DNA of 64,000 bases from Seison nebaliae. Taxonomy: Eukaryota > Rotifera > Pararotatoria > Seisonacea > Seisonidae. Shown here piece by piece: positions 1 to 64,000 of this stretch. Every line of letters begins with the position of its first letter. The stretch's first letter is position 1. Below the pieces are notes generated by a model, which was not told where the DNA came from, made no database searches, and worked only from the letters and a program-made list of their open reading frames with translations. The DNA is taken from NCBI GenBank assembly GCA_023231475.1, contig JALJEE010001120.1:35810-99809 (forward strand), in the 5' to 3' direction. A program made the position numbers and the translations under genes.

Positions 1-19
1 TCATAATAATTCCTCTTCA

Positions 20-286
20 TTATTTCTTTTCCTCTTCATTTCTTGTCAGCTTTTCATCCGTTGATGGAATGTGGGATCTCTTTTGTTCCATTTCCGATAT
101 CATTCCAAATACATAACTCAGATCCAACGGTACATAATTGGGGTCTCTGATCGCCCTCTTCAAAGTTTCTTGGTCAAACATACAAACACTGAATGCATCA
201 AGTTCCTCCAATCGTTCGCGCTCCTCCTCTTCAGTCATTTGTACATTTCCGTTCGTCTCTCCTTCATTTTTTTGTTCATTATTCAT
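20..286 (-). CDS. Small acidic hypothetical protein (88 aa)
   Basis: A complete ATG-to-TAA frame encodes a highly charged protein. It has a Glu/Arg-rich stretch (TEEEERERLEELDAFSV, about residues 18-34), a short segment with regular hydrophobic spacing (residues 34-66), and a Lys/Glu-rich tail. It has no signal peptide or membrane segment. The middle reads like a real amphipathic helix rather than low complexity, but I recognise no family. It lies at the left edge, so it could be one exon of a gene that continues outside the window. Confidence 0.4.
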   Translation of the reverse strand: MNNEQKNEGETNGNVQMTEEEERERLEELDAFSVCMFDQETLKRAIRDPNYVPLDLSYVFGMISEMEQKRSHIPSTDEKLTRNEEEKK

Positions 287-745
287 CGTTATCTACTCTA
301 AAAGAATCGTACGAAAATTACAACTAACCAATTGTCAACGAATATAGCTTAAACGTTTTTCAACGGTTTTCAAACGGTTATCAACCATTGTCGTGATAGA
401 TTATTGTGATGATATGAAGTTTATATTGAGCGATATTTTTAATTTTAAGCTTATTATTATTTTATATTAGAATATCTCCTTATCATCTTTTGATCGTGAT
501 AAACGAGAGATAAATCCATTTTTCTCATTGTTCTTTCCTGAAATATTTGTTGTATTTTCAATGATTAAAATAAAATGATGAGAATATTAAATTTATTAGA
601 ACATAAATATCAGGATTTCGAATGAGTAATAAATTAAAAGAATATAAATTAAGTAGAAAAAACTTGAATTGGGAAGACGAAGATAATTATGGAAAGAAAA
701 GGAAAATGATGACTATGAATGATGAAATGTCCAATCGACTTGAAT

Positions 746-1165
746 AATAATCGAACGCCTTTGAAAAATGTGTTGGAAGTTCTTGAACGAATTGAGAAGA
801 AGTTGGACAATTTGGAAGAATAAGCAACGAAAATTCATGAAGAACTGATGAAAATGACGAAACCGCAAATGATGTGTACAGAGACGATGGGGGTGAATAT
901 TGAAATTGATGAATTACCTCTCTCCAACTTGGAAGAAATGCACAATTTCGAACAATTGTTAATGGAAGGAGAACAATATGAGAAAACAGTTTAATTTAAT
1001 TCTCTCAATTTGGTGGACGTAATGCTAAAGAAACGGTGAAACGAGTTATGGTAAAATTATTGACAACGAAAGGCGAACAAGTCATACCCTAATAAGGGAG
1101 GCTGAAATAAATAGTCTGATTTTGAAAAGACTTGAAAAGACTGAAGATAACGAAAGATTTAACTA
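746..1165 (+). pseudogene. Decayed DUF4806-like coding remnant
   Basis: Translated in pieces, this stretch gives a coiled-coil lead-in (VLEVLERIEKKLDNLEE), then ELPLSNLEEMHNFEQLL, then GGRNAKETVKRVMVKLLTT. That order resembles the DUF4806 domain found in many arthropod and other animal proteins, some linked to mobile elements (family knowledge; no search run). The frame is broken by a TAA at about 821-823, another TAA at about 992-994, and a frame change before the GG-containing segment at about 1006. No splice signals explain the breaks, so I read it as a pseudogene or transposon relic. Confidence 0.55.
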
Positions 1166-2261
1166 AAATCCGTTTTTGATTCCATTCCAAATTTCATTCT
1201 TCAATTCAATTTTGTTTTAATGGACAAATTGAAAAATAAATATAATTAAGTAGTTAATATTTATTAAATTTGAAAATTTCGATTTGATTCTCAATTTTTT
1301 TCAAATGTTTTTATAATACAAATCATAATAAAATATATTCATCTTTATTTCTTTTTATCTTCCATCAACTTCTCTTATAGTTCAAAATAATATATAATAT
1401 TAATAAAATATTAGGAAGGAAAATACTTCCATTTTTATTACCATAATTATTCATCGTTTACCATCAAAAATTTAAGAGATTATTATATAACTGACGCATC
1501 TGTTCTGCCGGAAGAGAATTATTTAATTTCTTCGTACAAATCGAATGGAAAAGTTGAGAGAGATAAAAGACGATGATTAACTAGATTCTTTCCACGTAAC
1601 AAAAGATCTATCTAACAAGTACTATTTTGTAAGTACTATTTTTTGGGAGGTGTGTTCTTCCGGTAGGAAATCATATTTATTTAATGGGGGGACATATGTG
1701 TTGTAAATGAGGCGAAGGTTTGTGAAAGGAGTGAATTGTCTAGCAGCATTAAGTGAATATTGTGAAATGTTACCTTTTTGTTGAGTTTGGTGGATGGTGA
1801 AGGTCGATGATTATTTTTCCTCATTTCCTCATCCTCTCTCCATTTGATGGAAATGGGAATGTAGGCAATCTTTTGTTTATTCTGTAGAACGTAATTTCTC
1901 TATTAACCTTCAATATCGATGTTGTAGAATGATCGTATTTATATGTGGTATGAAAAGAATTATTCAAATTATATAATACGCCAACTTTCCACATAGACAC
2001 AATTTACACATAAAGTGAGGGCAAGAGAGTGGAGTTCTAGTGTGCTATGCAATTCCCTCTTCTCAAAATTCTCTTCTAACATAGCCTTTACTTTCTTTCT
2101 TTCTGCTTCATTCAACCATCTCCACTCTTCCATTCAGTGTTTTGATGAGGAAGTGCCAAATTGTATAATAATAAATAATAAATTAAAATAATAATTCATC
2201 GTGTGTTGAATAATAAATAACATCTGAGCACCAGAAATAGATTGAGGAGAAGATTTCAAAT
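1166..2261. other. Non-coding interval upstream of the calponin-like gene
   Basis: No convincing reading frame on either strand. The sequence is AT-rich, with short T/C-rich stretches near 2090-2130. It presumably holds the promoter and 5' UTR of the gene starting at 2262. Confidence 0.5.
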
Positions 2262-3167
2262 ATGAATCGTGCACTTAAATCGGGTTTGGGTCGTAGTACT
2301 CAATTGAAGTTATTATCGAAATGGAATAATGATTTGGCGAAATCGATTCTCTTTTGGATCGAAGAGATGACACAATGCAATATTAAGATAAATGATCAAT
2401 TATCAGAAAACGCCGATTATTTATATGATCTGCTCGTTTTCGTTTTGCACGATGGAATCGTTCTTTGTCGATTGATCAAATCGTTAATGCCAAACGATCC
2501 AATTATCAAATTTAGTGAGAAGAGAAGTTTCTGGACATTTCAAGCAAATATCGAACAATTCCTCAATGCTGCTCAACGATATGGTGTAGAGAAACATGAA
2601 CTTTTTCAAGCGTCCGATTTATCAGATGCTGGTGACTCATTTCGTCCTGGTGGTAATCTCATACAAGTTCTCTATTGTTTAACAGCATTGAATCGGAAAG
2701 CTCGTGTAAATAATGTAAAAATGAAATTTCAAATCGCCCCGAAAGAGTCGGTGAGAAATCCTCGAAAATTCTCCCCAAATACTTTGTTGGATTGTCAACG
2801 AACTCCTTCACGTCAAATGGGAGTTGATCAAATAAATCATCGAATATTAACGAAGAATTTAATCAGTTCTCGAACCGATTGGAATCATGATTATGAATGG
2901 AATGATGATGAAATATCAACACCCGTCGTCACTTCGCAAGAAGTGAAAGAGTTTTATGAAAACGGAAAATTTCCATTACGAAGGAAACCTAATCGAACTT
3001 TATCATTACCAAGATGTTCCTATCGATCAATTATTCATTCGGGATATGAACGACACAACAATAAAAAACCAATTAATAATTTATTAATGATAGAACCGTC
3101 GAATGAATACATTACTCAACATTCGTCCTCTTCTACCATCAAGAAACCGATAATAGCCATTATTTGA
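2262..3167 (+). CDS. Calponin/transgelin-like protein with one CH domain (301 aa)
   Basis: Single-exon gene. A calponin-homology domain spans about residues 20-145. It opens with the WIEEMT segment typical of calponin and transgelin, includes the core LVFVLHDGIVLCRLI, and ends with NIEQFLNAAQRYGVEKHELF and a Leu-rich segment (IQVLYCLTALNRKA). Such domains bind actin and usually act in muscle or the cortical cytoskeleton (family knowledge). The C-terminal half is basic and Ser/Asn-rich. A weak calponin-repeat-like segment (MGVDQINHRILTKNL) follows the domain, but no clear calponin repeat is present. The start is the first ATG in frame and gives the expected N-terminus. The stop lies 6 bp from the stop of the convergent HSD17B7 gene. 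Confidence 0.8.
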   Translation: MNRALKSGLGRSTQLKLLSKWNNDLAKSILFWIEEMTQCNIKINDQLSENADYLYDLLVFVLHDGIVLCRLIKSLMPNDPIIKFSEKRSFWTFQANIEQFLNAAQRYGVEKHELFQASDLSDAGDSFRPGGNLIQVLYCLTALNRKARVNNVKMKFQIAPKESVRNPRKFSPNTLLDCQRTPSRQMGVDQINHRILTKNLISSRTDWNHDYEWNDDEISTPVVTSQEVKEFYENGKFPLRRKPNRTLSLPRCSYRSIIHSGYERHNNKKPINNLLMIEPSNEYITQHSSSSTIKKPIIAII

Positions 3168-3173
3168 TGATTT

Positions 3174-4385
3174 TCATTCTTTAGCTTCCTCCGTCGCTTT
3201 CTTCTTTGTATTTATCAGATGTTCCTTCTTGACTGATTTTATCATTTTCATCAATTCTCCGTGTAGCCACATGGAATCCTCATCAGAAATCTTCATCTAT
3301 TTCCATCAAATTAAAAAAAATATAAATTAATTCAAACTGTAGTTATCTGATAATAGGGTCGATTGAACACGTTCAATCTGGCATGATATTTTGAGAAAAT
3401 ATCGGAATTCATCGATAATTTTAAAATCGATTGCTTTAAACGGTGAAAAAACCATCAAATTAAAATTTTCTAAATTTAAAAATCTCTAACATAAACCGTC
3501 GCCGCATAATTTGGTGATCGGACGATATTGTTTGTGAAAATGTTGACAAATAAGAAAATTGGCATTAATAGGAACCATAAAACCGGTGGCATAATATTCT
3601 CGGTTATTTTCGTCATAACCAGACCGGGAGATGTGGAATAGAAATGAAGATTCTAAAAAATGTAGAAATTTCAATTTTGAAATTAACTTCGTTTCCCATA
3701 GTTTTATTTAATGATATCGATAACGAATCCAACAGGAATTTTGATGATCCATATGGTTCTGTACCGTTTTTATGTTGGATATCGGAAAAGTTGAAATTTG
3801 ATCTTAACGCATTTTCCGATGACATGAATATCACTCGAGTGTCATTTGTCTCATTTCTCAACATCTTCATCAATCCCTCCACCAAATACAAATGACCGAA
3901 AACATTCGTAGCAAAAATTCCCTGCAAATTGTCTGAAGTGACGAAATCTTTTTGTCTCAAATATCCATCACCTGATAAACATCGATACATCAATGTCCCA
4001 TCAACGAAACTTTTCAGAACTGCTCCCACATTAATTCCATCAACTGGCATAATTCCTGCATTCAGAATCAGATTATCGATTCTCTCATATTTCTCTTTGA
4101 TCCGTCCAACACATTCTTCCACCGACCGTAAATTACTTGTGTCTAATTCAACGAATTCCAATACATTTCCCTCACTCACTTCACTCGATAAGTCATCGAT
4201 GATTTTCAACGTTTTCTTTTCATTCCGACAAGCCAGACAGACGATCTGTCTCCTCTCCTTATTTCCAATAAGAAGTTTCACAATCGCCAATCCAATGCCA
4301 CTAGAACGAACATTTTAAAAAAAAGCCGGTAAATTCAATTTAAAAAAAACCTAGAAGCACCCGTAATAATCGTGACATTCGACAT
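3174..4385 (-). CDS. HSD17B7: 3-keto-steroid reductase / 17-beta-hydroxysteroid dehydrogenase 7 (342 aa)
   Basis: Short-chain dehydrogenase whose vertebrate orthologue reduces 3-keto sterol intermediates in cholesterol synthesis at the ER using NADPH. Exons (minus strand): 4385-4351, 4300-3688, 3652-3491, 3433-3338, 3296-3174; the sum is a multiple of three, and 342 aa matches the family's usual length of about 341. The nucleotide-binding motif TGASSGIG is assembled across the first intron. LNAGIMP, the catalytic Ser in FMSSENA, and YGSSK follow. A hydrophobic segment (PPVLWFLLMPIFLFVNIF) matches the membrane-associated part of HSD17B7. The last exon carries SDEDSMWLHGELMKM, aligning with the family's DEDTAEKF region. 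The first intron is only 50 bp. The exon 3-5 junctions were chosen by frame and family alignment. Confidence 0.85.
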
Positions 4386-4559
4386 TTTATGGTCCCAGTG
4401 AAAAAAAATTTTCCCTATTTTTTCAATTTATCATCCGTCTAACTTACAATTATCGTCATTTAACTACTTGGCTCATTTTCGATGGTGATCAATTTCACTG
4501 ATCAATAATTGTAAAATCAATAATCCATTAATTATGATACATACATGAAACATGATAAT

Positions 4560-4715
4560 TGGAAAAACTTGAAAAAATGAGAAATTTAGAACAAAAAACA
4601 AATTAGAAACTTCAAAAAACAAATTAGAAACTTCAAAAAACAAATGAGAAATTTCAAAAAGAAATTGAGAAATTTAAAAAGAAATTTAGAAATTTAAAAA
4701 GAAAACCATGAAAAT
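4560..4715. repeat. Degenerate tandem A-rich repeat, period about 21 bp
   Basis: Repeated units of the form gaaacttcaaaaaacaaatt drift gradually into gaaatttaaaaagaaattga. About five units are visible. This lies in the spacer between HSD17B7 and the glutamate receptor gene, with no coding frame. Confidence 0.7.
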
Positions 4716-4959
4716 ATTTCAGTGTTCGATATTAGATATTAAGTTCATTAATATTGAAAGAAATTAACCGGAAATATTAAGTTAATGAGAACTTTATGTC
4801 ATGATCTAATTAAAATTGTTTGATTATTGACATAAAGTTTGATGTCAATAAAATTCCATGTTTTACAAATATCATTTTATCAGTCACGCATCTCATTTTG
4901 CAATGAGCAACATTTGAACTAGAGTAAGGGAGAATGTTCATTTCCATCAAACGGAATCA

Positions 4960-7900
4960 ATGAAGATAATTCTTCTCCAATTATTATTTCTCTCTCTCAA
5001 CTGTTGGGTACGATGTGGGAAATATCAGGAAATGTCCGAATTAGATATCGGTTTGAATTGATTGAGAAAGGAAAAAAAACTAAAGATTTTCAGTTGTTCT
5101 ATTCGATACGAATTTTGAAGTGAATGATGCTGTTCATAATTTCATGGACGAATCGACGAACGTCGTCTTCCGAGATGTTCTTTTTGTTAATTTGAAATTT
5201 CTCACAAAATCCACAAGTTAATTTCATTATATCCCAATCTCACAAATCCAATTCACAATCCTTCACTAAACTTCACTGAATTTCACTAAATCTCACGGAA
5301 TTTCAGTTTTTTTCTCGACGATTAAAGAAGAGATCAAATATATGATCGATCTTCGCAAATCGATTACGGGCGACATTCGAGAGGAATGTGAATTTTCCAA
5401 AACCGAATTTCCCAATTTGCAATTTCGTCTTTTGCCAACCATTTACGCGACAACAATTCGAGAGAAATGTGATAATTTAATTCTTCTTCACGTTACAAAT
5501 TGGACTTAATTTTTCCTAATTTAATTACGACATTTTAAAATTTCTCATTAAAAGATCACGGCGAAGAGTTTCGTTTATCATTACAAGAAATTAGTTCAAA
5601 ATTTATTTACGACCAATCAATATAATTTGAAAGAGTTCCTCATTAATTTTCCTGATGAATTCAATTGCTGTTCTTCTTCGAAAGAGCCTTACCGAAAAAC
5701 CATATGCAATATAATGATGTTCTGTTGAGCAAATTCCAAACTCTCATTTATGACAATACTCATCGTTAAAATTTTCGTTTTTGAAAAAAATGTTATGAAA
5801 AATAATAAAATAGACGAATTGATAAGAGAAATGTCGAATGGAAATGAAAGAAAACCATCGAATTATTTTTATTTGAATATCGACGATATTAATCATCAAT
5901 CTGATTTCCTTAACAAAATTCATGAGCTCCAAGGCAATTATACAAAGATGACGGAAGAAATCTCTTTAACATCGACAGATTTGTGCAGGAAACGAGTCAT
6001 TCATCTCAACGTCATCACAGCGACGACAATCGCGAAATTAGATCGAATTATTTTACCATCTCTCATTTATTTATCGACAAATCGCACCGGTTTCATTCGA
6101 TCGTCTACCGGCGAAGTTCAATATCTCCTTGCTGATGGATTGACGACGATCGATATAAATTTCCATCGGAATCAATCGCAAGACATTATCGTCCACAATC
6201 CATTGGACATTTCATTGAATTTTCAATTTTATTCATTCGTTGCCATCTTCAATACCCTCTTCTGATTGTCATTTTTTTCAGGATTATCTCATCGATAATG
6301 TGACGGAGGATCGATTGGAACGGAAACTGAAATATTTCCGTGAATTATTATCGTCGAATTCGAAGGAGGTTCTCTCACAATTGGCGTCGAAAGACTTCCG
6401 AGAGAAACATGAATTATTATTAGAGAAAGAATATCTCATATATTTCACTTATCAATCGCTCATTACGGAAAAAGATGATTTATTAAAAAGAATAATTAGC
6501 AATACAGAATTGTTCAATATGAAATTATATGATCGAAAATTTTTATTTGTTAAATATTTTCAAATTTCAACTTAAAAATTTTCAAATTTCTTTTTCAACC
6601 GTCTCAATTCCAGTTACATGAATTGTTCAAATGTATCGCATATGTTCGACGACAGAAGATTTATGATTTTAAGAAGAAAGATATCCATCCCAATAATTCC
6701 ATCAGGAATTTAGTTATTCATTTTTTCTCTCCAATTTCTTTTTCATTCCATATCAGTTAGACATATTTCTCGTGGCACCGAAAATGAAAAGAATTATCCA
6801 ATTTACTGGTTTGCCAGCACTCGGTACGTGGTATCGTGTGGACGATAAAGTACATGGTGATTATTTGAAAGTTTTGTCATTTTGAAAATCGAATAAATTT
6901 TAAAAATTTAGAATCCGTTTCTGACAAATCAACAAAGAAATATCATTCCCGTAAATATTGTTGTGGTTGGTGAAGAACTTATTTGTAGGAGAAAATGAAG
7001 AAATTAATTTCAGTCGGAACCATTCATCTTTAAGAATGAGTATGGAAGTCGAGAAGAATATCTGAGACTTCTACGTCTGAATAAGAAACGATATTTAGCT
7101 TTGGAAACGGCGGGAGTGAAAGTCGGTCGTATTCTTAAAGTACGACGAGAATGTATGAGTGAGTCTAGCGGGAAATATGTGAATCGAATAGGTGACGAAT
7201 ATTTCGGATATGTCATCGATATGATGTTACATTTGGCGGATCGGATGAATTTAGTTTTCGACGTTTGTGAACCATATGATGGAACGTTCGGTATCCTCAG
7301 TCCCGACAACAAATGGAACGGGGCCTTACGAACCATGATGGATGGAGTTATTATCATATTAAATTTCAAAATTTTAAAAACATTTAAAAATTTTTTTTAT
7401 TTTTTTAGAAAATCGATTTAATTTTAACCGATCTAACGAGAACGGCTGATCGAGCACGTGTCATCGATTATACGGCGGAATTCTTCCCACATTCCGGAAT
7501 TAGTCTCGTCTGGAGCGGTAACAATAATAAAGAAACGTTATTCAATTTTGTTAAAGGTTTTCAATTTCCATCAATATGGTATTGAATGAAATCTATTTTT
7601 TAGTGTTCGATGGATATGTCTGGTTATATATCGGTCTAGCCATCATGTTATCGTCAGTGATAACCTGGTTTTTCGAATACTTCTCTCCACATGCCGAATA
7701 TAAAGAGAAGTTAAGAAAGAATTCTTTATCAAGTCTGTCGGAAATGGGAAATGAGAGAAATAAAGATCCGGAAATCGAACGTATTCCAATCGATAACGAT
7801 TTCACTTTAGTCGAGAGTTTATGGTCAATTTTGGGTAGTTTCCTATTAACTGGTTCTCATTTCAATTTCCATAAAATTTTCATTGTTCCTAAAAAAATTC

Positions 7901-9137
7901 CTCATTCAATAGAAGGACTACAAAGAATTCTCTCGCCCAGCACTCTCGTTTACATGACCTTCTTCTGGTTCTTTACGGCGATTGTCGTATCGACTTATCA
8001 AGCGAATTTAGCCGCTCGATTAACCGTTTCTCGTCTCCAACAAGAGTATACGATTGACGAAATGATACAAATGCCAAATAAGAAGTTTTTTGTTGAAAGT
8101 TTTCAAAAATTAATTTTTATTGAACATACGTTTATATATATAATATATTAATTGTATTAAATATTTCTCTATTTCAGATAATAGTGTGGTTCTTCAATAT
8201 TTCGAAAATATGAAGAGTATTGAGGAACTCTTCACCGGTCATTGGCAACAGAAAACGATGTATAACGAAGATGATGATACGAACGGCTTCTCCACATGGA
8301 CTTATCCTTTAAGGAAACATTTCACTGTCATATTCAACGGACGATTAAGTTTTATTTTTTGAATTTAAAAAATTTCGAACTCGAATTGAAGATCGTATTA
8401 AAACTGTTGCGGAAGTCGTAGAAATAGTTAAGCGGAATAAGAATGCTGCTGGATTTATGGAGACTGCTTTCGTCGAATATCAAAGGAATAAAGATTGCGC
8501 TCTCACCACACTCAAAGAACAGTTTAGTGTGAAAACATATGGATTTGGAGTACGACAAGGAGTTTATCTCGAAGATGATTCTCTATTGAATAGCATATCA
8601 TTTAGGTCTCATTCTACATTTCATTAATTAACAACTATTTATAATTATTTAAAAATTTGAAATTTTCAATTTTTAAAGATTGAGACAAATGCAGGAGAAT
8701 AAAACGTTGACGGAATTAAAGGAATTTTGGTGGTCGTTCGATACGGAGAGTAGTTGTAAATCCGAAAACACCAAATGGACATTTGGTATAATGAACAATA
8801 AAGAGAATTCAGAGAATTCGATTGACATCAACGTTTTTTTTTTTCATTTTATACTTTTCTCATATAATTTTTAAAGACGATCGGAGGCACTTTCATTCTG
8901 TTGGCGGGTGGTATTATTTTAGCGTTTGTCGTCTGTATTATTCAATGGTGTTCATTCAACATTTCTAATCGATTTCGTATAAATCATATCGGTTGTTGGC
9001 GGAATATGGCTGTGAATTTTATGACGAAAATGAGAAAGTTTAGCAGTGTCTCCAACCATACGACGGAAATGCCGGTTGATGTAATTGATGGTTTTCGAAA
9101 GGACAAAGACGAATATTTAGATTCGACTACTTTCTAA
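4960..9137 (+). CDS. Divergent ionotropic glutamate receptor subunit
   Basis: Multi-exon ligand-gated channel. A signal peptide starts at 4960 (MKIILLQLLFLSLNCWVRCG) and is followed by a poorly conserved amino-terminal domain in several small exons (about 5094-6900). S1 ligand-binding half: LTRTADRARVIDYTAEFF keeps the Arg that contacts the ligand carboxylate in this family. M1 is near VWLYIGLAIMLSSVITWF, the pore region near VESLWSILGSFLLT, M3 near WFFTAIVVSTYQANLAARL, then S2 and M4 (FILLAGGIILAFVVCIIQWC), ending at TAA about 9137. Clear introns follow MMDG (about 7348), FVK (about 7556), the pore (about 7851-7912), FFVE (about 8099), and before TIGG (about 8850-8877). Exon edges in the 5' half are uncertain. 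The usual SYTANLAAF motif reads TYQANLAAR here. It could be a kainate/NMDA-like or sensory IR-type subunit. Confidence 0.8.
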
Positions 9138-10166
9138 AATTCTTTCATTATTTTTTTAGTCTTATTCTATCACATTTTATCCAATACAAATCAAATTAGA
9201 ATTATTCTAAATTTTTATATATATTTAAAGTCTCAACAAAATTTCGATAAAATTTTTTATATTCAAAATTCTTCAATAGAACAACTATAAAGAATTCTCT
9301 CGCGCAGCACTTTCGTGCTGTCTGTCGTTTCTGCACATAATTCCATCATCTGATGAATGTGAAGAAATTCTCTGAAGAAAAATGTGTAGCAGAAAGAGAT
9401 TAAGTAGTAAAATCGGGATTTTGTGCAAAATGGAGAATTGAAATTGTGAACTTTATCAGAAATTTTATTTGAACTGAAAAAAATGAAATTTATTTATCAA
9501 TAATTTCCACCATAATCGACAAAGACATAAAACAGGAACTTGATTGGGAAAACTAGTTAGGTAGTTGCAACTACCATGGTTGTGAGTGGTGGGAAAATTT
9601 TGGTTTATTTCTGTGGAGGATAGAAATGACATTGGAAGATTGACAGAAAATTAAAGGAAGGATCACCCGTCTAACAAAAATTGTAAGTTAAATTTGATGG
9701 AGTCGAATGTTCGCCGACTATTACTCTTTTAATTATTTGGATACAATGAAAGGTTGCTTTCGTTGCGAAGAGTTAAGAAATTAATAGATTAAAGATCTTT
9801 ACACACTAATTACTTTAACGATTTTATTAAGAACGAAAATTGTGCGATGAAAGGGCTGAGAAAGTAAATCCAATAATATAAGTAGGAATTAGAGATGATA
9901 CGTGATATAATTATTCAGTATATGTTTGTTTACGTATGTTATCTTATCGATTTTTGATTGATGATGGAAAGAAACTTTCTTCATTATTGCTTATTCGCGT
10001 CTGTTATCCCTTTAATTATTTAGGTGATTCGAATAAAAAGAGTTTCTTTCCTCCGTTGCCAGGGTAACTTCAATTTCAATTAGATCAAATTTATTGAAGA
10101 GTAAACAAGTCGAACATGTCAAGAAGGCAAAATATCATTTGGATTATTTTAAATGGCATTAGAAAA
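9138..10166. other. Spacer with a short duplicated receptor-exon fragment
   Basis: No gene is visible. At 9288-9320 there is a stretch of about 33 bp nearly identical to the receptor exon sequence at 7919-7951 (both contain aaagaattctctcgc followed by cagcact). The rest is AT-rich and featureless. Confidence 0.5.
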
Positions 10167-11459
10167 ATGAAAAACTTTCAACGGTTCATTCCTCTTCTTC
10201 TGCTCCTTTTCCAGGTGAATGTCAGAGGAAGTATTGTTGAAGTATCTTTCAATTCCAACAATTGTCAAGTGAAAAACGATGATTCAACTTATGATATCTA
10301 CACCTACGATTTCATCGATTCTCTTTGTTATTTCTCTCTTTCGTTCATTCATTTCATTCACTATCCTTTATACAAACAGATTATAACGGGAAATGTAACG
10401 CTGAACCTCCCACCACTACTACGACTACCACAACAACTACCACCACAACCACAACTACTACCACAACGACCACTACCACCACCGTCACCACCACCACCGT
10501 CACCACCACCACAACAACGACGAATAACGAAACGCTGGCACCGTACACAGGACCTAGCACCACCACCTTAACCACCACAACGACTACCATTACCACCACC
10601 ACAACAACTACCACCACTACAACTACCGCCACTACAACTACCACCACCACCACCATAACTACCACCACCACAACCACCACCACAACCACCACCACCACTA
10701 CAACTACTACAACTACTACGACGGGAACAACGACCGAATTCCCTTCGACCTATGTGGAGATTCCTTCATCTCACGCTTTCTTTCACGTACCACAATCCAT
10801 TGCATATTATCAACTATCGGAATCGACTTGTAGTATTTACCGTTACAAATTCGAATTAAGAGATGGATTGCCCATAAGGACATTTGACAACATCTCATCA
10901 ATCGAATGTGGAGACAGTTTGAATTTTTTTTAATTTGGTTTTTGAAAATTTTAATTAAATTATTTGATTTTATTTTTTTCTTTTGAAAATTCTAATTAAA
11001 TTATTTTATTTTAAAACAACTTTCGGCGGTTTTAATTTGATTTTGAATTTTTCAGGTTTATTATCGGCCGAAACGTCTAAGAAGATTTTGGAAAGTCGAA
11101 AGTTAGTGCTGCAGGATATGCTCGAGCATATCGTTGATGAGCAGCAGAATGTTCTGGAGAAATTGAACGTGGAATATGCGACGGAAATACGTCTATCGAA
11201 ATCGATGGGATATGTCGCTTACGCTTTCTTCGCTTGCATATTAGTCATGATCGTCGTGCTAGATCTCAATTTCGAGGTCATATTCACTATGATCAATTTG
11301 TTTAGGAGCTTTCAGAAGAAGAAGAAGAATGAGAAATCGATTAATATAGAGAGTAAAGCGAAAGTGATGATGACGAAAGTGAAGCAGGTTGATGTGGATC
11401 AGTTACTCTCTATAGAAATGGAAATGTTTCGCTCCTATTCGAAAAGTTCGGTAAAGTAA
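10167..11459 (+). CDS. Secreted-then-anchored threonine-rich (mucin-like) membrane protein (366 aa)
   Basis: Exons 10167-10326, 10380-10916, 11056-11459 sum to a multiple of three. I chose the ATG at 10167 over the in-frame one at 10116 because it begins a clean signal peptide (MKNFQRFIPLLLLLFQVNVR). Next come a short Cys-containing segment, about 110 residues that are almost all Thr (about 10410-10725, ACN codons), an ordered region with two Cys, a helical segment (about 11070-11190), one membrane span (VAYAFFACILVMIVVLDL) and a Lys-rich cytoplasmic tail. Poly-Thr tracts of this kind are usually O-glycosylated stalks (family knowledge). No specific family is recognised. The poly-Val frame on the opposite strand is an artefact of the ACN repeat. 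Confidence 0.7.
10410..10730. repeat. ACN trinucleotide low-complexity tract
   Basis: Near-uninterrupted ACA/ACC/ACT/ACG codons encode the poly-Thr stalk. The codons are mixed rather than a pure microsatellite. This suggests selection or interruption at the protein level rather than recent slippage. Confidence 0.85.
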
Positions 11460-11709
11460 CAATTATTCGAAATGATTTTGAAACGAATCAATATAAAAAT
11501 TTTATTTGCTACATATCACAAATTCTCTTTTTCTCTCCAATTCCATGGGGATTTCATTTGTCTATCGATTTTTTTCCTCGTCAAATGCAGTACATTTCCC
11601 TTTCACTCAATTTTCATTTTTTCTCTTATATTCTTCTCGCTTGCATAAAAATAAAAGTTTCTTCTCCCATTTCCTACATCATCTGACTTCTCTTTAATAA
11701 AAATTTAAA

Positions 11710-12457
11710 ATGTCGAAAGTGCGACAACGGAAAGTCGTCAGTGATCGACCACAATATTCTCCGTTATTGTCACGTGACGGTACGGAAGGAAAACAATCAA
11801 CGACACCGGATGTGGAAGATGCTCTGCCGTTTGGTGGGAAAGTGTTTTTAGCACGACAGAAGAAACCGGATTCCTGGTTCATATTCTCTTTGGAGGTTAT
11901 TCTTCATTGAATAGAATAATTTAAATTAATGATTTGTTTAGATGTGCACGGTGGCGTTGGGAATTGGTATGTTGTTGTACGCCTATTATTATTTCGATCA
12001 TTTACATTATAACGTGAATCGATTCTATGCACATTTGGGATACCCACAAGCACAGCACGTGGTCGGTCACAAATTGTTGCACGGTTAGCTATTGTTTTCG
12101 AATGTCTTGTACGAGATTTGATGAAGGAATCGGAGTGGAGAAACATACGGATAATGCGATGTACTGGTTTTCTCAAGCAGCTAAACAGGGTCATCCACAC
12201 GCGTCCTACAACTTGGCGATTGGCCATTTGAAGGGAATGCATCAATTGGCGAAAGGGTAAGTTTTCATTATACGATTTGTACTAACAGATATTGTGAATG
12301 TAAATAAGAATCGAATGTCTCTATTCCGTTCGTTATCCACTCCATCTAATTGTTTTTTAGGGAAGTGCGTCGATTAATAGAACATGCTGCCGAGAATGGA
12401 GTCCGTGAAGCGCATCATATGAAGAATGAAGTCTGCCTTCATGGCGGTTGTGATTGA
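11710..12457 (+). CDS. Single-pass membrane protein with Sel1-like repeats (184 aa)
   Basis: Exons 11710-11895, 11942-12083, 12127-12256 and 12361-12457 sum to a multiple of three. The N-terminus is cytosolic-looking and charged. One membrane span follows (VALGIGMLLYAYYYF, about residues 65-80). Then come Sel1-type helical repeats: GIGVEKHTDNAMYWFSQAAK, QGHPHASYNLAIGHLKG, and AKGEVRRLIEHAAENGVREA. Sel1 repeats are TPR-like protein-binding solenoids, common in ER quality-control and mitochondrial stress proteins (family knowledge). The third intron (12257-12360) has a standard GTAAGT donor, one of few in the window. No precise orthologue is assigned. Confidence 0.75.
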
Positions 12458-13389
12458 AGAACGATGAAAGAATAATTATGAGATGGATTACAATAATAGA
12501 TTGACGAACTAATAAAAAGAAGAATGGACTGATATTCTATCGATTTGTAACGAGAGTAAGAGAATCTTTTTCTTTATTTGCCTTTCAAATCATTTGCACC
12601 TTCATTTCTTTCATCAATAATGAATGACGTTTTGAAAATTCTCTAACAATCTTCTTCTCCCAATCTAATGTTCATACATGTGTCAGACATAGATATTCTT
12701 CCCAACGGACAATCGTCTAAAAGAGGAAGATAACGGGAAATATGAGTTAAGCAATTTCGTTGATAGTTCAATTTGTAGGAATGGACGCGGGGTTGGGCAG
12801 TGACTGGCAACATATCAATCTTACGTCTATATCATTTCCTTTTATCTATCTATCTATCTATCAATTTGGAAAATGGCTGTGCTGAATGTAACTGCTGGTC
12901 GAGATGGAATGATGATAAAATGTGAATCTCGTATGTATCAGTGTTATGGGGTTTGGTGCTAGGATAATTCTTTTCATTCTTTCCCACCACTCGAAGTCCA
13001 ACCTACCATCCATCTAGATGAATTATTATACGGAGTGGTATGATTATGTAATACATAATTACTTTTCAATCTATTTTATTATGTTCCCGTTCCTACTCTA
13101 TTAAAGAAAACAGTAGAAGAAATAGAAGAAGAAGAAGAAGAAGAAGAAAGAAGGAGGAAGGAAGGGAGGAGAAGGCCATTGCACTGTATGTGCAAGTAGG
13201 AAGGATAGGTGGAAAAGAAGAATCTAATTTGGCATATAGAGAATTGATATTGTTTTTGGTGCATTCTATTTATTCTTCTCTTATCTTTTCCTTCCGATTA
13301 TTTATTTCCGTGTATATACTCTCGTCTTCATATCAAACGGAAGACGATCCCTTCTAGAATTATGAGGAGAGTTGGAGCAATCTTCTGAA
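12458..13389. other. Spacer with short tandem repeats
   Basis: No coding frame is supported. It includes a (TATC)n tract near 12844-12862 and a (GAA)n tract near 13118-13148. It presumably contains the promoter of the EF-hand gene. Confidence 0.5.
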
Positions 13390-14443
13390 ATGTCTGGAAA
13401 TAATCGTGATCTAACTGCCAGCTTTTCTAACGAAATTGATGTTCACAATGTCAAAATTACTAATTCAGCCGATATCACAATTAATCTTGATGAAACTATC
13501 GACTACTCTAAAATTAATTTTGAGGATGATCAACAATCCAAATCCCAACTACGACCATTTATTCCATCGACGACCAACAACCCCCTCACTTCCTCATCAT
13601 CGCCATCCCCTCAACAACAACAACAACAACAACAACAGCAATTGGGATTTTCGAGAATAGAACGTCGAAAAACTGTCAATTTCCCATCAAAAAACAAAAA
13701 GAATAAACATGAAATTGTTAGAACGAACAGTCTCACATCGCCCAGAGCGGCTCTTATGCGCATCAAACAAAAATCCGACGCAACGGTTTTTCCTTCTATT
13801 ATTATTATTATTATAAGCTCAATTGAATTTTAGTCATCAGAATTCGAAAAATTCGATTTTAATACGGAAGAAATCGCTGTTTTCCGGGACACATTCTCCA
13901 TGTTCGACCACGACGGAAACGGTTTCATTACGAGAGAAGAATTCCAAACAGTTCTCACATCATTTGGCCTTTATATGACGGATTATGCCGTATCTAAAAT
14001 GGTTGCTACGATCGACAAAGATGGTTCGTTTGTTTTTTATGCGTTTTTAAGAGGTGAACGAACAAAATCATTTTTTAGGTGATGGTTGTGTGAATTTTGA
14101 TGAATTTGTTTTGATGATGGCGAAGAATCGACTCTTCCTCACCAAAGACGAAGAGGTGCATGAAATAAAAGAAATTTTTAAAATTTTCGATTCGAATGAG
14201 GATGGATTTATCGAATACGACGATATTTCTGTGATTTTTCGTAAACTCGGTGAATATTTGAGTTCCGTTAGTTTCCTTCCTCCCCATTCTCACACTCACC
14301 TATGATATCTCCAGGATGACATAAAGAATATGATTAAAGAAACAGACAGTGACGGCGATGGGAAGATAACGTTTGAAGGTTGTTTCATTTCATTCATATC
14401 ACGAACTGATATTTTTCCAGATTTCCAATCAATGCTCCATTGA
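13390..14443 (+). CDS. Calmodulin-like EF-hand protein with long N-terminal extension (286 aa)
   Basis: Exons 13390-13785, 13834-14023, 14079-14266, 14315-14378 and 14421-14443 sum to a multiple of three. About 145 N-terminal residues are low complexity, with a poly-Gln run (about 13612-13640) and a basic segment. A calmodulin-like core with four EF-hands follows. EF1 reads DHDGNGFITREE, EF2 DKDGDGCVNFDE (split by an intron after the first Gly base), EF3 DSNEDGFIEYDD, EF4 DSDGDGKITFED. All four keep Asp at loop position 1 and an acidic residue at position 12, so Ca2+ binding is likely. The start is the first ATG; upstream in-frame codons are non-ATG. The last exon's stop lies inside the antisense coding end of the sulfotransferase gene. 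Confidence 0.85.
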
Positions 14444-16474
14444 ATGACGGATGTGGAGTTGAGTGACGTTTGAGATAATTTCTTCAAATCTATTTTCGTA
14501 AATCGTAAAGTATTCGTGAAAGTTTACATTCGCAACAAAATATGAACGAAGTAGTTCAACGGTGATATTTCTTTTTGAGTTTGACTTGATCAATTCGTTA
14601 AAATAATAATCGTTCATCGAATATTGGTAATTTTCAAATGATTTCGACTGATAATTAATCGCTTTCTCATAGGAATTCGATTCTTTAAATAGATAACGAT
14701 TAAAATCATCTTGTATAATTTCTTGAAATTCTTTTATTAAACCATATCGATTATTACCAAATAAATCACTCAATTTTATCAATATCTCGTACCGCAACTG
14801 ATCCAACTGTTTTGGATGAGAATATAACAGACAAAACACGTTCGGGTATAAGTGGTACTCGTATGCGGTCGAATAGAACGAGTTGGTAAGTATTTGCATC
14901 ATTCTCCTCTTCTTGTCCAGAATGTAGCGTATATTACAAATATTTAAGATGAATTTGTTCAATTTCTTGAAATAATCTAATCGATTCTCGTAATGGATCG
15001 TCCGGTTATCTCTTAATTCTATTATTATTCTCTTATTCGGATAATCCATTTCCATCTCAATAAATCTTTCTTTCACCATTTTATATGTTTCAATGTCAGC
15101 GCTTGAAGAAAAATTTTAAAAACAGTTTTTAAAAAACTTGAAGGAAACTTGAAAAAAATTGAAGAAAAATTGAAGAAAAATTGAAGAAAAATTGAAAAAA
15201 AAATTGAGAAAAAATTGGAAAAAAATTGAAGAAAAGTTGAAGGAAAAAGTTGAAAAAGATTGAAAATTTGAAAGAACAAAATAGGTGTAAAAATTTACGA
15301 ACCTTATCCAATCTTTCAGCAACATGTTATCGGCTGGTGTTAGATTAGTGTCGTATTTGAATGATTTTCTTCTTTGGTTGTGGGCAATGTAAGTGAGATC
15401 CATAATATCCAAGTTCAGTTTGTCGCCCGTCATCAGCAGTGACTTGTCATACTGTTCAACCATTCCAATAAAATTATAATCGTGAAGAAGTTTATTTAAG
15501 AGTTGTCGAAATTTTTTCCCATCTGGTTCATGAGCGAAATAGATTGATGAATAATATTTCCTGTCTGCAGCAAATGTAAGAAAATTGTTACGAAGATAAA
15601 TATTCAACGCTTTATTGTTAGATGATTTCCAAACTGCGTATTTATTCGATTTCTTATAATCGATCGATCGTACCTTATTAAGAATTTGTGAAAATTTTGA
15701 AATCTTCATTCCAGAAATGACACGTTGATTGAAGTTATACATTGAGATTGTGGCTGATATCGGTTCGCGGATCATCGTTATCGAACTGATTCCAGAGCAA
15801 TGTAATTTTTTCGTCATTTCATTATGTACGTCATCCATACCGTTGGTGGGTAGTCGAAGATGGTTTGAAAATATTTGGACTGACGACTTGTTAAATTCCA
15901 AAAACCTTATTTGACGTTTGGTGAAAAAAGAGACACTTCTTTCAATCAGTTCATTACATAATTGAATTTGTTTTTCAAGATATTTGACATCGTTTAAACA
16001 TTTCTTCCGATTGCCACACAGATTCCCAAATTGTGGAGAATAATGTCTTCTTTTGAATTTGGAGAAGTTTTTTTTCATTCGTGATAACAAACTACGAAAA
16101 TTCGTACGAATCGATTGCAGATTATTCATTTGATTCATGTCGATGCGATTGATGAATAATCGATATTCATAATTCAATGACAATCTCGCCAATATTGAGA
16201 GTAGAGTGGTTCCTCCAGTTTTGTGAGTCTTTTGAAAATGAATACATGAAATGTTGTTAGGACCATCAATTAACGCTGAGAAGATTGGGGAATTACGAAA
16301 ATATTTATCTTGAAAAAAAAATGGAAAGTTTTAGAATTCGAAAAATAAAATTAAACTATCTACAATCTCAATCCCCACATAAACAAATAAGAACAATATT
16401 CCTATGATTTTTACGAGCCTCTTTTGAATCGGTAATCTGGTAAGAGAATTAAAAAATTTGCGCAAAATCTTCAT
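14429..16474 (-). CDS. Galactose-3-O-sulfotransferase-family protein (598 aa)
   Basis: Golgi type II sulfotransferase of the Gal3ST family, transferring sulfate from PAPS to galactose-containing glycans or lipids (family knowledge). Exons 16474-16357, 16308-15303 and 15101-14429 sum to a multiple of three. A short basic cytosolic tail precedes a signal anchor (KIIGILFLFVYVGIEIV). The 5'-phosphosulfate loop HFQKTHKTGGTTLLSIL and the downstream MIREPISATISMYNF match the Gal3ST signatures. The family's LLxxW segment (MLLKDWI) continues across intron 2. The C-terminal about 215 residues have no recognisable domain and make the protein longer than vertebrate Gal3STs (about 420-490 aa). Intron 2 (15102-15302) is enlarged by A-rich repeats. 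Confidence 0.8.
15110..15275. repeat. Intronic A-rich tandem repeat (gaaaaattgaa units)
   Basis: Many tandem variants of gaaaaattgaagaaaaattg fill intron 2 of the sulfotransferase gene. On the minus strand the tract is strongly pyrimidine-rich and forms an extended polypyrimidine tract before the acceptor. It resembles the tract in the large PPP1R16 intron. Confidence 0.8.
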
Positions 16475-18329
16475 TTTCCTTTAATTCAAATTGTCTGGAA
16501 TTGGATGAAAGAGAAAAGTGAACAATGATGGGAAAAGTTCAAATTTCATTTTCTGCAAAATAAAAGCAAAATAATTAGAGAGTTTCCACATTAATTGTTT
16601 GACATAACAAATTACTGACAAGAGAAACTGACATATTAGAGTGTATCAACAATTGGAAGGAATTATCGATTGACTTACTACACTCGATTGATTATGTTTT
16701 CGAAAAGTTTTTTAAATGGACATATTATAAAGGAAAAGTATTGCAATGAATATTCAATATTTTGGTTATTAATAGTCAGTGTGAAATTAGGAAAAACATT
16801 TTAGGATATGAATATGTCAATATGGAATTAGCTAAACGAATACAGTATAAATTTTCGGTAAAATCCCAAAAATGTAGTCGCTTTTCAATCGATTTCTCCA
16901 GAGAAAAAATTTTCTTCACAACTCGACTTCACATGACGACTTCACATGACGACTCCAATTACCGCAATAAAGATCAGAAATTATTATTTTAGTAATTAGA
17001 AACTCAATTCAATCAAATGTTAAATTCAAGCCGTTTTATTTAAAGGGCGAGAGACTTTACTAATACTAATCCTTATATCCACCAGATAAATCTCTTTAAT
17101 AGCCAGTAAATGTTTTTGTAATCACTTCAGTAAATAATCAGAATAACTCATTTCATATCGAAAAATTGCGACAAATTCAAAATCAGTAAAATTACGTAAT
17201 ATTGCGCTGTCGTTTGACGGACAGTAGTGGTGTCCAAACGGTAACAAAAAGTTATAAGAAAAAAAACGAGTGGATTTTAGAGGGCGAAAAAATTCAGATT
17301 GTCTTTTTCGCTTTTTACACATACACTTATCGTTCTATTTCGCCAAAAAACAGAACGATCAGCAAGAGGAAAACAGAATTATCGAGATATTTCCTCACTT
17401 GTTCAAAGTAGGACAATGTGCCATATGGCAAAAAAAGTTGTATGTATAGAAAACAAAAGGGACAATCTCTATTTTTCCCCTTCTAAAATCAAATCGTGTT
17501 TTTCTTATAACTTTTTCTTATGGTTTAAACACCATTAACGGATAGGTTTAAACTACAACCAAAAATTATATTATGGATATTATGATGAGAATTATGAGTA
17601 AATTATAAATTAAAAACAGATCGATAATTATGGGATAAATTTCTATGATAATTACGCGAAATTTTACTGAAAATGATTAAATATTTCCAACCAACTCAAT
17701 ATCATCGAACTTGTAAGAAAGGAGACTAGTTGGAAATGGAAGCAGAATAATTATTTTTATAAGTGTTTGGATCGAAAAGTTTCTGCATTATGATCGAGTA
17801 AAGATCAATCAGGATTAGATGGAGATAAAAAATGAATTAACGATATGTTATCGGAAGGAAATAAGATGTTGACATATATATAATGTCGGGAGAAATTAGA
17901 AGTTCTAAAAAGAAACACGGTCATTGTGAATGTGAAATGATTCGTAGTTGAATTCTGATTCATATTCTTTTCCTTCTTCCCATGTGGAGGTTGAACTGTG
18001 ACAATTTTTATAATAAAACACAACATTATGTCGTTGTGCATGACTACAAATTCATTAAATGGAAATCATCATACTTCTCCTTTTTCTCCTCTCTATTCGA
18101 ATAGTTTTGTGAGCGTATCAAGAATGGAAGAAATTGAAACGAAACGATTTGTATGTTAAAAAAGAAGTTTTTATTTGAAAAATAATACTTCTAATAAGTA
18201 AGCGAGTAATAATGATTATATAATCATATTGGAGAACATATAATTGTGAACAGGTGAGATGTGAAAAAAGTTTTTTCTGAATTTCCCTAATGATCAAGAA
18301 TTAAACTGATAATTTCTGTTTATGGTTTA
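16475..18329. other. 1.85-kb non-coding interval
   Basis: No supported gene on either strand. Short frames here begin at non-ATG codons and lack family matches. The interval contains the long imperfect inverted repeat listed separately. It is otherwise AT-rich spacer between the convergent gene pair to the left and the orphan paralogues to the right. Confidence 0.5.
17229..17535. repeat. Long imperfect inverted repeat (possible fold-back element or hairpin RNA)
   Basis: The left arm, about 17229-17335, contains gttataagaaaaaaaacg and ggattttag...cagattgtc. The right arm, about 17425-17535, reads on the opposite strand as gttataagaaaaacacg, gattttagaagggg and gagattgtc in the same order. Similarity continues a little inward (cgctttttacacatacactt against a diverged partner). 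The loop is about 90 bp. The arms carry mismatches and small indels. There is no coding capacity. The layout fits a MITE or fold-back element, or a transcribed hairpin. Confidence 0.7.
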
Positions 18330-20692
18330 TTAGAAGTCTGTATTCTCCTCGTAATCTGATTCGTCTGAGTCGCCACTAGATAGTGAGTCTACCAAACTCA
18401 AATTGTCAAGATCTCCCGCTATACTACCCGCTTCACTTTGTGGTTGTCCTTTCTAAAACGGAAATGAAATAATTTATTTTAATTATTAGGATAATTAACG
18501 TTAAGTTGAGCATTAAGTAGCTGTAGTCCGACGGACGGATCTTGATCTTCTTCAGGTAACTCCGATTCTTGTTTAGACCGAACCTTAAGCCTGTTAATAT
18601 TCTCAGTACTTCCACTTAATTGCGTCGTGGTGGTCGTATCGGAAGTTTGTTTCTTTTTCGATTTGAAAAGTGCTCTGAGTTGTCCAACTTTCTTCGAAAC
18701 AGTATTCGCTGCTCTACGTATGCGAATTGCGGGCCGACTAAGAAATTTCTTTTTGCGACGTTGTCTCGAATCGCTGGGAGAGATCGTTGATGGTCCTGCA
18801 ATTTCTTCAGGTGCGTCATTGAATGGTTGTGACGGAAGATTTTCTTGTAATTTGGCTCTATTCATTTCATTTATAGCCTCTTCTCTCAGTCTCTTTAGTT
18901 TTTCTTGTTGTTCCAGGAACATTTCTTGATGCCGATGTTCCTTCTCTAATAGAATTAGTCGTTCATCGAAGGGGATTATTGCTCTGAATTCTCCTTCAGG
19001 TATTCCGATTTCATCCTCGGGATACGGCCAATTAAGAGACGGATATGTACCCTGAGGTTGATTTCGTCCTTTCTCTGCGTATTTGAGGATCTTGGGATCG
19101 GTACCATTCTTTAAATGCAAAGAAGATGGATGTCTCGCTTCGACCATTCGTTTCGAATACCGTTCTTTCAAATGGGCCCTGGTTGTTCGACTTCGAGAAC
19201 GATCAGGGATGGGTACAGTTCTGGCGTTGGAAGTGTGATAAAGAAGTGCTTGTGGAATGATACCAGTCAACGGTGCACGAATAATACTATAAGTAAGTGT
19301 CACTTCTTGTTTCTTGCCGGTGACGAAAATTTTCGCCATGAAACCATTTTTTTTGTCATTAAAATTGAATTTGGGATCATCAAATTTATCTAATGTTTTC
19401 AAATCATAAACAGTATCAGCACATTTCGGTAATTCAACTTCGCTTTTCTTTAAAGTTACAGCTAATCTATAGACACGATACCGATGGGCGGCTATGAAGA
19501 ATTGGATGAATCCGTGAAGGACGGCGTTGAATTCGTTCAAGGAAGCTTCGGAATAATACAATGCTGTATCGTCCTCATTGAAGAGGAGATATAATAGTAT
19601 GGGCGCCATTACGGTGGCCGGTAGAGGGTCGATATTCAAACTTTGGTATGTCTCCAAAGTTTGAATTTCATTATCAATCGTTTTCAGTTTATGATCCAAA
19701 ACCATCGTCGCTGCACTGCCTTTTTCCCTACGGAGTTTTGCGATTATTGGCATCATTTTTTGCATACAATCTACACTGGGATTGACGTCATCTTCGAAGA
19801 GACTAGCCGCTCTCAAATCGGACATATAACGGTAAAAATTTTCAAATTTAATATCTGTTTCCAATTGTTGGAAAACGGAATATTCTCTCGCTAAATGACT
19901 AAATGCCAAGTTGAACCGATGTTTGGTGTCCATGGCGATTGTGAGCGGTGGTAAGACACGCAACAAATTCATGTATGAAGCACTGGTGTATTTTTGAATT
20001 ATTTGTACTAGCGGCTCCACTACATCATGTACTACAGCGTAGAAATTCTTTGCTATCTGTAAAAGAGGTAACGAACAAAGGGAAATGTGATCGAAGAAAT
20101 CCCCCGTCACATATCGCTTCTCAACGTCCGAATAATATTCGTCGTAATTGGTCGGATCATCCATACCTTTACTGAATGTCTCCAACAAACCCGTTTTCAA
20201 ATAGTCCATACATTTCTTCTCTGAATTCATCACTCCAGCAAAGATGGTTAATGCCAAGTCCAATTTTTCTGTGTATATCTCAAGTGTTTCGTTGTGCAAC
20301 TTCCATCGATGTCGTTTTAACATCATATCGGTGGAGTAGAGAACCATCATCATTTTCGTTAAGAATGTGATTAACGTCAAATGGAGGGTGCGCTTGAGAG
20401 CGAGTAGAACGACAAAAACTGGTCTTACTTTAGCGATTATGTGGTTTAATGCCCGTTGAATATTGAGAGCCTCATAGGGTCGATTACCGGTCAACTTGAT
20501 ATATTGTCTCTTCTCCACCACATTATATTTTTCCGGTAATCGGAGCATGGTGAGTTCGGGAAAAACTAAGAAAATATTTCGATTCGGATATCTCATTCGG
20601 TAACCGGGCAATGTCGGATAACTATTCATTATACCAGCACCATCGTTAATTAAAGACAAAATAAACAAAAGACTACCCACATATATAAACAT
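18330..20692 (-). CDS. Secreted orphan protein, paralogue A (771 aa)
   Basis: Exons 20692-18500 and 18452-18330 sum to a multiple of three. I chose the ATG at 20692 because it starts a signal peptide (MFIYVGSLLFILSLINDGAG); the frame is open a little upstream only with a GTG. The protein shares its order of blocks with the neighbouring paralogue B: LPGYRMRYPNRNIF, NIQRALNHI, LKTGLLETF, ETDIKFENFYRYMSDLR, and four aligned Cys (in KKCMDYL, SLCSLPL, DCMQKM, PKCADTV). After an Arg/Lys-rich amphipathic stretch (RPAIRIRRAANTVSKKVGQL) the short second exon encodes a Ser/Asp/Glu-rich acidic tail. I do not recognise the family. The membrane-free, Cys-conserved, largely helical character suggests a secreted or lumenal protein. 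Confidence 0.75.
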
Positions 20693-21219
20693 GAGAGACA
20701 CGGAATAAAAAGTACAGAAGAAAATAAAAACTGAAATTTAGAAAGAAAATGAAAATAATGCTTTATTTATATGTTTGTTCAAAGTTAAACTGAATTGAAT
20801 ACCGAATTTCAATCCACTTTTATTCATTTTTCTTTCTCACACAAACAGAGACAACTAGAAAATTATTTTAAAAAATATTACAATAAATCATTTACCAGGA
20901 TGCCGTGAACCAATTTCCAAAGATCAACGTCGTGAATTTTTAATTTTTATTTATCAATTACCCTATAGGGATAAAGATAATAATCATATTAAAATTTTTT
21001 TTATCATTTAATTTTATTGTGAGAAACATTTAACTAATTTCTAACAAAAAAGTTCACAATTATTAAAGAAATGAGAATTTTTTTGAATTATTTTGAAATT
21101 TTTCGTTTTTTTTTCAAAGTTTTCTTTTTTAGAGAATTTTATTGCTAATATAAAATAGGAAATTAAAAGTTAATCTATAATAAATTTGAAGAATTTGTTG
21201 GAATGGATTGAATAGTAAA
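20693..21219. other. AT-rich spacer between the two orphan paralogues
   Basis: No coding frame is supported. It contains the presumed promoter of paralogue A and the 3' UTR of paralogue B. Confidence 0.5.
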
Positions 21220-23759
21220 TTATTCCGTAAAACCTCTATTGAAGACAGATTCATTGTCTTCCTCATTGGCCTGAATTCTAGCAGCAAGATCACCCGCCAG
21301 ACTTTCCGCTTCGCTGTCTCTATCGTCAGGAAGGCCATGATAATTCTAAAAAAAAAGAAATAAAAGATTTCTATGAAAATATTTTAAAAATAAACTCGAA
21401 GAATTGATAGGAAATTCGAAAGATTGATAGCAGGATCTTGTTGGTCTATCGGTAAGGCTGCATCGTTTTTAACATTCATTTCTATTCTTTTGTTACGTTC
21501 ATCTTCATCTTCACTTTCTTCCTCCACTTCCACCGTTTCGTCTAAAGTGTTTTTCTTCTTTTTCATCTTTCTCACTTTATTTCTCACATATGACGAGAAT
21601 CGATTAAGACTATGGGATGCCGCATGTGCCGCACGTCTCATCCTACCTGCCGGTCTAGTGAATATACGTTCATGCTCATTCAGAACGTTGTTCAATTGAT
21701 CTTCAGGTACCGGTTCAGGTACCGGTTCAGGTACCGGTTCAGGTATCGCTTCCGCATTCGACACAGTCGAACTAATTTCCACCGTTAATGATTCTGGAGC
21801 CGTGTTGAATGTTAGATCTCCTTCACTCTCAATTGACGGTTCTTTGGCGATGGTTTTCTTTTCTGTGAGACTAATCGTCCGGTCTCTCATTTCTTCTTTA
21901 GCGGCTGCTTTCCGTTTTTCGAACATCTCCAATTCCTCAATTCGTCGTTCGGAATATGCACGTTCCCGATTGGCCAAATTGATTCGCTGAGCTCGGGGTA
22001 AAAGTAAACGGCCGTGAGGTTCTTTCACTGGTTTCCCAAAATCGAAGGGCCAATTGAGTGGGGGGTTTTGGATGGGACGCGAATTTCGTGCATCTCGTTG
22101 ATAATCTTGCAAATGGTGATAATATCCGAATTTCGGTTTCATAGGTGAAGGCGATTTCGCTTCATGTAACCGTTTTTCGTACCGTTTTTTTCTCTGTTTT
22201 TTATTCGGCGTTTGTTTAACAACCGATCTCGAACGACTACTGGTGGTGGAGGACGGAGTACCAGGAATGACGGAAACTAACGAATCATGGTATTTGAATG
22301 CACGTTTCATAACCGAATTCATTGGAACCTTCACAATGCTGTAATGTTTGGCTCGTTGAGGATTATTGTCATCCATATGAATTTGTGCTAAATAACCAAC
22401 TGCTTGTTCATGAAGTTCTACGGCAGCTTTTCTAATTTCATGTAATCGAGGTAACTCTTTGACGGTTTTAGCACATAAAGGTGCCCGTGAAACTTTCGCC
22501 AATTCGTTACCTAATTTTCCTACTCGATATCTTTGTGCTGAAACGGTGAAAGGGACGAAAGTACTCAAAATCACGTTAAATTCACTCAATGCAATTTCCT
22601 CATAATAAATTCGAGTTCGATCTTGATTAAATAATTGATATTGAATCATTGGCTGGAAAGCGGTCTGATCTAACGGATCGATCAGTGTTTGAGTCAACAC
22701 TTCATATTCGCCTTGTTCACCTTCGATTGTATCGGCGATCTCTCTCATTCGATCAGTGGCATCCGGATATTTTCTTACATTAACGTCCTTCACAGACTCG
22801 TAAATTTCCGAAAAACAGTCACTGACTTTTTCGGGATAATCTTTGAAGAAATTCACCGATCTCAGATCAGACATATATCGATAGAAATTTTCAAATTTCA
22901 CTTCTGTTTCCAATTGACGAAAGAATGCGTATTCTTTCGTCAAATTCGTAAATTCGGCGTTATATGGATGATTTGTTTGACGGGCTATTTGTAACGGTTT
23001 CGTAATTCGTAACAATTGTATATATGAAGCGTTTTTATGTAGTTGTATTCCTTTGACGAGTGGTTCGACCACTTCCTCGACGAAACTGTAAAACATGGCC
23101 GCAATTTCCACGAGTGATTGAGAACATCGAAACACGTCATCTTTCAAGAATTCATTTCTAACATATTCAGTTTCGATATCGGAATAATAATGTTTATAAT
23201 CATCTTTCTCATCCATACTCTTTTCGAACGTTTCCAATAAACCGGTTTTCAATTTACGAAGACATGGCACTTCTTGTTGGATGAGCCGACCTAAAGCAAT
23301 TAATCCTTCTTCGATATGTCGTTCATAATCATCCTTTTCTTCCTGAACGAGGAATTGTCGATTTCTTATAAACATACTCTCTGCCCCGAACATGACCACC
23401 ATTAACTTGGTGAGAAACGACGTCAAAATTAAATGAAGTGCACGTTTGATTCCAATGGAAACTATGAGATATAATTTCGTTTTCCCAATCCGATTTAACG
23501 CTCGTTGCACATTCAATACATCATAAGCTCGATTACCATGCAGGTCAATGAGGAAGGTATGTTCCATCGAATTAAATCGATCCGGCGTTGGAATCATATT
23601 GAATTCGGGAAGGACCATGAAAATGTTTCTGTTCGGATATTTCAATTTATAACCCGGTAACACGGGAAACTTCTGTAACGTCACATCTTTCGCACCGTTT
23701 ATCCGTCTCATTAACAGCAAACTAAAGATGATACTAACTACAATGATGGCATAACGCAT
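21220..23759 (-). CDS. Secreted orphan protein, paralogue B (829 aa)
   Basis: Exons 23759-21396 and 21345-21220 sum to a multiple of three. It has the same two-exon plan as paralogue A: signal peptide (MRYAIIVVSIIFSLLLM), then LPGYKLKYPNRNIF, NVQRALNRI, LKTGLLETF, ETEVKFENFYRYMSDLR, four aligned Cys, a basic C-terminal region and an acidic tail exon (SEAESLAGDLAAR). It differs by a proline-rich tetrapeptide repeat (PEPV, about 21705-21745) and longer acidic stretches. The head-to-tail arrangement and equal intron position show a tandem duplication that has since diverged strongly. Function unknown; no enzyme motif is seen. Confidence 0.75.
21706..21747. repeat. 12-bp tandem repeat encoding (PVPE)n
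   Basis: Perfect or near-perfect tandem copies of ggtaccggttca within paralogue B. The identity between units indicates recent slippage inside the coding region. Confidence 0.85.
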
Positions 23760-23984
23760 TTTATACCTACAATCAAATCAACACAAACAAAACATAAAAC
23801 TAAAAATAAGAAAGTGAATGAGAAAAGCAAATTTTTCTCCTTTTATAACATTCACTTCCTTCCTTTCCTTTCCTTACATTATTCGAATGAATCCTTCACA
23901 AAAAAAAACCATCAAACTCGACACAATATTATTTTAATAATTATAAAAATTTATATTTTATTAACTCAAAATTGATAATTTGAA

Positions 23985-24299
23985 AATTTTTTTTTTAATT
24001 TTTTTTATTTATAGCAAATCCCCGCGGGTTAAATTAAAAAGAAAAAAAGATAACTCGTTAAAGGAGTTATTTAAGATTAGGTTCCTGTCCGTTACAATAA
24101 AATACTTGAGTGCTTCAGGAACGTGATAAGACAAATCAAAATTAGATGTCACCGATAAAGCGTCTTCCATTGAAAGAGGATAATTTAACGAGTAATAACG
24201 GCAGAAAAATTGGAGAGGCGACGTGAAGTTCTCACATTGTGTATACGTTGGAACTGAAAGAGTTGAACTGCGAACAGAATCAACTACTTTCAGATACAT
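23985..24299 (-). mobile_element. Repeated 96-codon coding element, intact copy
   Basis: An open frame of 96 codons reads from ATG at 24299 to TAA near 24012. It is immediately followed by an A-rich tail (ataaataaaaaaaatt, then a longer A run) on the minus strand. The protein contains VPTYTQCENFTSPLQFF and SLNYPLSMEDALSVTSNF and ends with NLTRGDLL. A clearly homologous but broken copy lies at 51585-51880 on the plus strand, also ending in a stop plus A-run. The 5' edge follows an acceptor-like cacag. I do not recognise the family. The 3' A-tail in both copies points to retroposition (LINE-type element or retrocopy), which is inference. Confidence 0.5.
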
Positions 24300-24548
24300 C
24301 TGTGCCAGGAGTTTAATAAATTAAAATTAATAATTAATAATTAAGTAATTATTAATTTAAATAATTTTTTATTAAATATTTTCGATTTAATTTAATTTTT
24401 TTTAATATTTTATGAATTAATTTAATTTGTTAATTGAAATATAATTGAGAATTAGAAAGATTCTTTTAAATTATGATAGAAATTATTGGAAAAGAATAAG
24501 AGAATGAATTTTCATTTATAAATAAGACGATTCCAAAATGAAAGAAGT

Positions 24549-27500
24549 TTAATAACTTCGACCGAAAAGACAAATCATTTTCGCCTCTTTCCCACATTTG
24601 ATGCATTTCTTCGTTTTATATTTCTCTTCTTTATCGTTATCACTATTGGGAATACAAAGTGACTTAGCACCCATCGCTGGTCCGTCTTCGCCCGTCGATA
24701 TTTCCCCACCAAGAGGAAGTTTCGCCGAATCTTTCTTAATATTTCCCTCACATTCCTCCTCGCCACAAAACGGCACTTTGCACATACGACGATTGTTGAG
24801 TGCATTCACCAAATCATTCCAATGATCGCCTGAATTGATTGATTCGTTCAAATGAGTTCTCGCCTTCTCCAACATCTCTTCATGAATAGTTTGGAGAAGT
24901 TGATTGATATTTGTCAATAATTCGTTGTTGTTCGTTGTGGAATAAGGAAGGAATTGTCGATGTTGTCCTTGTGGTCGACAACGAATAGCTAAACATAATT
25001 GATTCGATTTCATTTCTTTTTCTCCTAATTCTATACGAATTGGTACACCCTTTGTCTCCCAATCATTAAATTTCCAACCGTTCGAAACATGATCTCTCAT
25101 ATCGGCGAAAGTTCTGACACCATTCGAATTCAACACTTTCTCTAATCGTTTCACTTCTCCTTTCAATTCATCAGTAATCGTTTTTCCAACCGCCAATAAA
25201 ACGATTTGATATTTCGCCACTTTAGGTGGTAATACCAAACCCTTATCATCTCCATGGACCATAATCATGACACCAATCGATCTAGTGGTGAGTCCCCAAG
25301 AATTCTGATACACATATGATCGTGTTGATGGCACTTTTGGATCTTCAAATCCGATGTCGAACATTTTCGAAAAATTCTGACCCAAATGATGAGACGTGGC
25401 CGCTTGTACACCACGACCGGTACTGTGAATAAATGCCTCAATGGTGGTGGTGAAATCGGCACCGGCGAATTTCTCTTTTTCCGTTTTCTTCCCACAAATC
25501 ACAGGAATGGCCATCAGATCTTCATAGACTTGTCGATATAAATTGAGAATATAATGAACTTCTTCAATTGCCGATTGTTTATCAGCGTGAGCGGTATGAC
25601 CTTCTTGCCAGAGAAATTCTCGTGATCTGATAAATGGTTGGGGATGTTTGAATTCCCAACGAACGACATTATTCCATTGATTCAATTTCAATGGAAGATC
25701 TCGATGAGATTGAATCCATTTGGAATATGCAGGATACATTACCGTTTCACTCGTTGGTCGAACAGCTATCGGTTCCTCCAATTTACTATTACCACTTTGA
25801 GTGACCCAAGCGACTTCCGGTGCAAAATCATCGATATGAGACGCCTCTTTCTCCAACGCAGATTTAGTGACAAAAATGGGAAAATAACAATTGTCCACAC
25901 CAATTTTCTTGATCTCTCCATCGAACCAAGTCCTGACAAACTCCCAAATATACATACTCCACGGCTTCAATATATAACAACCGGAAACGTCATAATAATC
26001 GATCATGTCTCCCTTTGTTATCACTTGATGATACCACTGCGGGAAATTCTCCATTTTCTTCACCGTTATTCCCAATCTAAAAATATAAAAAATTAATTAT
26101 TAATTATTAAATTTAAATTTAAATTTAAATTTTTCTTAACTTTGTCTCTTTTTTACCACCATCATCTTTTTTCATTTCCTTCTTTTTCACATCTTTTCCT
26201 GATTTCTTTTCTTTCTTCACTTCTTTTCCTGATTTCTTTTCTTTCTTTCCTTCTTTTCCTCCAATTTTCTCATTAGGATTATTATTTTTGGTGGTAGTAG
26301 TCGTGGTTGTAGTGACGGTAGTAGTGGTCAGTTGAGATTTCGACGAATCCTTCTTCTCTAATGGTTTACCGCTCGTACTCATTTTCCCAATTAATGATGT
26401 TGATTTCGTTCTCGTACTCTCGTCCGGTATGTCGAATAAGACAAACTTATTTTTTCCGATCACGTCATCAATTTGATCGAACTGACGAAATTGTTCATCG
26501 TATCGTATCGCTTCCTTATTCCTGTACATGCCCGTCATCATTATCGATTAAATTCAAATTAGAAAAATTTAACGTCAACTTATCAAACGTTTCGTCGCAT
26601 CGATAAAAGCCTTTTCGTTGTAATTGAATCACCTTAAGAAAATTTAAATAATTAATTAATTATTTAAATTAAAATTGAAAAAACTTGATCTAATTTCATT
26701 TGATGAGTGATGGCCGATTCTCCAATTAAATGGAATTCTTGACGACTATTCGGATTAATATATTTCTTGAAATCATCACCTTTGTCCAATGTGGCGATGG
26801 TGAGTAAATGTTCGAAATGAATACAAATTATATGAGGGAATTTCACCCTCGCCAATTCTTCGTTATCACCAAATTTCGATTTATTTAAAATCCACGACAC
26901 TTTTACCGTCTTTTTGAAATCCTTATCATCGGGAAGATATTCCAAAATGATTTTCTTCTTTTTCATCTCATCAATACGGAAATTGCCCCATTGTAATAAA
27001 GTGATTTTGTCGTCAACTTTCGAATTGACGAAATCCACTTCCTCACATAACACATATGATCCATACCAAATTTCTTTCATTCCATATTCTTCGAATTTTG
27101 GATGAAGACGTTGTAACTTCATTTCAACTCCCTTCACATTCTTCACTTCCACTTCAATCAAATCATCACATCTGAGTGCAGTAAATCGGAATGATTTCGG
27201 ATCAATCACTTTCTTATTGATCGCCCAAATCTTATCCCACGACATACTAATATTACTACGAGAACTACCTTGAGCAATGACGAATTGTTTCAACGCTTCC
27301 ACGTCCATTCCTCTCCGAACAATTCCACGAACGGTGGGAAAACGAGGATCGTTCCATCCTTCTGCAATCTTCTCATCGACGAACCAAGCCAATTTCCGTT
27401 TAGACAGGAGAGTATATTGGAGATTCAATCGAGAATATTCCCAAATATTCACCGATCGCAATCCCAATTTGTTGATGAACCAATGGAATTGATCGTCACG

Positions 27501-28667
27501 ATCATGATATTCCGTCGTACGTAGAGCGTGTGTCACACCTTCGATCGAATCAACAATTGGACAAGCGAAATCATAAGTCGGATACACTTTATATTTGGTG
27601 CCATGACGAACATGCGATTGTGTTTTCGATCGATAAATGACCGGATCTCTCAGACAACCGTTTTTCGATTCATAATCAATTTTCGCTCTCACACAATATT
27701 TCTTCTCATTATTTCCATTCTTCATTTCATTCCAAATTTTCAAATTTTCATCAACCGACAAATTTCGACATTTACTCGCCTCACAATTTTCTCGTTCTTT
27801 CTTCATCGTCTCACCGTCAGTGTTGTCACAATAGGCATGAGAATTCTTCAAAAGAAATTCACATTTCTCCATCATCAAATCGAAATAATCAGATGTTCGA
27901 GTGAACGAATCATATGAGACATTCAACATTTTCAAATCCTCTTCAATGATCTTTTCGAAATGTTCGTCCTCCTTCTCCGGATTCGTGTCATCGAATCGCA
28001 GAATTAATTTACCTTTAAATTTCTCTTTATAGTGTTGATTGAGGAGGGCGGCTTTGGCGTGGCCGATGTGTAAATATCCACTCGCCTCTGGTGGAAATCT
28101 CACCACCACTTCCCCATCAACTGCATTCTCCAATTCGATGAATTTTCCTTCACCTGCATAATCTTTTCCCGTTTTCTCCACTTTCTTCTTTTCTTTTTTT
28201 TCGTCAATTTTAATATCATTTGATGGTTTTGTTCGTTTGAAATTCTCACATATTCGTCGATATTCTTTATTCGATTTCAATGAATTCAATTCCTTCAAAC
28301 TATCTAAATGATTCTTGTAACGGAAGACGTTGGGAAATGTCTTGATTAATTTCAAATCGATCAAATTGAACAGATGCCACACCCATAAATCGGCTAACGT
28401 CAATTTGTCATTGATGATGAATGGTGCAATGATTTCTAATCGATCATTTAATCGTTTCAAGAATTGTCCCAATTCATTCATGTCCATTCCCGAATCCATC
28501 ACATATTCCATGTTGCACAACAATTCGTCACATTTCAAACGATCTTTGACGTCTAATGACCAATAAGCGATCTCGTTCGTTTCCTTCACGAGCACTTTCG
28601 ACGTATTGATCGATGAGTCTAAATTGATCGATTCCTTCGAAGGAAAATAACATGAGAGGAAATCCAT
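24549..28667 (-). CDS. EPRS1: Bifunctional glutamate/proline-tRNA ligase (1314 aa)
   Basis: Charges tRNA-Glu and tRNA-Pro in the cytosol, normally within the multi-synthetase complex. Exons 28667-26685, 26632-26580, 26521-26141 and 26076-24549 sum to a multiple of three. A GST-like N-terminal domain (about residues 1-160) leads into GluRS with the HIGH-type motif SGYLHIGHAKAAL and the KMSKS-type LLSKRKLAWF, then a beta-barrel anticodon domain ending in FVLFDIPDES. A Lys/Glu-rich linker (GKEGKKEKKSGKEVKK) joins directly to ProRS: motif 2 near RPTSETVMYPAYSKW, FIRSREFLWQEGHTAH, and the C-terminal Cys cluster (CKVPFCGEEEC, KCIKCG). No WHEP domains are present between the halves; the low-complexity linker replaces them. 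A ccag acceptor-like sequence sits just before the ATG. Confidence 0.95.
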
Positions 28668-29061
28668 TCTGGAAAAAAATTAAAAAAAAATTTTAATTAA
28701 TTAAATAATTTCATTATTCTTCATTCTTTTATAGGCAGAGAAGTAACGTGCAATTTTAAAATACAATGAACTAAACATTTCAATATATATCTTCCTCATA
28801 AACTCAGGTGGTTCGATTGAGCCAAACATTCGAATATGAATGAGTAAATTTTATAATTGCAAATCGAGTTGAGAAGAGACTGAGTTGGAAGAAAGCGAAA
28901 ATTCTCAATGTGGCAAAGTTGAAATTAAACGTAATTGCCATTCGTCTATTCGAAAGATTTTTGCTTTTTCTCCGAGTTCATTTCTTTTTTGTTTAATCCT
29001 TATCGGAAAAGTTTATTTATTTCTTACCCAAATTTCTTTCATTTATTCTCCAAAAGAAAAT
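28668..29061. promoter_or_regulatory. Divergent intergenic region between EPRS and TRAP-beta
   Basis: Roughly 390 bp separates two divergently oriented housekeeping genes. It must hold both promoters and 5' UTRs. I see no unambiguous TATA box or initiator. Confidence 0.4.
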
Positions 29062-29669
29062 ATGTTGACTATTTATCAAATCATCTCATTCTTCTGTATG
29101 TTGTTATTGGCGGAATGCAAGGAGATTGCCGATGCAAATCTGTTGGTAAAGAAGTCGATTTTGAATTCGTTCTATGCTGAATCAATCGATCTCATCATCA
29201 AATATGACGTCTACAATGTGGGCGAGAGGTCTTTCATTTTTTCCTTTAAATTTTCAACATTTTTTCTTTTCCCAGTGATGCTTATAACGTGATTGTGAAA
29301 GACACGTACGAAATTGACGACCTCAAATTGAAGAGTGATTCGAGTGAATTAAAATGGAGTAAAATCGTTCATAAAACCAACGTTTCCGCCGTCATCATTT
29401 ATGAGCCGTTACAACCGAAAATCATGAACATTTCCGTCGGACTCATTCAATACGAGCAAGAAGAAGGCGGAAGTACAAGACAAATTGGACGAAGTAATAA
29501 AATGCCACAAATCGCCGTGATGGCCTTCAACGAATATAGTCGACAATACGCCTCCCACAAATTCGAATGGCTCGTCTTTTTCGGACTTTGCATTCTCTCA
29601 CTCTTCTTCCCATACATGTTGTGGAAACAGAGCGTCGATAAATATGAAGGAATCCAAAAGAAGTTGTAG
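29062..29669 (+). CDS. SSR2: Translocon-associated protein subunit beta (186 aa)
   Basis: Subunit of the TRAP complex that assists Sec61-dependent translocation into the ER. Exons 29062-29228 and 29276-29669 sum to a multiple of three. The start is the ATG that opens a signal peptide (MLTIYQIISFFCMLLLAE). The lumenal domain has the family's beta-sandwich segments (NLLVKKSILNSFYAESIDL, IIKYDVYNVGESDAYNVIV). A single membrane span (WLVFFGLCILSLFFPYMLW) and a short basic cytosolic tail close the protein. The length matches the family (about 183 aa). The intron is 47 bp with a GTC donor. Confidence 0.93.
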
Positions 29670-29953
29670 ATAAATATTCCGTTCGATCTCCTTTCTTATT
29701 TGTTCCCAAAAAATTTTTCTTTCCATCAAACGAATTATCTGTTCAATTATTCATTGTGTGAGACAAAACGGCGTTTTTTCCACTAATCATTTCATCGATT
29801 AGAATTTGTTTAATTTATAATAAATTTGTTTTTCCCAACAAAATTTTCCCTTTTTAAAACTCAAAATTTTCCTTTTTTACTACTCAAAATTTTTCCATTT
29901 ATCGACTAAAATTTATTAACTAAATTTCTAATTTTAAAATTTAAAATTTTTTT

Positions 29954-31255
29954 TTATTCATCTTTTCCATCGAGGAAATTTCTGATTTCTTCCGGTAATT
30001 CATCATCATCTACACAACCACAATTGAGTTTATCTTCTTTTCCTTTCGGAGCGAATGATGGTGTGACAGATGGTTCGCCAGAAAATCGTGAAGCGATCGC
30101 TGGCGACATTTCCCGAAGTTTATCGATAGCTGCTTCTTGAAACGATTGGATGATATTTTTCTTCTCCGTAAATTGTCTTTCGGACCATTTCCCTTTTTCC
30201 TCTGACAATTTCTGCGACGAATGTTTTCCACTCGATAATGGTCGTCGTTCTGATGGTTTTTTTTCCGAAAACATTTCTTCCACATTTTCCTCTTCGTTTA
30301 TTTCTGAAACGACCGTTTTCTTCCCATTACCGAACAAGATTCTTGAGAGGGTCGAATAAAACGTTTCGCCACTCACTTCCACTTCATTTTCCTGAATTTT
30401 CCCTTCCGATGGTAATGTGATGGAAGCGTAAACTTTCGGTGGTTCCGTCAAAAATTGACATTCCTCCTCCTCCGGAAATTTGTATAATGGTCGTTCGATG
30501 ATTCCGTTGGGAAGATTGTCATGATATAACCAATCGCCATATTGACGTTCATTCCAATCGAATTCATTCACACCAGTCACTGTCACATAATTTTTTATCG
30601 TTTCCTCCCCGAAAATTTCACTTAAATAATGTTTGATTTTCGGCCACAATAATTTCGGATACCATCTCACACGATCCACATTACTCTTACAACACTTATA
30701 TTTATGATATGGATTTTCGTTCGTTAATTGATATTTCGGATTGAGATTTTCCAGACACGTTTGTCGTTCTTCTTCCGTGGAGCAACCGGAACATGGTAAC
30801 GGGAGACATGGCAATTGTTCGTAGAATGAATTAATCTCTCGATTCAAAGTTATGATTTCTTGAGGTCTGGCCGATCGATAAGCGTCAGTTCTCGATGGCA
30901 TAAATTTCCCTCGTTGATGTGCCGCTGTGAGATGATTGAACGGTCCATCGATCGGATCATTCCAACGACTTCTCGCCCAAATCGTATCGAGTGTCGTATA
31001 ACCGAAATAAGGAAACCAGAAAAACCATAAAACTAACGGCCACGGACCGATTAACATGATGGGCAGAACGGAATAATTCGATGCATAATATGAAGGAGTG
31101 AAGAATTTTTGAATTCCATAACCCGAATGAGTTTTCGGTTTACGTGCGATCGTCTTCGCGATGTCTCTCACATACTGACGACGACTCAAACTAAAAGTTC
31201 GTTTAGCCAAATGACTGACCAAAGTGGGACGTCTTAGGGTTGATAAGATGGACAT
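29954..31255 (-). CDS. Putative mitochondrial membrane protein of unknown family (433 aa)
   Basis: Single-exon frame from ATG to stop. The N-terminus (MSILSTLRRPTLVSHLAKRT) is rich in Arg, Ser and Leu without acids, as in mitochondrial presequences. One hydrophobic segment follows (VLPIMLIGPWPLVLWFFWF, about residues 63-81). The middle has a Cys-rich stretch with CLPLPCSGCSTEEERQTC and YKCCKSN, possibly disulfide-bonded in the intermembrane space. The C-terminal about 150 residues are Lys/Glu/Ser-rich and disordered. I recognise no family. The gene is convergent with TRAP-beta, with about 280 bp between stops. Confidence 0.65.
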   Translation of the reverse strand: MSILSTLRRPTLVSHLAKRTFSLSRRQYVRDIAKTIARKPKTHSGYGIQKFFTPSYYASNYSVLPIMLIGPWPLVLWFFWFPYFGYTTLDTIWARSRWNDPIDGPFNHLTAAHQRGKFMPSRTDAYRSARPQEIITLNREINSFYEQLPCLPLPCSGCSTEEERQTCLENLNPKYQLTNENPYHKYKCCKSNVDRVRWYPKLLWPKIKHYLSEIFGEETIKNYVTVTGVNEFDWNERQYGDWLYHDNLPNGIIERPLYKFPEEEECQFLTEPPKVYASITLPSEGKIQENEVEVSGETFYSTLSRILFGNGKKTVVSEINEEENVEEMFSEKKPSERRPLSSGKHSSQKLSEEKGKWSERQFTEKKNIIQSFQEAAIDKLREMSPAIASRFSGEPSVTPSFAPKGKEDKLNCGCVDDDELPEEIRNFLDGKDE

Positions 31256-31420
31256 ATAAAAACGGAGAGATGGAGATCAAAACAAAAAAAAAAAGAAAAA
31301 TGAAATGAAAATTTTAGTTTTATTTGACGTGAAAACTTTTCACTGCTAATACCATAAAAATCAACTATTTATGAAAAAGAACAATTTATGTTTCTCATTT
31401 ATGAAAATTCATCGACTTCA

Positions 31421-32031
31421 TTAATAGAAGTTGCAATTTTTCGAATTTAAAATCGATCGTTGATATCTCTTGTCGATCGGGGGGAGATCATTAATACCGT
31501 TCAAACGGTAAAATTCTTTTTGAATATTCGTCGAAACCGGTAGCGGCGGTAAATCATATAACCTGTTCACATAACGACCATATTCGCTACTGGTCTTTAC
31601 CGGAATTTTCCGTTTCTCCTCTTGATAGGCTAAAGCGTCGCCCAATTTTTTCATGACATATTTTTTCTCTGTAAAAATACGAGCGAGAGGATATGCCGTT
31701 TTATCCGGTTTCTTCCAATAATTGTAACTCAATCGCTCCAAATCACAACAATGACCATACGCCTTAAATTCGTTGATATGATCGACGGCCGTTGGTACGT
31801 CGTACTTACTCCACGTCTCATAATTGACTGGTCTTTCGAACGACTTGAAAAAAAAAATTTGAAATTTTTAGGAAAAAAAATTGAAATTGTTAGAGAAAAA
31901 TTTAGTTTTGAAGTAAAGTGAGAAACTTCGCTAATTCGTTCGAGCTTGAGAATGCGATCGAGGTCGTGAGTAGTTCGATAGACTTGTTCGGGCTTCGGTC
32001 GTATTTCGTTATGAAAGCGATTGTTAAACAT
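31421..32031 (-). CDS. Unidentified conserved-looking protein (175 aa)
   Basis: Exons 32031-31927 and 31843-31421 sum to a multiple of three. The protein is basic and rich in Tyr and Arg, with no signal peptide or membrane span. Segments such as FERPVNYETWSKYDVPTAVD and YLPPLP-like proline turns (YDLPPLPVS) look like a structured, conserved protein, and the intron has the GTT donor seen throughout. Small Tyr/Pro-rich proteins of this kind occur among ciliary microtubule inner proteins, but that is speculation. I do not assign a family. Confidence 0.6.
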
Positions 32032-32221
32032 ATTCCACTTTTTTTTTGTGTCTATTTCCTTAAAATAATAGGGAAAGGGAAGCGAAAATTAAACTTTAAT
32101 TAGGAAAATTGAATTTAGTGCGGAAAAAGAATTTCATTTAACTTTTAGTTTTTCCGTTCCTTTCTATTGAATCACATTTCCAACGTGACGAGTCCTTGTC
32201 CCTAAATTACTCAATTATATC

Positions 32222-33092
32222 ATGAACGATGATGGCAAAATGGTGCAGCACTGCAAACAATTCCGAAAATTATATGAGAACGACTCGGCGGTCATTCGTG
32301 ATGAGTTGAATTCATTAAGTTCCTCTCATCTGAAACCAACCAATCTTGCCGTAATTGATACGAATGACGATTTCTGCGATTCTGAAAACACATTGAACTG
32401 GCCCTCCAAACCGATCTGTCACCATCACGGTTCAAGTAATAAAGTCCTGCCTGAAGTTCATTTTGAAATTTTCTCTCAAAAAATATTTCTCTCTATATCC
32501 AACTTAGAAATTGAAGTATCGATCTAGAAATTATAAATTTCTCAAACAATTAAGGAAAGGCAGAAAAAATAGTCGAGACAACAACAACAACAACAACCGG
32601 CATAGATCGAACGTCTTATATCGGGATCAAGACAATTGGCACATGAATAGTGAAGCAGGAAATCCTTTTAATGACAGTTCAGAAAAGGGTCAGGACTCTC
32701 AAGTTCATCTCCGTGAACAGAAATTACAATTCATCTCTCACACCGATGAAGTTTCGAGTGCGAGTAATCTCATTTCGAAAGTGGAAGAGAAGCCGATGCA
32801 GAAATTCTTCGATATGATCTCGACGGCATTCAACAAAACGAACAATAATTGTGGAGAGACGCCCGATATCGTCAATCCGTTGGAGAACATCGATTTTCGA
32901 CGATTGGCACAGAAAATCGAAAATTTCGATTTGAGTTTCCTCAAGAATTTATCCATCAAGAATAATGGTAAGACGTCGGCATTCTGCTCACTCATCTTCC
33001 TCATCATATTAGTCATTGTGTCCATGTCGAAATTGACGCAAATGCTCTGCATTCTGCTCGCGTTGAACATAGTCGTTTTCATCAAACTCTAA
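32222..33092 (+). CDS. Tail-anchored-type membrane protein, unknown family (272 aa)
   Basis: Exons 32222-32455 and 32508-33092 sum to a multiple of three. The N-terminal about 200 residues are hydrophilic, Asn/Ser-rich and charged, with a basic patch (KYRSRNYKFLKQLRKGRK) at the start of exon 2. The C-terminus has two closely spaced hydrophobic segments (FCSLIFLIILVIVSM and LCILLALNIVVFIKL) ending at the stop. This is typical of a hairpin or tail-anchored ER/outer-membrane protein. Family unknown. It is divergent from the gene ending at 31421, with about 190 bp between start codons. Confidence 0.65.
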
Positions 33093-33234
33093 AAATTGGA
33101 CTGAAGAGATTCAATGAGATTTAATTGAAAGAAAAAATAATTTTCATCAATTTCCTTTCTTTTGAAAAACTATTTCAATGAGAATAGTTTTCAATTATTA
33201 AAAATTAGTTTAATGTATGTCATCAGAGGAAATC

Positions 33235-33490
33235 TTTCCAAACTCTCCAAAACTGCTTAAAATTCCGAAAATTTTCTAAACTTATTTAAAATTCTAAAAA
33301 TTTTCTTAACTAATTTAAGATTCCGAAAATTTTCTAAACTTATTTAAAATTCTAAAAATTTCCTTAACTTATTTAAAATGCCAAAAAATTTCCTAAAATT
33401 ATTTAAAATAACAAAAAATTTTCCAAAATTATTTATAATTCTAAAAAGTTTTCCAGTTTGTTTAAACTTCTAAAAAATTTTCAAAACAGT
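33235..33490. repeat. Degenerate minisatellite, period about 32-34 bp
   Basis: Repeating blocks of the form aaaattttctaaacttattt plus aaaattct recur about seven times with drift. They lie between the convergent ends of the membrane-protein gene and the Ig-domain receptor gene. No coding potential. Confidence 0.75.
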
Positions 33491-33553
33491 CTAAAGTAAA
33501 ATAATACGTAATAGTAAAAGAAAAGAAGAAGAAATAGATAATTTTATTGAGAA

Positions 33554-35057
33554 TCATTGACGGAACCGTTTCCGCCATCCGATTGCTATGCAGAAGATGA
33601 AGAGGGAGAGTAAGATGAGAATCAACACTTTATAAATGAACGATTCCGTTCGAATCATAAACAGTCCGTAAACTTTCTCCTTATTCACATGTGGCATATG
33701 TGGAGTCAGTGATAGTAGTGGAATAGTTGTGGAATTATTATATCTCGCACAATATTCCACACCTCTCCCCAGCACATTGACGGGAGTGATACAAATGAGT
33801 TGGATAGTCTCGTTACAAATGATGACGATGTGTCGATAAGATGGTTTTATGTTAATCGTTCGATTAATCTCATTAGTTTTCGTTGTTAATCGAACGAAAA
33901 AATGTTTCAATGGCTCTTCATTTTCGCTTCCATTAAATTGCCAATTCACCATATATTTATCGGAACATATTCGATTGATGATCAACGAATTGATCACTTT
34001 CGGTTTAGTTCGAATTCGCACATACGTCGTATGAGTGGAATAACCATATCGATTCTTGATGACACATGTATAGAAACCGTTATCGTCCAATGTGGCGTTA
34101 TTTTTTTTTAGACGATAACCGTCGAAAACGAAACGATCCCAACTCTCGTCCACCTCTCGACGATTATGATACCATTGAATAGAGGGTATGGGAAATCCGG
34201 ACGCCGGACAATTGAGAAATATGGTGGACTGATATGAGACGTAGAGCAGTTTTGGGAGATTACTCACGGAGAATACGGGTAGGGAAACGGCGACCAAATA
34301 GAGAATTCCAGTTGCTTTTATTTTAAGAAGGAAAAATGAGAGATAGAGAAAAAATTTAAAAAATGAACTGGTGGCGATATTGTCGATGATGGATTCGATA
34401 ATCAAATTCTTCCATTGATCTCTCTTATCGTCGGACAATGTCTCTTTGAGTTTGACGAGACTGAATCGTAATCGATACGATTTGGTCAATTCGACCACAG
34501 AATTACTCTCGACACGTTTCTGACAAATGTAGATACCTTGAAAGGATTTGAAAATAATTATAATATTAAATAAATAATATAATAGAATGAGAAAGAAATT
34601 TGAAATAACCTCGATCGTTGATGGTCGTTTGTCGAATGATGAAGAGATCGGCGACGTCGTTTCGTCGAATACAATGATGGTCGGAATCGTTCCAACAATC
34701 GGGCACTTTGTGGATTTGTTCCGTTTCGAAAACATATCGTTTCCATTTGCTGTGAATAGGACATTTGAGGATGATGTAATTATTCTCGAGTAGAGATAAT
34801 CGAAAATTGGAGAATAATGAGGGAATATCCTGATTGACTGGTAATTCTTTATAGAATGTCTGGAGAATTTGATCCAAACGGAACTGAAGTAATTTATTTG
34901 GAATGATCGTCGAGTTATGTTGATCTAGAGAGACATTCTCGAACACTTGAATGGGACGTATATCTTCATCGCTATTAATTCTATTTGTGTAAACCAGATG
35001 AACTGATAGGAAATGAAAAAGAAATATATTGAGCAAAAAATTAAAATAATGCTTCAT
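33554..35057 (-). CDS. Immunoglobulin-superfamily receptor (2 Ig + FN3-like, 458 aa)
   Basis: Exons 35057-34610, 34536-34369 and 34314-33554 sum to a multiple of three. Signal peptide MKHYFNFLLNIFLFHFLSVH. A first, diverged Ig domain has Cys in ILKCPIH and the canonical DRGIYICQ across intron 1. A second Ig domain is well formed: TIFLNCPASGFPIPSIQWYH, then DDNGFYTCVIKNRYG. An FN3-like domain follows. One membrane span (VLILILLSLFIFCIAIGW) and only a few basic cytosolic residues end the protein. It is a cell-surface adhesion or co-receptor type molecule with no intracellular signalling domain. I treat 34315-34368 as an intron; reading through it would insert a hydrophobic segment that interrupts the domain. 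Confidence 0.8.
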
Positions 35058-37000
35058 TTATCGACGGTATGCATGTCATTTTCCCATATTACATTTCCAT
35101 TTGAAATTCTTTCAAAATTCTTTCCCTTCTTTCCTTTTTTGTGCGCAAATTTACAGTTGTTAAGAAGAAATAAATGTAAGAAAAAAAACTATTTCTTTTC
35201 TTACCAGTAATTCTTATGCCGTTTAATTGCTTACCAGCCTCAACTTGTCATAAACTATCTCCTTTTCAACAACTACATGACTTTCACACGCAACTCCAAC
35301 AAATGTTGTGTGATGAGAGACATTTGTCTTCCGATTCTCCTACTTTTTCTTCACGGTCAATCACTGGAAATTAAATGAAATAATTGAAGAAAAAAAAATT
35401 ATGAGATAAAAAGAAAGACACAATTTTATTTGTTGTTAAACATAATCTATTACCGAATCATTATACCTTTCCATTGATGGTCGACCTCTCTCGCTATGAC
35501 GATATTGTCAATATAATAATTCCATTGAGAATCAGTATAATCTCTTCGAATGAAATGGAATGGAGGAAAAGTAAGATATCCATTAAGCAAATAATGGAAT
35601 GATAAAAAATTATCATTTTTCTTTCGAAAAGGAAAAAATATGGAAGAAAAAAGGAAACTCATAGTTGATTTATAAGGAGATTTTCTTCCTTCCCGAACTC
35701 AATTTAATAAGGATGGAACATGCTTAAACATTTTATTGTTGTGCATATTAGATGAATATATCGATGATCTAAATAACTTTAAATAAATTGAATAATTTTA
35801 TTGCCTTCTCTACTTACTCACTTGTTAGTGTATGGGAGAGCGAGGACTTTTCCAAGCAATAGTAACAACAACAACAAAATAAAACAAACGAGATATTCAC
35901 ATGAGAGGATGTCCCATGAATTGTTTATAATCACACAACTGACTACACCTCACATAACATGTCCATCGAAAGTGATGAATATCAGAATAATAATTTTAGA
36001 ATATCTAACCGACTTAATCGATTGCCATTGACAAATGTTGATGATAAGGACAGTATCCCTCCAAAATTGTTTACTCTACAACAACTATAATTGTGGAAGA
36101 TGATTAATATGTAGTAATTGGTTAAGGAGGAGAATTGATGGCAGATTTTCATCAATAACTTCGATGTGGGGAGGATGAAATACTTAGGAGATAGAATGAT
36201 TAGAGGAGACGGCGCAGGTAAAAGGGCACTTGAGAATAATTTTAATTTTCATCTTATCATTTGGAATGGCAGAAAAGAGCCTCATATATCCTCTCACAAA
36301 TTACTCACAATTAATGCATTGTAGTGTTTGAGAAGGATTTGTTTTGATGAATATTCGTCGTCTTTCTTCTCGATGCGTCGTCAGCAGCGGATTGTGAAGG
36401 ATATGTGTCCTGCTCATTGCTTAGTCTCTCCAAATTAGGTGGGAGGGAAGGAAGCTTTAATTAAATTCTCGCATACACACAAACTGAAATATCTTTCCGT
36501 CTTTCCTTCTCCTTTCCGTCTCTTATATAATGATGTGATATGAAAGTCATCTTTCATTTCTAACATGTCCCATTCCAATAAATATGTAGAAGGAAAATAA
36601 TAATGTAGTCGTTATTATTTTTATAACTAATATTCACAATATCATTAATAGAAACAGGCAAGTTCTCATCCAGTCGTAAACAAAAGAAAAGGGAGAATTT
36701 ATTATTCTGTTGTAGTTTCACTAACCAACCAACCAACCAGCCAACCAACCGACCATCCATTCATTCATTCATCCTACTATTTGTAAGAGAGAATATTTTA
36801 TGATAATGTTCCACTTGTTCATCCGTCAGGAAACAACGATATTAGAAAGAAAGATGATTACTGTCTCATAACACAATAATCTATAAGGGAGAGGGAAGCG
36901 ATAGGTATTCTAATCACAAAATTTTTCTTCCACATTCTTCCTCCCCATTACCTAAATTATTCATTCTCACTCACACTTCCCAATTCTCCACATCAGACTA
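35058..37000. other. 1.9-kb interval with at most small ORFs
   Basis: Mostly non-coding. It holds a 52-codon ATG frame at 35216-35374 (+) and the small minus-strand ORF at 35450-35662, listed separately. Pyrimidine-rich sequence near 36930-37000 probably belongs to the transporter promoter and 5' UTR. Confidence 0.45.
35450..35662 (-). CDS. Possible small protein (70 aa)
   Basis: ATG-to-stop frame with an N-terminal hydrophobic stretch (MSFLFSSIFFPF) and a charged, Tyr/Asp-containing C-terminus (RRDYTDSQWNYYIDNI). An aataaa signal lies about 20 bp after the stop on the same strand, which mildly supports a real transcript end. No family recognised; chance is not excluded. Confidence 0.3.
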   Translation of the reverse strand: MSFLFSSIFFPFRKKNDNFLSFHYLLNGYLTFPPFHFIRRDYTDSQWNYYIDNIVIAREVDHQWKGIMIR

Positions 37001-39035
37001 ATGCTTGTCAATCTCAGTGGTGATTATAAGAAATATGCTGCGATTTTCGGTGCTTTCCTCCTACATCTAACCATCGGAGTCAATCATTCGTTTGGTTAGT
37101 GTCCGTCTTCACTTCTACCGCCACTTAACACTTATCCTCTTCCCACCCTCCAGGTAACATAGCGCCTTATATTGTCTCGTATATTCGGTTCGGTGAGAAT
37201 GGAACGACCAAATACGTCGACTTCAATCAAACTGAAGTGGTCGATGAGCGGCACTTGAACAAGTATTATTTATTCGGTGGTGATTACAGTCAAATCGTTT
37301 GGATTTATGGAACGATGTTCGGATTGCAAGGTCTCTGTTCATTCATCGGAGGATTCTATGCACCCAAATTATCCACCCGAACATTGACCTTGATTGGTTG
37401 TAGCATTGCTGAGTTACTAATAAAATTTAATTTTAAAAATTACTAATTTACATTTTTCTCACATTAAGTTTGGGCATCATCTTAACCGGATGGACGTTGA
37501 CTTCTCGTAGTTTCGGTCCCATCATAATAACATTCGGAATTATGTTCGGTTTGGGCTCCGGTATCGTCTATATCCCGCCAATACAATGTGCTATGAATGT
37601 TCGTCATTACAATTTCCTATCAATTAATCTCATTTTAAACACTTTCAGTGGATGCCAGATAAACGAGGATTAGCAACTGGAATCGTTCTTTCCGGACAAG
37701 GATTCGCTGTATTCTTTTTCAGTTTAATTCAATCAAAATTCGTCAATCCCAACAATTTACCCCCAACCAAAGTTCGAGACAGAACGGCAATAGAAGCGTT
37801 TTCTTTAAATCTTCTCTCTCTCCCTCTCTTTCAAATATCTCATAATTTACAGTTTCTTCACACAAAAAGAATTACTTGTTCGTGTGCCCAACATGTTTTA
37901 TTTGTTAGGCGGAATTTTCATCGGAATTCAAATATTCGCCATCAGTTGGCTGCAAGATCCCGAACCGGAAGATGAAGCTAGTCCGTTGGATGTGCACAAA
38001 ATCATTCGGAATGAAAAATCGATCGATTCAATTGAGAATACGGAAATCAGTGAAAATTCTGTGTCATCCGATCACACCACAACCGAACCGTCATATCAAA
38101 ATCGAGAATTGTCGACCGGTTTTCTTTCATTTCCTCATTCATCAATCTCAATTCTCACATATAATCAGTACCGGAAAAATTTACTGATCCGATCGATAAC
38201 GATTTAAACCGAACTTCGACACATGTCGAAATTTTCAATCGATTACGGTTCGAATTTATTTTGGGAAGAATAATATTTAAATATTTTATTAAAATTCAAT
38301 TTCCCTTTTTTAGCGAGTCGTTATCAGATCCAGCATTTCTCATCTTATATGTCACTATGTTTTGCATTCAAACCAGTGTCGTTCTATTAGATTCATTGTA
38401 TAAAGTTTGTAATTCATCAAAATCATCAAAATCATCAAAATCCTCATCAACCTTTTCTTTCGATTTTTAGTCTTATGGACAAACATTCATTCAAGACGAT
38501 CATTTCTTGAGTTATGTGGGAGCGTTTGCTTATATCGCTCATGGTTTTGGACGTATGTTCGGCGGTTATGCTTTCGATAAATTCGATTACAAAGTTAATT
38601 TAGTTTAATATTTTTTATTGTATTAAATATCGGCTAGCTATCAATGGGAGTGTCTTGTGCGGCTACTGGTGTTCTGACAGCGACCATGATCCTCACACCG
38701 TACGGACATAAGGCCATGTTCTTCATTTGGATCGTTCTCCTCTATAATTTTTGGGCATGGTGCTTCTCCATCGTGCCGTCGGCAACTGCCGCTTATTTTG
38801 GAGAGAAGAATTTCGGTCCGAATTATGGACTCATTTTCTCATCAATCTCCATCTCATCAATCTTTGGTGCTACTTTATCACACATCTTATTGGACTATGT
38901 TGGCTGGAATGGAATTTTTCTTGTGGCGGCTGTTTTCGATCTGATCTGTTAGTTCTTTTTAGAATTATCGTCAATTTAAATATGTTCCTCCGTACAGGTC
39001 TCATTCTCGTGTTTATGATCCGTTTGAAGAAATGA
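37001..39035 (+). CDS. Major facilitator superfamily transporter, OFA/monocarboxylate type (512 aa)
   Basis: Ten exons: 37001-37094, 37154-37412, 37469-37598, 37649-37797, 37853-38118, 38169-38247, 38314-38404, 38471-38593, 38638-38947, 38998-39035; the sum is a multiple of three. Twelve membrane segments are implied, starting with YAAIFGAFLLHLTIGVNHSF. The cytosolic loop motif WMPDKRGLATGIVLSGQG and the FFTQKELLVRVPNMF segment are typical of the oxalate/formate antiporter (OFA) and monocarboxylate branch of the MFS. A long central loop separates the two halves. The second half includes GRMFGGYAFDKFD and ends in a short basic tail. Substrate is likely an organic anion, but the sequence does not settle which. 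All nine introns begin GTT. Confidence 0.85.
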
Positions 39036-39327
39036 GAGTGAGAGGAAAAAGTAACGTTAAAAAGAAAGTGACAATTAAATTTTAAAATAAATTAAATTTT
39101 CTAATAAAATCTACTGTCGAACCAAATTACTCAATAATCTACGAAATTAACTATCATAATAATGACGATAAGATATGATGAATATAAAACGGTTTTGACA
39201 TCGGAAAATAATAAACATAAATATTTCCTTTCGTATATTGAAAGAGAGGAAAATAAAAGAAAATTTTTTTTTTAATTTTAAAAATTTCAAAATTTTAGTT
39301 TGTCGTTCAATATTTAACTATTTGACG

Positions 39328-40009
39328 ATGGCTATCCATACGTTGGGCCATATCACTAACCATAACATCGAACAATTGCGTTTACTGAATTCCATCATTT
39401 TCCCAGTGAAATATCCACAAACCTTCTATGACAAAGTGACGACGATCTACAATAAATATTCGAAATTCGGTTCCTCATCATTCTTCCTTCTCAAATCATC
39501 ATTCGTCTTCTTTTTCTCAGCTCTATACAACGACATAATTGTCGGTGCAATTTGTGCACGTATCGAACATCGAGACAATGAGACGTCGATGTATATCATG
39601 ACGATTGGCGTGTTACCAGCGTACAGGAAAATGAATATCGGTTCGCATATGAGAAAGATTGATGAAAAATTTTATTTTTTTTCTTTTACGATAGGAAGTG
39701 AGTTGATGGATGAAATCGAGAAATGTGCAAAAGCAGATAAGAGTATTCGAAGGATTTATCTGTTATTTTCTTTCACTCACACACACAAAACAACTTTAAT
39801 CTTTCTTCCAATTCGACGGGAAAAGACACGTCCAAATTGACAACGTACCTGCATTGGAGTTCTATGAGAAACGCGGTTACATTCTCGTAGAGAAAGTGGA
39901 GAATTATTACGATCTCAGTAACATGCCACACGCGTATTTATTGGAGAAGATGTTGGAGGAGGAGGAAGAGGAGAAAAAGGAAGACGAAGTGGAAAATAGT
40001 TCAACATGA
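39328..40009 (+). CDS. NAA50: N-alpha-acetyltransferase 50 (170 aa)
   Basis: Catalytic GNAT-fold protein that acetylates Met-starting N-termini and is associated with the NatA complex; orthologue of fly San. Exons 39328-39469, 39521-39640, 39695-39761 and 39826-40009 sum to a multiple of three. HNIEQLRLLNSIIFPVKYP matches the substrate-binding start of NAA50. The core LYNDIIVGAICARIEH, YIMTIGVLPAYRKMNIGS (acetyl-CoA loop), IYLHVQIDNVPALEFYEKRG and ENYYDL segments follow in order. The C-terminus is a Glu/Lys-rich tail. The length matches the human protein (169 aa). The start ATG is preceded by a ttttag acceptor-like site 28 bp upstream, so a 5' UTR intron is possible. Confidence 0.92.
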
Positions 40010-40775
40010 ACTTGAATTGAAGAGAGAAATGATTTATATTAAAATTCAAATATAGAACAAAATGAATTTTCCTTTTTTTTCCTCATTATAAAGAAGGAAG
40101 TCGTTGTATAAGAACAATAAAAGTTTTTACTTTATTTTCTCGTGGAAATGAAATGAAACTATTTTAAAAAATTTTTGTAATTGTGGAGGAAATTGATGAA
40201 AATTTTTATTTTAATTAATAATTAAATTTCCCTCCTTTCAATATAATGGGTGAGGGGTGATGGAATAGTACACGTTCATTTATTCGAATAGATAAGAAAT
40301 GGATCATAAAATATATATAAGAATTTATTTATAGAAATTTGGATATCTTTTTTTTCTCTTGTGTAATTTTTGGGAGTAGTAATGATAAAAATAAATCATC
40401 CGGGGTATTTTGTGTGTAATTGTGTTTGAGTGTGTTTGTGTGTGTGTGTGTGTTTTTGTTCATGCTTCTGTTGAGTGTATATCGTCGATATGTTGTTGTG
40501 ATGTATGATCGACATTCATTTAATTTATTTGAGAATGAAAGTACGTTTTGATAAATGATTTGTGCAATTTATAGGAAATGTTCGAATGAGCGAATCGTGT
40601 AAACTTTGAACTTTTTTTTGAACGGGCAAAATGTATTTTTGAATTTTATTGTGAGTGGGCAGAATGTGTAAATTTGTGTGTGTGTGTTCGAATGAGGAGC
40701 ATTGTTAAAAACTGTTGTGGATAAAAGTGAGAGGAATGCGCGTGTGGAAATGTGGCATTCATTTGAGATTCTACT
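40010..40775. other. 3' spacer with (TG)n microsatellite
   Basis: Between the ends of NAA50 and PPP1R16. It contains a (TG)n tract near 40423-40455 and a smaller one near 40676-40688. No gene is visible. Confidence 0.5.
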
Positions 40776-42888
40776 TTATGAGATGTGACAACACGATAAC
40801 AATTTGGCTTTACCTGGCGAATTGTGGACTTGATCGCTATGAGGATATTCGTATAACATCTCGTCATGCTCACTCATGTTATCTTTGGAATATGAATTAA
40901 ATTTCGATGTTTTCGTTTTATTTCGATCGGACGATGTATAATTCCGTTTTCCTCCTTCCTTACCGTTATTCTTCTGTTGTTGTTGTTTGATTGTGAGATG
41001 ATTGAAGAGTTCTTTTTCTTGTTCCAATGTGATCTTTTTCTTCTCTAACGATTCCACATTATTCGTGTTGTCTTCACTCTTCGTTTTGTCGCTCGTTTTC
41101 AAATTGTTTGAGGAAGCGGTGGCATTGGAGACGGTGGTAGCGGATGACGGGGGCGGTATTGTTATGGCACTTGTTGTTGCTACTGATGGATAATTGTTGG
41201 AATTGGATGAGTATAAACTATTTTTTTGCTCTCCATCACCACTCTCGTCACAATCGTAAAATTTCGTTACTGTCGACGACGATTCTTCGCCGTTCGCTTT
41301 GCCGGACGGTCTGGATGGTGGAGGAGGAGTCGCTGTCGTTCCAGTAACAACTTCAGCGAAATTTGTATCATATTTTCTCGCTTTTTCTCTCATCGACGCA
41401 CGACGAATCGATGACGTTCGATTAACCGTACTTCCCGTTCTTTTGAATTCTTTATTTGAACGGAATTCACAATTATTTATCTCCTTCTGTTGTTGTTGTT
41501 GTTGTTGTTGTCTTTTCTCCAACATCCAATCGACGAGATTTTGATCAGGACAAATATCTAATGGTGTGTTACCACTATCATTCTTCTTGTACAGATCGGC
41601 ACTATGTTCGATGAGATATTGAATGATTTGCGGATTTGTCCACCATGTTGCTGCGTGTAACGGTGTCCAACCGTCACTATCGGTCGGATTAATTTCTACG
41701 TTACATTCATCAATCAGAAATTTTATAACATCGAAATAAGAATATGCCGCTGCCACATGCAAATAAGTCGCGTTGTCTTTCGAATCGAAATCTTTCCCCA
41801 ATGTTTCTTGTTGAGATTTGTACGTATTCTGGTGAATTTGACTGATGGGCAACGAGAATTGCATCGACACCAATTGCCCACTCGATTTTGGTGCAGTCAA
41901 TAATGAATTCTTCACTGAATTCTCCACCACCTCCTTCAATTCTCGTAAACGTCTCAACAAATCACGTTCTGGTTGACTTCTCGTCTCATCTATCACTTTC
42001 TGCGTAATTCCTTGATCGGCCATCTTCATCTCGATTTGAATGAGTGTGTCATTATCCTCACAGATATCATACGGCATATTTCCATCAGTATTCACCGCAA
42101 GAACATCAGCATTGTTCTCGATCAAAATGAGAGAAACGTCTTTATGACCACAAGTAGCGGCAGCGTGTAACGGTGTCCATCCGTCATGATCCCGAATGTT
42201 CACATCCGCGTTTTTCTCCAACAAACATTTCAACAATTCAACATTGTTATCGATACAAGTCTACCATACAAACGGTTTTATAAAAAAATTTAAAAAAAAT
42301 TTAAAAAAAATTTAAAAAAAATTTAAAAAAAATTGAAAAAAAATTGAAAAAAAATTGAAAAAAAATTGAAAAAAAATTGAAAAAAAATTGAAAAAAAATT
42401 GAAAAAAAAATTGGAAATAAATTGAAAAAAAATTTAAAAAAAATTTAAAAAAACTGAAAAAAAATTGAAAAAAATTTCGATAATTTTTTTGTTTGAGATG
42501 GTAAATAAAGGTAAAAAAAATAATTAATTAACCTGATGTAGAGCTGTCAAACCATCTTCGTTTGACACATTCGGATCGACACCTTCATCCAATAATCGTT
42601 TCACTTCCTCGATATCATTTCGGAAGGTGGCGTCCAACAACGTGACGGTTTCCGTGAAATGGACATCCGATTCATGATCCAGCATGACTTCGTTGGGAAC
42701 GTCTGGAAAAGATGGAAATGATGTGATAGAAGAAGGAATTGATGGAAACCGTTTAATGACGATTCATAAACATGATACTTCTCCAATTGGAGTTCACGTC
42801 GCTTCTTGGCTTGGAGAAGTCGCTCGCCAGCCGACAAACGTTCGATATTCTCCATTTCTCTTATCAATTCTTCATGTGATAGAGCCAT
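40776..42888 (-). CDS. PPP1R16: Protein phosphatase 1 regulatory subunit 16 (MYPT3/TIMAP-like, 597 aa)
   Basis: Targets PP1 catalytic subunit to membranes. Exons 42888-42750, 42702-42533 and 42260-40776 sum to a multiple of three. The N-terminal helix ([20 protein letters not shown]) matches the MYPT3/TIMAP start, followed by the PP1-docking region, which reads SDVHF where the family has K-V-x-F. Ankyrin repeats follow: [19 protein letters not shown], then the family-specific [14 protein letters not shown] and [16 protein letters not shown], and a second block ending TPLDIC. The rest is disordered with a poly-Gln run (about 41490-41513). The last four residues, CHIS, form a CaaX box for prenylation, as in vertebrate PPP1R16 proteins. 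Intron 2 is enlarged by an A-rich repeat. Confidence 0.9.
42282..42480. repeat. Intronic (aaaaaaaattg/aaaaaaaattt)n tract
   Basis: About 16-18 tandem units of roughly 11 bp fill intron 2 of PPP1R16, expanding it to 272 bp where neighbours are about 50 bp. On the coding strand it forms a pyrimidine-rich tract ahead of the acceptor. Confidence 0.9.
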
Positions 42889-45800
42889 GGCGAGAAAATG
42901 GTTTAATGTTGAGCGATTTTTCTGATTGTCGATTATCTAATTATGTGGGAAGCAGTTGTGGAAGTTCATAAATATTTATCTTCTATTCTATATATATATA
43001 TATATTGTTTGTGTATGCTATGTCAGTTCCACATCAATACGTGTACACGACCATCATGTTTATCATGATCTGTGATCGATAGTGAAGTACGATAGTTTTC
43101 GTTTCAGGAAAAGAAGAATTAGATTGTTGTAAGAAAAAGAAGTTTTTTCTTGAGAATCTTTTTTTTTTCTTTCCAAATTAAAACGACATTGAAGGAATGA
43201 AATGAAATATCATCTGTCGAACGAAATGAAAAGAGATGAGTCATTATTGCAAAATAATTCAATTGTTTCATTTCATTCATTTCCTCTCTCTCGAAATGAG
43301 AGAGAAATAATGATCATGACCATCATCACTAACAATGAGAACATCATCATTATCATTATTATCATTATTATTATTATTATTATTAGTGAATAGTAGAAAA
43401 TCGTTTTAAATAAAAAGTTCCATTTCCAAACTTCTTTTACGTCGTTATCTCCTTCTTCCCTCGTTTCCCTTCTCCCTTTCTCCTCGACTTCACTCACTCA
43501 CTCAATTATTGATTTGACATCATTCTCATTTATTCTTCTCTCATATCGAATATGCTGACAATGAACGATTTCTTTTACGGAAAATTAGACAGCAACTATT
43601 TTCTCCTCCTTCAAAACTCTCTCTCATTTCACATTATCATTCGTTCGTTCGTCCGTTCGTTCATCCATCAGTCAATCCCTCAAAATAACACGATTGTTGT
43701 TTTTGAGTGAGAGTTAGATAGAAATTGAGAGAAAGGAAATCATATTCGCTAAATGACGACTCGTTCATTGGTATTCGTGCATGTCGCCCGCTCAATTGTC
43801 CGGTGGAACGGCCTCTCTCCTATTCCTCCTCCCCCTTCACTGCATCGAACGAGCAGAGAAAGAATAAAGTTTGATGGTAACTTGATCGATTAGAGTTTAG
43901 TTTGTCCTTGAAAAATGAAACATGGATCTCCATTAAACTTCTCCTCTCCCATTTGTCAAATTAGTGGACATAATTTTTTGGATGAAAGACACTTGCTTTT
44001 TTTTCTTTCTTTCATTCACTTTTCCTCTACTCTATATCGTCATCACTTCTGGATCTCCATCTGATTCATTTCCATCATCTTTCATCGATTCCTTCATACA
44101 TGATGAGTGGAGTGGTGGGGGGGCAAGTGTGTGCCATATAATGTGTAGTGAGGGAATGGATGTGGAACGAGGAAGACCATCAGCTCGTAATGATTGAAAC
44201 AGATTCAAAAAAAAAAAAAGGAAAAGAAAAGAAGGAATAAAAGAGAAAATGTTTGTGTGTTGGGCCCTTCCATTTTTTCTTCTTCTTCTTCTTGTTGTTG
44301 TTTCACAATCATCGAGAAAGAAATAGAAGGAAAATGACGAGAGGATGCATTCTACACACACCACTAATAATAACAACATCATTAAAATGATTCTTGTCGT
44401 TCGTCTGGGAGAAGAAATTTATTGAACATTTCATCATCCATTCGATTCGATCGAGAAACATAATAATTTCCATCGAAAAGAAATTGGGGATCGCATGAAA
44501 ATGACATAAGAAATAAGAAACGAATCATAATGATGATACAGATGAATCAGTGTTAAACTACTATCCAGCATCAGGGATATCATCGATGTTTCCCAAGAAT
44601 AATAATCTGTCTATCATCCATCTTCCATCCTCTCCGCTTTTGCGTCAGCAGTTCATTCGGATAATTATTTAGGAAGATTATAAAAATTCTCAAATTCTTC
44701 TTGATGATGAACAAAATAAATTAATTACATCAAATGGAATTAAATACATTTCATCATATCCATTTCTCTCATTTATATATCTCACTTATTTATGGATGTC
44801 CTCTTCAATACCTCTCTCCATATCCATATGCAGAAGACACTGCTCTTATTCACCTACGTGTGCATGTGTGTGTGTGTGTGTGTGTGTGTTGTGTTGTGTG
44901 TACACATGCGTGTAATATATTTTTATGATTGATACATCTTCAATCGCCACATATTGATCTTATTTAATTATGTAATTTCATTAAATTCACTTCTTTCTCC
45001 ATTTTCTCAAATCTTGAAGTGTGTATGGGGAAAAAAAAGAATGAATTTATTAGCATTATGTACGAAAATCATATATTTATGAGAGATGGACAATGATGGG
45101 AAACAATAGATAAGTTGAAAAACGATTTGAACAATTCAACTGATTGAAAAGGCTAAACTTTCAATTCAACAAATTTTCCCTTCTCATCCATCTCCCCCCA
45201 CTCGCCATCATTAGCGAGAAAATCATTCCAACCGATCGACGCTCGTCACCAACGACCGTTTTTCACCGTTTTTTTACCGTTTCTCACACATTTAATATCT
45301 GGAAAGATGATTGATGGAATGAACGTTCCATCTCTCACCCATCATTCTGACACTAGTAGTAGTAGAGATATGGTAGTAGGAGGAATTGCGTTCGTACGTG
45401 ATCAACGATTAATTGTTGGTCAACTGTTGAGGAGGGACATGAGTTTGGGATGATGGATGGGAACAGAAGCAATTGGAAATATGTTCCAATCTGCCAATCA
45501 TTCGGAAGATTATTAGTTTGTTCTTCTCAACACTGGCAGCGTGCTTCCAATCTGAATTTTCCGTCTTTATCAGAAGTATGAATTGAGCGGAGAAAGTAGG
45601 AAGGAAGTGGAGGAAGGTGAAGGATGAAACAAATTTTCAAGTAGTTGCCCTACTGAATAAATTTGAATTTCATTAAGCGATGAATTCTTTTCAGATGTGA
45701 ATGAGAACGACGAATGTAATTGTCGTTCAGTGTCGTGCGCATCATCCGAATCATAATGACGATTAATTTTATTATCATGTACATAAAATAAATAAACTAG

Positions 45801-45897
45801 TTTAATGGAAGCACGACTAACTCAATTGATAACGATTATTTGATGACGATGCTGAACGAAATAGAAGAAGAAATTCTTTTAAGATTCTTAAAAGATA

Positions 45898-45930
<33 letters not shown>

Positions 45931-48135
45931 CGTCCCTTCCATTACTCTCTATTACATCCCCTCCATTCCTGTCATACTTCTTCTCCTACTTATTGATATT
46001 AGAAAAATATAATAATAATTAATATAACATTATCAAGAAGAAGAAGAAGAAAAAAAATACTCTAATTTCCATTCTACTACGACTCAAACGCATCACACCA
46101 TGTCTACTCGAGAATAACCGTCCTTCCTTCTCGCCATATCCACTCGATCGGTTCCTATTGCGCAAAAGATAATATGAATCCACTTAATACCAGTCATTGA
46201 CATCTTCTCGGCTTGAGAGAGTGAGCCATGTCCCTTCAAACATTCCTTACCCTCCACCCACTAACATCAATCTGCATCGTCCTACTTAATTAATTATAAT
46301 TAATTTTTGATTATTCTCTTATGTTGACGTCAATTCGAAATAAAATGTTTCCTATTATCGTCTCTCTCTCTCTCTCTCTCTTTCTCTTTCTCCATCATCA
46401 TTTCCTCCTTACAAACTGAACGAACATACGGATAAATAGACAGATATATATATCCGCAATCGTCCTATCTTCCAAATGGAATTACTTCTCCAATTCGATT
46501 GTTCCCAACGACTTCTGGAAGTGCCTCTTTGTCTGATTACACTAACGATTATTGAATTGTTGAAGCAACTTGTCAATTCTAATACCTTTATCATCTCATT
46601 GTCGAACACGAAGGAAATGTCAATTCTCTTCAATTCCAATTCTATTTAATAACCGATCACTTCTATCGTCCAATAAACGAGTCTCGTTCAACTATCTCCC
46701 ATTCAACATCGATGTAACTTGTTAATAATTCAACGAGTGGAATTTTCATTTACATTACAATGACATCCGAGTGCCATCCCCAATAAATATGATATCATTT
46801 CCACAATACTTCGAATATATCATGAACTATTTATTAAGTTAATTATCAATAACGAGATCAATGTTGAGTAACACGAGAATTAATAGAAAATTCGCTCGAG
46901 GCAAATTGTCGGTAGCTAACGCTCCGCACTTCCTACGGGAAAGACCATCATAATTCTTCATTTACCTAATCGACAGTCCTTCATAATGAGTAATGATGCT
47001 TTCGGAAATGCGTAATCTACCTTTTAAATTGATTATTCTCCATTAAATCTTTTCATTTTTTCTCTTTCTCCATCTCTTTTTTTTTTGGAAAAAAACACAT
47101 TCCTCATTTACCATTTCTCTAATTATTGCATCGAGAAATCTGCTCGTTCCATCTTTCTCTCCCTCGTTCACAATGAGAGGAAGTGAGAGGCAGAATATGG
47201 AACTAGCAAGAAATTAGAAATTTCTTTATTTCATATAAACTTATTTTTAAAATAATATTTTCTATATGAAATTGTTCGGACTGACACGAGTGAGAAAAAA
47301 ATGTGAATTAATTAATTAATTAATTTTATTAAAACTAAACATGTTTTTATTAGAAGTTGATGATAAATCCGTTCAAATCATTCCATCTGATTATTTTAAT
47401 TGTCTTAAAATTAAATTTTGACGATGACTCCATTCAATTTTGATGGAATGAAACTTTAAATAAATAATTTGACTAAATTAAATTGGACATTGAATGTGGT
47501 CATTTGAGAAAATATGGAATAGACACAAGTAGTAACAAGTTTTGTTAATTGATGTTTAAATTGAAATTTGGAGGATGATGTTGGGAAAAAAGAATTAATG
47601 AAAGGAACTGTTATTAAAATGGACGAGTTGAGGCTTTCTTTCAAGCAGTTTTTCTTTGTGAAATTCGAAGGGGATGAAAAGGAAGAGGGACGAGAAGATC
47701 GAGCTCGACGTCAAGAGAGACGGGGAGAAGATAAGATAAATATAAGATAAACATACAGCGGTAAATGATATAAATAAATGGAGGCAAATAAGTGTATGGT
47801 AGTAGGGATGAATATGAAAGAAGTGTATATGTTATAGGACGATATATGTCAGACAAATCTCACCAAAAAAGAGAAGGTGACTAGTTATTTTTCAAATTAA
47901 ATAAAAACTTCTTTTCAAAATTCATATAACCAATTCTTTATGTAATATGTATATAATTGCTATACGATAATGTACGTCGTACACGTGAACACCATTAAAC
48001 ACAATTGAAACAAATGAAAAGTTTCTTTTTTATAGATTCTTGAGAATTCCCTTAAATTTCTCATTGTCAAGTTATAATACTGAAAGTGGACATATTTGAC
48101 TGAGAGACACCCAGAAAATTATCAATTAAACGATC
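42889..48135. other. 5.2-kb gene-free interval rich in simple repeats
   Basis: I find no gene on either strand. Simple repeats include (TA)n near 42991-43004, (ATT)n near 43350-43385, (TG)n near 44867-44895, (TTC)n near 45900-45932 with GAA-rich sequence near 46036, and (TC)n near 46362-46382. Pyrimidine-rich stretches are frequent. It separates the divergent starts of PPP1R16 and the Na+/H+ exchanger, so it may contain distal regulatory sequence for either. Confidence 0.6.
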
Positions 48136-50523
48136 ATGAATGAGCATGAGAAGATCTCGCCCGAGCTCATATCGGATGTGGAGCGATTGCAGGAGTTGCG
48201 CAAAGAGGCCGCACATCAACTCGACAGTACGGAACTACTCATATTCGTCTCATTACTCATAGTCGTCATTCTAACGATTTGGCTCTTCAAATATAAGCGA
48301 GTGCGATTCGTCCACGAGACGGGTTGTGCTATCGTTTACGGATTGGTCATCGGCTCCATCATCAAATACATCGTTCCTTCTCACTCAGCTGATCATTCTT
48401 ACGTCAATTTGAACGTGACGAGTAACATAATTACGAATTATCGTGACCCACCTCAAATCTTGAGAATTCCCGCCGAAAATTCATCGATCATTTTCTCGTA
48501 CGAATTGAATGACGCTCATTTGCGTACCGTCAAAGAACGATCGGCAATCGTCGATAAAATGACATTTTCACCCGAAATCTTCTTCAATCTCCTCTTGCCA
48601 CCTATCATCTTTTATGCCGGTTATTCGATGCATCGAGGTCATTTCTTTAAGAATTTCGGGACGATACTCACTTTCGCTTTCATCGGAACGACGATCGCTT
48701 GTTTCATTTTTGGAAGTATCGTCTATACCGTCGTCGTATCGTCGAGTATCAAAGAATGGATGGATTTTTCTGATTGCACTTTCTTCGGCGCATTAATCAG
48801 TGCCACCGATCCCGTCACCGTTCTCGCCATTTTCAACGATCTACATGTCGATGTGGATTTGTATGCGATGGTATTCGGTGAGAGTGTGATGAACGATGCT
48901 GTTGCACTCGTTCTAGCCGAGTTAGTCCATTTAATTTAATAAATTATTTAGTATTTTATTTAAATTTCTTTCTTTTTCCATAAAATTTTTAATTTTAATT
49001 ATTAGTATAATTCATGGAGTTAAAGAAAAGAAGTATGTTTCCAATTCTCGTTTTTCTGATAATGATAAAAAAAAACTGTCATCGTCTCTTTCTTTCTCTT
49101 TCTCTTTCTACTCTATCTCACGAGAGGAAAATGCACGTATTCAAATTCAACTCTTTTAGTCAACAAACTCATTTGAATTTTCTTTCGGTCCTCTCATCGG
49201 AAAAAACTAATAGCCAGACAATTAATATCTCACTCATTATATTCTGTGTATTCTTTTAAATTTAATAAATTAATCCAATTTCTTTTAGTACAATCGAATC
49301 GTTCTCCACCTCGCACAAACCACCCACCATCGGTCTACTAGAGGCAGTTGGCAGATTCATTATGATCTTCACCGGTGGTTTCGCCATCGGTGCCAGCATC
49401 GCCATCATTACCGCTCTCATCACCAAGATGACGAATTTGAGAGATCATCCTTTACTCGAAATCGTCTTGTTCTTTCTCATGTCATATTCGTCGTTCTTGG
49501 CAGCGGAAGCTGTCAAATTCACTGGCATCGTATCGATATTATTTTGTGGAATTCTTCAAGCACATTACACCTATCACAACTTGTCAACAGAAGGGAAAAA
49601 TAGAAGTAAAGAAGTTGAATTTGAAATTTGAAAAAAAATTAAAATTTTTTTTTTTTAAGATTTTTGAATTACTCAGTTTTATGAGTGAGAATTTCATATT
49701 CCTTTATATCGGCATAACTCTCACTACCTTCCCATATCATCAATGGCAATATGCTTTCCTCATCGTCTCTTTCGTTAATTTCATTAATTATCAACAATAA
49801 TTTATTATTTATAAAATTAATTAATTTGAAGATCGGAATCGCTGTAGCACGAGCTATTTCCGTTTATGTTCTTTCATTCTGTTTGAATTTTGGACGAATT
49901 CAAAAAATTTCTTGGAATCAACAACATATGCTCTGGTTCTCTGGATTGAGAGGAGCGGTGGCGTTCGCTCTTGCCATTCGTAACACCTCCACAAAAGCAC
50001 GACAATTGATGATAACGAATACGGCACTCATCGTTCTCGTGACGGTTATCATCAACGGTGGATTGACGACGACCGTTTTATCATTCCTCAAAATTCCCAT
50101 AAATGTTTCAGATGATATTGAAAATGAAGTTTCCAATTTTGTTCAAATTAAAATTTAAATTTCCATCATCAGCATCAATTGTTGACGAATGAGAATAATG
50201 TGAACGATTTAAAGAACGTGGATAAACGTGTGGCACTTCCTCTCCGATTATTTCAGAAATTCGACCACAATTACTTGAAACCCTTTCTCACACATAGTCG
50301 TCCCACTCTCATCGAGACATGTCCTCGATGGTTATTCTGGTTCGCTTACATCTTCACATCGGACGAACAAAAAACGTCGCGCACTTCCCCAATTCATAGT
50401 TCGGATGAGAACGATCAACCCAATATCAACAAACAATTCAATCCCATGTTCATGCCACACGACGACAATCATCAGAATAATGAAATGGTTAGTAAGAATG
50501 ACGAGAAGGAAAGAAAAGAATAA
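48136..50523 (+). CDS. Endosomal/organellar Na+(K+)/H+ exchanger, SLC9A6/7/9 type (623 aa)
   Basis: Exchanges cytosolic Na+ or K+ for lumenal H+ to set endosome or Golgi pH. Exons 48136-48920, 49289-49613, 49660-49773, 49832-50128 and 50173-50523 sum to a multiple of three. The first membrane segment is [18 protein letters not shown]. The core carries [40 protein letters not shown] and [14 protein letters not shown] (the conserved ND ion-binding pair), then [36 protein letters not shown] and [16 protein letters not shown]. These match NHE6/7/9 more closely than plasma-membrane NHEs. The cytosolic tail is short and polar, with the conserved [15 protein letters not shown]. Intron 1 (368 bp) is unusually long for this window. 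Confidence 0.93.
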
Positions 50524-51070
50524 GAATTAAATTTTCCTTTAACTCTATTGACACTCAACGAGAATAAGTTTGACATTTTCCACTTTTTTTGGCATTTGGA
50601 AATTTATCGTTTGCTGCTACTTTCATTACCATCTGTTTCTCCTCAACACATCATTCCCATTCGACAGATCCAGCTATCCCATTATTTCGAGACATGTTCC
50701 GTTTTCTGGTTTTTTATAGAAAAAATAATTTGAAAAAAAAAATTTTTGAAAATATAATAATTTGAAAAAAAAAATTTTTGAAAAAAAAAGTTTGAAAAAA
50801 AAATTATAATTTCTGCTAAATTCCGTATGATATTGATAACCGTTTTGCTTGTGGGAAAAATTTTAATTCTCTTCCAAATACTTTCTCTAGATGAACGAAA
50901 GAAGTTTGAAGAGGCCGATGGAGAGTCGTGATAATATTGACGTAAATTTTATTGATCTGTAAAAAATCAGAAAAAAATTTTTTTTTCATTCAATAGTTTA
51001 TTTATTAAATCAATTCTATTTGAACTATCAATTTATTTATTCTAATAAAATTTCATTTCATCCAATCAAA
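50524..51070. other. AT-rich spacer downstream of the Na+/H+ exchanger
   Basis: Contains tandem tttgaaaaaaaaaattt units near 50725-50800 similar in composition to the intronic A-rich tracts. No gene is visible. Confidence 0.45.
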
Positions 51071-51331
51071 TTATTCTTCCACGTTATATCTTAATTTGGA
51101 ATTGTCTTCAATGAACTTCTCTTCGACTTTGTGATGAACTTGATCGTATGGTGATATCATCAGATTCACTCCCTTCACATATTGGACGTAAGCGAAGATT
51201 GGAACGGTTACCATGAAAGTTCTCCACACCATCTTCACAAACGGCGAATTGTTGTACTGATAACGCCAGGGAAACATCGCCACTTTCTGGAGTAGTCCAT
51301 ATGGATATTTAACTTTCACTCGACCTTCCAT
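51071..51331 (-). CDS. Small single-pass membrane protein, possibly mitochondrial (86 aa)
   Basis: I chose the ATG at 51331; the frame is open further upstream without an ATG, so an upstream exon is possible. The protein is basic at the N-terminus (MEGRVKVKYPYGLLQKVAMF), has one membrane span (FMVTVPIFAYVQYVKGV) and a charged C-terminal tail. Size and layout resemble accessory subunits of respiratory complexes such as complex I B-type subunits, but no specific family could be assigned by eye. Confidence 0.55.
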   Translation of the reverse strand: MEGRVKVKYPYGLLQKVAMFPWRYQYNNSPFVKMVWRTFMVTVPIFAYVQYVKGVNLMISPYDQVHHKVEEKFIEDNSKLRYNVEE

Positions 51332-51584
51332 TGCTGATTCCAAATTATATTTATTTCTTCTCGTTGATGAGAGCTTCACTTTCACAATCTTATCTAAATA
51401 ACTTTTCTGTTTTTTCAGTCTTTTATTTTATAATGTTTGACTTGTTTCGTATTTTTTGGGAAATTATTTTCATTTATATTTACTCTCATTTTATTAGCAA
51501 GAGAATCATATTTTCTCGCAAAAAATAGGCCTTTCATAGACCTCGGTTGTCATAGGCCTTTCAATAGAGCATTTATGTTCACGA

Positions 51585-51880
51585 TTTGCGAATTGACTCC
51601 TTTGTCATTACTCTTGGTGCAGTTCCAACGTATACACAATGTGAGAGCTTCTCGTCGCCTCTCCAGTTTTTTTGAAACTAATACTCAATTAATTATCCTC
51701 TTTCACTTGAGGATGCGCTATTGTTGACGTCAAACTTCAACATTTCCTCCTATGTTCCTGATTCTCTCAAAAATTACATAGAAGCAGGGAGGAGTTTGTT
51801 ACTTAATAACTCTTTTAAGGATTTATCTTTATTTCTTTATAATTTACCCCGCGGGGATTTGGTCTAATAATAAAAAAAAA
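51585..51880 (+). mobile_element. Repeated 96-codon coding element, decayed copy
   Basis: Homologous to the intact copy at 23985-24299. The segment starts with VPTYTQCESFSSPLQFF, hits an in-frame TGA (about 51673), then after a frame change continues YSINYPLSLEDALLLTSNF and ends NLPRGDLV with TAA at 51865, followed at once by taataaaaaaaaa. A run of 25 identical bases (around gttccaacgtatacac) is shared with the other copy. The break plus the retained A-tail indicate an inactive repeat copy. Confidence 0.6.
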
Positions 51881-51889
51881 CCTATATCC

Positions 51890-53150
51890 TAAAACCGATG
51901 TATGATAAGTAAAACGTAAAATTAGGTTCTGAATGTATCAATTTCTTTACCTCTTACAATCCATTGTTAATCTTCTTCTTACAATAAACTTGATAGTTTA
52001 AACTATTTCTATTAAACTTTTGCGAAATGTGGCTAAACAAATAGTTTAAACTAAACAAAAACATTTATTTTACTCATAGTTCAGTTTAAATGAGGCAAAA
52101 TATTAAGATGCACATTTATTCGTTAATAAAATTGTTATACAATAACACTTCCTTCTCGAAACTATTGGTCGATTGGTTTGACATTGCGTCAAAGATGCAA
52201 GAATGACTAAAATTAAAATTCCATATTTTATTAATAAGAAAAAATTAGTTTTTCTCGCTTTTCAAAATTCCAATACATTTGAATAACATGAAAACATTTT
52301 CTCACCGAACTTTCATAAACTGATAATTTATTATTAATAATTAATTCATAACTCAGTTAAAGATTAGTTTGGATTTTTTGCAACTGTTCTTTTCTTCCAA
52401 CGGTTCGATGAGCGGTTTAGAATATCAAAATTCTTCCTCGTCAAAAGATCTTCAGTATTCACGTAAAATATTTGAATCGAAAAAATTGATGTTGGTATCG
52501 ACTTCAATGAACTCAAACTATCTGATCATGACCATCTTCGAATCATACTCCGTATGAATAGGAACCATATGAAGTCTGGATTTTTTTCTCAAAATGTATA
52601 GGAGAATCGAGTCTTATTACACTCGAATGACGAATCACTTGCACAGTCCTTCACATGTGAGAGGAAAATCGAGAGTAGGAAAGTGAAGAGAACTAGTTAA
52701 GAGAATTTTAATAATGAGAAATTATTAATGAATGCGCGTCCATTTATACCGGATGATTATACAATGATGAACTATGAAGTGTTGCACAATACAACATGCC
52801 TTACTGACGATGTTGAATTCAATTACGTATTGATAGTCCCATCATAACAAGTGAACAAACGATTTCACATATTGATTCCATAAAGGTTTATCAGAACATG
52901 CAATGATTTAGTGAGTATCTGTGAAAATTATAATGGTTTGTTCTGATTTGTTCTACCGTTCAAAAAATTACTAATGAGAAACGTTTTATCTCATACTTAA
53001 AATTTTTATTTCTAGTTTTCCATTCTATTACACGAACATGTTAGAATTATATAGGAACATTAAATTTATTATTAAAGAATTAAGACGATTAAGATTTATT
53101 GGGGGGAGGGAGGGGAGGAGGATGGTTTAGAGAAGGATAAAGGGCAAATA
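51890..53150. other. Non-coding interval
   Basis: AT-rich; no supported gene. A G-rich run (about 53100-53120, ggggggagggaggggagga) lies just beyond the 3' end of the minus-strand gene at 53151. Confidence 0.45.
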
Positions 53151-54194
53151 TTAAATGGTGCAAACACAGATAATTAAGATGATAACGAAACAAGCGACTA
53201 CAGTAAATAGAATAAAAATTCCAAAATATATGTAATGTTGTTGAATTTCCATTTTGGACATTTGTGGATGTTCGGACTTGAATAATAATTCCTTAACCGT
53301 AAAACGGACATTCTGGAAAAAAGTTTCTTGATGTGGAACGATGGAGCGTTGGCTTCTCTCACTCTCTTCCACTTTATTGTTCGCTTTCTTCGTTTGATAC
53401 ATACTCTTCAAATCGTGTTTGCAGAACGGTTTCAATTGTTGGGCATAACGACACCGACGTTTCTGATAGATGAATCCGTTGTCACAATTGGAATCGTTGA
53501 CATCTAAACATCGTCGTTTTCTCATCATCCATTTCTGACATTGTTTCATCAACTTTTTGATATTGGTTTGGAAGATGATTGTACTGTCGCTACGTTTCTT
53601 CTGAGTGAACATTTCGAATTGTTTTCCGTCTTCCATTGAACATTGACTCGTATCCCAAATGGTCCATCGATAATTTCTCTTTCGTCTTCTCAATGAAATT
53701 AATCTTTTTTTTCGTTCGTTATCTGGTAAATGTTGACCACGATAAGGTGTGAGATGCATATGTTTATAGGCCGATTTCCTCCAAAACACTTGTGGCTCTT
53801 TTCGATAGAGTGGCGCATTCATAAACTCTTTCAATCTCTCTCTATGTCTCTCTTTGGAGGATTCGAAGAAATATTTGGCATGCTGTTTGGGACACTCCCA
53901 AGGGAACAAACTACAATGATAGGGACCTAAAACGGAATCTGGTCTATCTGCCGGTAAGCCTTTCTCGACATATGTCACAATGTCATCGAACGAACATTGA
54001 ATCAACGTCTGTCCACACAATTCATAAAGTGCACGTTTCTGATCTTCGTTCAACAATGTCATGAGAGCCCAGACACCTGGTGAGATATAATACTTTTTAT
54101 CATTATACTCACCGACGATGTTCGGAAAAATAAAACTTCCACAATGACAATAACTTAAGAAATTAATGAATAAAATGAATAATTCTTTCTTCAT
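53151..54194 (-). CDS. Orphan type I membrane protein, Cys-containing (347 aa)
   Basis: Single-exon frame with a signal peptide (MKKELFILFINFLSYCHCGS), a lumenal or extracellular domain of about 290 residues, one C-terminal membrane span (YFGIFILFTVVACFVIILII) and almost no cytosolic tail. The domain has about ten Cys, including LYELCGQTLIQCSFDDI, YHCSLFPWEC, and MMRKRRCLDVNDSNCDNG, suggesting disulfides. It is unusually rich in Arg and Lys, with dibasic stretches (RKKRLISLRRRKRNYR) that could be proprotein-convertase sites. No family recognised. Confidence 0.7.
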   Translation of the reverse strand: MKKELFILFINFLSYCHCGSFIFPNIVGEYNDKKYYISPGVWALMTLLNEDQKRALYELCGQTLIQCSFDDIVTYVEKGLPADRPDSVLGPYHCSLFPWECPKQHAKYFFESSKERHRERLKEFMNAPLYRKEPQVFWRKSAYKHMHLTPYRGQHLPDNERKKRLISLRRRKRNYRWTIWDTSQCSMEDGKQFEMFTQKKRSDSTIIFQTNIKKLMKQCQKWMMRKRRCLDVNDSNCDNGFIYQKRRCRYAQQLKPFCKHDLKSMYQTKKANNKVEESERSQRSIVPHQETFFQNVRFTVKELLFKSEHPQMSKMEIQQHYIYFGIFILFTVVACFVIILIICVCTI

Positions 54195-54299
54195 TACTCA
54201 TTATAAAAAACGGTTATGGAAATGAATAAATTAACAATTATTCGATTGTTCAACTGTCTTCAAATGGAACTTCTTTTTCTTCTTCTTCTTCTTCTTCTT

Positions 54300-55815
54300 C
54301 TACAATCCATCCATTAACGACAGTAAATTCATCGAATTATCCACTCCATTTTTCTTCATTCGACTCTGCATATTCGTCAGATGTTTATTATGTTCCGACT
54401 ACAATTTAAAATTATTTATTATTTTTAATTATTATTATTATCATAATTAATTTAACATTCTCTTTAAATTGGAGTACGGTAAAATTGACTTTTTCTTCTT
54501 TCTCCTCTTCAACATCCGTTCGATACTCATTATAATCTCTAAAAATAATCAATTTTTTCCATTCTATTCAAAATGCTCAACAATTCGTCACAGTCGTCAG
54601 CGAACAAATCAATTTGAATATCATCTTTCCGTGATTTTTGTTCGCCAATAATCATTTTTTGCAATAAATCCGATTTCCTTACTATAAATCCTTGATCGAT
54701 ATCAGGTACGACATACGACGATGTCTGAGAGACTTGGTCTGTTGAATTTCTGTAATTACTTGTCGTAGTGGTCGGTGTGTTAATGTACCTGAATTTATTT
54801 TTAAATTTGAACGAAACTATTTGATTTTAAAGACCAACATATTCTCACCCAACTTACTTGGCAATCGATGTCCTTTGTATTTGATGGCGAAATTGCCAGG
54901 ACTATTACAAATAATATATTTAACATTCGTTTCGAATCGTTTCGTTTCCACTACTCTCTTATCCTCGTAATATCTAAGCAATTTTTGATGAGTGATGGTG
55001 TGAGGAAAGAAACCTGATTTCACCTGGTACTTCAGTATCGAATGGCATGAGACCACTATCGTCGATGATGAAGGAACCGTCGGAATTCTGTTTTTTATTT
55101 TTGAGGAAAATCGAGACGCGAATACGCAGATCTTGGAAATAGATAAGGATTTGTTGATAACATGTCAACAATTCATAATCGGACATCTCACAATATGCCT
55201 AACAAATTAATGTTATGGAAATAAATGATGGAAATAAATGTGAACTTTACGAAATAATTCTGCCGTGAAATCGATATTTCTCAGAACTAATTTACAATTG
55301 TTCGTATTTCCTTGATTCATCTCCGTCAACATTTGACGTAACGTGTCTAAGTGGGCGAGACTGATAAGAATGCAATCTCGAGGACGGAGAACTTTCGTCA
55401 ACTGATATTTGACAATCATTGTCATCAGATCATATAACTAACAATAAAAAATAAAAAAAGGAAAAATTTTCAAATTAAATTAAATTGAAAAATCCTTTCC
55501 AAACTTTGTTCATGTTATTTGAATTTAATTTTAAGATGGATGCATGTGCAATCTTGTCGAAAATATTTCTCAGATTCGATGTGGAGAACATTTCTTGTGG
55601 TTTGAACACCTCCTCCACAAACGGTCGATGAAACATCGAAGTGATGATATCTTGCATAACTGTAATCGGATTAATCACTTCGACTGATCAATCAAATTGA
55701 AACTTTTTCTTTTCTTTTCACTCGTAATTTCCTGATCGCGTAACCGTTGATCAAGAATGTAAACCATTTCACCACCTAAATTAATTAGTAGGAATGGAAG
55801 GGTTTTCAACGACAT
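54300..55815 (-). CDS. OSCP1: OSCP1 (organic solute carrier partner 1) orthologue (376 aa)
   Basis: Eight exons: 55815-55704, 55659-55505, 55437-55246, 55198-55014, 54973-54854, 54788-54582, 54538-54478, 54398-54300; the sum is a multiple of three and the length matches the family (about 380 aa). The start MSLKTLPFLLINLGGEMVY matches the family N-terminus, so the longer upstream open frame is taken as 5' UTR. Landmarks in order: MFHRPFVEEVFKPQEMF, IAHASILKLNSNNMNKLYDL, IYFQDLRIRVSIFLKNKKQN, FDTEVPGEIRYYEDKR, and a C-terminal LLSLMDGL like the family's LLAMMDEL. OSCP1 proteins are linked to cilia and solute transport (family knowledge). Confidence 0.9.
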
Positions 55816-56168
55816 TCTCCTAATATACTTTTTCCAATATAAAATTGATTTTTTTCCAAAAGTATCGGTTTCTTTAATTTTAGAAAGTGGAGCAGATACT
55901 TTTAACATTGCCAAGGCAACGACTAAATTCCATAGCATCATTCGAGAAATATCACAAATAAGAACAATCATCACTTTTAACTATTAGTTCTTAAGCTTTT
56001 CATATTATTTATTTATTATTTATATTATTTCTTTCTTAATTTTTATAGAATTTCGTTTCCATGGAAACGAAAAAGAAGAAATTCGAATCGTATAATAATT
56101 TAATTAGGAAGAATACAAAGAAAAAAATTGATAGAATTCATTAAAATCGCATGTATAATTATCGACAA
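55816..56168. other. Short spacer between EXOC5 and OSCP1
   Basis: About 350 bp between two minus-strand genes. It includes a perfect 7-bp stem with no loop (gtttccatggaaac, near 56056-56069). No gene is visible. Confidence 0.45.
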
Positions 56169-59003
56169 TTACGCGCCCTTATCCTCTCTCAAGTTCACCA
56201 TCATTTGAATAATATTACGGTTTAATGTCGCTAGAATGGCATTGGAATCATCATCATCCTCATCGTTCGTGATTTGTGCAACTCCGTTATTCGCCAATAT
56301 CATTTGAACATTAATCGGAGCGACAATTAACAGATTTGTCAATGAATACAACGTATTAAACACTTGATCGACAACGAGTGAATTGCACGATTTCAAAACG
56401 TCCCGATATATTTTCACATCGAACAATACCATCATTCCACCTGAATATATGTTAAAAAAAATATGTTATTTTATCATTTCTCTCTCATAAATCAGGATAC
56501 AAATGTGAAATTTCTTAAGTGAAATTAAATTAAGATTTTTCTCTTTGAATTTCATTCAGAATTTTAAATTTTCAAAAATTTTCAAAAATTCCATTAAGTA
56601 ATTCATAATAATTTTCCAATTTATAAAATTCATCAGAAATAATTGGAGAAGAAGGAGAAAAAGTAAGTACTAACCGAGTTCGTTGTATTCGAAGCGACAA
56701 ATATGGTCATAAATTATTCGATGTAAACGTAATCCGTATTCCATTAGAATGGGATGTTGAAATTCGAACTGTTCGATTGGCAGTTTCCGTTGGGCATCGA
56801 TACTGACAAGATCGACTTGCGTTTTCTCCACACGATCATTGATGGAGATTTTGGAAATGTTGCCTTTATATCGATTGGTGATATTGAGTCGATTAATCTC
56901 GTCGATATATCGATGTTCTTCGTTGGCTTGTTCGGAGGTCAATCGGAACAATATGGATTTGATTCGTTTGATTTGTTCGCTGATCACTTTCGATGTGAAT
57001 TGACAAGCGACGGTACTCTCCTTCATTTCCAATCCGTTCTGAACCGGTTTATAATCGGTTTTTTTTTGTTTCTGAGTGAGAATTAATTGAAGATAAGAAA
57101 TGCAAGCGGAAAGATATTTTTCTTGTCCGTCAATCAATCGTTGTTCGATGGATCGAATGAATTTTAGTTTTTCACTCAATATAATATTCTTCGATTTCGA
57201 CGAATAGATGTTGGGTAGAATGAAAGCGTTAGTAATCAAATTTAATTTTAAAACGATAATTTCAATTCGATGAATCGCATGTAACATATCGAGATTAACA
57301 CCGTTTGTGAACAAGACATCCTCGCTATTCAGAGCGAGTTGTTGTGATCGATTATTCAAGAGATTTTGTGATGGCAAATTTTGTGTGATGAGATCGAATA
57401 TGAAATAAAGAAATTCATCGAACAAGAACTTGAGAAGATAATGATATAATTGAATGACATTCTCTTCGATCTTCTCTCGCCAACTCGTCATTTGAACGAA
57501 GAGAACATTGTTCATCCGTTTGATGGTTCGATAAAGGACATTGAAGAATTGTTTGACGGTGTTGACAGAAAGGAGTGTAGACAAATCATCAACATTGATC
57601 AAATTATCATTTGATTCATTTATTTTGATCAGTTTATTAATGGACTGATATTTTTTCATTAATTGATTTGAAATATTTTCGAGATGACGAAAACGTTTCG
57701 ATTCATTTGAATAGAATTTTATTAAAATAAATTGTAAAGAATATTGAAAATTTTTCATCTCATTGAAAACGTATCGATTGATCAATGTCTCATTACTTTC
57801 CATCAATTCCACATAGAATCGATTGACGAATTGATAATCGTTAATTACTCGAACATTAATTAATTCTTCATGAAATCGTTGAATTAATTCACAATTATCT
57901 TTTAAAAATTCGAGAGAATTAAATGAATTCCTTTCATTATTCTTTTCCTCTCCATCTTCTTCCTCCTCTACGACTACAATTTTACCATTCCCACTCACTT
58001 TCATTCGTTCGATTAAATCGATGGTATAACGACGGAATGATTGTTGATAAATTTCTTTCACAATCTTTTCCGTCGTTTTCTCATTAACATCGGGATAGAT
58101 TTGATTCAATAATTTTTGCGAGTCTTCCGCTACTTGAACTAATTTTGTAATGTTGATTATTTCAGACGACGTCTTTCCATTTGACATACCACCCCCCGCA
58201 CGATAATAAATGAGATATTGAAGAATGACAAATTGAATGAATTGTTGATATGAATAGAATGAGATTAACATTCGTGAAATGGAATTTAATCGATTAATAT
58301 TCGTTTTATTTAATAAATTCTCTTCAAATTGTTTCTTTACATTTAATTTCATTTCTACATATTTTTTCTCGATATATTTCTTCACGAATTGATATCGATC
58401 CATATTTATATCGGAACTAATCGAATATAATTTTACCCACAATCGACAATTTCTCTCGTTCATCTCATCGTCCGAATTCGTCGAAGATGGTGCAGCAGCA
58501 CATGATGGTAATTGATCGTTAATTTCAATCGTCGAATTGATGAGAATAAAAGTGTCTTCATTATCCAAATTATTTTCATTCTCGATTATATCGACGAGAA
58601 TGGTAAGAACGTCTTTCGTCTCAATTAATCGTTGACGTGGTAAACTGATTTTCTCGAGATCGTGACCGATTCCTGCGATCTTCGTCGCAATATTCGTTAT
58701 CGAATCATCCAATGTCGTAGCTGTGGATGAAGAATGGACAATACTCTTCTCATTATCATTCAACATCATACTGAAACCGTTCAATTGAGTGGATGCATAA
58801 AAATTCTGACAATCTTCGATATATCTCTGTCTCGTCTCTTCGTATTCCTCGTCTAAATTCTCGAGGACATTATTGAAATAGTCGGTCATGTAAGAGGCGT
58901 CGCGAAGACCATCTTCATCGATGACGGAGATGATAGTTTCTACCGCTTTATTCACATCGAAACCATGAAGAGAATCGGAAGAGAAATTCACAAGATTTGT
59001 CAT
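56169..59003 (-). CDS. EXOC5: Exocyst complex component 5 / Sec10 (866 aa)
   Basis: Subunit of the exocyst, which tethers secretory vesicles to the plasma membrane. Exons 59003-56675 and 56440-56169 sum to a multiple of three. The N-terminal part carries a predicted coiled coil and TKIAGIGHDLEKISLPRQRL, matching Sec10's TKVCHLGDQLEGVNTPRQR. The helical-bundle body is diverged and Asn/Ile-rich. The C-terminus is clearest: LTQKQKKTDYKPVQNG, MEYGLRLHRIIYDHI, then across the intron GGMMVLFDVKIYRDVLKSC, LTNLLIVAPINVQMIL and NIIQMMVNLRED. It is longer than the human protein (about 708 aa) because of inserted low-complexity loops. Confidence 0.9.
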
Positions 59004-59806
59004 CTTTTAAAAATTATCATAATTTTTCGTATTTTGAAGCGGAAAATTTGAAATTAGAAAATCTTCCAAGTCATCTTCCCAACAACTCATTGGACGTTTA
59101 ATATTATTTCTTTTTCAATTTTATCTTTAAATCAATTATTTTTTCCATTATCATTCGTCCTTCTTCGCCTCTCACTCATCCATCATATCAACTGCTGATT
59201 AGAGAATAACATTTCGGCTACAAATCTCCCTCATAAATGAATCATGTATCTTTCTTATATAGCTAAATGAATTGTCTTTCCAACACACACAAACACACGC
59301 ACACACACACACACACGCACGAGCGAATGAGTAAGTGTGTGAGTGAAATGGGATTTGTGTTTACTTACTCCATTTTCTTCCCATGTCAATGACAAATACC
59401 GCGTTCCTCATCAAACATATGAATCTCATAAAGTATCATCAATGACTTTTATAAAAGTTTACATGAAAAACAAATATTGTAAGATTGCGATGTGGAAACG
59501 ATAAAAAAAAGTGGAAATTCTCATTTTCCTTTCACATTTTCTCTCCGTCCTGAAATGACCAGAAAATGGTGTGCATTTTTTCTTTCAAGAATTCTTTCGT
59601 TTCTTTTTCACATTCTATTCTCTAATGTCTTATAAACTTTCTAACTCTTACAAACTAGTCCTTTCTCCACTCAAGTATTATATGTTATATTTTATTCTTC
59701 ATTTCCTCATGAAAATCATTTATACTTTTCTTTTATTTTCAATTTAATTTTCCTTCCACTATTCGTTATGTTGAATTTTTCTAATTTTCAACTTCGTCAA
59801 ATGTGA
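59004..59806. other. 0.8-kb spacer with (CA)n microsatellite
   Basis: Between EXOC5 and the pseudokinase gene. A (CA)n tract lies near 59285-59318. No gene is visible. Confidence 0.5.
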
Positions 59807-61431
59807 TTAAATCCATTCGAATCGAAACCATGGATCATAATATTGGAAGCTCGTTTTCAGAATTGTGATGTAGAGTTCATGATTCGGTATTTGACCGGGA
59901 TCGGCTTCGAGAATTGCTTTCAGGAAACCATGAAGTACGGGCGGGAGAGAAGGATAAATCGATTCGATAACAAACTCATTTTTCATCTAATAATAATGGG
60001 AAATGAGTGAAAAAAAATAATTGGATGGGAACTTTCCTTGTCAATTGAATGAGATATTCCTCGTCTGATGGTTTCATTTCCGGAATATCAGTACGTAATC
60101 CAGCCGCTGGTTCGAATAGTTTCGGATCTTTCGTATAAATACTATTATCTAACTGAAAAGGATATTTTAATTTAAATTTTTTAATTTTAATTTAAACTGT
60201 TTCCGTATTACTCGCTGATAATCCTTCAACGTTCAGACCGAATTCCTCTCTCTCACTAATATGTCGTTTGATTCGAGCGACTGCTTGAGCGTCTGATGCT
60301 TTATGACTGAAAGCTAAACGTTTCTCCAATATCGCCAGAACGATATGTTCCGCCGACCAAGGTAAAATACCCAAATGTAAATAAATAAGTAAGAAGGCGA
60401 GCGATTCAATATCATCGATCATACGGAGAGTTTGATTTTTGGACGTCATTCTCGGTTCGAAGAGTGATTGTAATGCAGTAATTTTCTCTTCTTTCAAACT
60501 ATTCTCATCTCTTAATAGAGGCAAATTCGGATCGTCGTCTAAAGTAGAAATGAATCGACCGTATTGTTTCGTGGGTGTAGAACACACGTGCATTCGAGAG
60601 AAGTCGATCAAATAAATTTTATTCACTTCATTTCCTTTTCCTACCACGATATTTTTCGTACTCAAATTACTTCCAATTCCAATTTGATTATAGAAAAATG
60701 AATGGAAAATTTCCGTTTTTTTTTTTTAAATTAATGAAAAGTTTCCATTTTTTTTTTCAAATCAATAAATAATTTTCGTTATTGAAATATTTGATTGAAA
60801 GAAGAAAATTTAACTTGTATACCAATCCCAGATTGTGTAGAGTGCTCAATTGGAGCAATACCATAATTCCGATATAGGAGATGGATTTCAACGACAATTT
60901 ATCTTTCAATCGCAATTGTAACGAGTGAATACTGCCCCGATGCAATTGCATAGAGATGAATTCGTACATTTTCTCATTCTTCACATCTTTTGTCGACGAT
61001 TTAACTGGTATTCGACCGTAAGCATAAACCGTTGAGAATCGATACATGTACGGCACATGTTTTTTGAGAATTTTATAAATTAAATATTCGTGACATAACG
61101 ATTGGCGATTCTTTTCGTCTCTTTCACCGCCTCCATTTAACAATTTCAAGGCAATATTAATCTGCAACAATTTATCATGACATTCGAGTAGAGAGACTCG
61201 ATTCGACGCTTCCAAATGATCTAGAACTTCGTATCGACCTTCAATCGTCGTTCCAATCGGAAAGTCAGATTCCAGAGTTTCTGGTGCGTTAGGAGCGGCG
61301 TCGACTAGTGAACACAAATTGAGTAATTGATATGTTTCCAAATCAGTCGAATCTTCTCTCACTAAACAACTTCGTGAGAAATCGGTTCGTTGTGAAGTAA
61401 TGAATTCGATGGACTTCTTTTTCAGTGCCAT
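59807..61431 (-). CDS. Casein-kinase-1-like pseudokinase (462 aa)
   Basis: Exons 61431-60815, 60669-60198, 60152-60033 and 59986-59807 sum to a multiple of three. A kinase fold of the CK1/TTBK/VRK group is indicated by GTTIEGRYEVLDHLEAS (N-lobe start), NIALKLLNGG (with the Lys of strand 3), SMQLHRGSIHSLQ (hinge), LQLSTLHNLGLVYN, NIVVGKG, and LIDFSRMHV, then DDIESLAFLLIYLHLGILPW, the CK1-type helix F. The glycine-rich loop is degenerate. The HRD motif is replaced (LVYNNLSTKN), and DFG reads DFS. It is therefore probably catalytically dead and acts as a scaffold. Intron 1's acceptor was set by frame. Confidence 0.8.
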
Positions 61432-61742
61432 TTAACGCCCCTTTTGTCTCTCACCTTTTAAAGTGTATTTCTAACTTGAAAATTTTTATCACGAAATTTC
61501 TAACGGAAAAAGAAAATTTTTTTTCATTAAAAACTTCGAACCTTCAACAATTCCATAATTATTCCGTTTGTTTGGAAAAGAGAATTTTTTATTTAATTTA
61601 ATTTTTATTGGAAATAATAAATTTAATTAGGAAATCTATTTTATAATTATATTATAAATATGTTTAAAAATAACGGTTGACTTCTTTTTGAAAAAATTTG
61701 ACAGACAATATGAAATAGGATGTGGAGGGAGTGGAGAGGAAA

Positions 61743-63119
61743 ATGATTTTCTGGAATTTTCTCATTCTAATTTCAATTTGTGTGACGAACGTGACGAGTT
61801 ATAATGAATTATCAATTAATCAAAATAGTCGTGAGAGGAGAGATGGTAATATATCCGATAATTTCCTTGTTAACGTTCGCAAACGACGATATATCCATTT
61901 GGAAGGTTTATTATCGTTAGTTCTCGATACGATGTTGCAGAACGGTAGACGACCGTGTTACAATCAACAACTATCAAACAAGTTCGAGGGAATGGGAAAA
62001 GCGGGATATATCCGACAAGCTCATTTACCCGCCGCATCTAACGGTTGTGGGAGTAACAATTATATCGTCACTCCCGATATTCTTCGATATAAATTGGAAC
62101 CGTTAAATTTCTGTTGCGATCAACACGATTGGTGTTATCAGAGATGTGACGTTCCTGATCAATTAACATGTGATCGGAATTTTTTGAATTGTTTAAAGAA
62201 AAGATGTCCTGGAAGTACAGCGAATGAAAAAGTTGATTGTCACAAGAACGTCGCTCATCACATGTACAATATGGTGAGAATGGTGGGAGCGAAATTATTT
62301 TGTAATGCAGAAAATGTTACAGGAAATCGAGAGGAAGAGAAAGTCTTTTTTCCCTTATGTCAAGTGGTGGAGAAGAAAGAAGAATTAACATCTGTCACTT
62401 GGTTTCGAAAAAAGAAACGGATCGAAATCATCAAAAATGAAGATTATGTTCGACAATTCATTCGATTCTTCATTCCCAAACGTTATCAAACGATGAGATA
62501 TAACAAGAGAATTCCTCAATTCCACAATTTGATGATTGAATTGTATGGAGGCGTTTGCAAGAGCAACATGAGTGACAATCATCAATTTCTCAATTTAAAT
62601 TTAAAAGAATTGGACGAATTAATTTTCCCCTTCACTAATCATTCGGATGACGATCTCTCCTGGAGATTGTTGTCCACGAAAATTCTTCTCATGTCTCAAT
62701 TATACGAAAAATTAGATGAAACGTTCAAAGAGAATTTGAAGGTTTTGGATGAGAAAAACATTTTGCTCAATTTCCATCAACATGTCAATGTGGCGATGAA
62801 AATGATCTCGGAGAATATTCCCATATTTCGTACGTGGATCAAATTTATGCCCGTCAATTGTACGAAGGAGAATTATTTTATGCATTTCTTGTCCATCATC
62901 ACACAAATCAATCTACTTCATTCGAGTAGTGTCCAACCATTCCTGTTAACGGATTTCGAAGAATATCAAAACCGTTCGTTAACGATGACTGGAGTTGATG
63001 GAATTCGAACGAATTATGTGATGTTGAGACGGAGAGCGAATAACACAAGTTTGACAATTCGTTACAATTCTTGTTGGATTTTACTTCTATTCATCATCTC
63101 CTTATTGTCATCATGTTGA
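61743..63119 (+). CDS. Secreted phospholipase A2 with long C-terminal extension and hydrophobic tail (458 aa)
   Basis: Single-exon gene. The ATG at 61743 begins a signal peptide (MIFWNFLILISICVTNVTS); upstream in-frame codons are non-ATG. The catalytic core, about residues 60-190, has a Ca2+-loop-like NGCGSNN, the active-site helix NFCCDQHDWCYQRC with the His-Asp pair, and further Cys (LTCDRNFLNCLKKRC). The spacing is nearest to group XII-type secreted PLA2s, which hydrolyse the sn-2 ester of phospholipids or have lost strong activity (family knowledge). About 250 residues follow with no recognised domain. The protein ends in a hydrophobic stretch (CWILLLFIISLLSSC) right at the C-terminus, suggesting a GPI-anchor signal or a tail anchor. 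Confidence 0.8.
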   Translation: MIFWNFLILISICVTNVTSYNELSINQNSRERRDGNISDNFLVNVRKRRYIHLEGLLSLVLDTMLQNGRRPCYNQQLSNKFEGMGKAGYIRQAHLPAASNGCGSNNYIVTPDILRYKLEPLNFCCDQHDWCYQRCDVPDQLTCDRNFLNCLKKRCPGSTANEKVDCHKNVAHHMYNMVRMVGAKLFCNAENVTGNREEEKVFFPLCQVVEKKEELTSVTWFRKKKRIEIIKNEDYVRQFIRFFIPKRYQTMRYNKRIPQFHNLMIELYGGVCKSNMSDNHQFLNLNLKELDELIFPFTNHSDDDLSWRLLSTKILLMSQLYEKLDETFKENLKVLDEKNILLNFHQHVNVAMKMISENIPIFRTWIKFMPVNCTKENYFMHFLSIITQINLLHSSSVQPFLLTDFEEYQNRSLTMTGVDGIRTNYVMLRRRANNTSLTIRYNSCWILLLFIISLLSSC

Positions 63120-63777
63120 GGATGTTCCATTTATTTCATTCTTCCACCGTTTCACCATTTGTTATGAAAAAATTATTTTGTTATATTAAATCATTTTCCC
63201 GGTCGATTCTTTTTTTTTTCAAACTCCAAAAATTTATTGCCTATCTATTTTTCGTTCATTTCAGTTTACAGTCAAATAAATAATCTGAAAAATCATCTTT
63301 CCAATTTTCTCATAAAATAATAGAAAGAGAACAATGAAAAAAATCAAAATAATTTGAATATGTCAAAAACAATGCTAATTAAGATAGCACTTTAATTTTT
63401 TTACAAATTAGTTTTAAATTAGTGTCTAAATTCATACAAATTGTATTATATGCAGAATGATAGATAATTGTACAGAAATATAAAATTAATCACTGTAATT
63501 CAAAGTTGAAATATTTGATTTATTTGTAGACTAGACAAGACTAGGTAATTTTGATGAAAATAAAATTCAAATGATAAATCCTATTAATTTCATGAAGAAT
63601 TGAAGAATTTGGTAGAAATCCTTTAAGAATTTCTTCAATTCTTATTTTATGATATACGATATTTGAATTTTGATTATACGATTTCAATCCACACTTCAAA
63701 TTTAGTTAGACGATGGAATAGTTCTAGAACAGAGACATAATTAGACATAGGAATTAAAGGTCTGGTGGAAGACTAAT
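63120..63777. other. AT-rich 3' spacer
   Basis: No gene is visible. It presumably contains the 3' UTR of the phospholipase gene and spacer. Confidence 0.4.
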
Positions 63778-63996
63778 ATGAATGTGAAGAATAATCCGTT
63801 CGAAATGGAATCTGTCAAGTTTTTAAATCTTCATTCCCTCATTTTCCGGCGTTATCCAAATGTTTCCCATTGTCATTTATGTTCGGAAAGGTTAATGTTA
63901 ATCTGCTTTTTTGTGGTAACGATTAACGGAGAATTTCTCGGACGATGTACAAAATGTAGATGTAGAAAAAGGAAAACATTAGAACTTAAAAATTAG
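63778..63996 (+). CDS. Short zinc-ribbon-like ORF at the right edge (72 aa)
   Basis: ATG-to-stop frame with two CxxC pairs (SHCHLCSERLML and GRCTKCRCRKRK) about 25 residues apart, as in a zinc ribbon, followed by a basic stretch. The layout resembles the N-terminal zinc ribbon of IS1595/ISXO2-like (Merlin-type) transposases, which have spread into animals, but the match is weak. It stops at the edge of the window, so it may be a transposase fragment or the first exon of a longer gene. Confidence 0.35.
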   Translation: MNVKNNPFEMESVKFLNLHSLIFRRYPNVSHCHLCSERLMLICFFVVTINGEFLGRCTKCRCRKRKTLELKN

Positions 63997-64000
63997 GAAA

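Follow-up and report, generated by a model that had tools for sequence, protein, structure and literature searches.

The 5′ splice-site code of Seison nebaliae has probably been rewritten at intron position +3, with the U1 snRNA changed alongside it; judged from the genome sequence, this reading is given a probability of about 0.78. Almost all introns examined begin with GTT, and a matching A at position 6 (A6) is present in three of the four U1 genes found, so that both the donor signal and its reader appear to have changed. As a single genome was examined, the match between donors and U1 is an association rather than a phylogenetic test.

The first-pass annotation had described near-universal GTT donors in the window, the whole 64-kb stretch of DNA analysed (64,000 nucleotides), and this observation is confirmed within the window and beyond. 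In the converged gene model, T occupies intron position +3 in 173 of 191 introns across the window and 20 other 10-kb stretches (264 kb), including 51 of the 56 in the window, while 39.2% of all GT dinucleotides are followed by T. Zeroing the +3 column of the model leaves T in 51 of 57 window introns, and the +3-neutral model gives 171 of 193 over the window and the 20 stretches. A set of 24 small loci kept out of training yields 15 introns, 14 of them with T at +3. The donor shift is specific to this position, with U at 91% there versus 42% at +4 in the model donors. The remaining positions contacted by U1 are weak (G at −1 in 28%, G at +5 in 23%), in agreement with the earlier remark that G at +5 is not strong, and the introns are indeed tiny, 155 of 191 being 40–59 nt long.

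Two sets of junctions were placed independently of this model. Exact matches of two deposited Seison proteins to the DNA place 26 introns uniquely, with 24 GTT, one GTG and one GTC donor; all 26 are GT..AG in a search that also permitted GC and AT donors and AC acceptors. The homology set comprises 39 junctions in six genes, of which 26, picked by eye, lie within gap-free alignment to solved homologues and carry 23 T, one A, one C and one G at +3. None of these 26 has a same-length alternative GT..AG inside 24 nt; six have an alternative that makes the intron 3 or 6 nt longer or shorter, and three of those six are GTT junctions whose alternative is not GTT. The 13 junctions left out, which fall outside the part or alignment used or close to a gap, are all GTT by the model. 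The two sets share seven junctions, and by our own count their union contains 41 GTT among 45; a purine at +3, as in U2-type introns, is thus found in only two (one A, one G), the other two non-T junctions having C. The introns placed in the window include the following.

5051..5093, + strand, intron with donor GTTTGA in the glutamate-receptor-like gene SNEBB_011314, exact match to deposited protein P0241
5217..5306, + strand, intron with donor GTTAAT, from the deposited protein (the gene model had its end at 5327)
5492..5554, + strand, intron with donor GTTACA, deposited-protein match
5635..5684, + strand, intron with donor GTTCCT, deposited-protein match
5765..5813, + strand, intron with donor GTTAAA, deposited-protein match
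6239..6281, + strand, intron with donor GTTGCC, deposited-protein match
6549..6613, + strand, intron with donor GTTAAA, deposited-protein match
6713..6756, + strand, intron with donor GTTATT, deposited-protein match
6871..6911, + strand, intron with donor GTTTTG, from the deposited protein (fused with the following intron in the gene model)
6966..7013, + strand, intron with donor GTTGGT, deposited-protein match
7347..7408, + strand, intron with donor GTTATT, deposited-protein match
7557..7603, + strand, intron with donor GTTTTC, deposited-protein match
7853..7912, + strand, intron with donor GTTCTC, from the deposited protein (absent from the gene model)
8099..8177, + strand, intron with donor GTTTTC, deposited-protein match
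8349..8391, + strand, intron with donor GTTTTA, deposited-protein match
8606..8678, + strand, exceptional intron with donor GTCTCA, deposited-protein match
8833..8876, + strand, intron with donor GTTTTT, deposited-protein match
12257..12360, + strand, exceptional intron with donor GTAAGT in a Sel1-repeat-like gene, unsupervised model only
14024..14078, + strand, intron with donor GTTCGT in a calmodulin-like gene, model and gap-free alignment to calmodulin
14267..14314, + strand, intron with donor GTTAGT in the calmodulin-like gene, complementary to A6 U1 throughout the intron half of the site, model and calmodulin alignment
29229..29275, + strand, exceptional intron with donor GTCTTT in the gene named TRAP-beta by the first-pass annotation, model
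37315..38952, + strand, seven introns, all GTT, in the gene named MFS by the first-pass annotation, model
49614..49659, + strand, intron with donor GTTGAA in an NHE6-like Na/H exchanger gene, model and gap-free alignment to NHE6
49774..49831, + strand, intron with donor GTTAAT in the NHE6-like Na/H exchanger gene, model and NHE6 alignment
54399..54456, − strand, intron with donor GTTAAA, model

The four exceptions named at first reading fare differently. The GTC donor noted near 8605 is that of the intron at 8606..8678 and is confirmed by a deposited protein, while the GTC at 29229 and the GTAAGT at 12257 are present in the gene model only. The GTAC donor assigned to OSCP1 at 54477 is probably wrong, because the model reads through it, placing it in an exon, and takes GTTAAA at 54456. 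The gene model contains further non-GTT donors at 11277 (GTC) and, doubtfully, at 42264 (GTA). The MFS gene had been credited with nine introns, all GTT, over a longer span; every one of the seven placed here is GTT.

The 5′ end of U1 snRNA is among the most conserved RNA stretches of eukaryotes. A search of the assembly with the RF00003 covariance model finds four U1 genes, scoring 97.4–112.9 bits against a gathering cut-off of 69.5. The family's 5′ end, AUACUUACCUG, is present in one of them; the other three start with AUACUAAC instead of AUACUUAC, a U-to-A change at position 6, the base opposite intron +3. One of these also has U at position 9, so that each departs from the family at its 5′ end by one or two substitutions and otherwise conforms to it. 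The fourth gene (C208:6576-6739) has the canonical 5′ end AUACUUACCUGG and a good fold (112 bits). When the assembly was searched for the U1 5′ end with position 6 left free, the four U1 genes and one further site (L009) were recovered, the latter being rejected as not U1; the reversed pattern, used as a control, gave six chance matches.

The A6 genes are 64–67% identical pairwise and are therefore not recent copies. All three retain A6, the U1-A loop CAUUGCAC (AUUGCAC) and, as judged by eye, an Sm-like site, and each is followed at +9 downstream by a AATTAAACT box, which also occurs exactly behind U5 and behind one U2 gene out of three. This 3′ box was chosen post hoc from these same sequences, and when up to one mismatch is allowed it turns up in 3.6% of random 60-nt windows. 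The canonical copy has the box with one mismatch and its U1-A loop altered to CAGAGCAC. Of 41 consensus pairs, 13 do not vary among the four copies, 10 have changed on both sides yet stay paired in every copy, and 14 are disrupted in one copy or more. An snRNA promoter element was sought by eye and with one motif from the U1 gene L004; allowing up to two mismatches, this motif precedes only L004 itself, U5 and a single U2 gene, and it was therefore set aside as evidence.

Elsewhere in the spliceosome, the one U6 gene found has an intact ACAGAGA box, the U2 GUAGUA and U5 loop contact sites are unchanged, the zinc-finger region of U1-C is conserved, and a candidate METTL16 is represented by one PF05971 match (44.8 bits). 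A search of the assembly for U12 snRNA gave no match, a result that does not amount to absence of the gene, and a bdelloid-type spliced leader was not found in the assembly. With the U1 and U6 genes recovered, the earlier suggestion of altered donor recognition can be divided. A changed U1 is supported by sequence because three of the four genes carry A opposite +3; a changed U6 box is not seen in the one gene found; and, since four U1 genes are present, splicing without U1 as in Entamoeba is ruled out as well.

In the proposed mechanism, U1 positions 6–8 (A-A-C) would pair with intron positions +3 to +1 (U-U-G), and positions 3–9 (ACUAACC) would fit G|GUUAGU. The A6 gene with U at position 9 would fit the common exon-final A, and the canonical fourth gene could serve the rare GTA introns. 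The A6 RNAs would be made, enter U1 snRNPs and select donors. The canonical U1 end and its 33 single substitutions were compared by in-register Watson-Crick pairs with the donors. U6A ranks first of the 34 on the 191 model donors, with a mean of 6.01 pairs versus 5.15 for the canonical end (173 donors better, 10 equal, 8 worse), and again on the 26 deposited-protein donors (6.00 versus 5.08; 24 better, 2 equal, none worse). In-register duplexes average about +1 kcal/mol with A6 and +3 with the canonical end; on this measure G-U pairs lift U6G above U6A, and when register is disregarded the energies place A6 third of the 34. Donors lacking T at +3 have more matches elsewhere (2.94 versus 2.08, p 0.001), a difference confounded by the gene model, which favours such donors when they match at other positions, so that the compensation is not independent evidence.

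It is very improbable that the GTT excess stems from the way introns were placed or from base composition. The genome is AT-rich, and self-training can drift: with decoy donors, GA ended at 75% A at +3 and CT at 56% T, and when the choice was left free among GT, GC, AT, GA and GG, the model took 193 AT donors of 560. In the initial pass without any donor model, T stands at +3 in 67% of 117 introns, against 32–46% for decoy CT, TT, AT, GA and GG donors with an AG acceptor and 54% for GT donors with a decoy AC acceptor. Gene-modelling artefact is rejected on four grounds: the first pass without a +3 preference already has T in 72% of 67 introns, a model started from GTRAGT flips to T (89% of 179), and the gap-free homology junctions and the deposited proteins agree, the last unless the annotation contains the same error.

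The canonical U1 gene could instead be the working U1, tolerating U at +3, with the A6 genes in other roles or decaying. That gene exists and scores well, but under Watson-Crick rules it forms no +3 pair with 183 of the 191 donors, its U1-A loop sequence is gone and its 3′ box is one mismatch away from exact, and three diverged A6 genes retain their fold, loop and box; this explanation is unlikely. A less remote, though still doubtful, alternative traces the preference for U at +3 to U6, Prp8 or some other factor acting later, with U1 changing as a by-product or in a late adjustment. A G-U pair between U6 G44, which faces +3, and the donor U is conceivable, the U6 and U5 contact sites are intact, and the other positions read by U1 are weak; in the available text of PMC11732430, +3, usually A or G, is described as interacting only weakly with U6 G44. 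However, the unchanged U6 box cannot by itself account for a difference particular to this animal, and in three diverged U1 copies the altered base is precisely the one facing +3. A change of donor and U1 together is thus preferred. As +3 U is the sole strong donor position outside GU, a second +3 reader, such as U6 G44 or a protein, probably adds to U1, and with the other donor positions weak, U1 pairing is probably not the sole determinant. More tentatively, the paralogues may hold separate donor codes, with G|GUU read by A6/C9, A|GUU by A6/U9 and residual GUA by U6/C9; if so, the first step of splicing would have been recoded in nature while the ancestral reader persists.

A genome with changes in the donor base and also in the facing U1 base allows a direct test of how a splicing signal can shift across all introns. 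If the GTT/A6 pair is common to thorny-headed worms or other rotifers, the tree could give the order of events. A tree of EPRS with 33 rows did not place the organism, its end branch being 1.62 long, and COX1 was not found in the assembly. Gene finders trained on GTRAGT may misplace Seison introns. The Seison genome paper, in its available portions, mentions intronic spans and refers to splice sites once, in the gene-prediction step; it also reports S. nebaliae RNA-seq, from a sample with two strains and a different assembly size (PMC8351084). Among the matches listed from the open-licence literature, none reports, in the text available, a U1 A6 or near-universal GTT donors in an animal. Term searches of accessible text found nothing on introns, splicing or snRNA in PMC12256650, no mention of splice site, snRNA or intron in PMC7310846, and no rotifer, Adineta, Seison or acanthocephalan named in PMC7072748.

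The Seison U1 resembles major-class U1 (RF00003) in RNA family and fold, in its U1-A loop and Sm-like site, and in pairing in register with GU donors, but differs in having A6 in three of four genes and a donor consensus of GUU rather than GUR. The systems below are compared as far as the accessible parts of the cited papers describe them. Entamoeba histolytica has conserved GUUUGUU donors and introns of about 75 nt and is reported to be without U1 snRNA (PMC6085484, PMC13292270); short introns and U at +3 are common to both, whereas in Seison only +3 is strong and a U1 with the matching change is present. In Saccharomycotina, as in Seison, one 5′ splice-site position has changed genome-wide, there at +4 (U1 position 5). 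A matching U1 change was looked for in more than 200 yeasts and none was found, ACUUACC being invariant wherever U1 was detected, and METTL16 and SNRNP27K were linked to the switches instead (PMC10581693); in Seison the switch is at +3 and U1 is changed. Fritillaria borealis is another animal with a massive donor shift, most of its introns being non-GT/AG with the U1 5′ end strictly preserved (PMC13326754), while Seison keeps GT and AG and changes U1. In the diplonemid S. specki, a variant U1 has a run of C at its 5′ end, with no tie to a single-position donor switch (PMC12621601), and there, as in Seison, canonical and variant U1 genes stand side by side.

Seison nebaliae is an epizoic rotifer whose assembly comprises 36.0 Mb in 846 contigs; the window is part of contig C576 (99,809 bases). 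Genes were predicted with a purpose-written gene finder that scored coding sequence together with GT..AG introns and held no donor preference, applied to the window and 20 more 10-kb stretches (264 kb out of 36 Mb). The glutamate-receptor-like protein predicted in the window shares 96% identity with deposited protein SNEBB_011314 over 98% of its length, while the VGLUT-like protein predicted on contig C570 shares 100% identity with deposited SNEBB_011487 across the 531 residues given. Two tandem minus-strand genes (18330-20827 and 21220-23711) encode proteins that are alike by eye, and a Pfam search of their main open frames gave no hit at E 0.01. A single minus-strand gene model (24549-28667) joins glutamyl- and prolyl-tRNA synthetase parts via a Thr/Lys-rich linker, and the protein predicted at 10295-10933 (plus strand) has a long poly-threonine tract.

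In the first unbiased pass over the 264 kb, T was found at intron position +3 in 67% of 117 introns, and in 72% of the 67 introns from well-scoring genes. As background, 39.2% of all GT occurrences continue with T; decoy donors gave 32-46% T. The figure for GT donors joined to a decoy AC acceptor was 54%, which may reflect genuine GTT donors being picked up despite the wrong acceptor. After self-training, T occupied +3 in 173 of 191 introns overall and in 51/56 within the window, where the first-pass annotation had described GTT donors as near-universal; under this model that description is borne out, and it also holds in the stretches beyond. Training begun from a GTRAGT model switched to T (89% of 179 introns), and a model with its +3 column zeroed returned T in 171/193 introns, and in 14 of 15 introns at 24 small loci outside training. 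Since unconstrained self-training drifts, as seen with decoy donors and with a free donor set, weight is placed on the unbiased pass of the gene finder and on junctions located by homologue alignment or by deposited proteins.

Solved homologues (calmodulin, NHE6, RFC5, NOX5, VGLUT2 and NRAMP) served as alignment partners for six predicted proteins. Their genes contain 39 junctions, of which 26 in gap-free alignment were kept by eye; these have T at +3 in 23 cases and A, C and G in one case each. None of the 26 has a same-length alternative GT..AG, six have one that differs in length by 3 or 6 nt; among those six, three GTT junctions have a non-GTT alternative. By the model, all 13 junctions left out are GTT. 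Two deposited Seison proteins, taken as given whatever their annotation route, bridge 26 introns by exact DNA match (GTT 24, GTC 1, GTG 1), with unique placement in 26/26 when GC/AT donors and AC acceptors are permitted. The gene finder recovered 23 of these 26 donors with zero extra donors in the two genes, missed three introns and set two acceptors differently. Both sets combined have GTT at 41/45 junctions.

Position +3 is the only strong donor position besides GU, carrying 1.07 bits of information against at most 0.34 bits at any other position outside GU. At +4 U falls to 42%, from 91% at +3, so the signal is not one of general U-richness. The exon-final base is more often A (46%) than G (28%).

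An Rfam U1 search of the assembly returned four genes:

C208:8280-8439, minus strand, U1 gene L001, 5′ end AUACUAAC
C647:4426-4585, minus strand, U1 gene L003, 5′ end AUACUAAC
C762:47440-47598, minus strand, U1 gene L004, 5′ end AUACUAAC, with U instead of C at position 9
C208:6576-6739, plus strand, U1 gene L002, 5′ end AUACUUACC

The first-pass annotation had suggested recovering U1 genes and inspecting their 5′ ends; three of the four genes carry A at position 6 (A6). Position 6 faces intron +3 in standard pairing. Passages of PMC10581693 place U1 position 5 opposite donor +4. Scanning the assembly for this 5′ end with position 6 left free turned up only one further site, which was rejected as a fifth gene because it is not U1. 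The four copies are mutually only 62-67% identical and thus seem to escape the homogenisation expected among snRNA copies. Among the 41 consensus pairs, 14 are disrupted in one or more copies, 13 are invariant, and 10 have changed on both sides while remaining paired in all four. The U1-A loop is retained in the A6 genes, as is, by eye, an Sm-like site. The motif AATTAAACT, a likely snRNA 3′ processing box, occurs at +9 past each A6 gene and also past the U5 gene and one U2 gene (9-19 nt downstream across loci L001, L003, L004, L006 and L046); the remaining two U2 genes have it with one and two mismatches, respectively. The canonical L002, with an altered U1-A loop and one mismatch in the box, may be active yet looks less typical.

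When the canonical U1 end was compared with all 33 of its single-base substitutions by Watson-Crick pairs in register, the substitution to A at U1 position 6 (U6A) ranked top both for the 191 donors (6.01 pairs vs 5.15 canonical) and for the 26 deposited-protein donors (6.00 vs 5.08). Adding U9, as in L004, gave 6.18 pairs for the 191 donors and still 6.00 for the 26. Ranked by energy, U6G was slightly ahead of U6A because G-U pairs with +3 U score.

U6 snRNA retains ACAGAGA, U5 retains its loop, GUAGUA is retained in three U2 genes, two U4 genes were located, and the zinc-finger region of U1-C is conserved. Outside the window, the third U2 gene (L048, 78.7 bits) is diverged, with some pairs weakened and GUAGUA intact, and the U1-C gene (L044) is close to the human sequence except around residues 25-32. 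With these parts of U6, U5, U2 and U1-C conserved, the change is local to the U1-donor pair among the parts examined; of the earlier proposal that donor recognition was altered, for example through U1 or U6, the U1 option is supported by the gene sequences, whereas the U6 box shows no change. A6 U1 would likely pair with the +3 U and help to set the donor. Donor positions -1, +4, +5 and +6 are weak, so U1 pairing alone gives little specificity, and +3 may also be read by a protein or through contact with U6 G44. Passages of PMC11732430 describe a weak interaction of +3 A or G with U6 G44; U at +3 could form a G-U pair there.

Among the matches listed from the open-licence literature, no report in the available passages combines +3 U donors with A6 U1. 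As far as the excerpts of the cited papers extend, the U1 end ACUUACC is invariant across the yeasts examined for a switch at +4 (PMC10581693) and is preserved in Fritillaria (PMC13326754), whereas in Seison it is changed to A6 in three of four genes. Entamoeba has GUUUGUU donors and its U1 is reported missing in the portions available (PMC6085484, PMC13292270), unlike Seison with its four U1 genes. The second U1 of a diplonemid, as excerpted from PMC12621601, carries a run of C, whereas the A6 U1 of Seison is changed at position 6.
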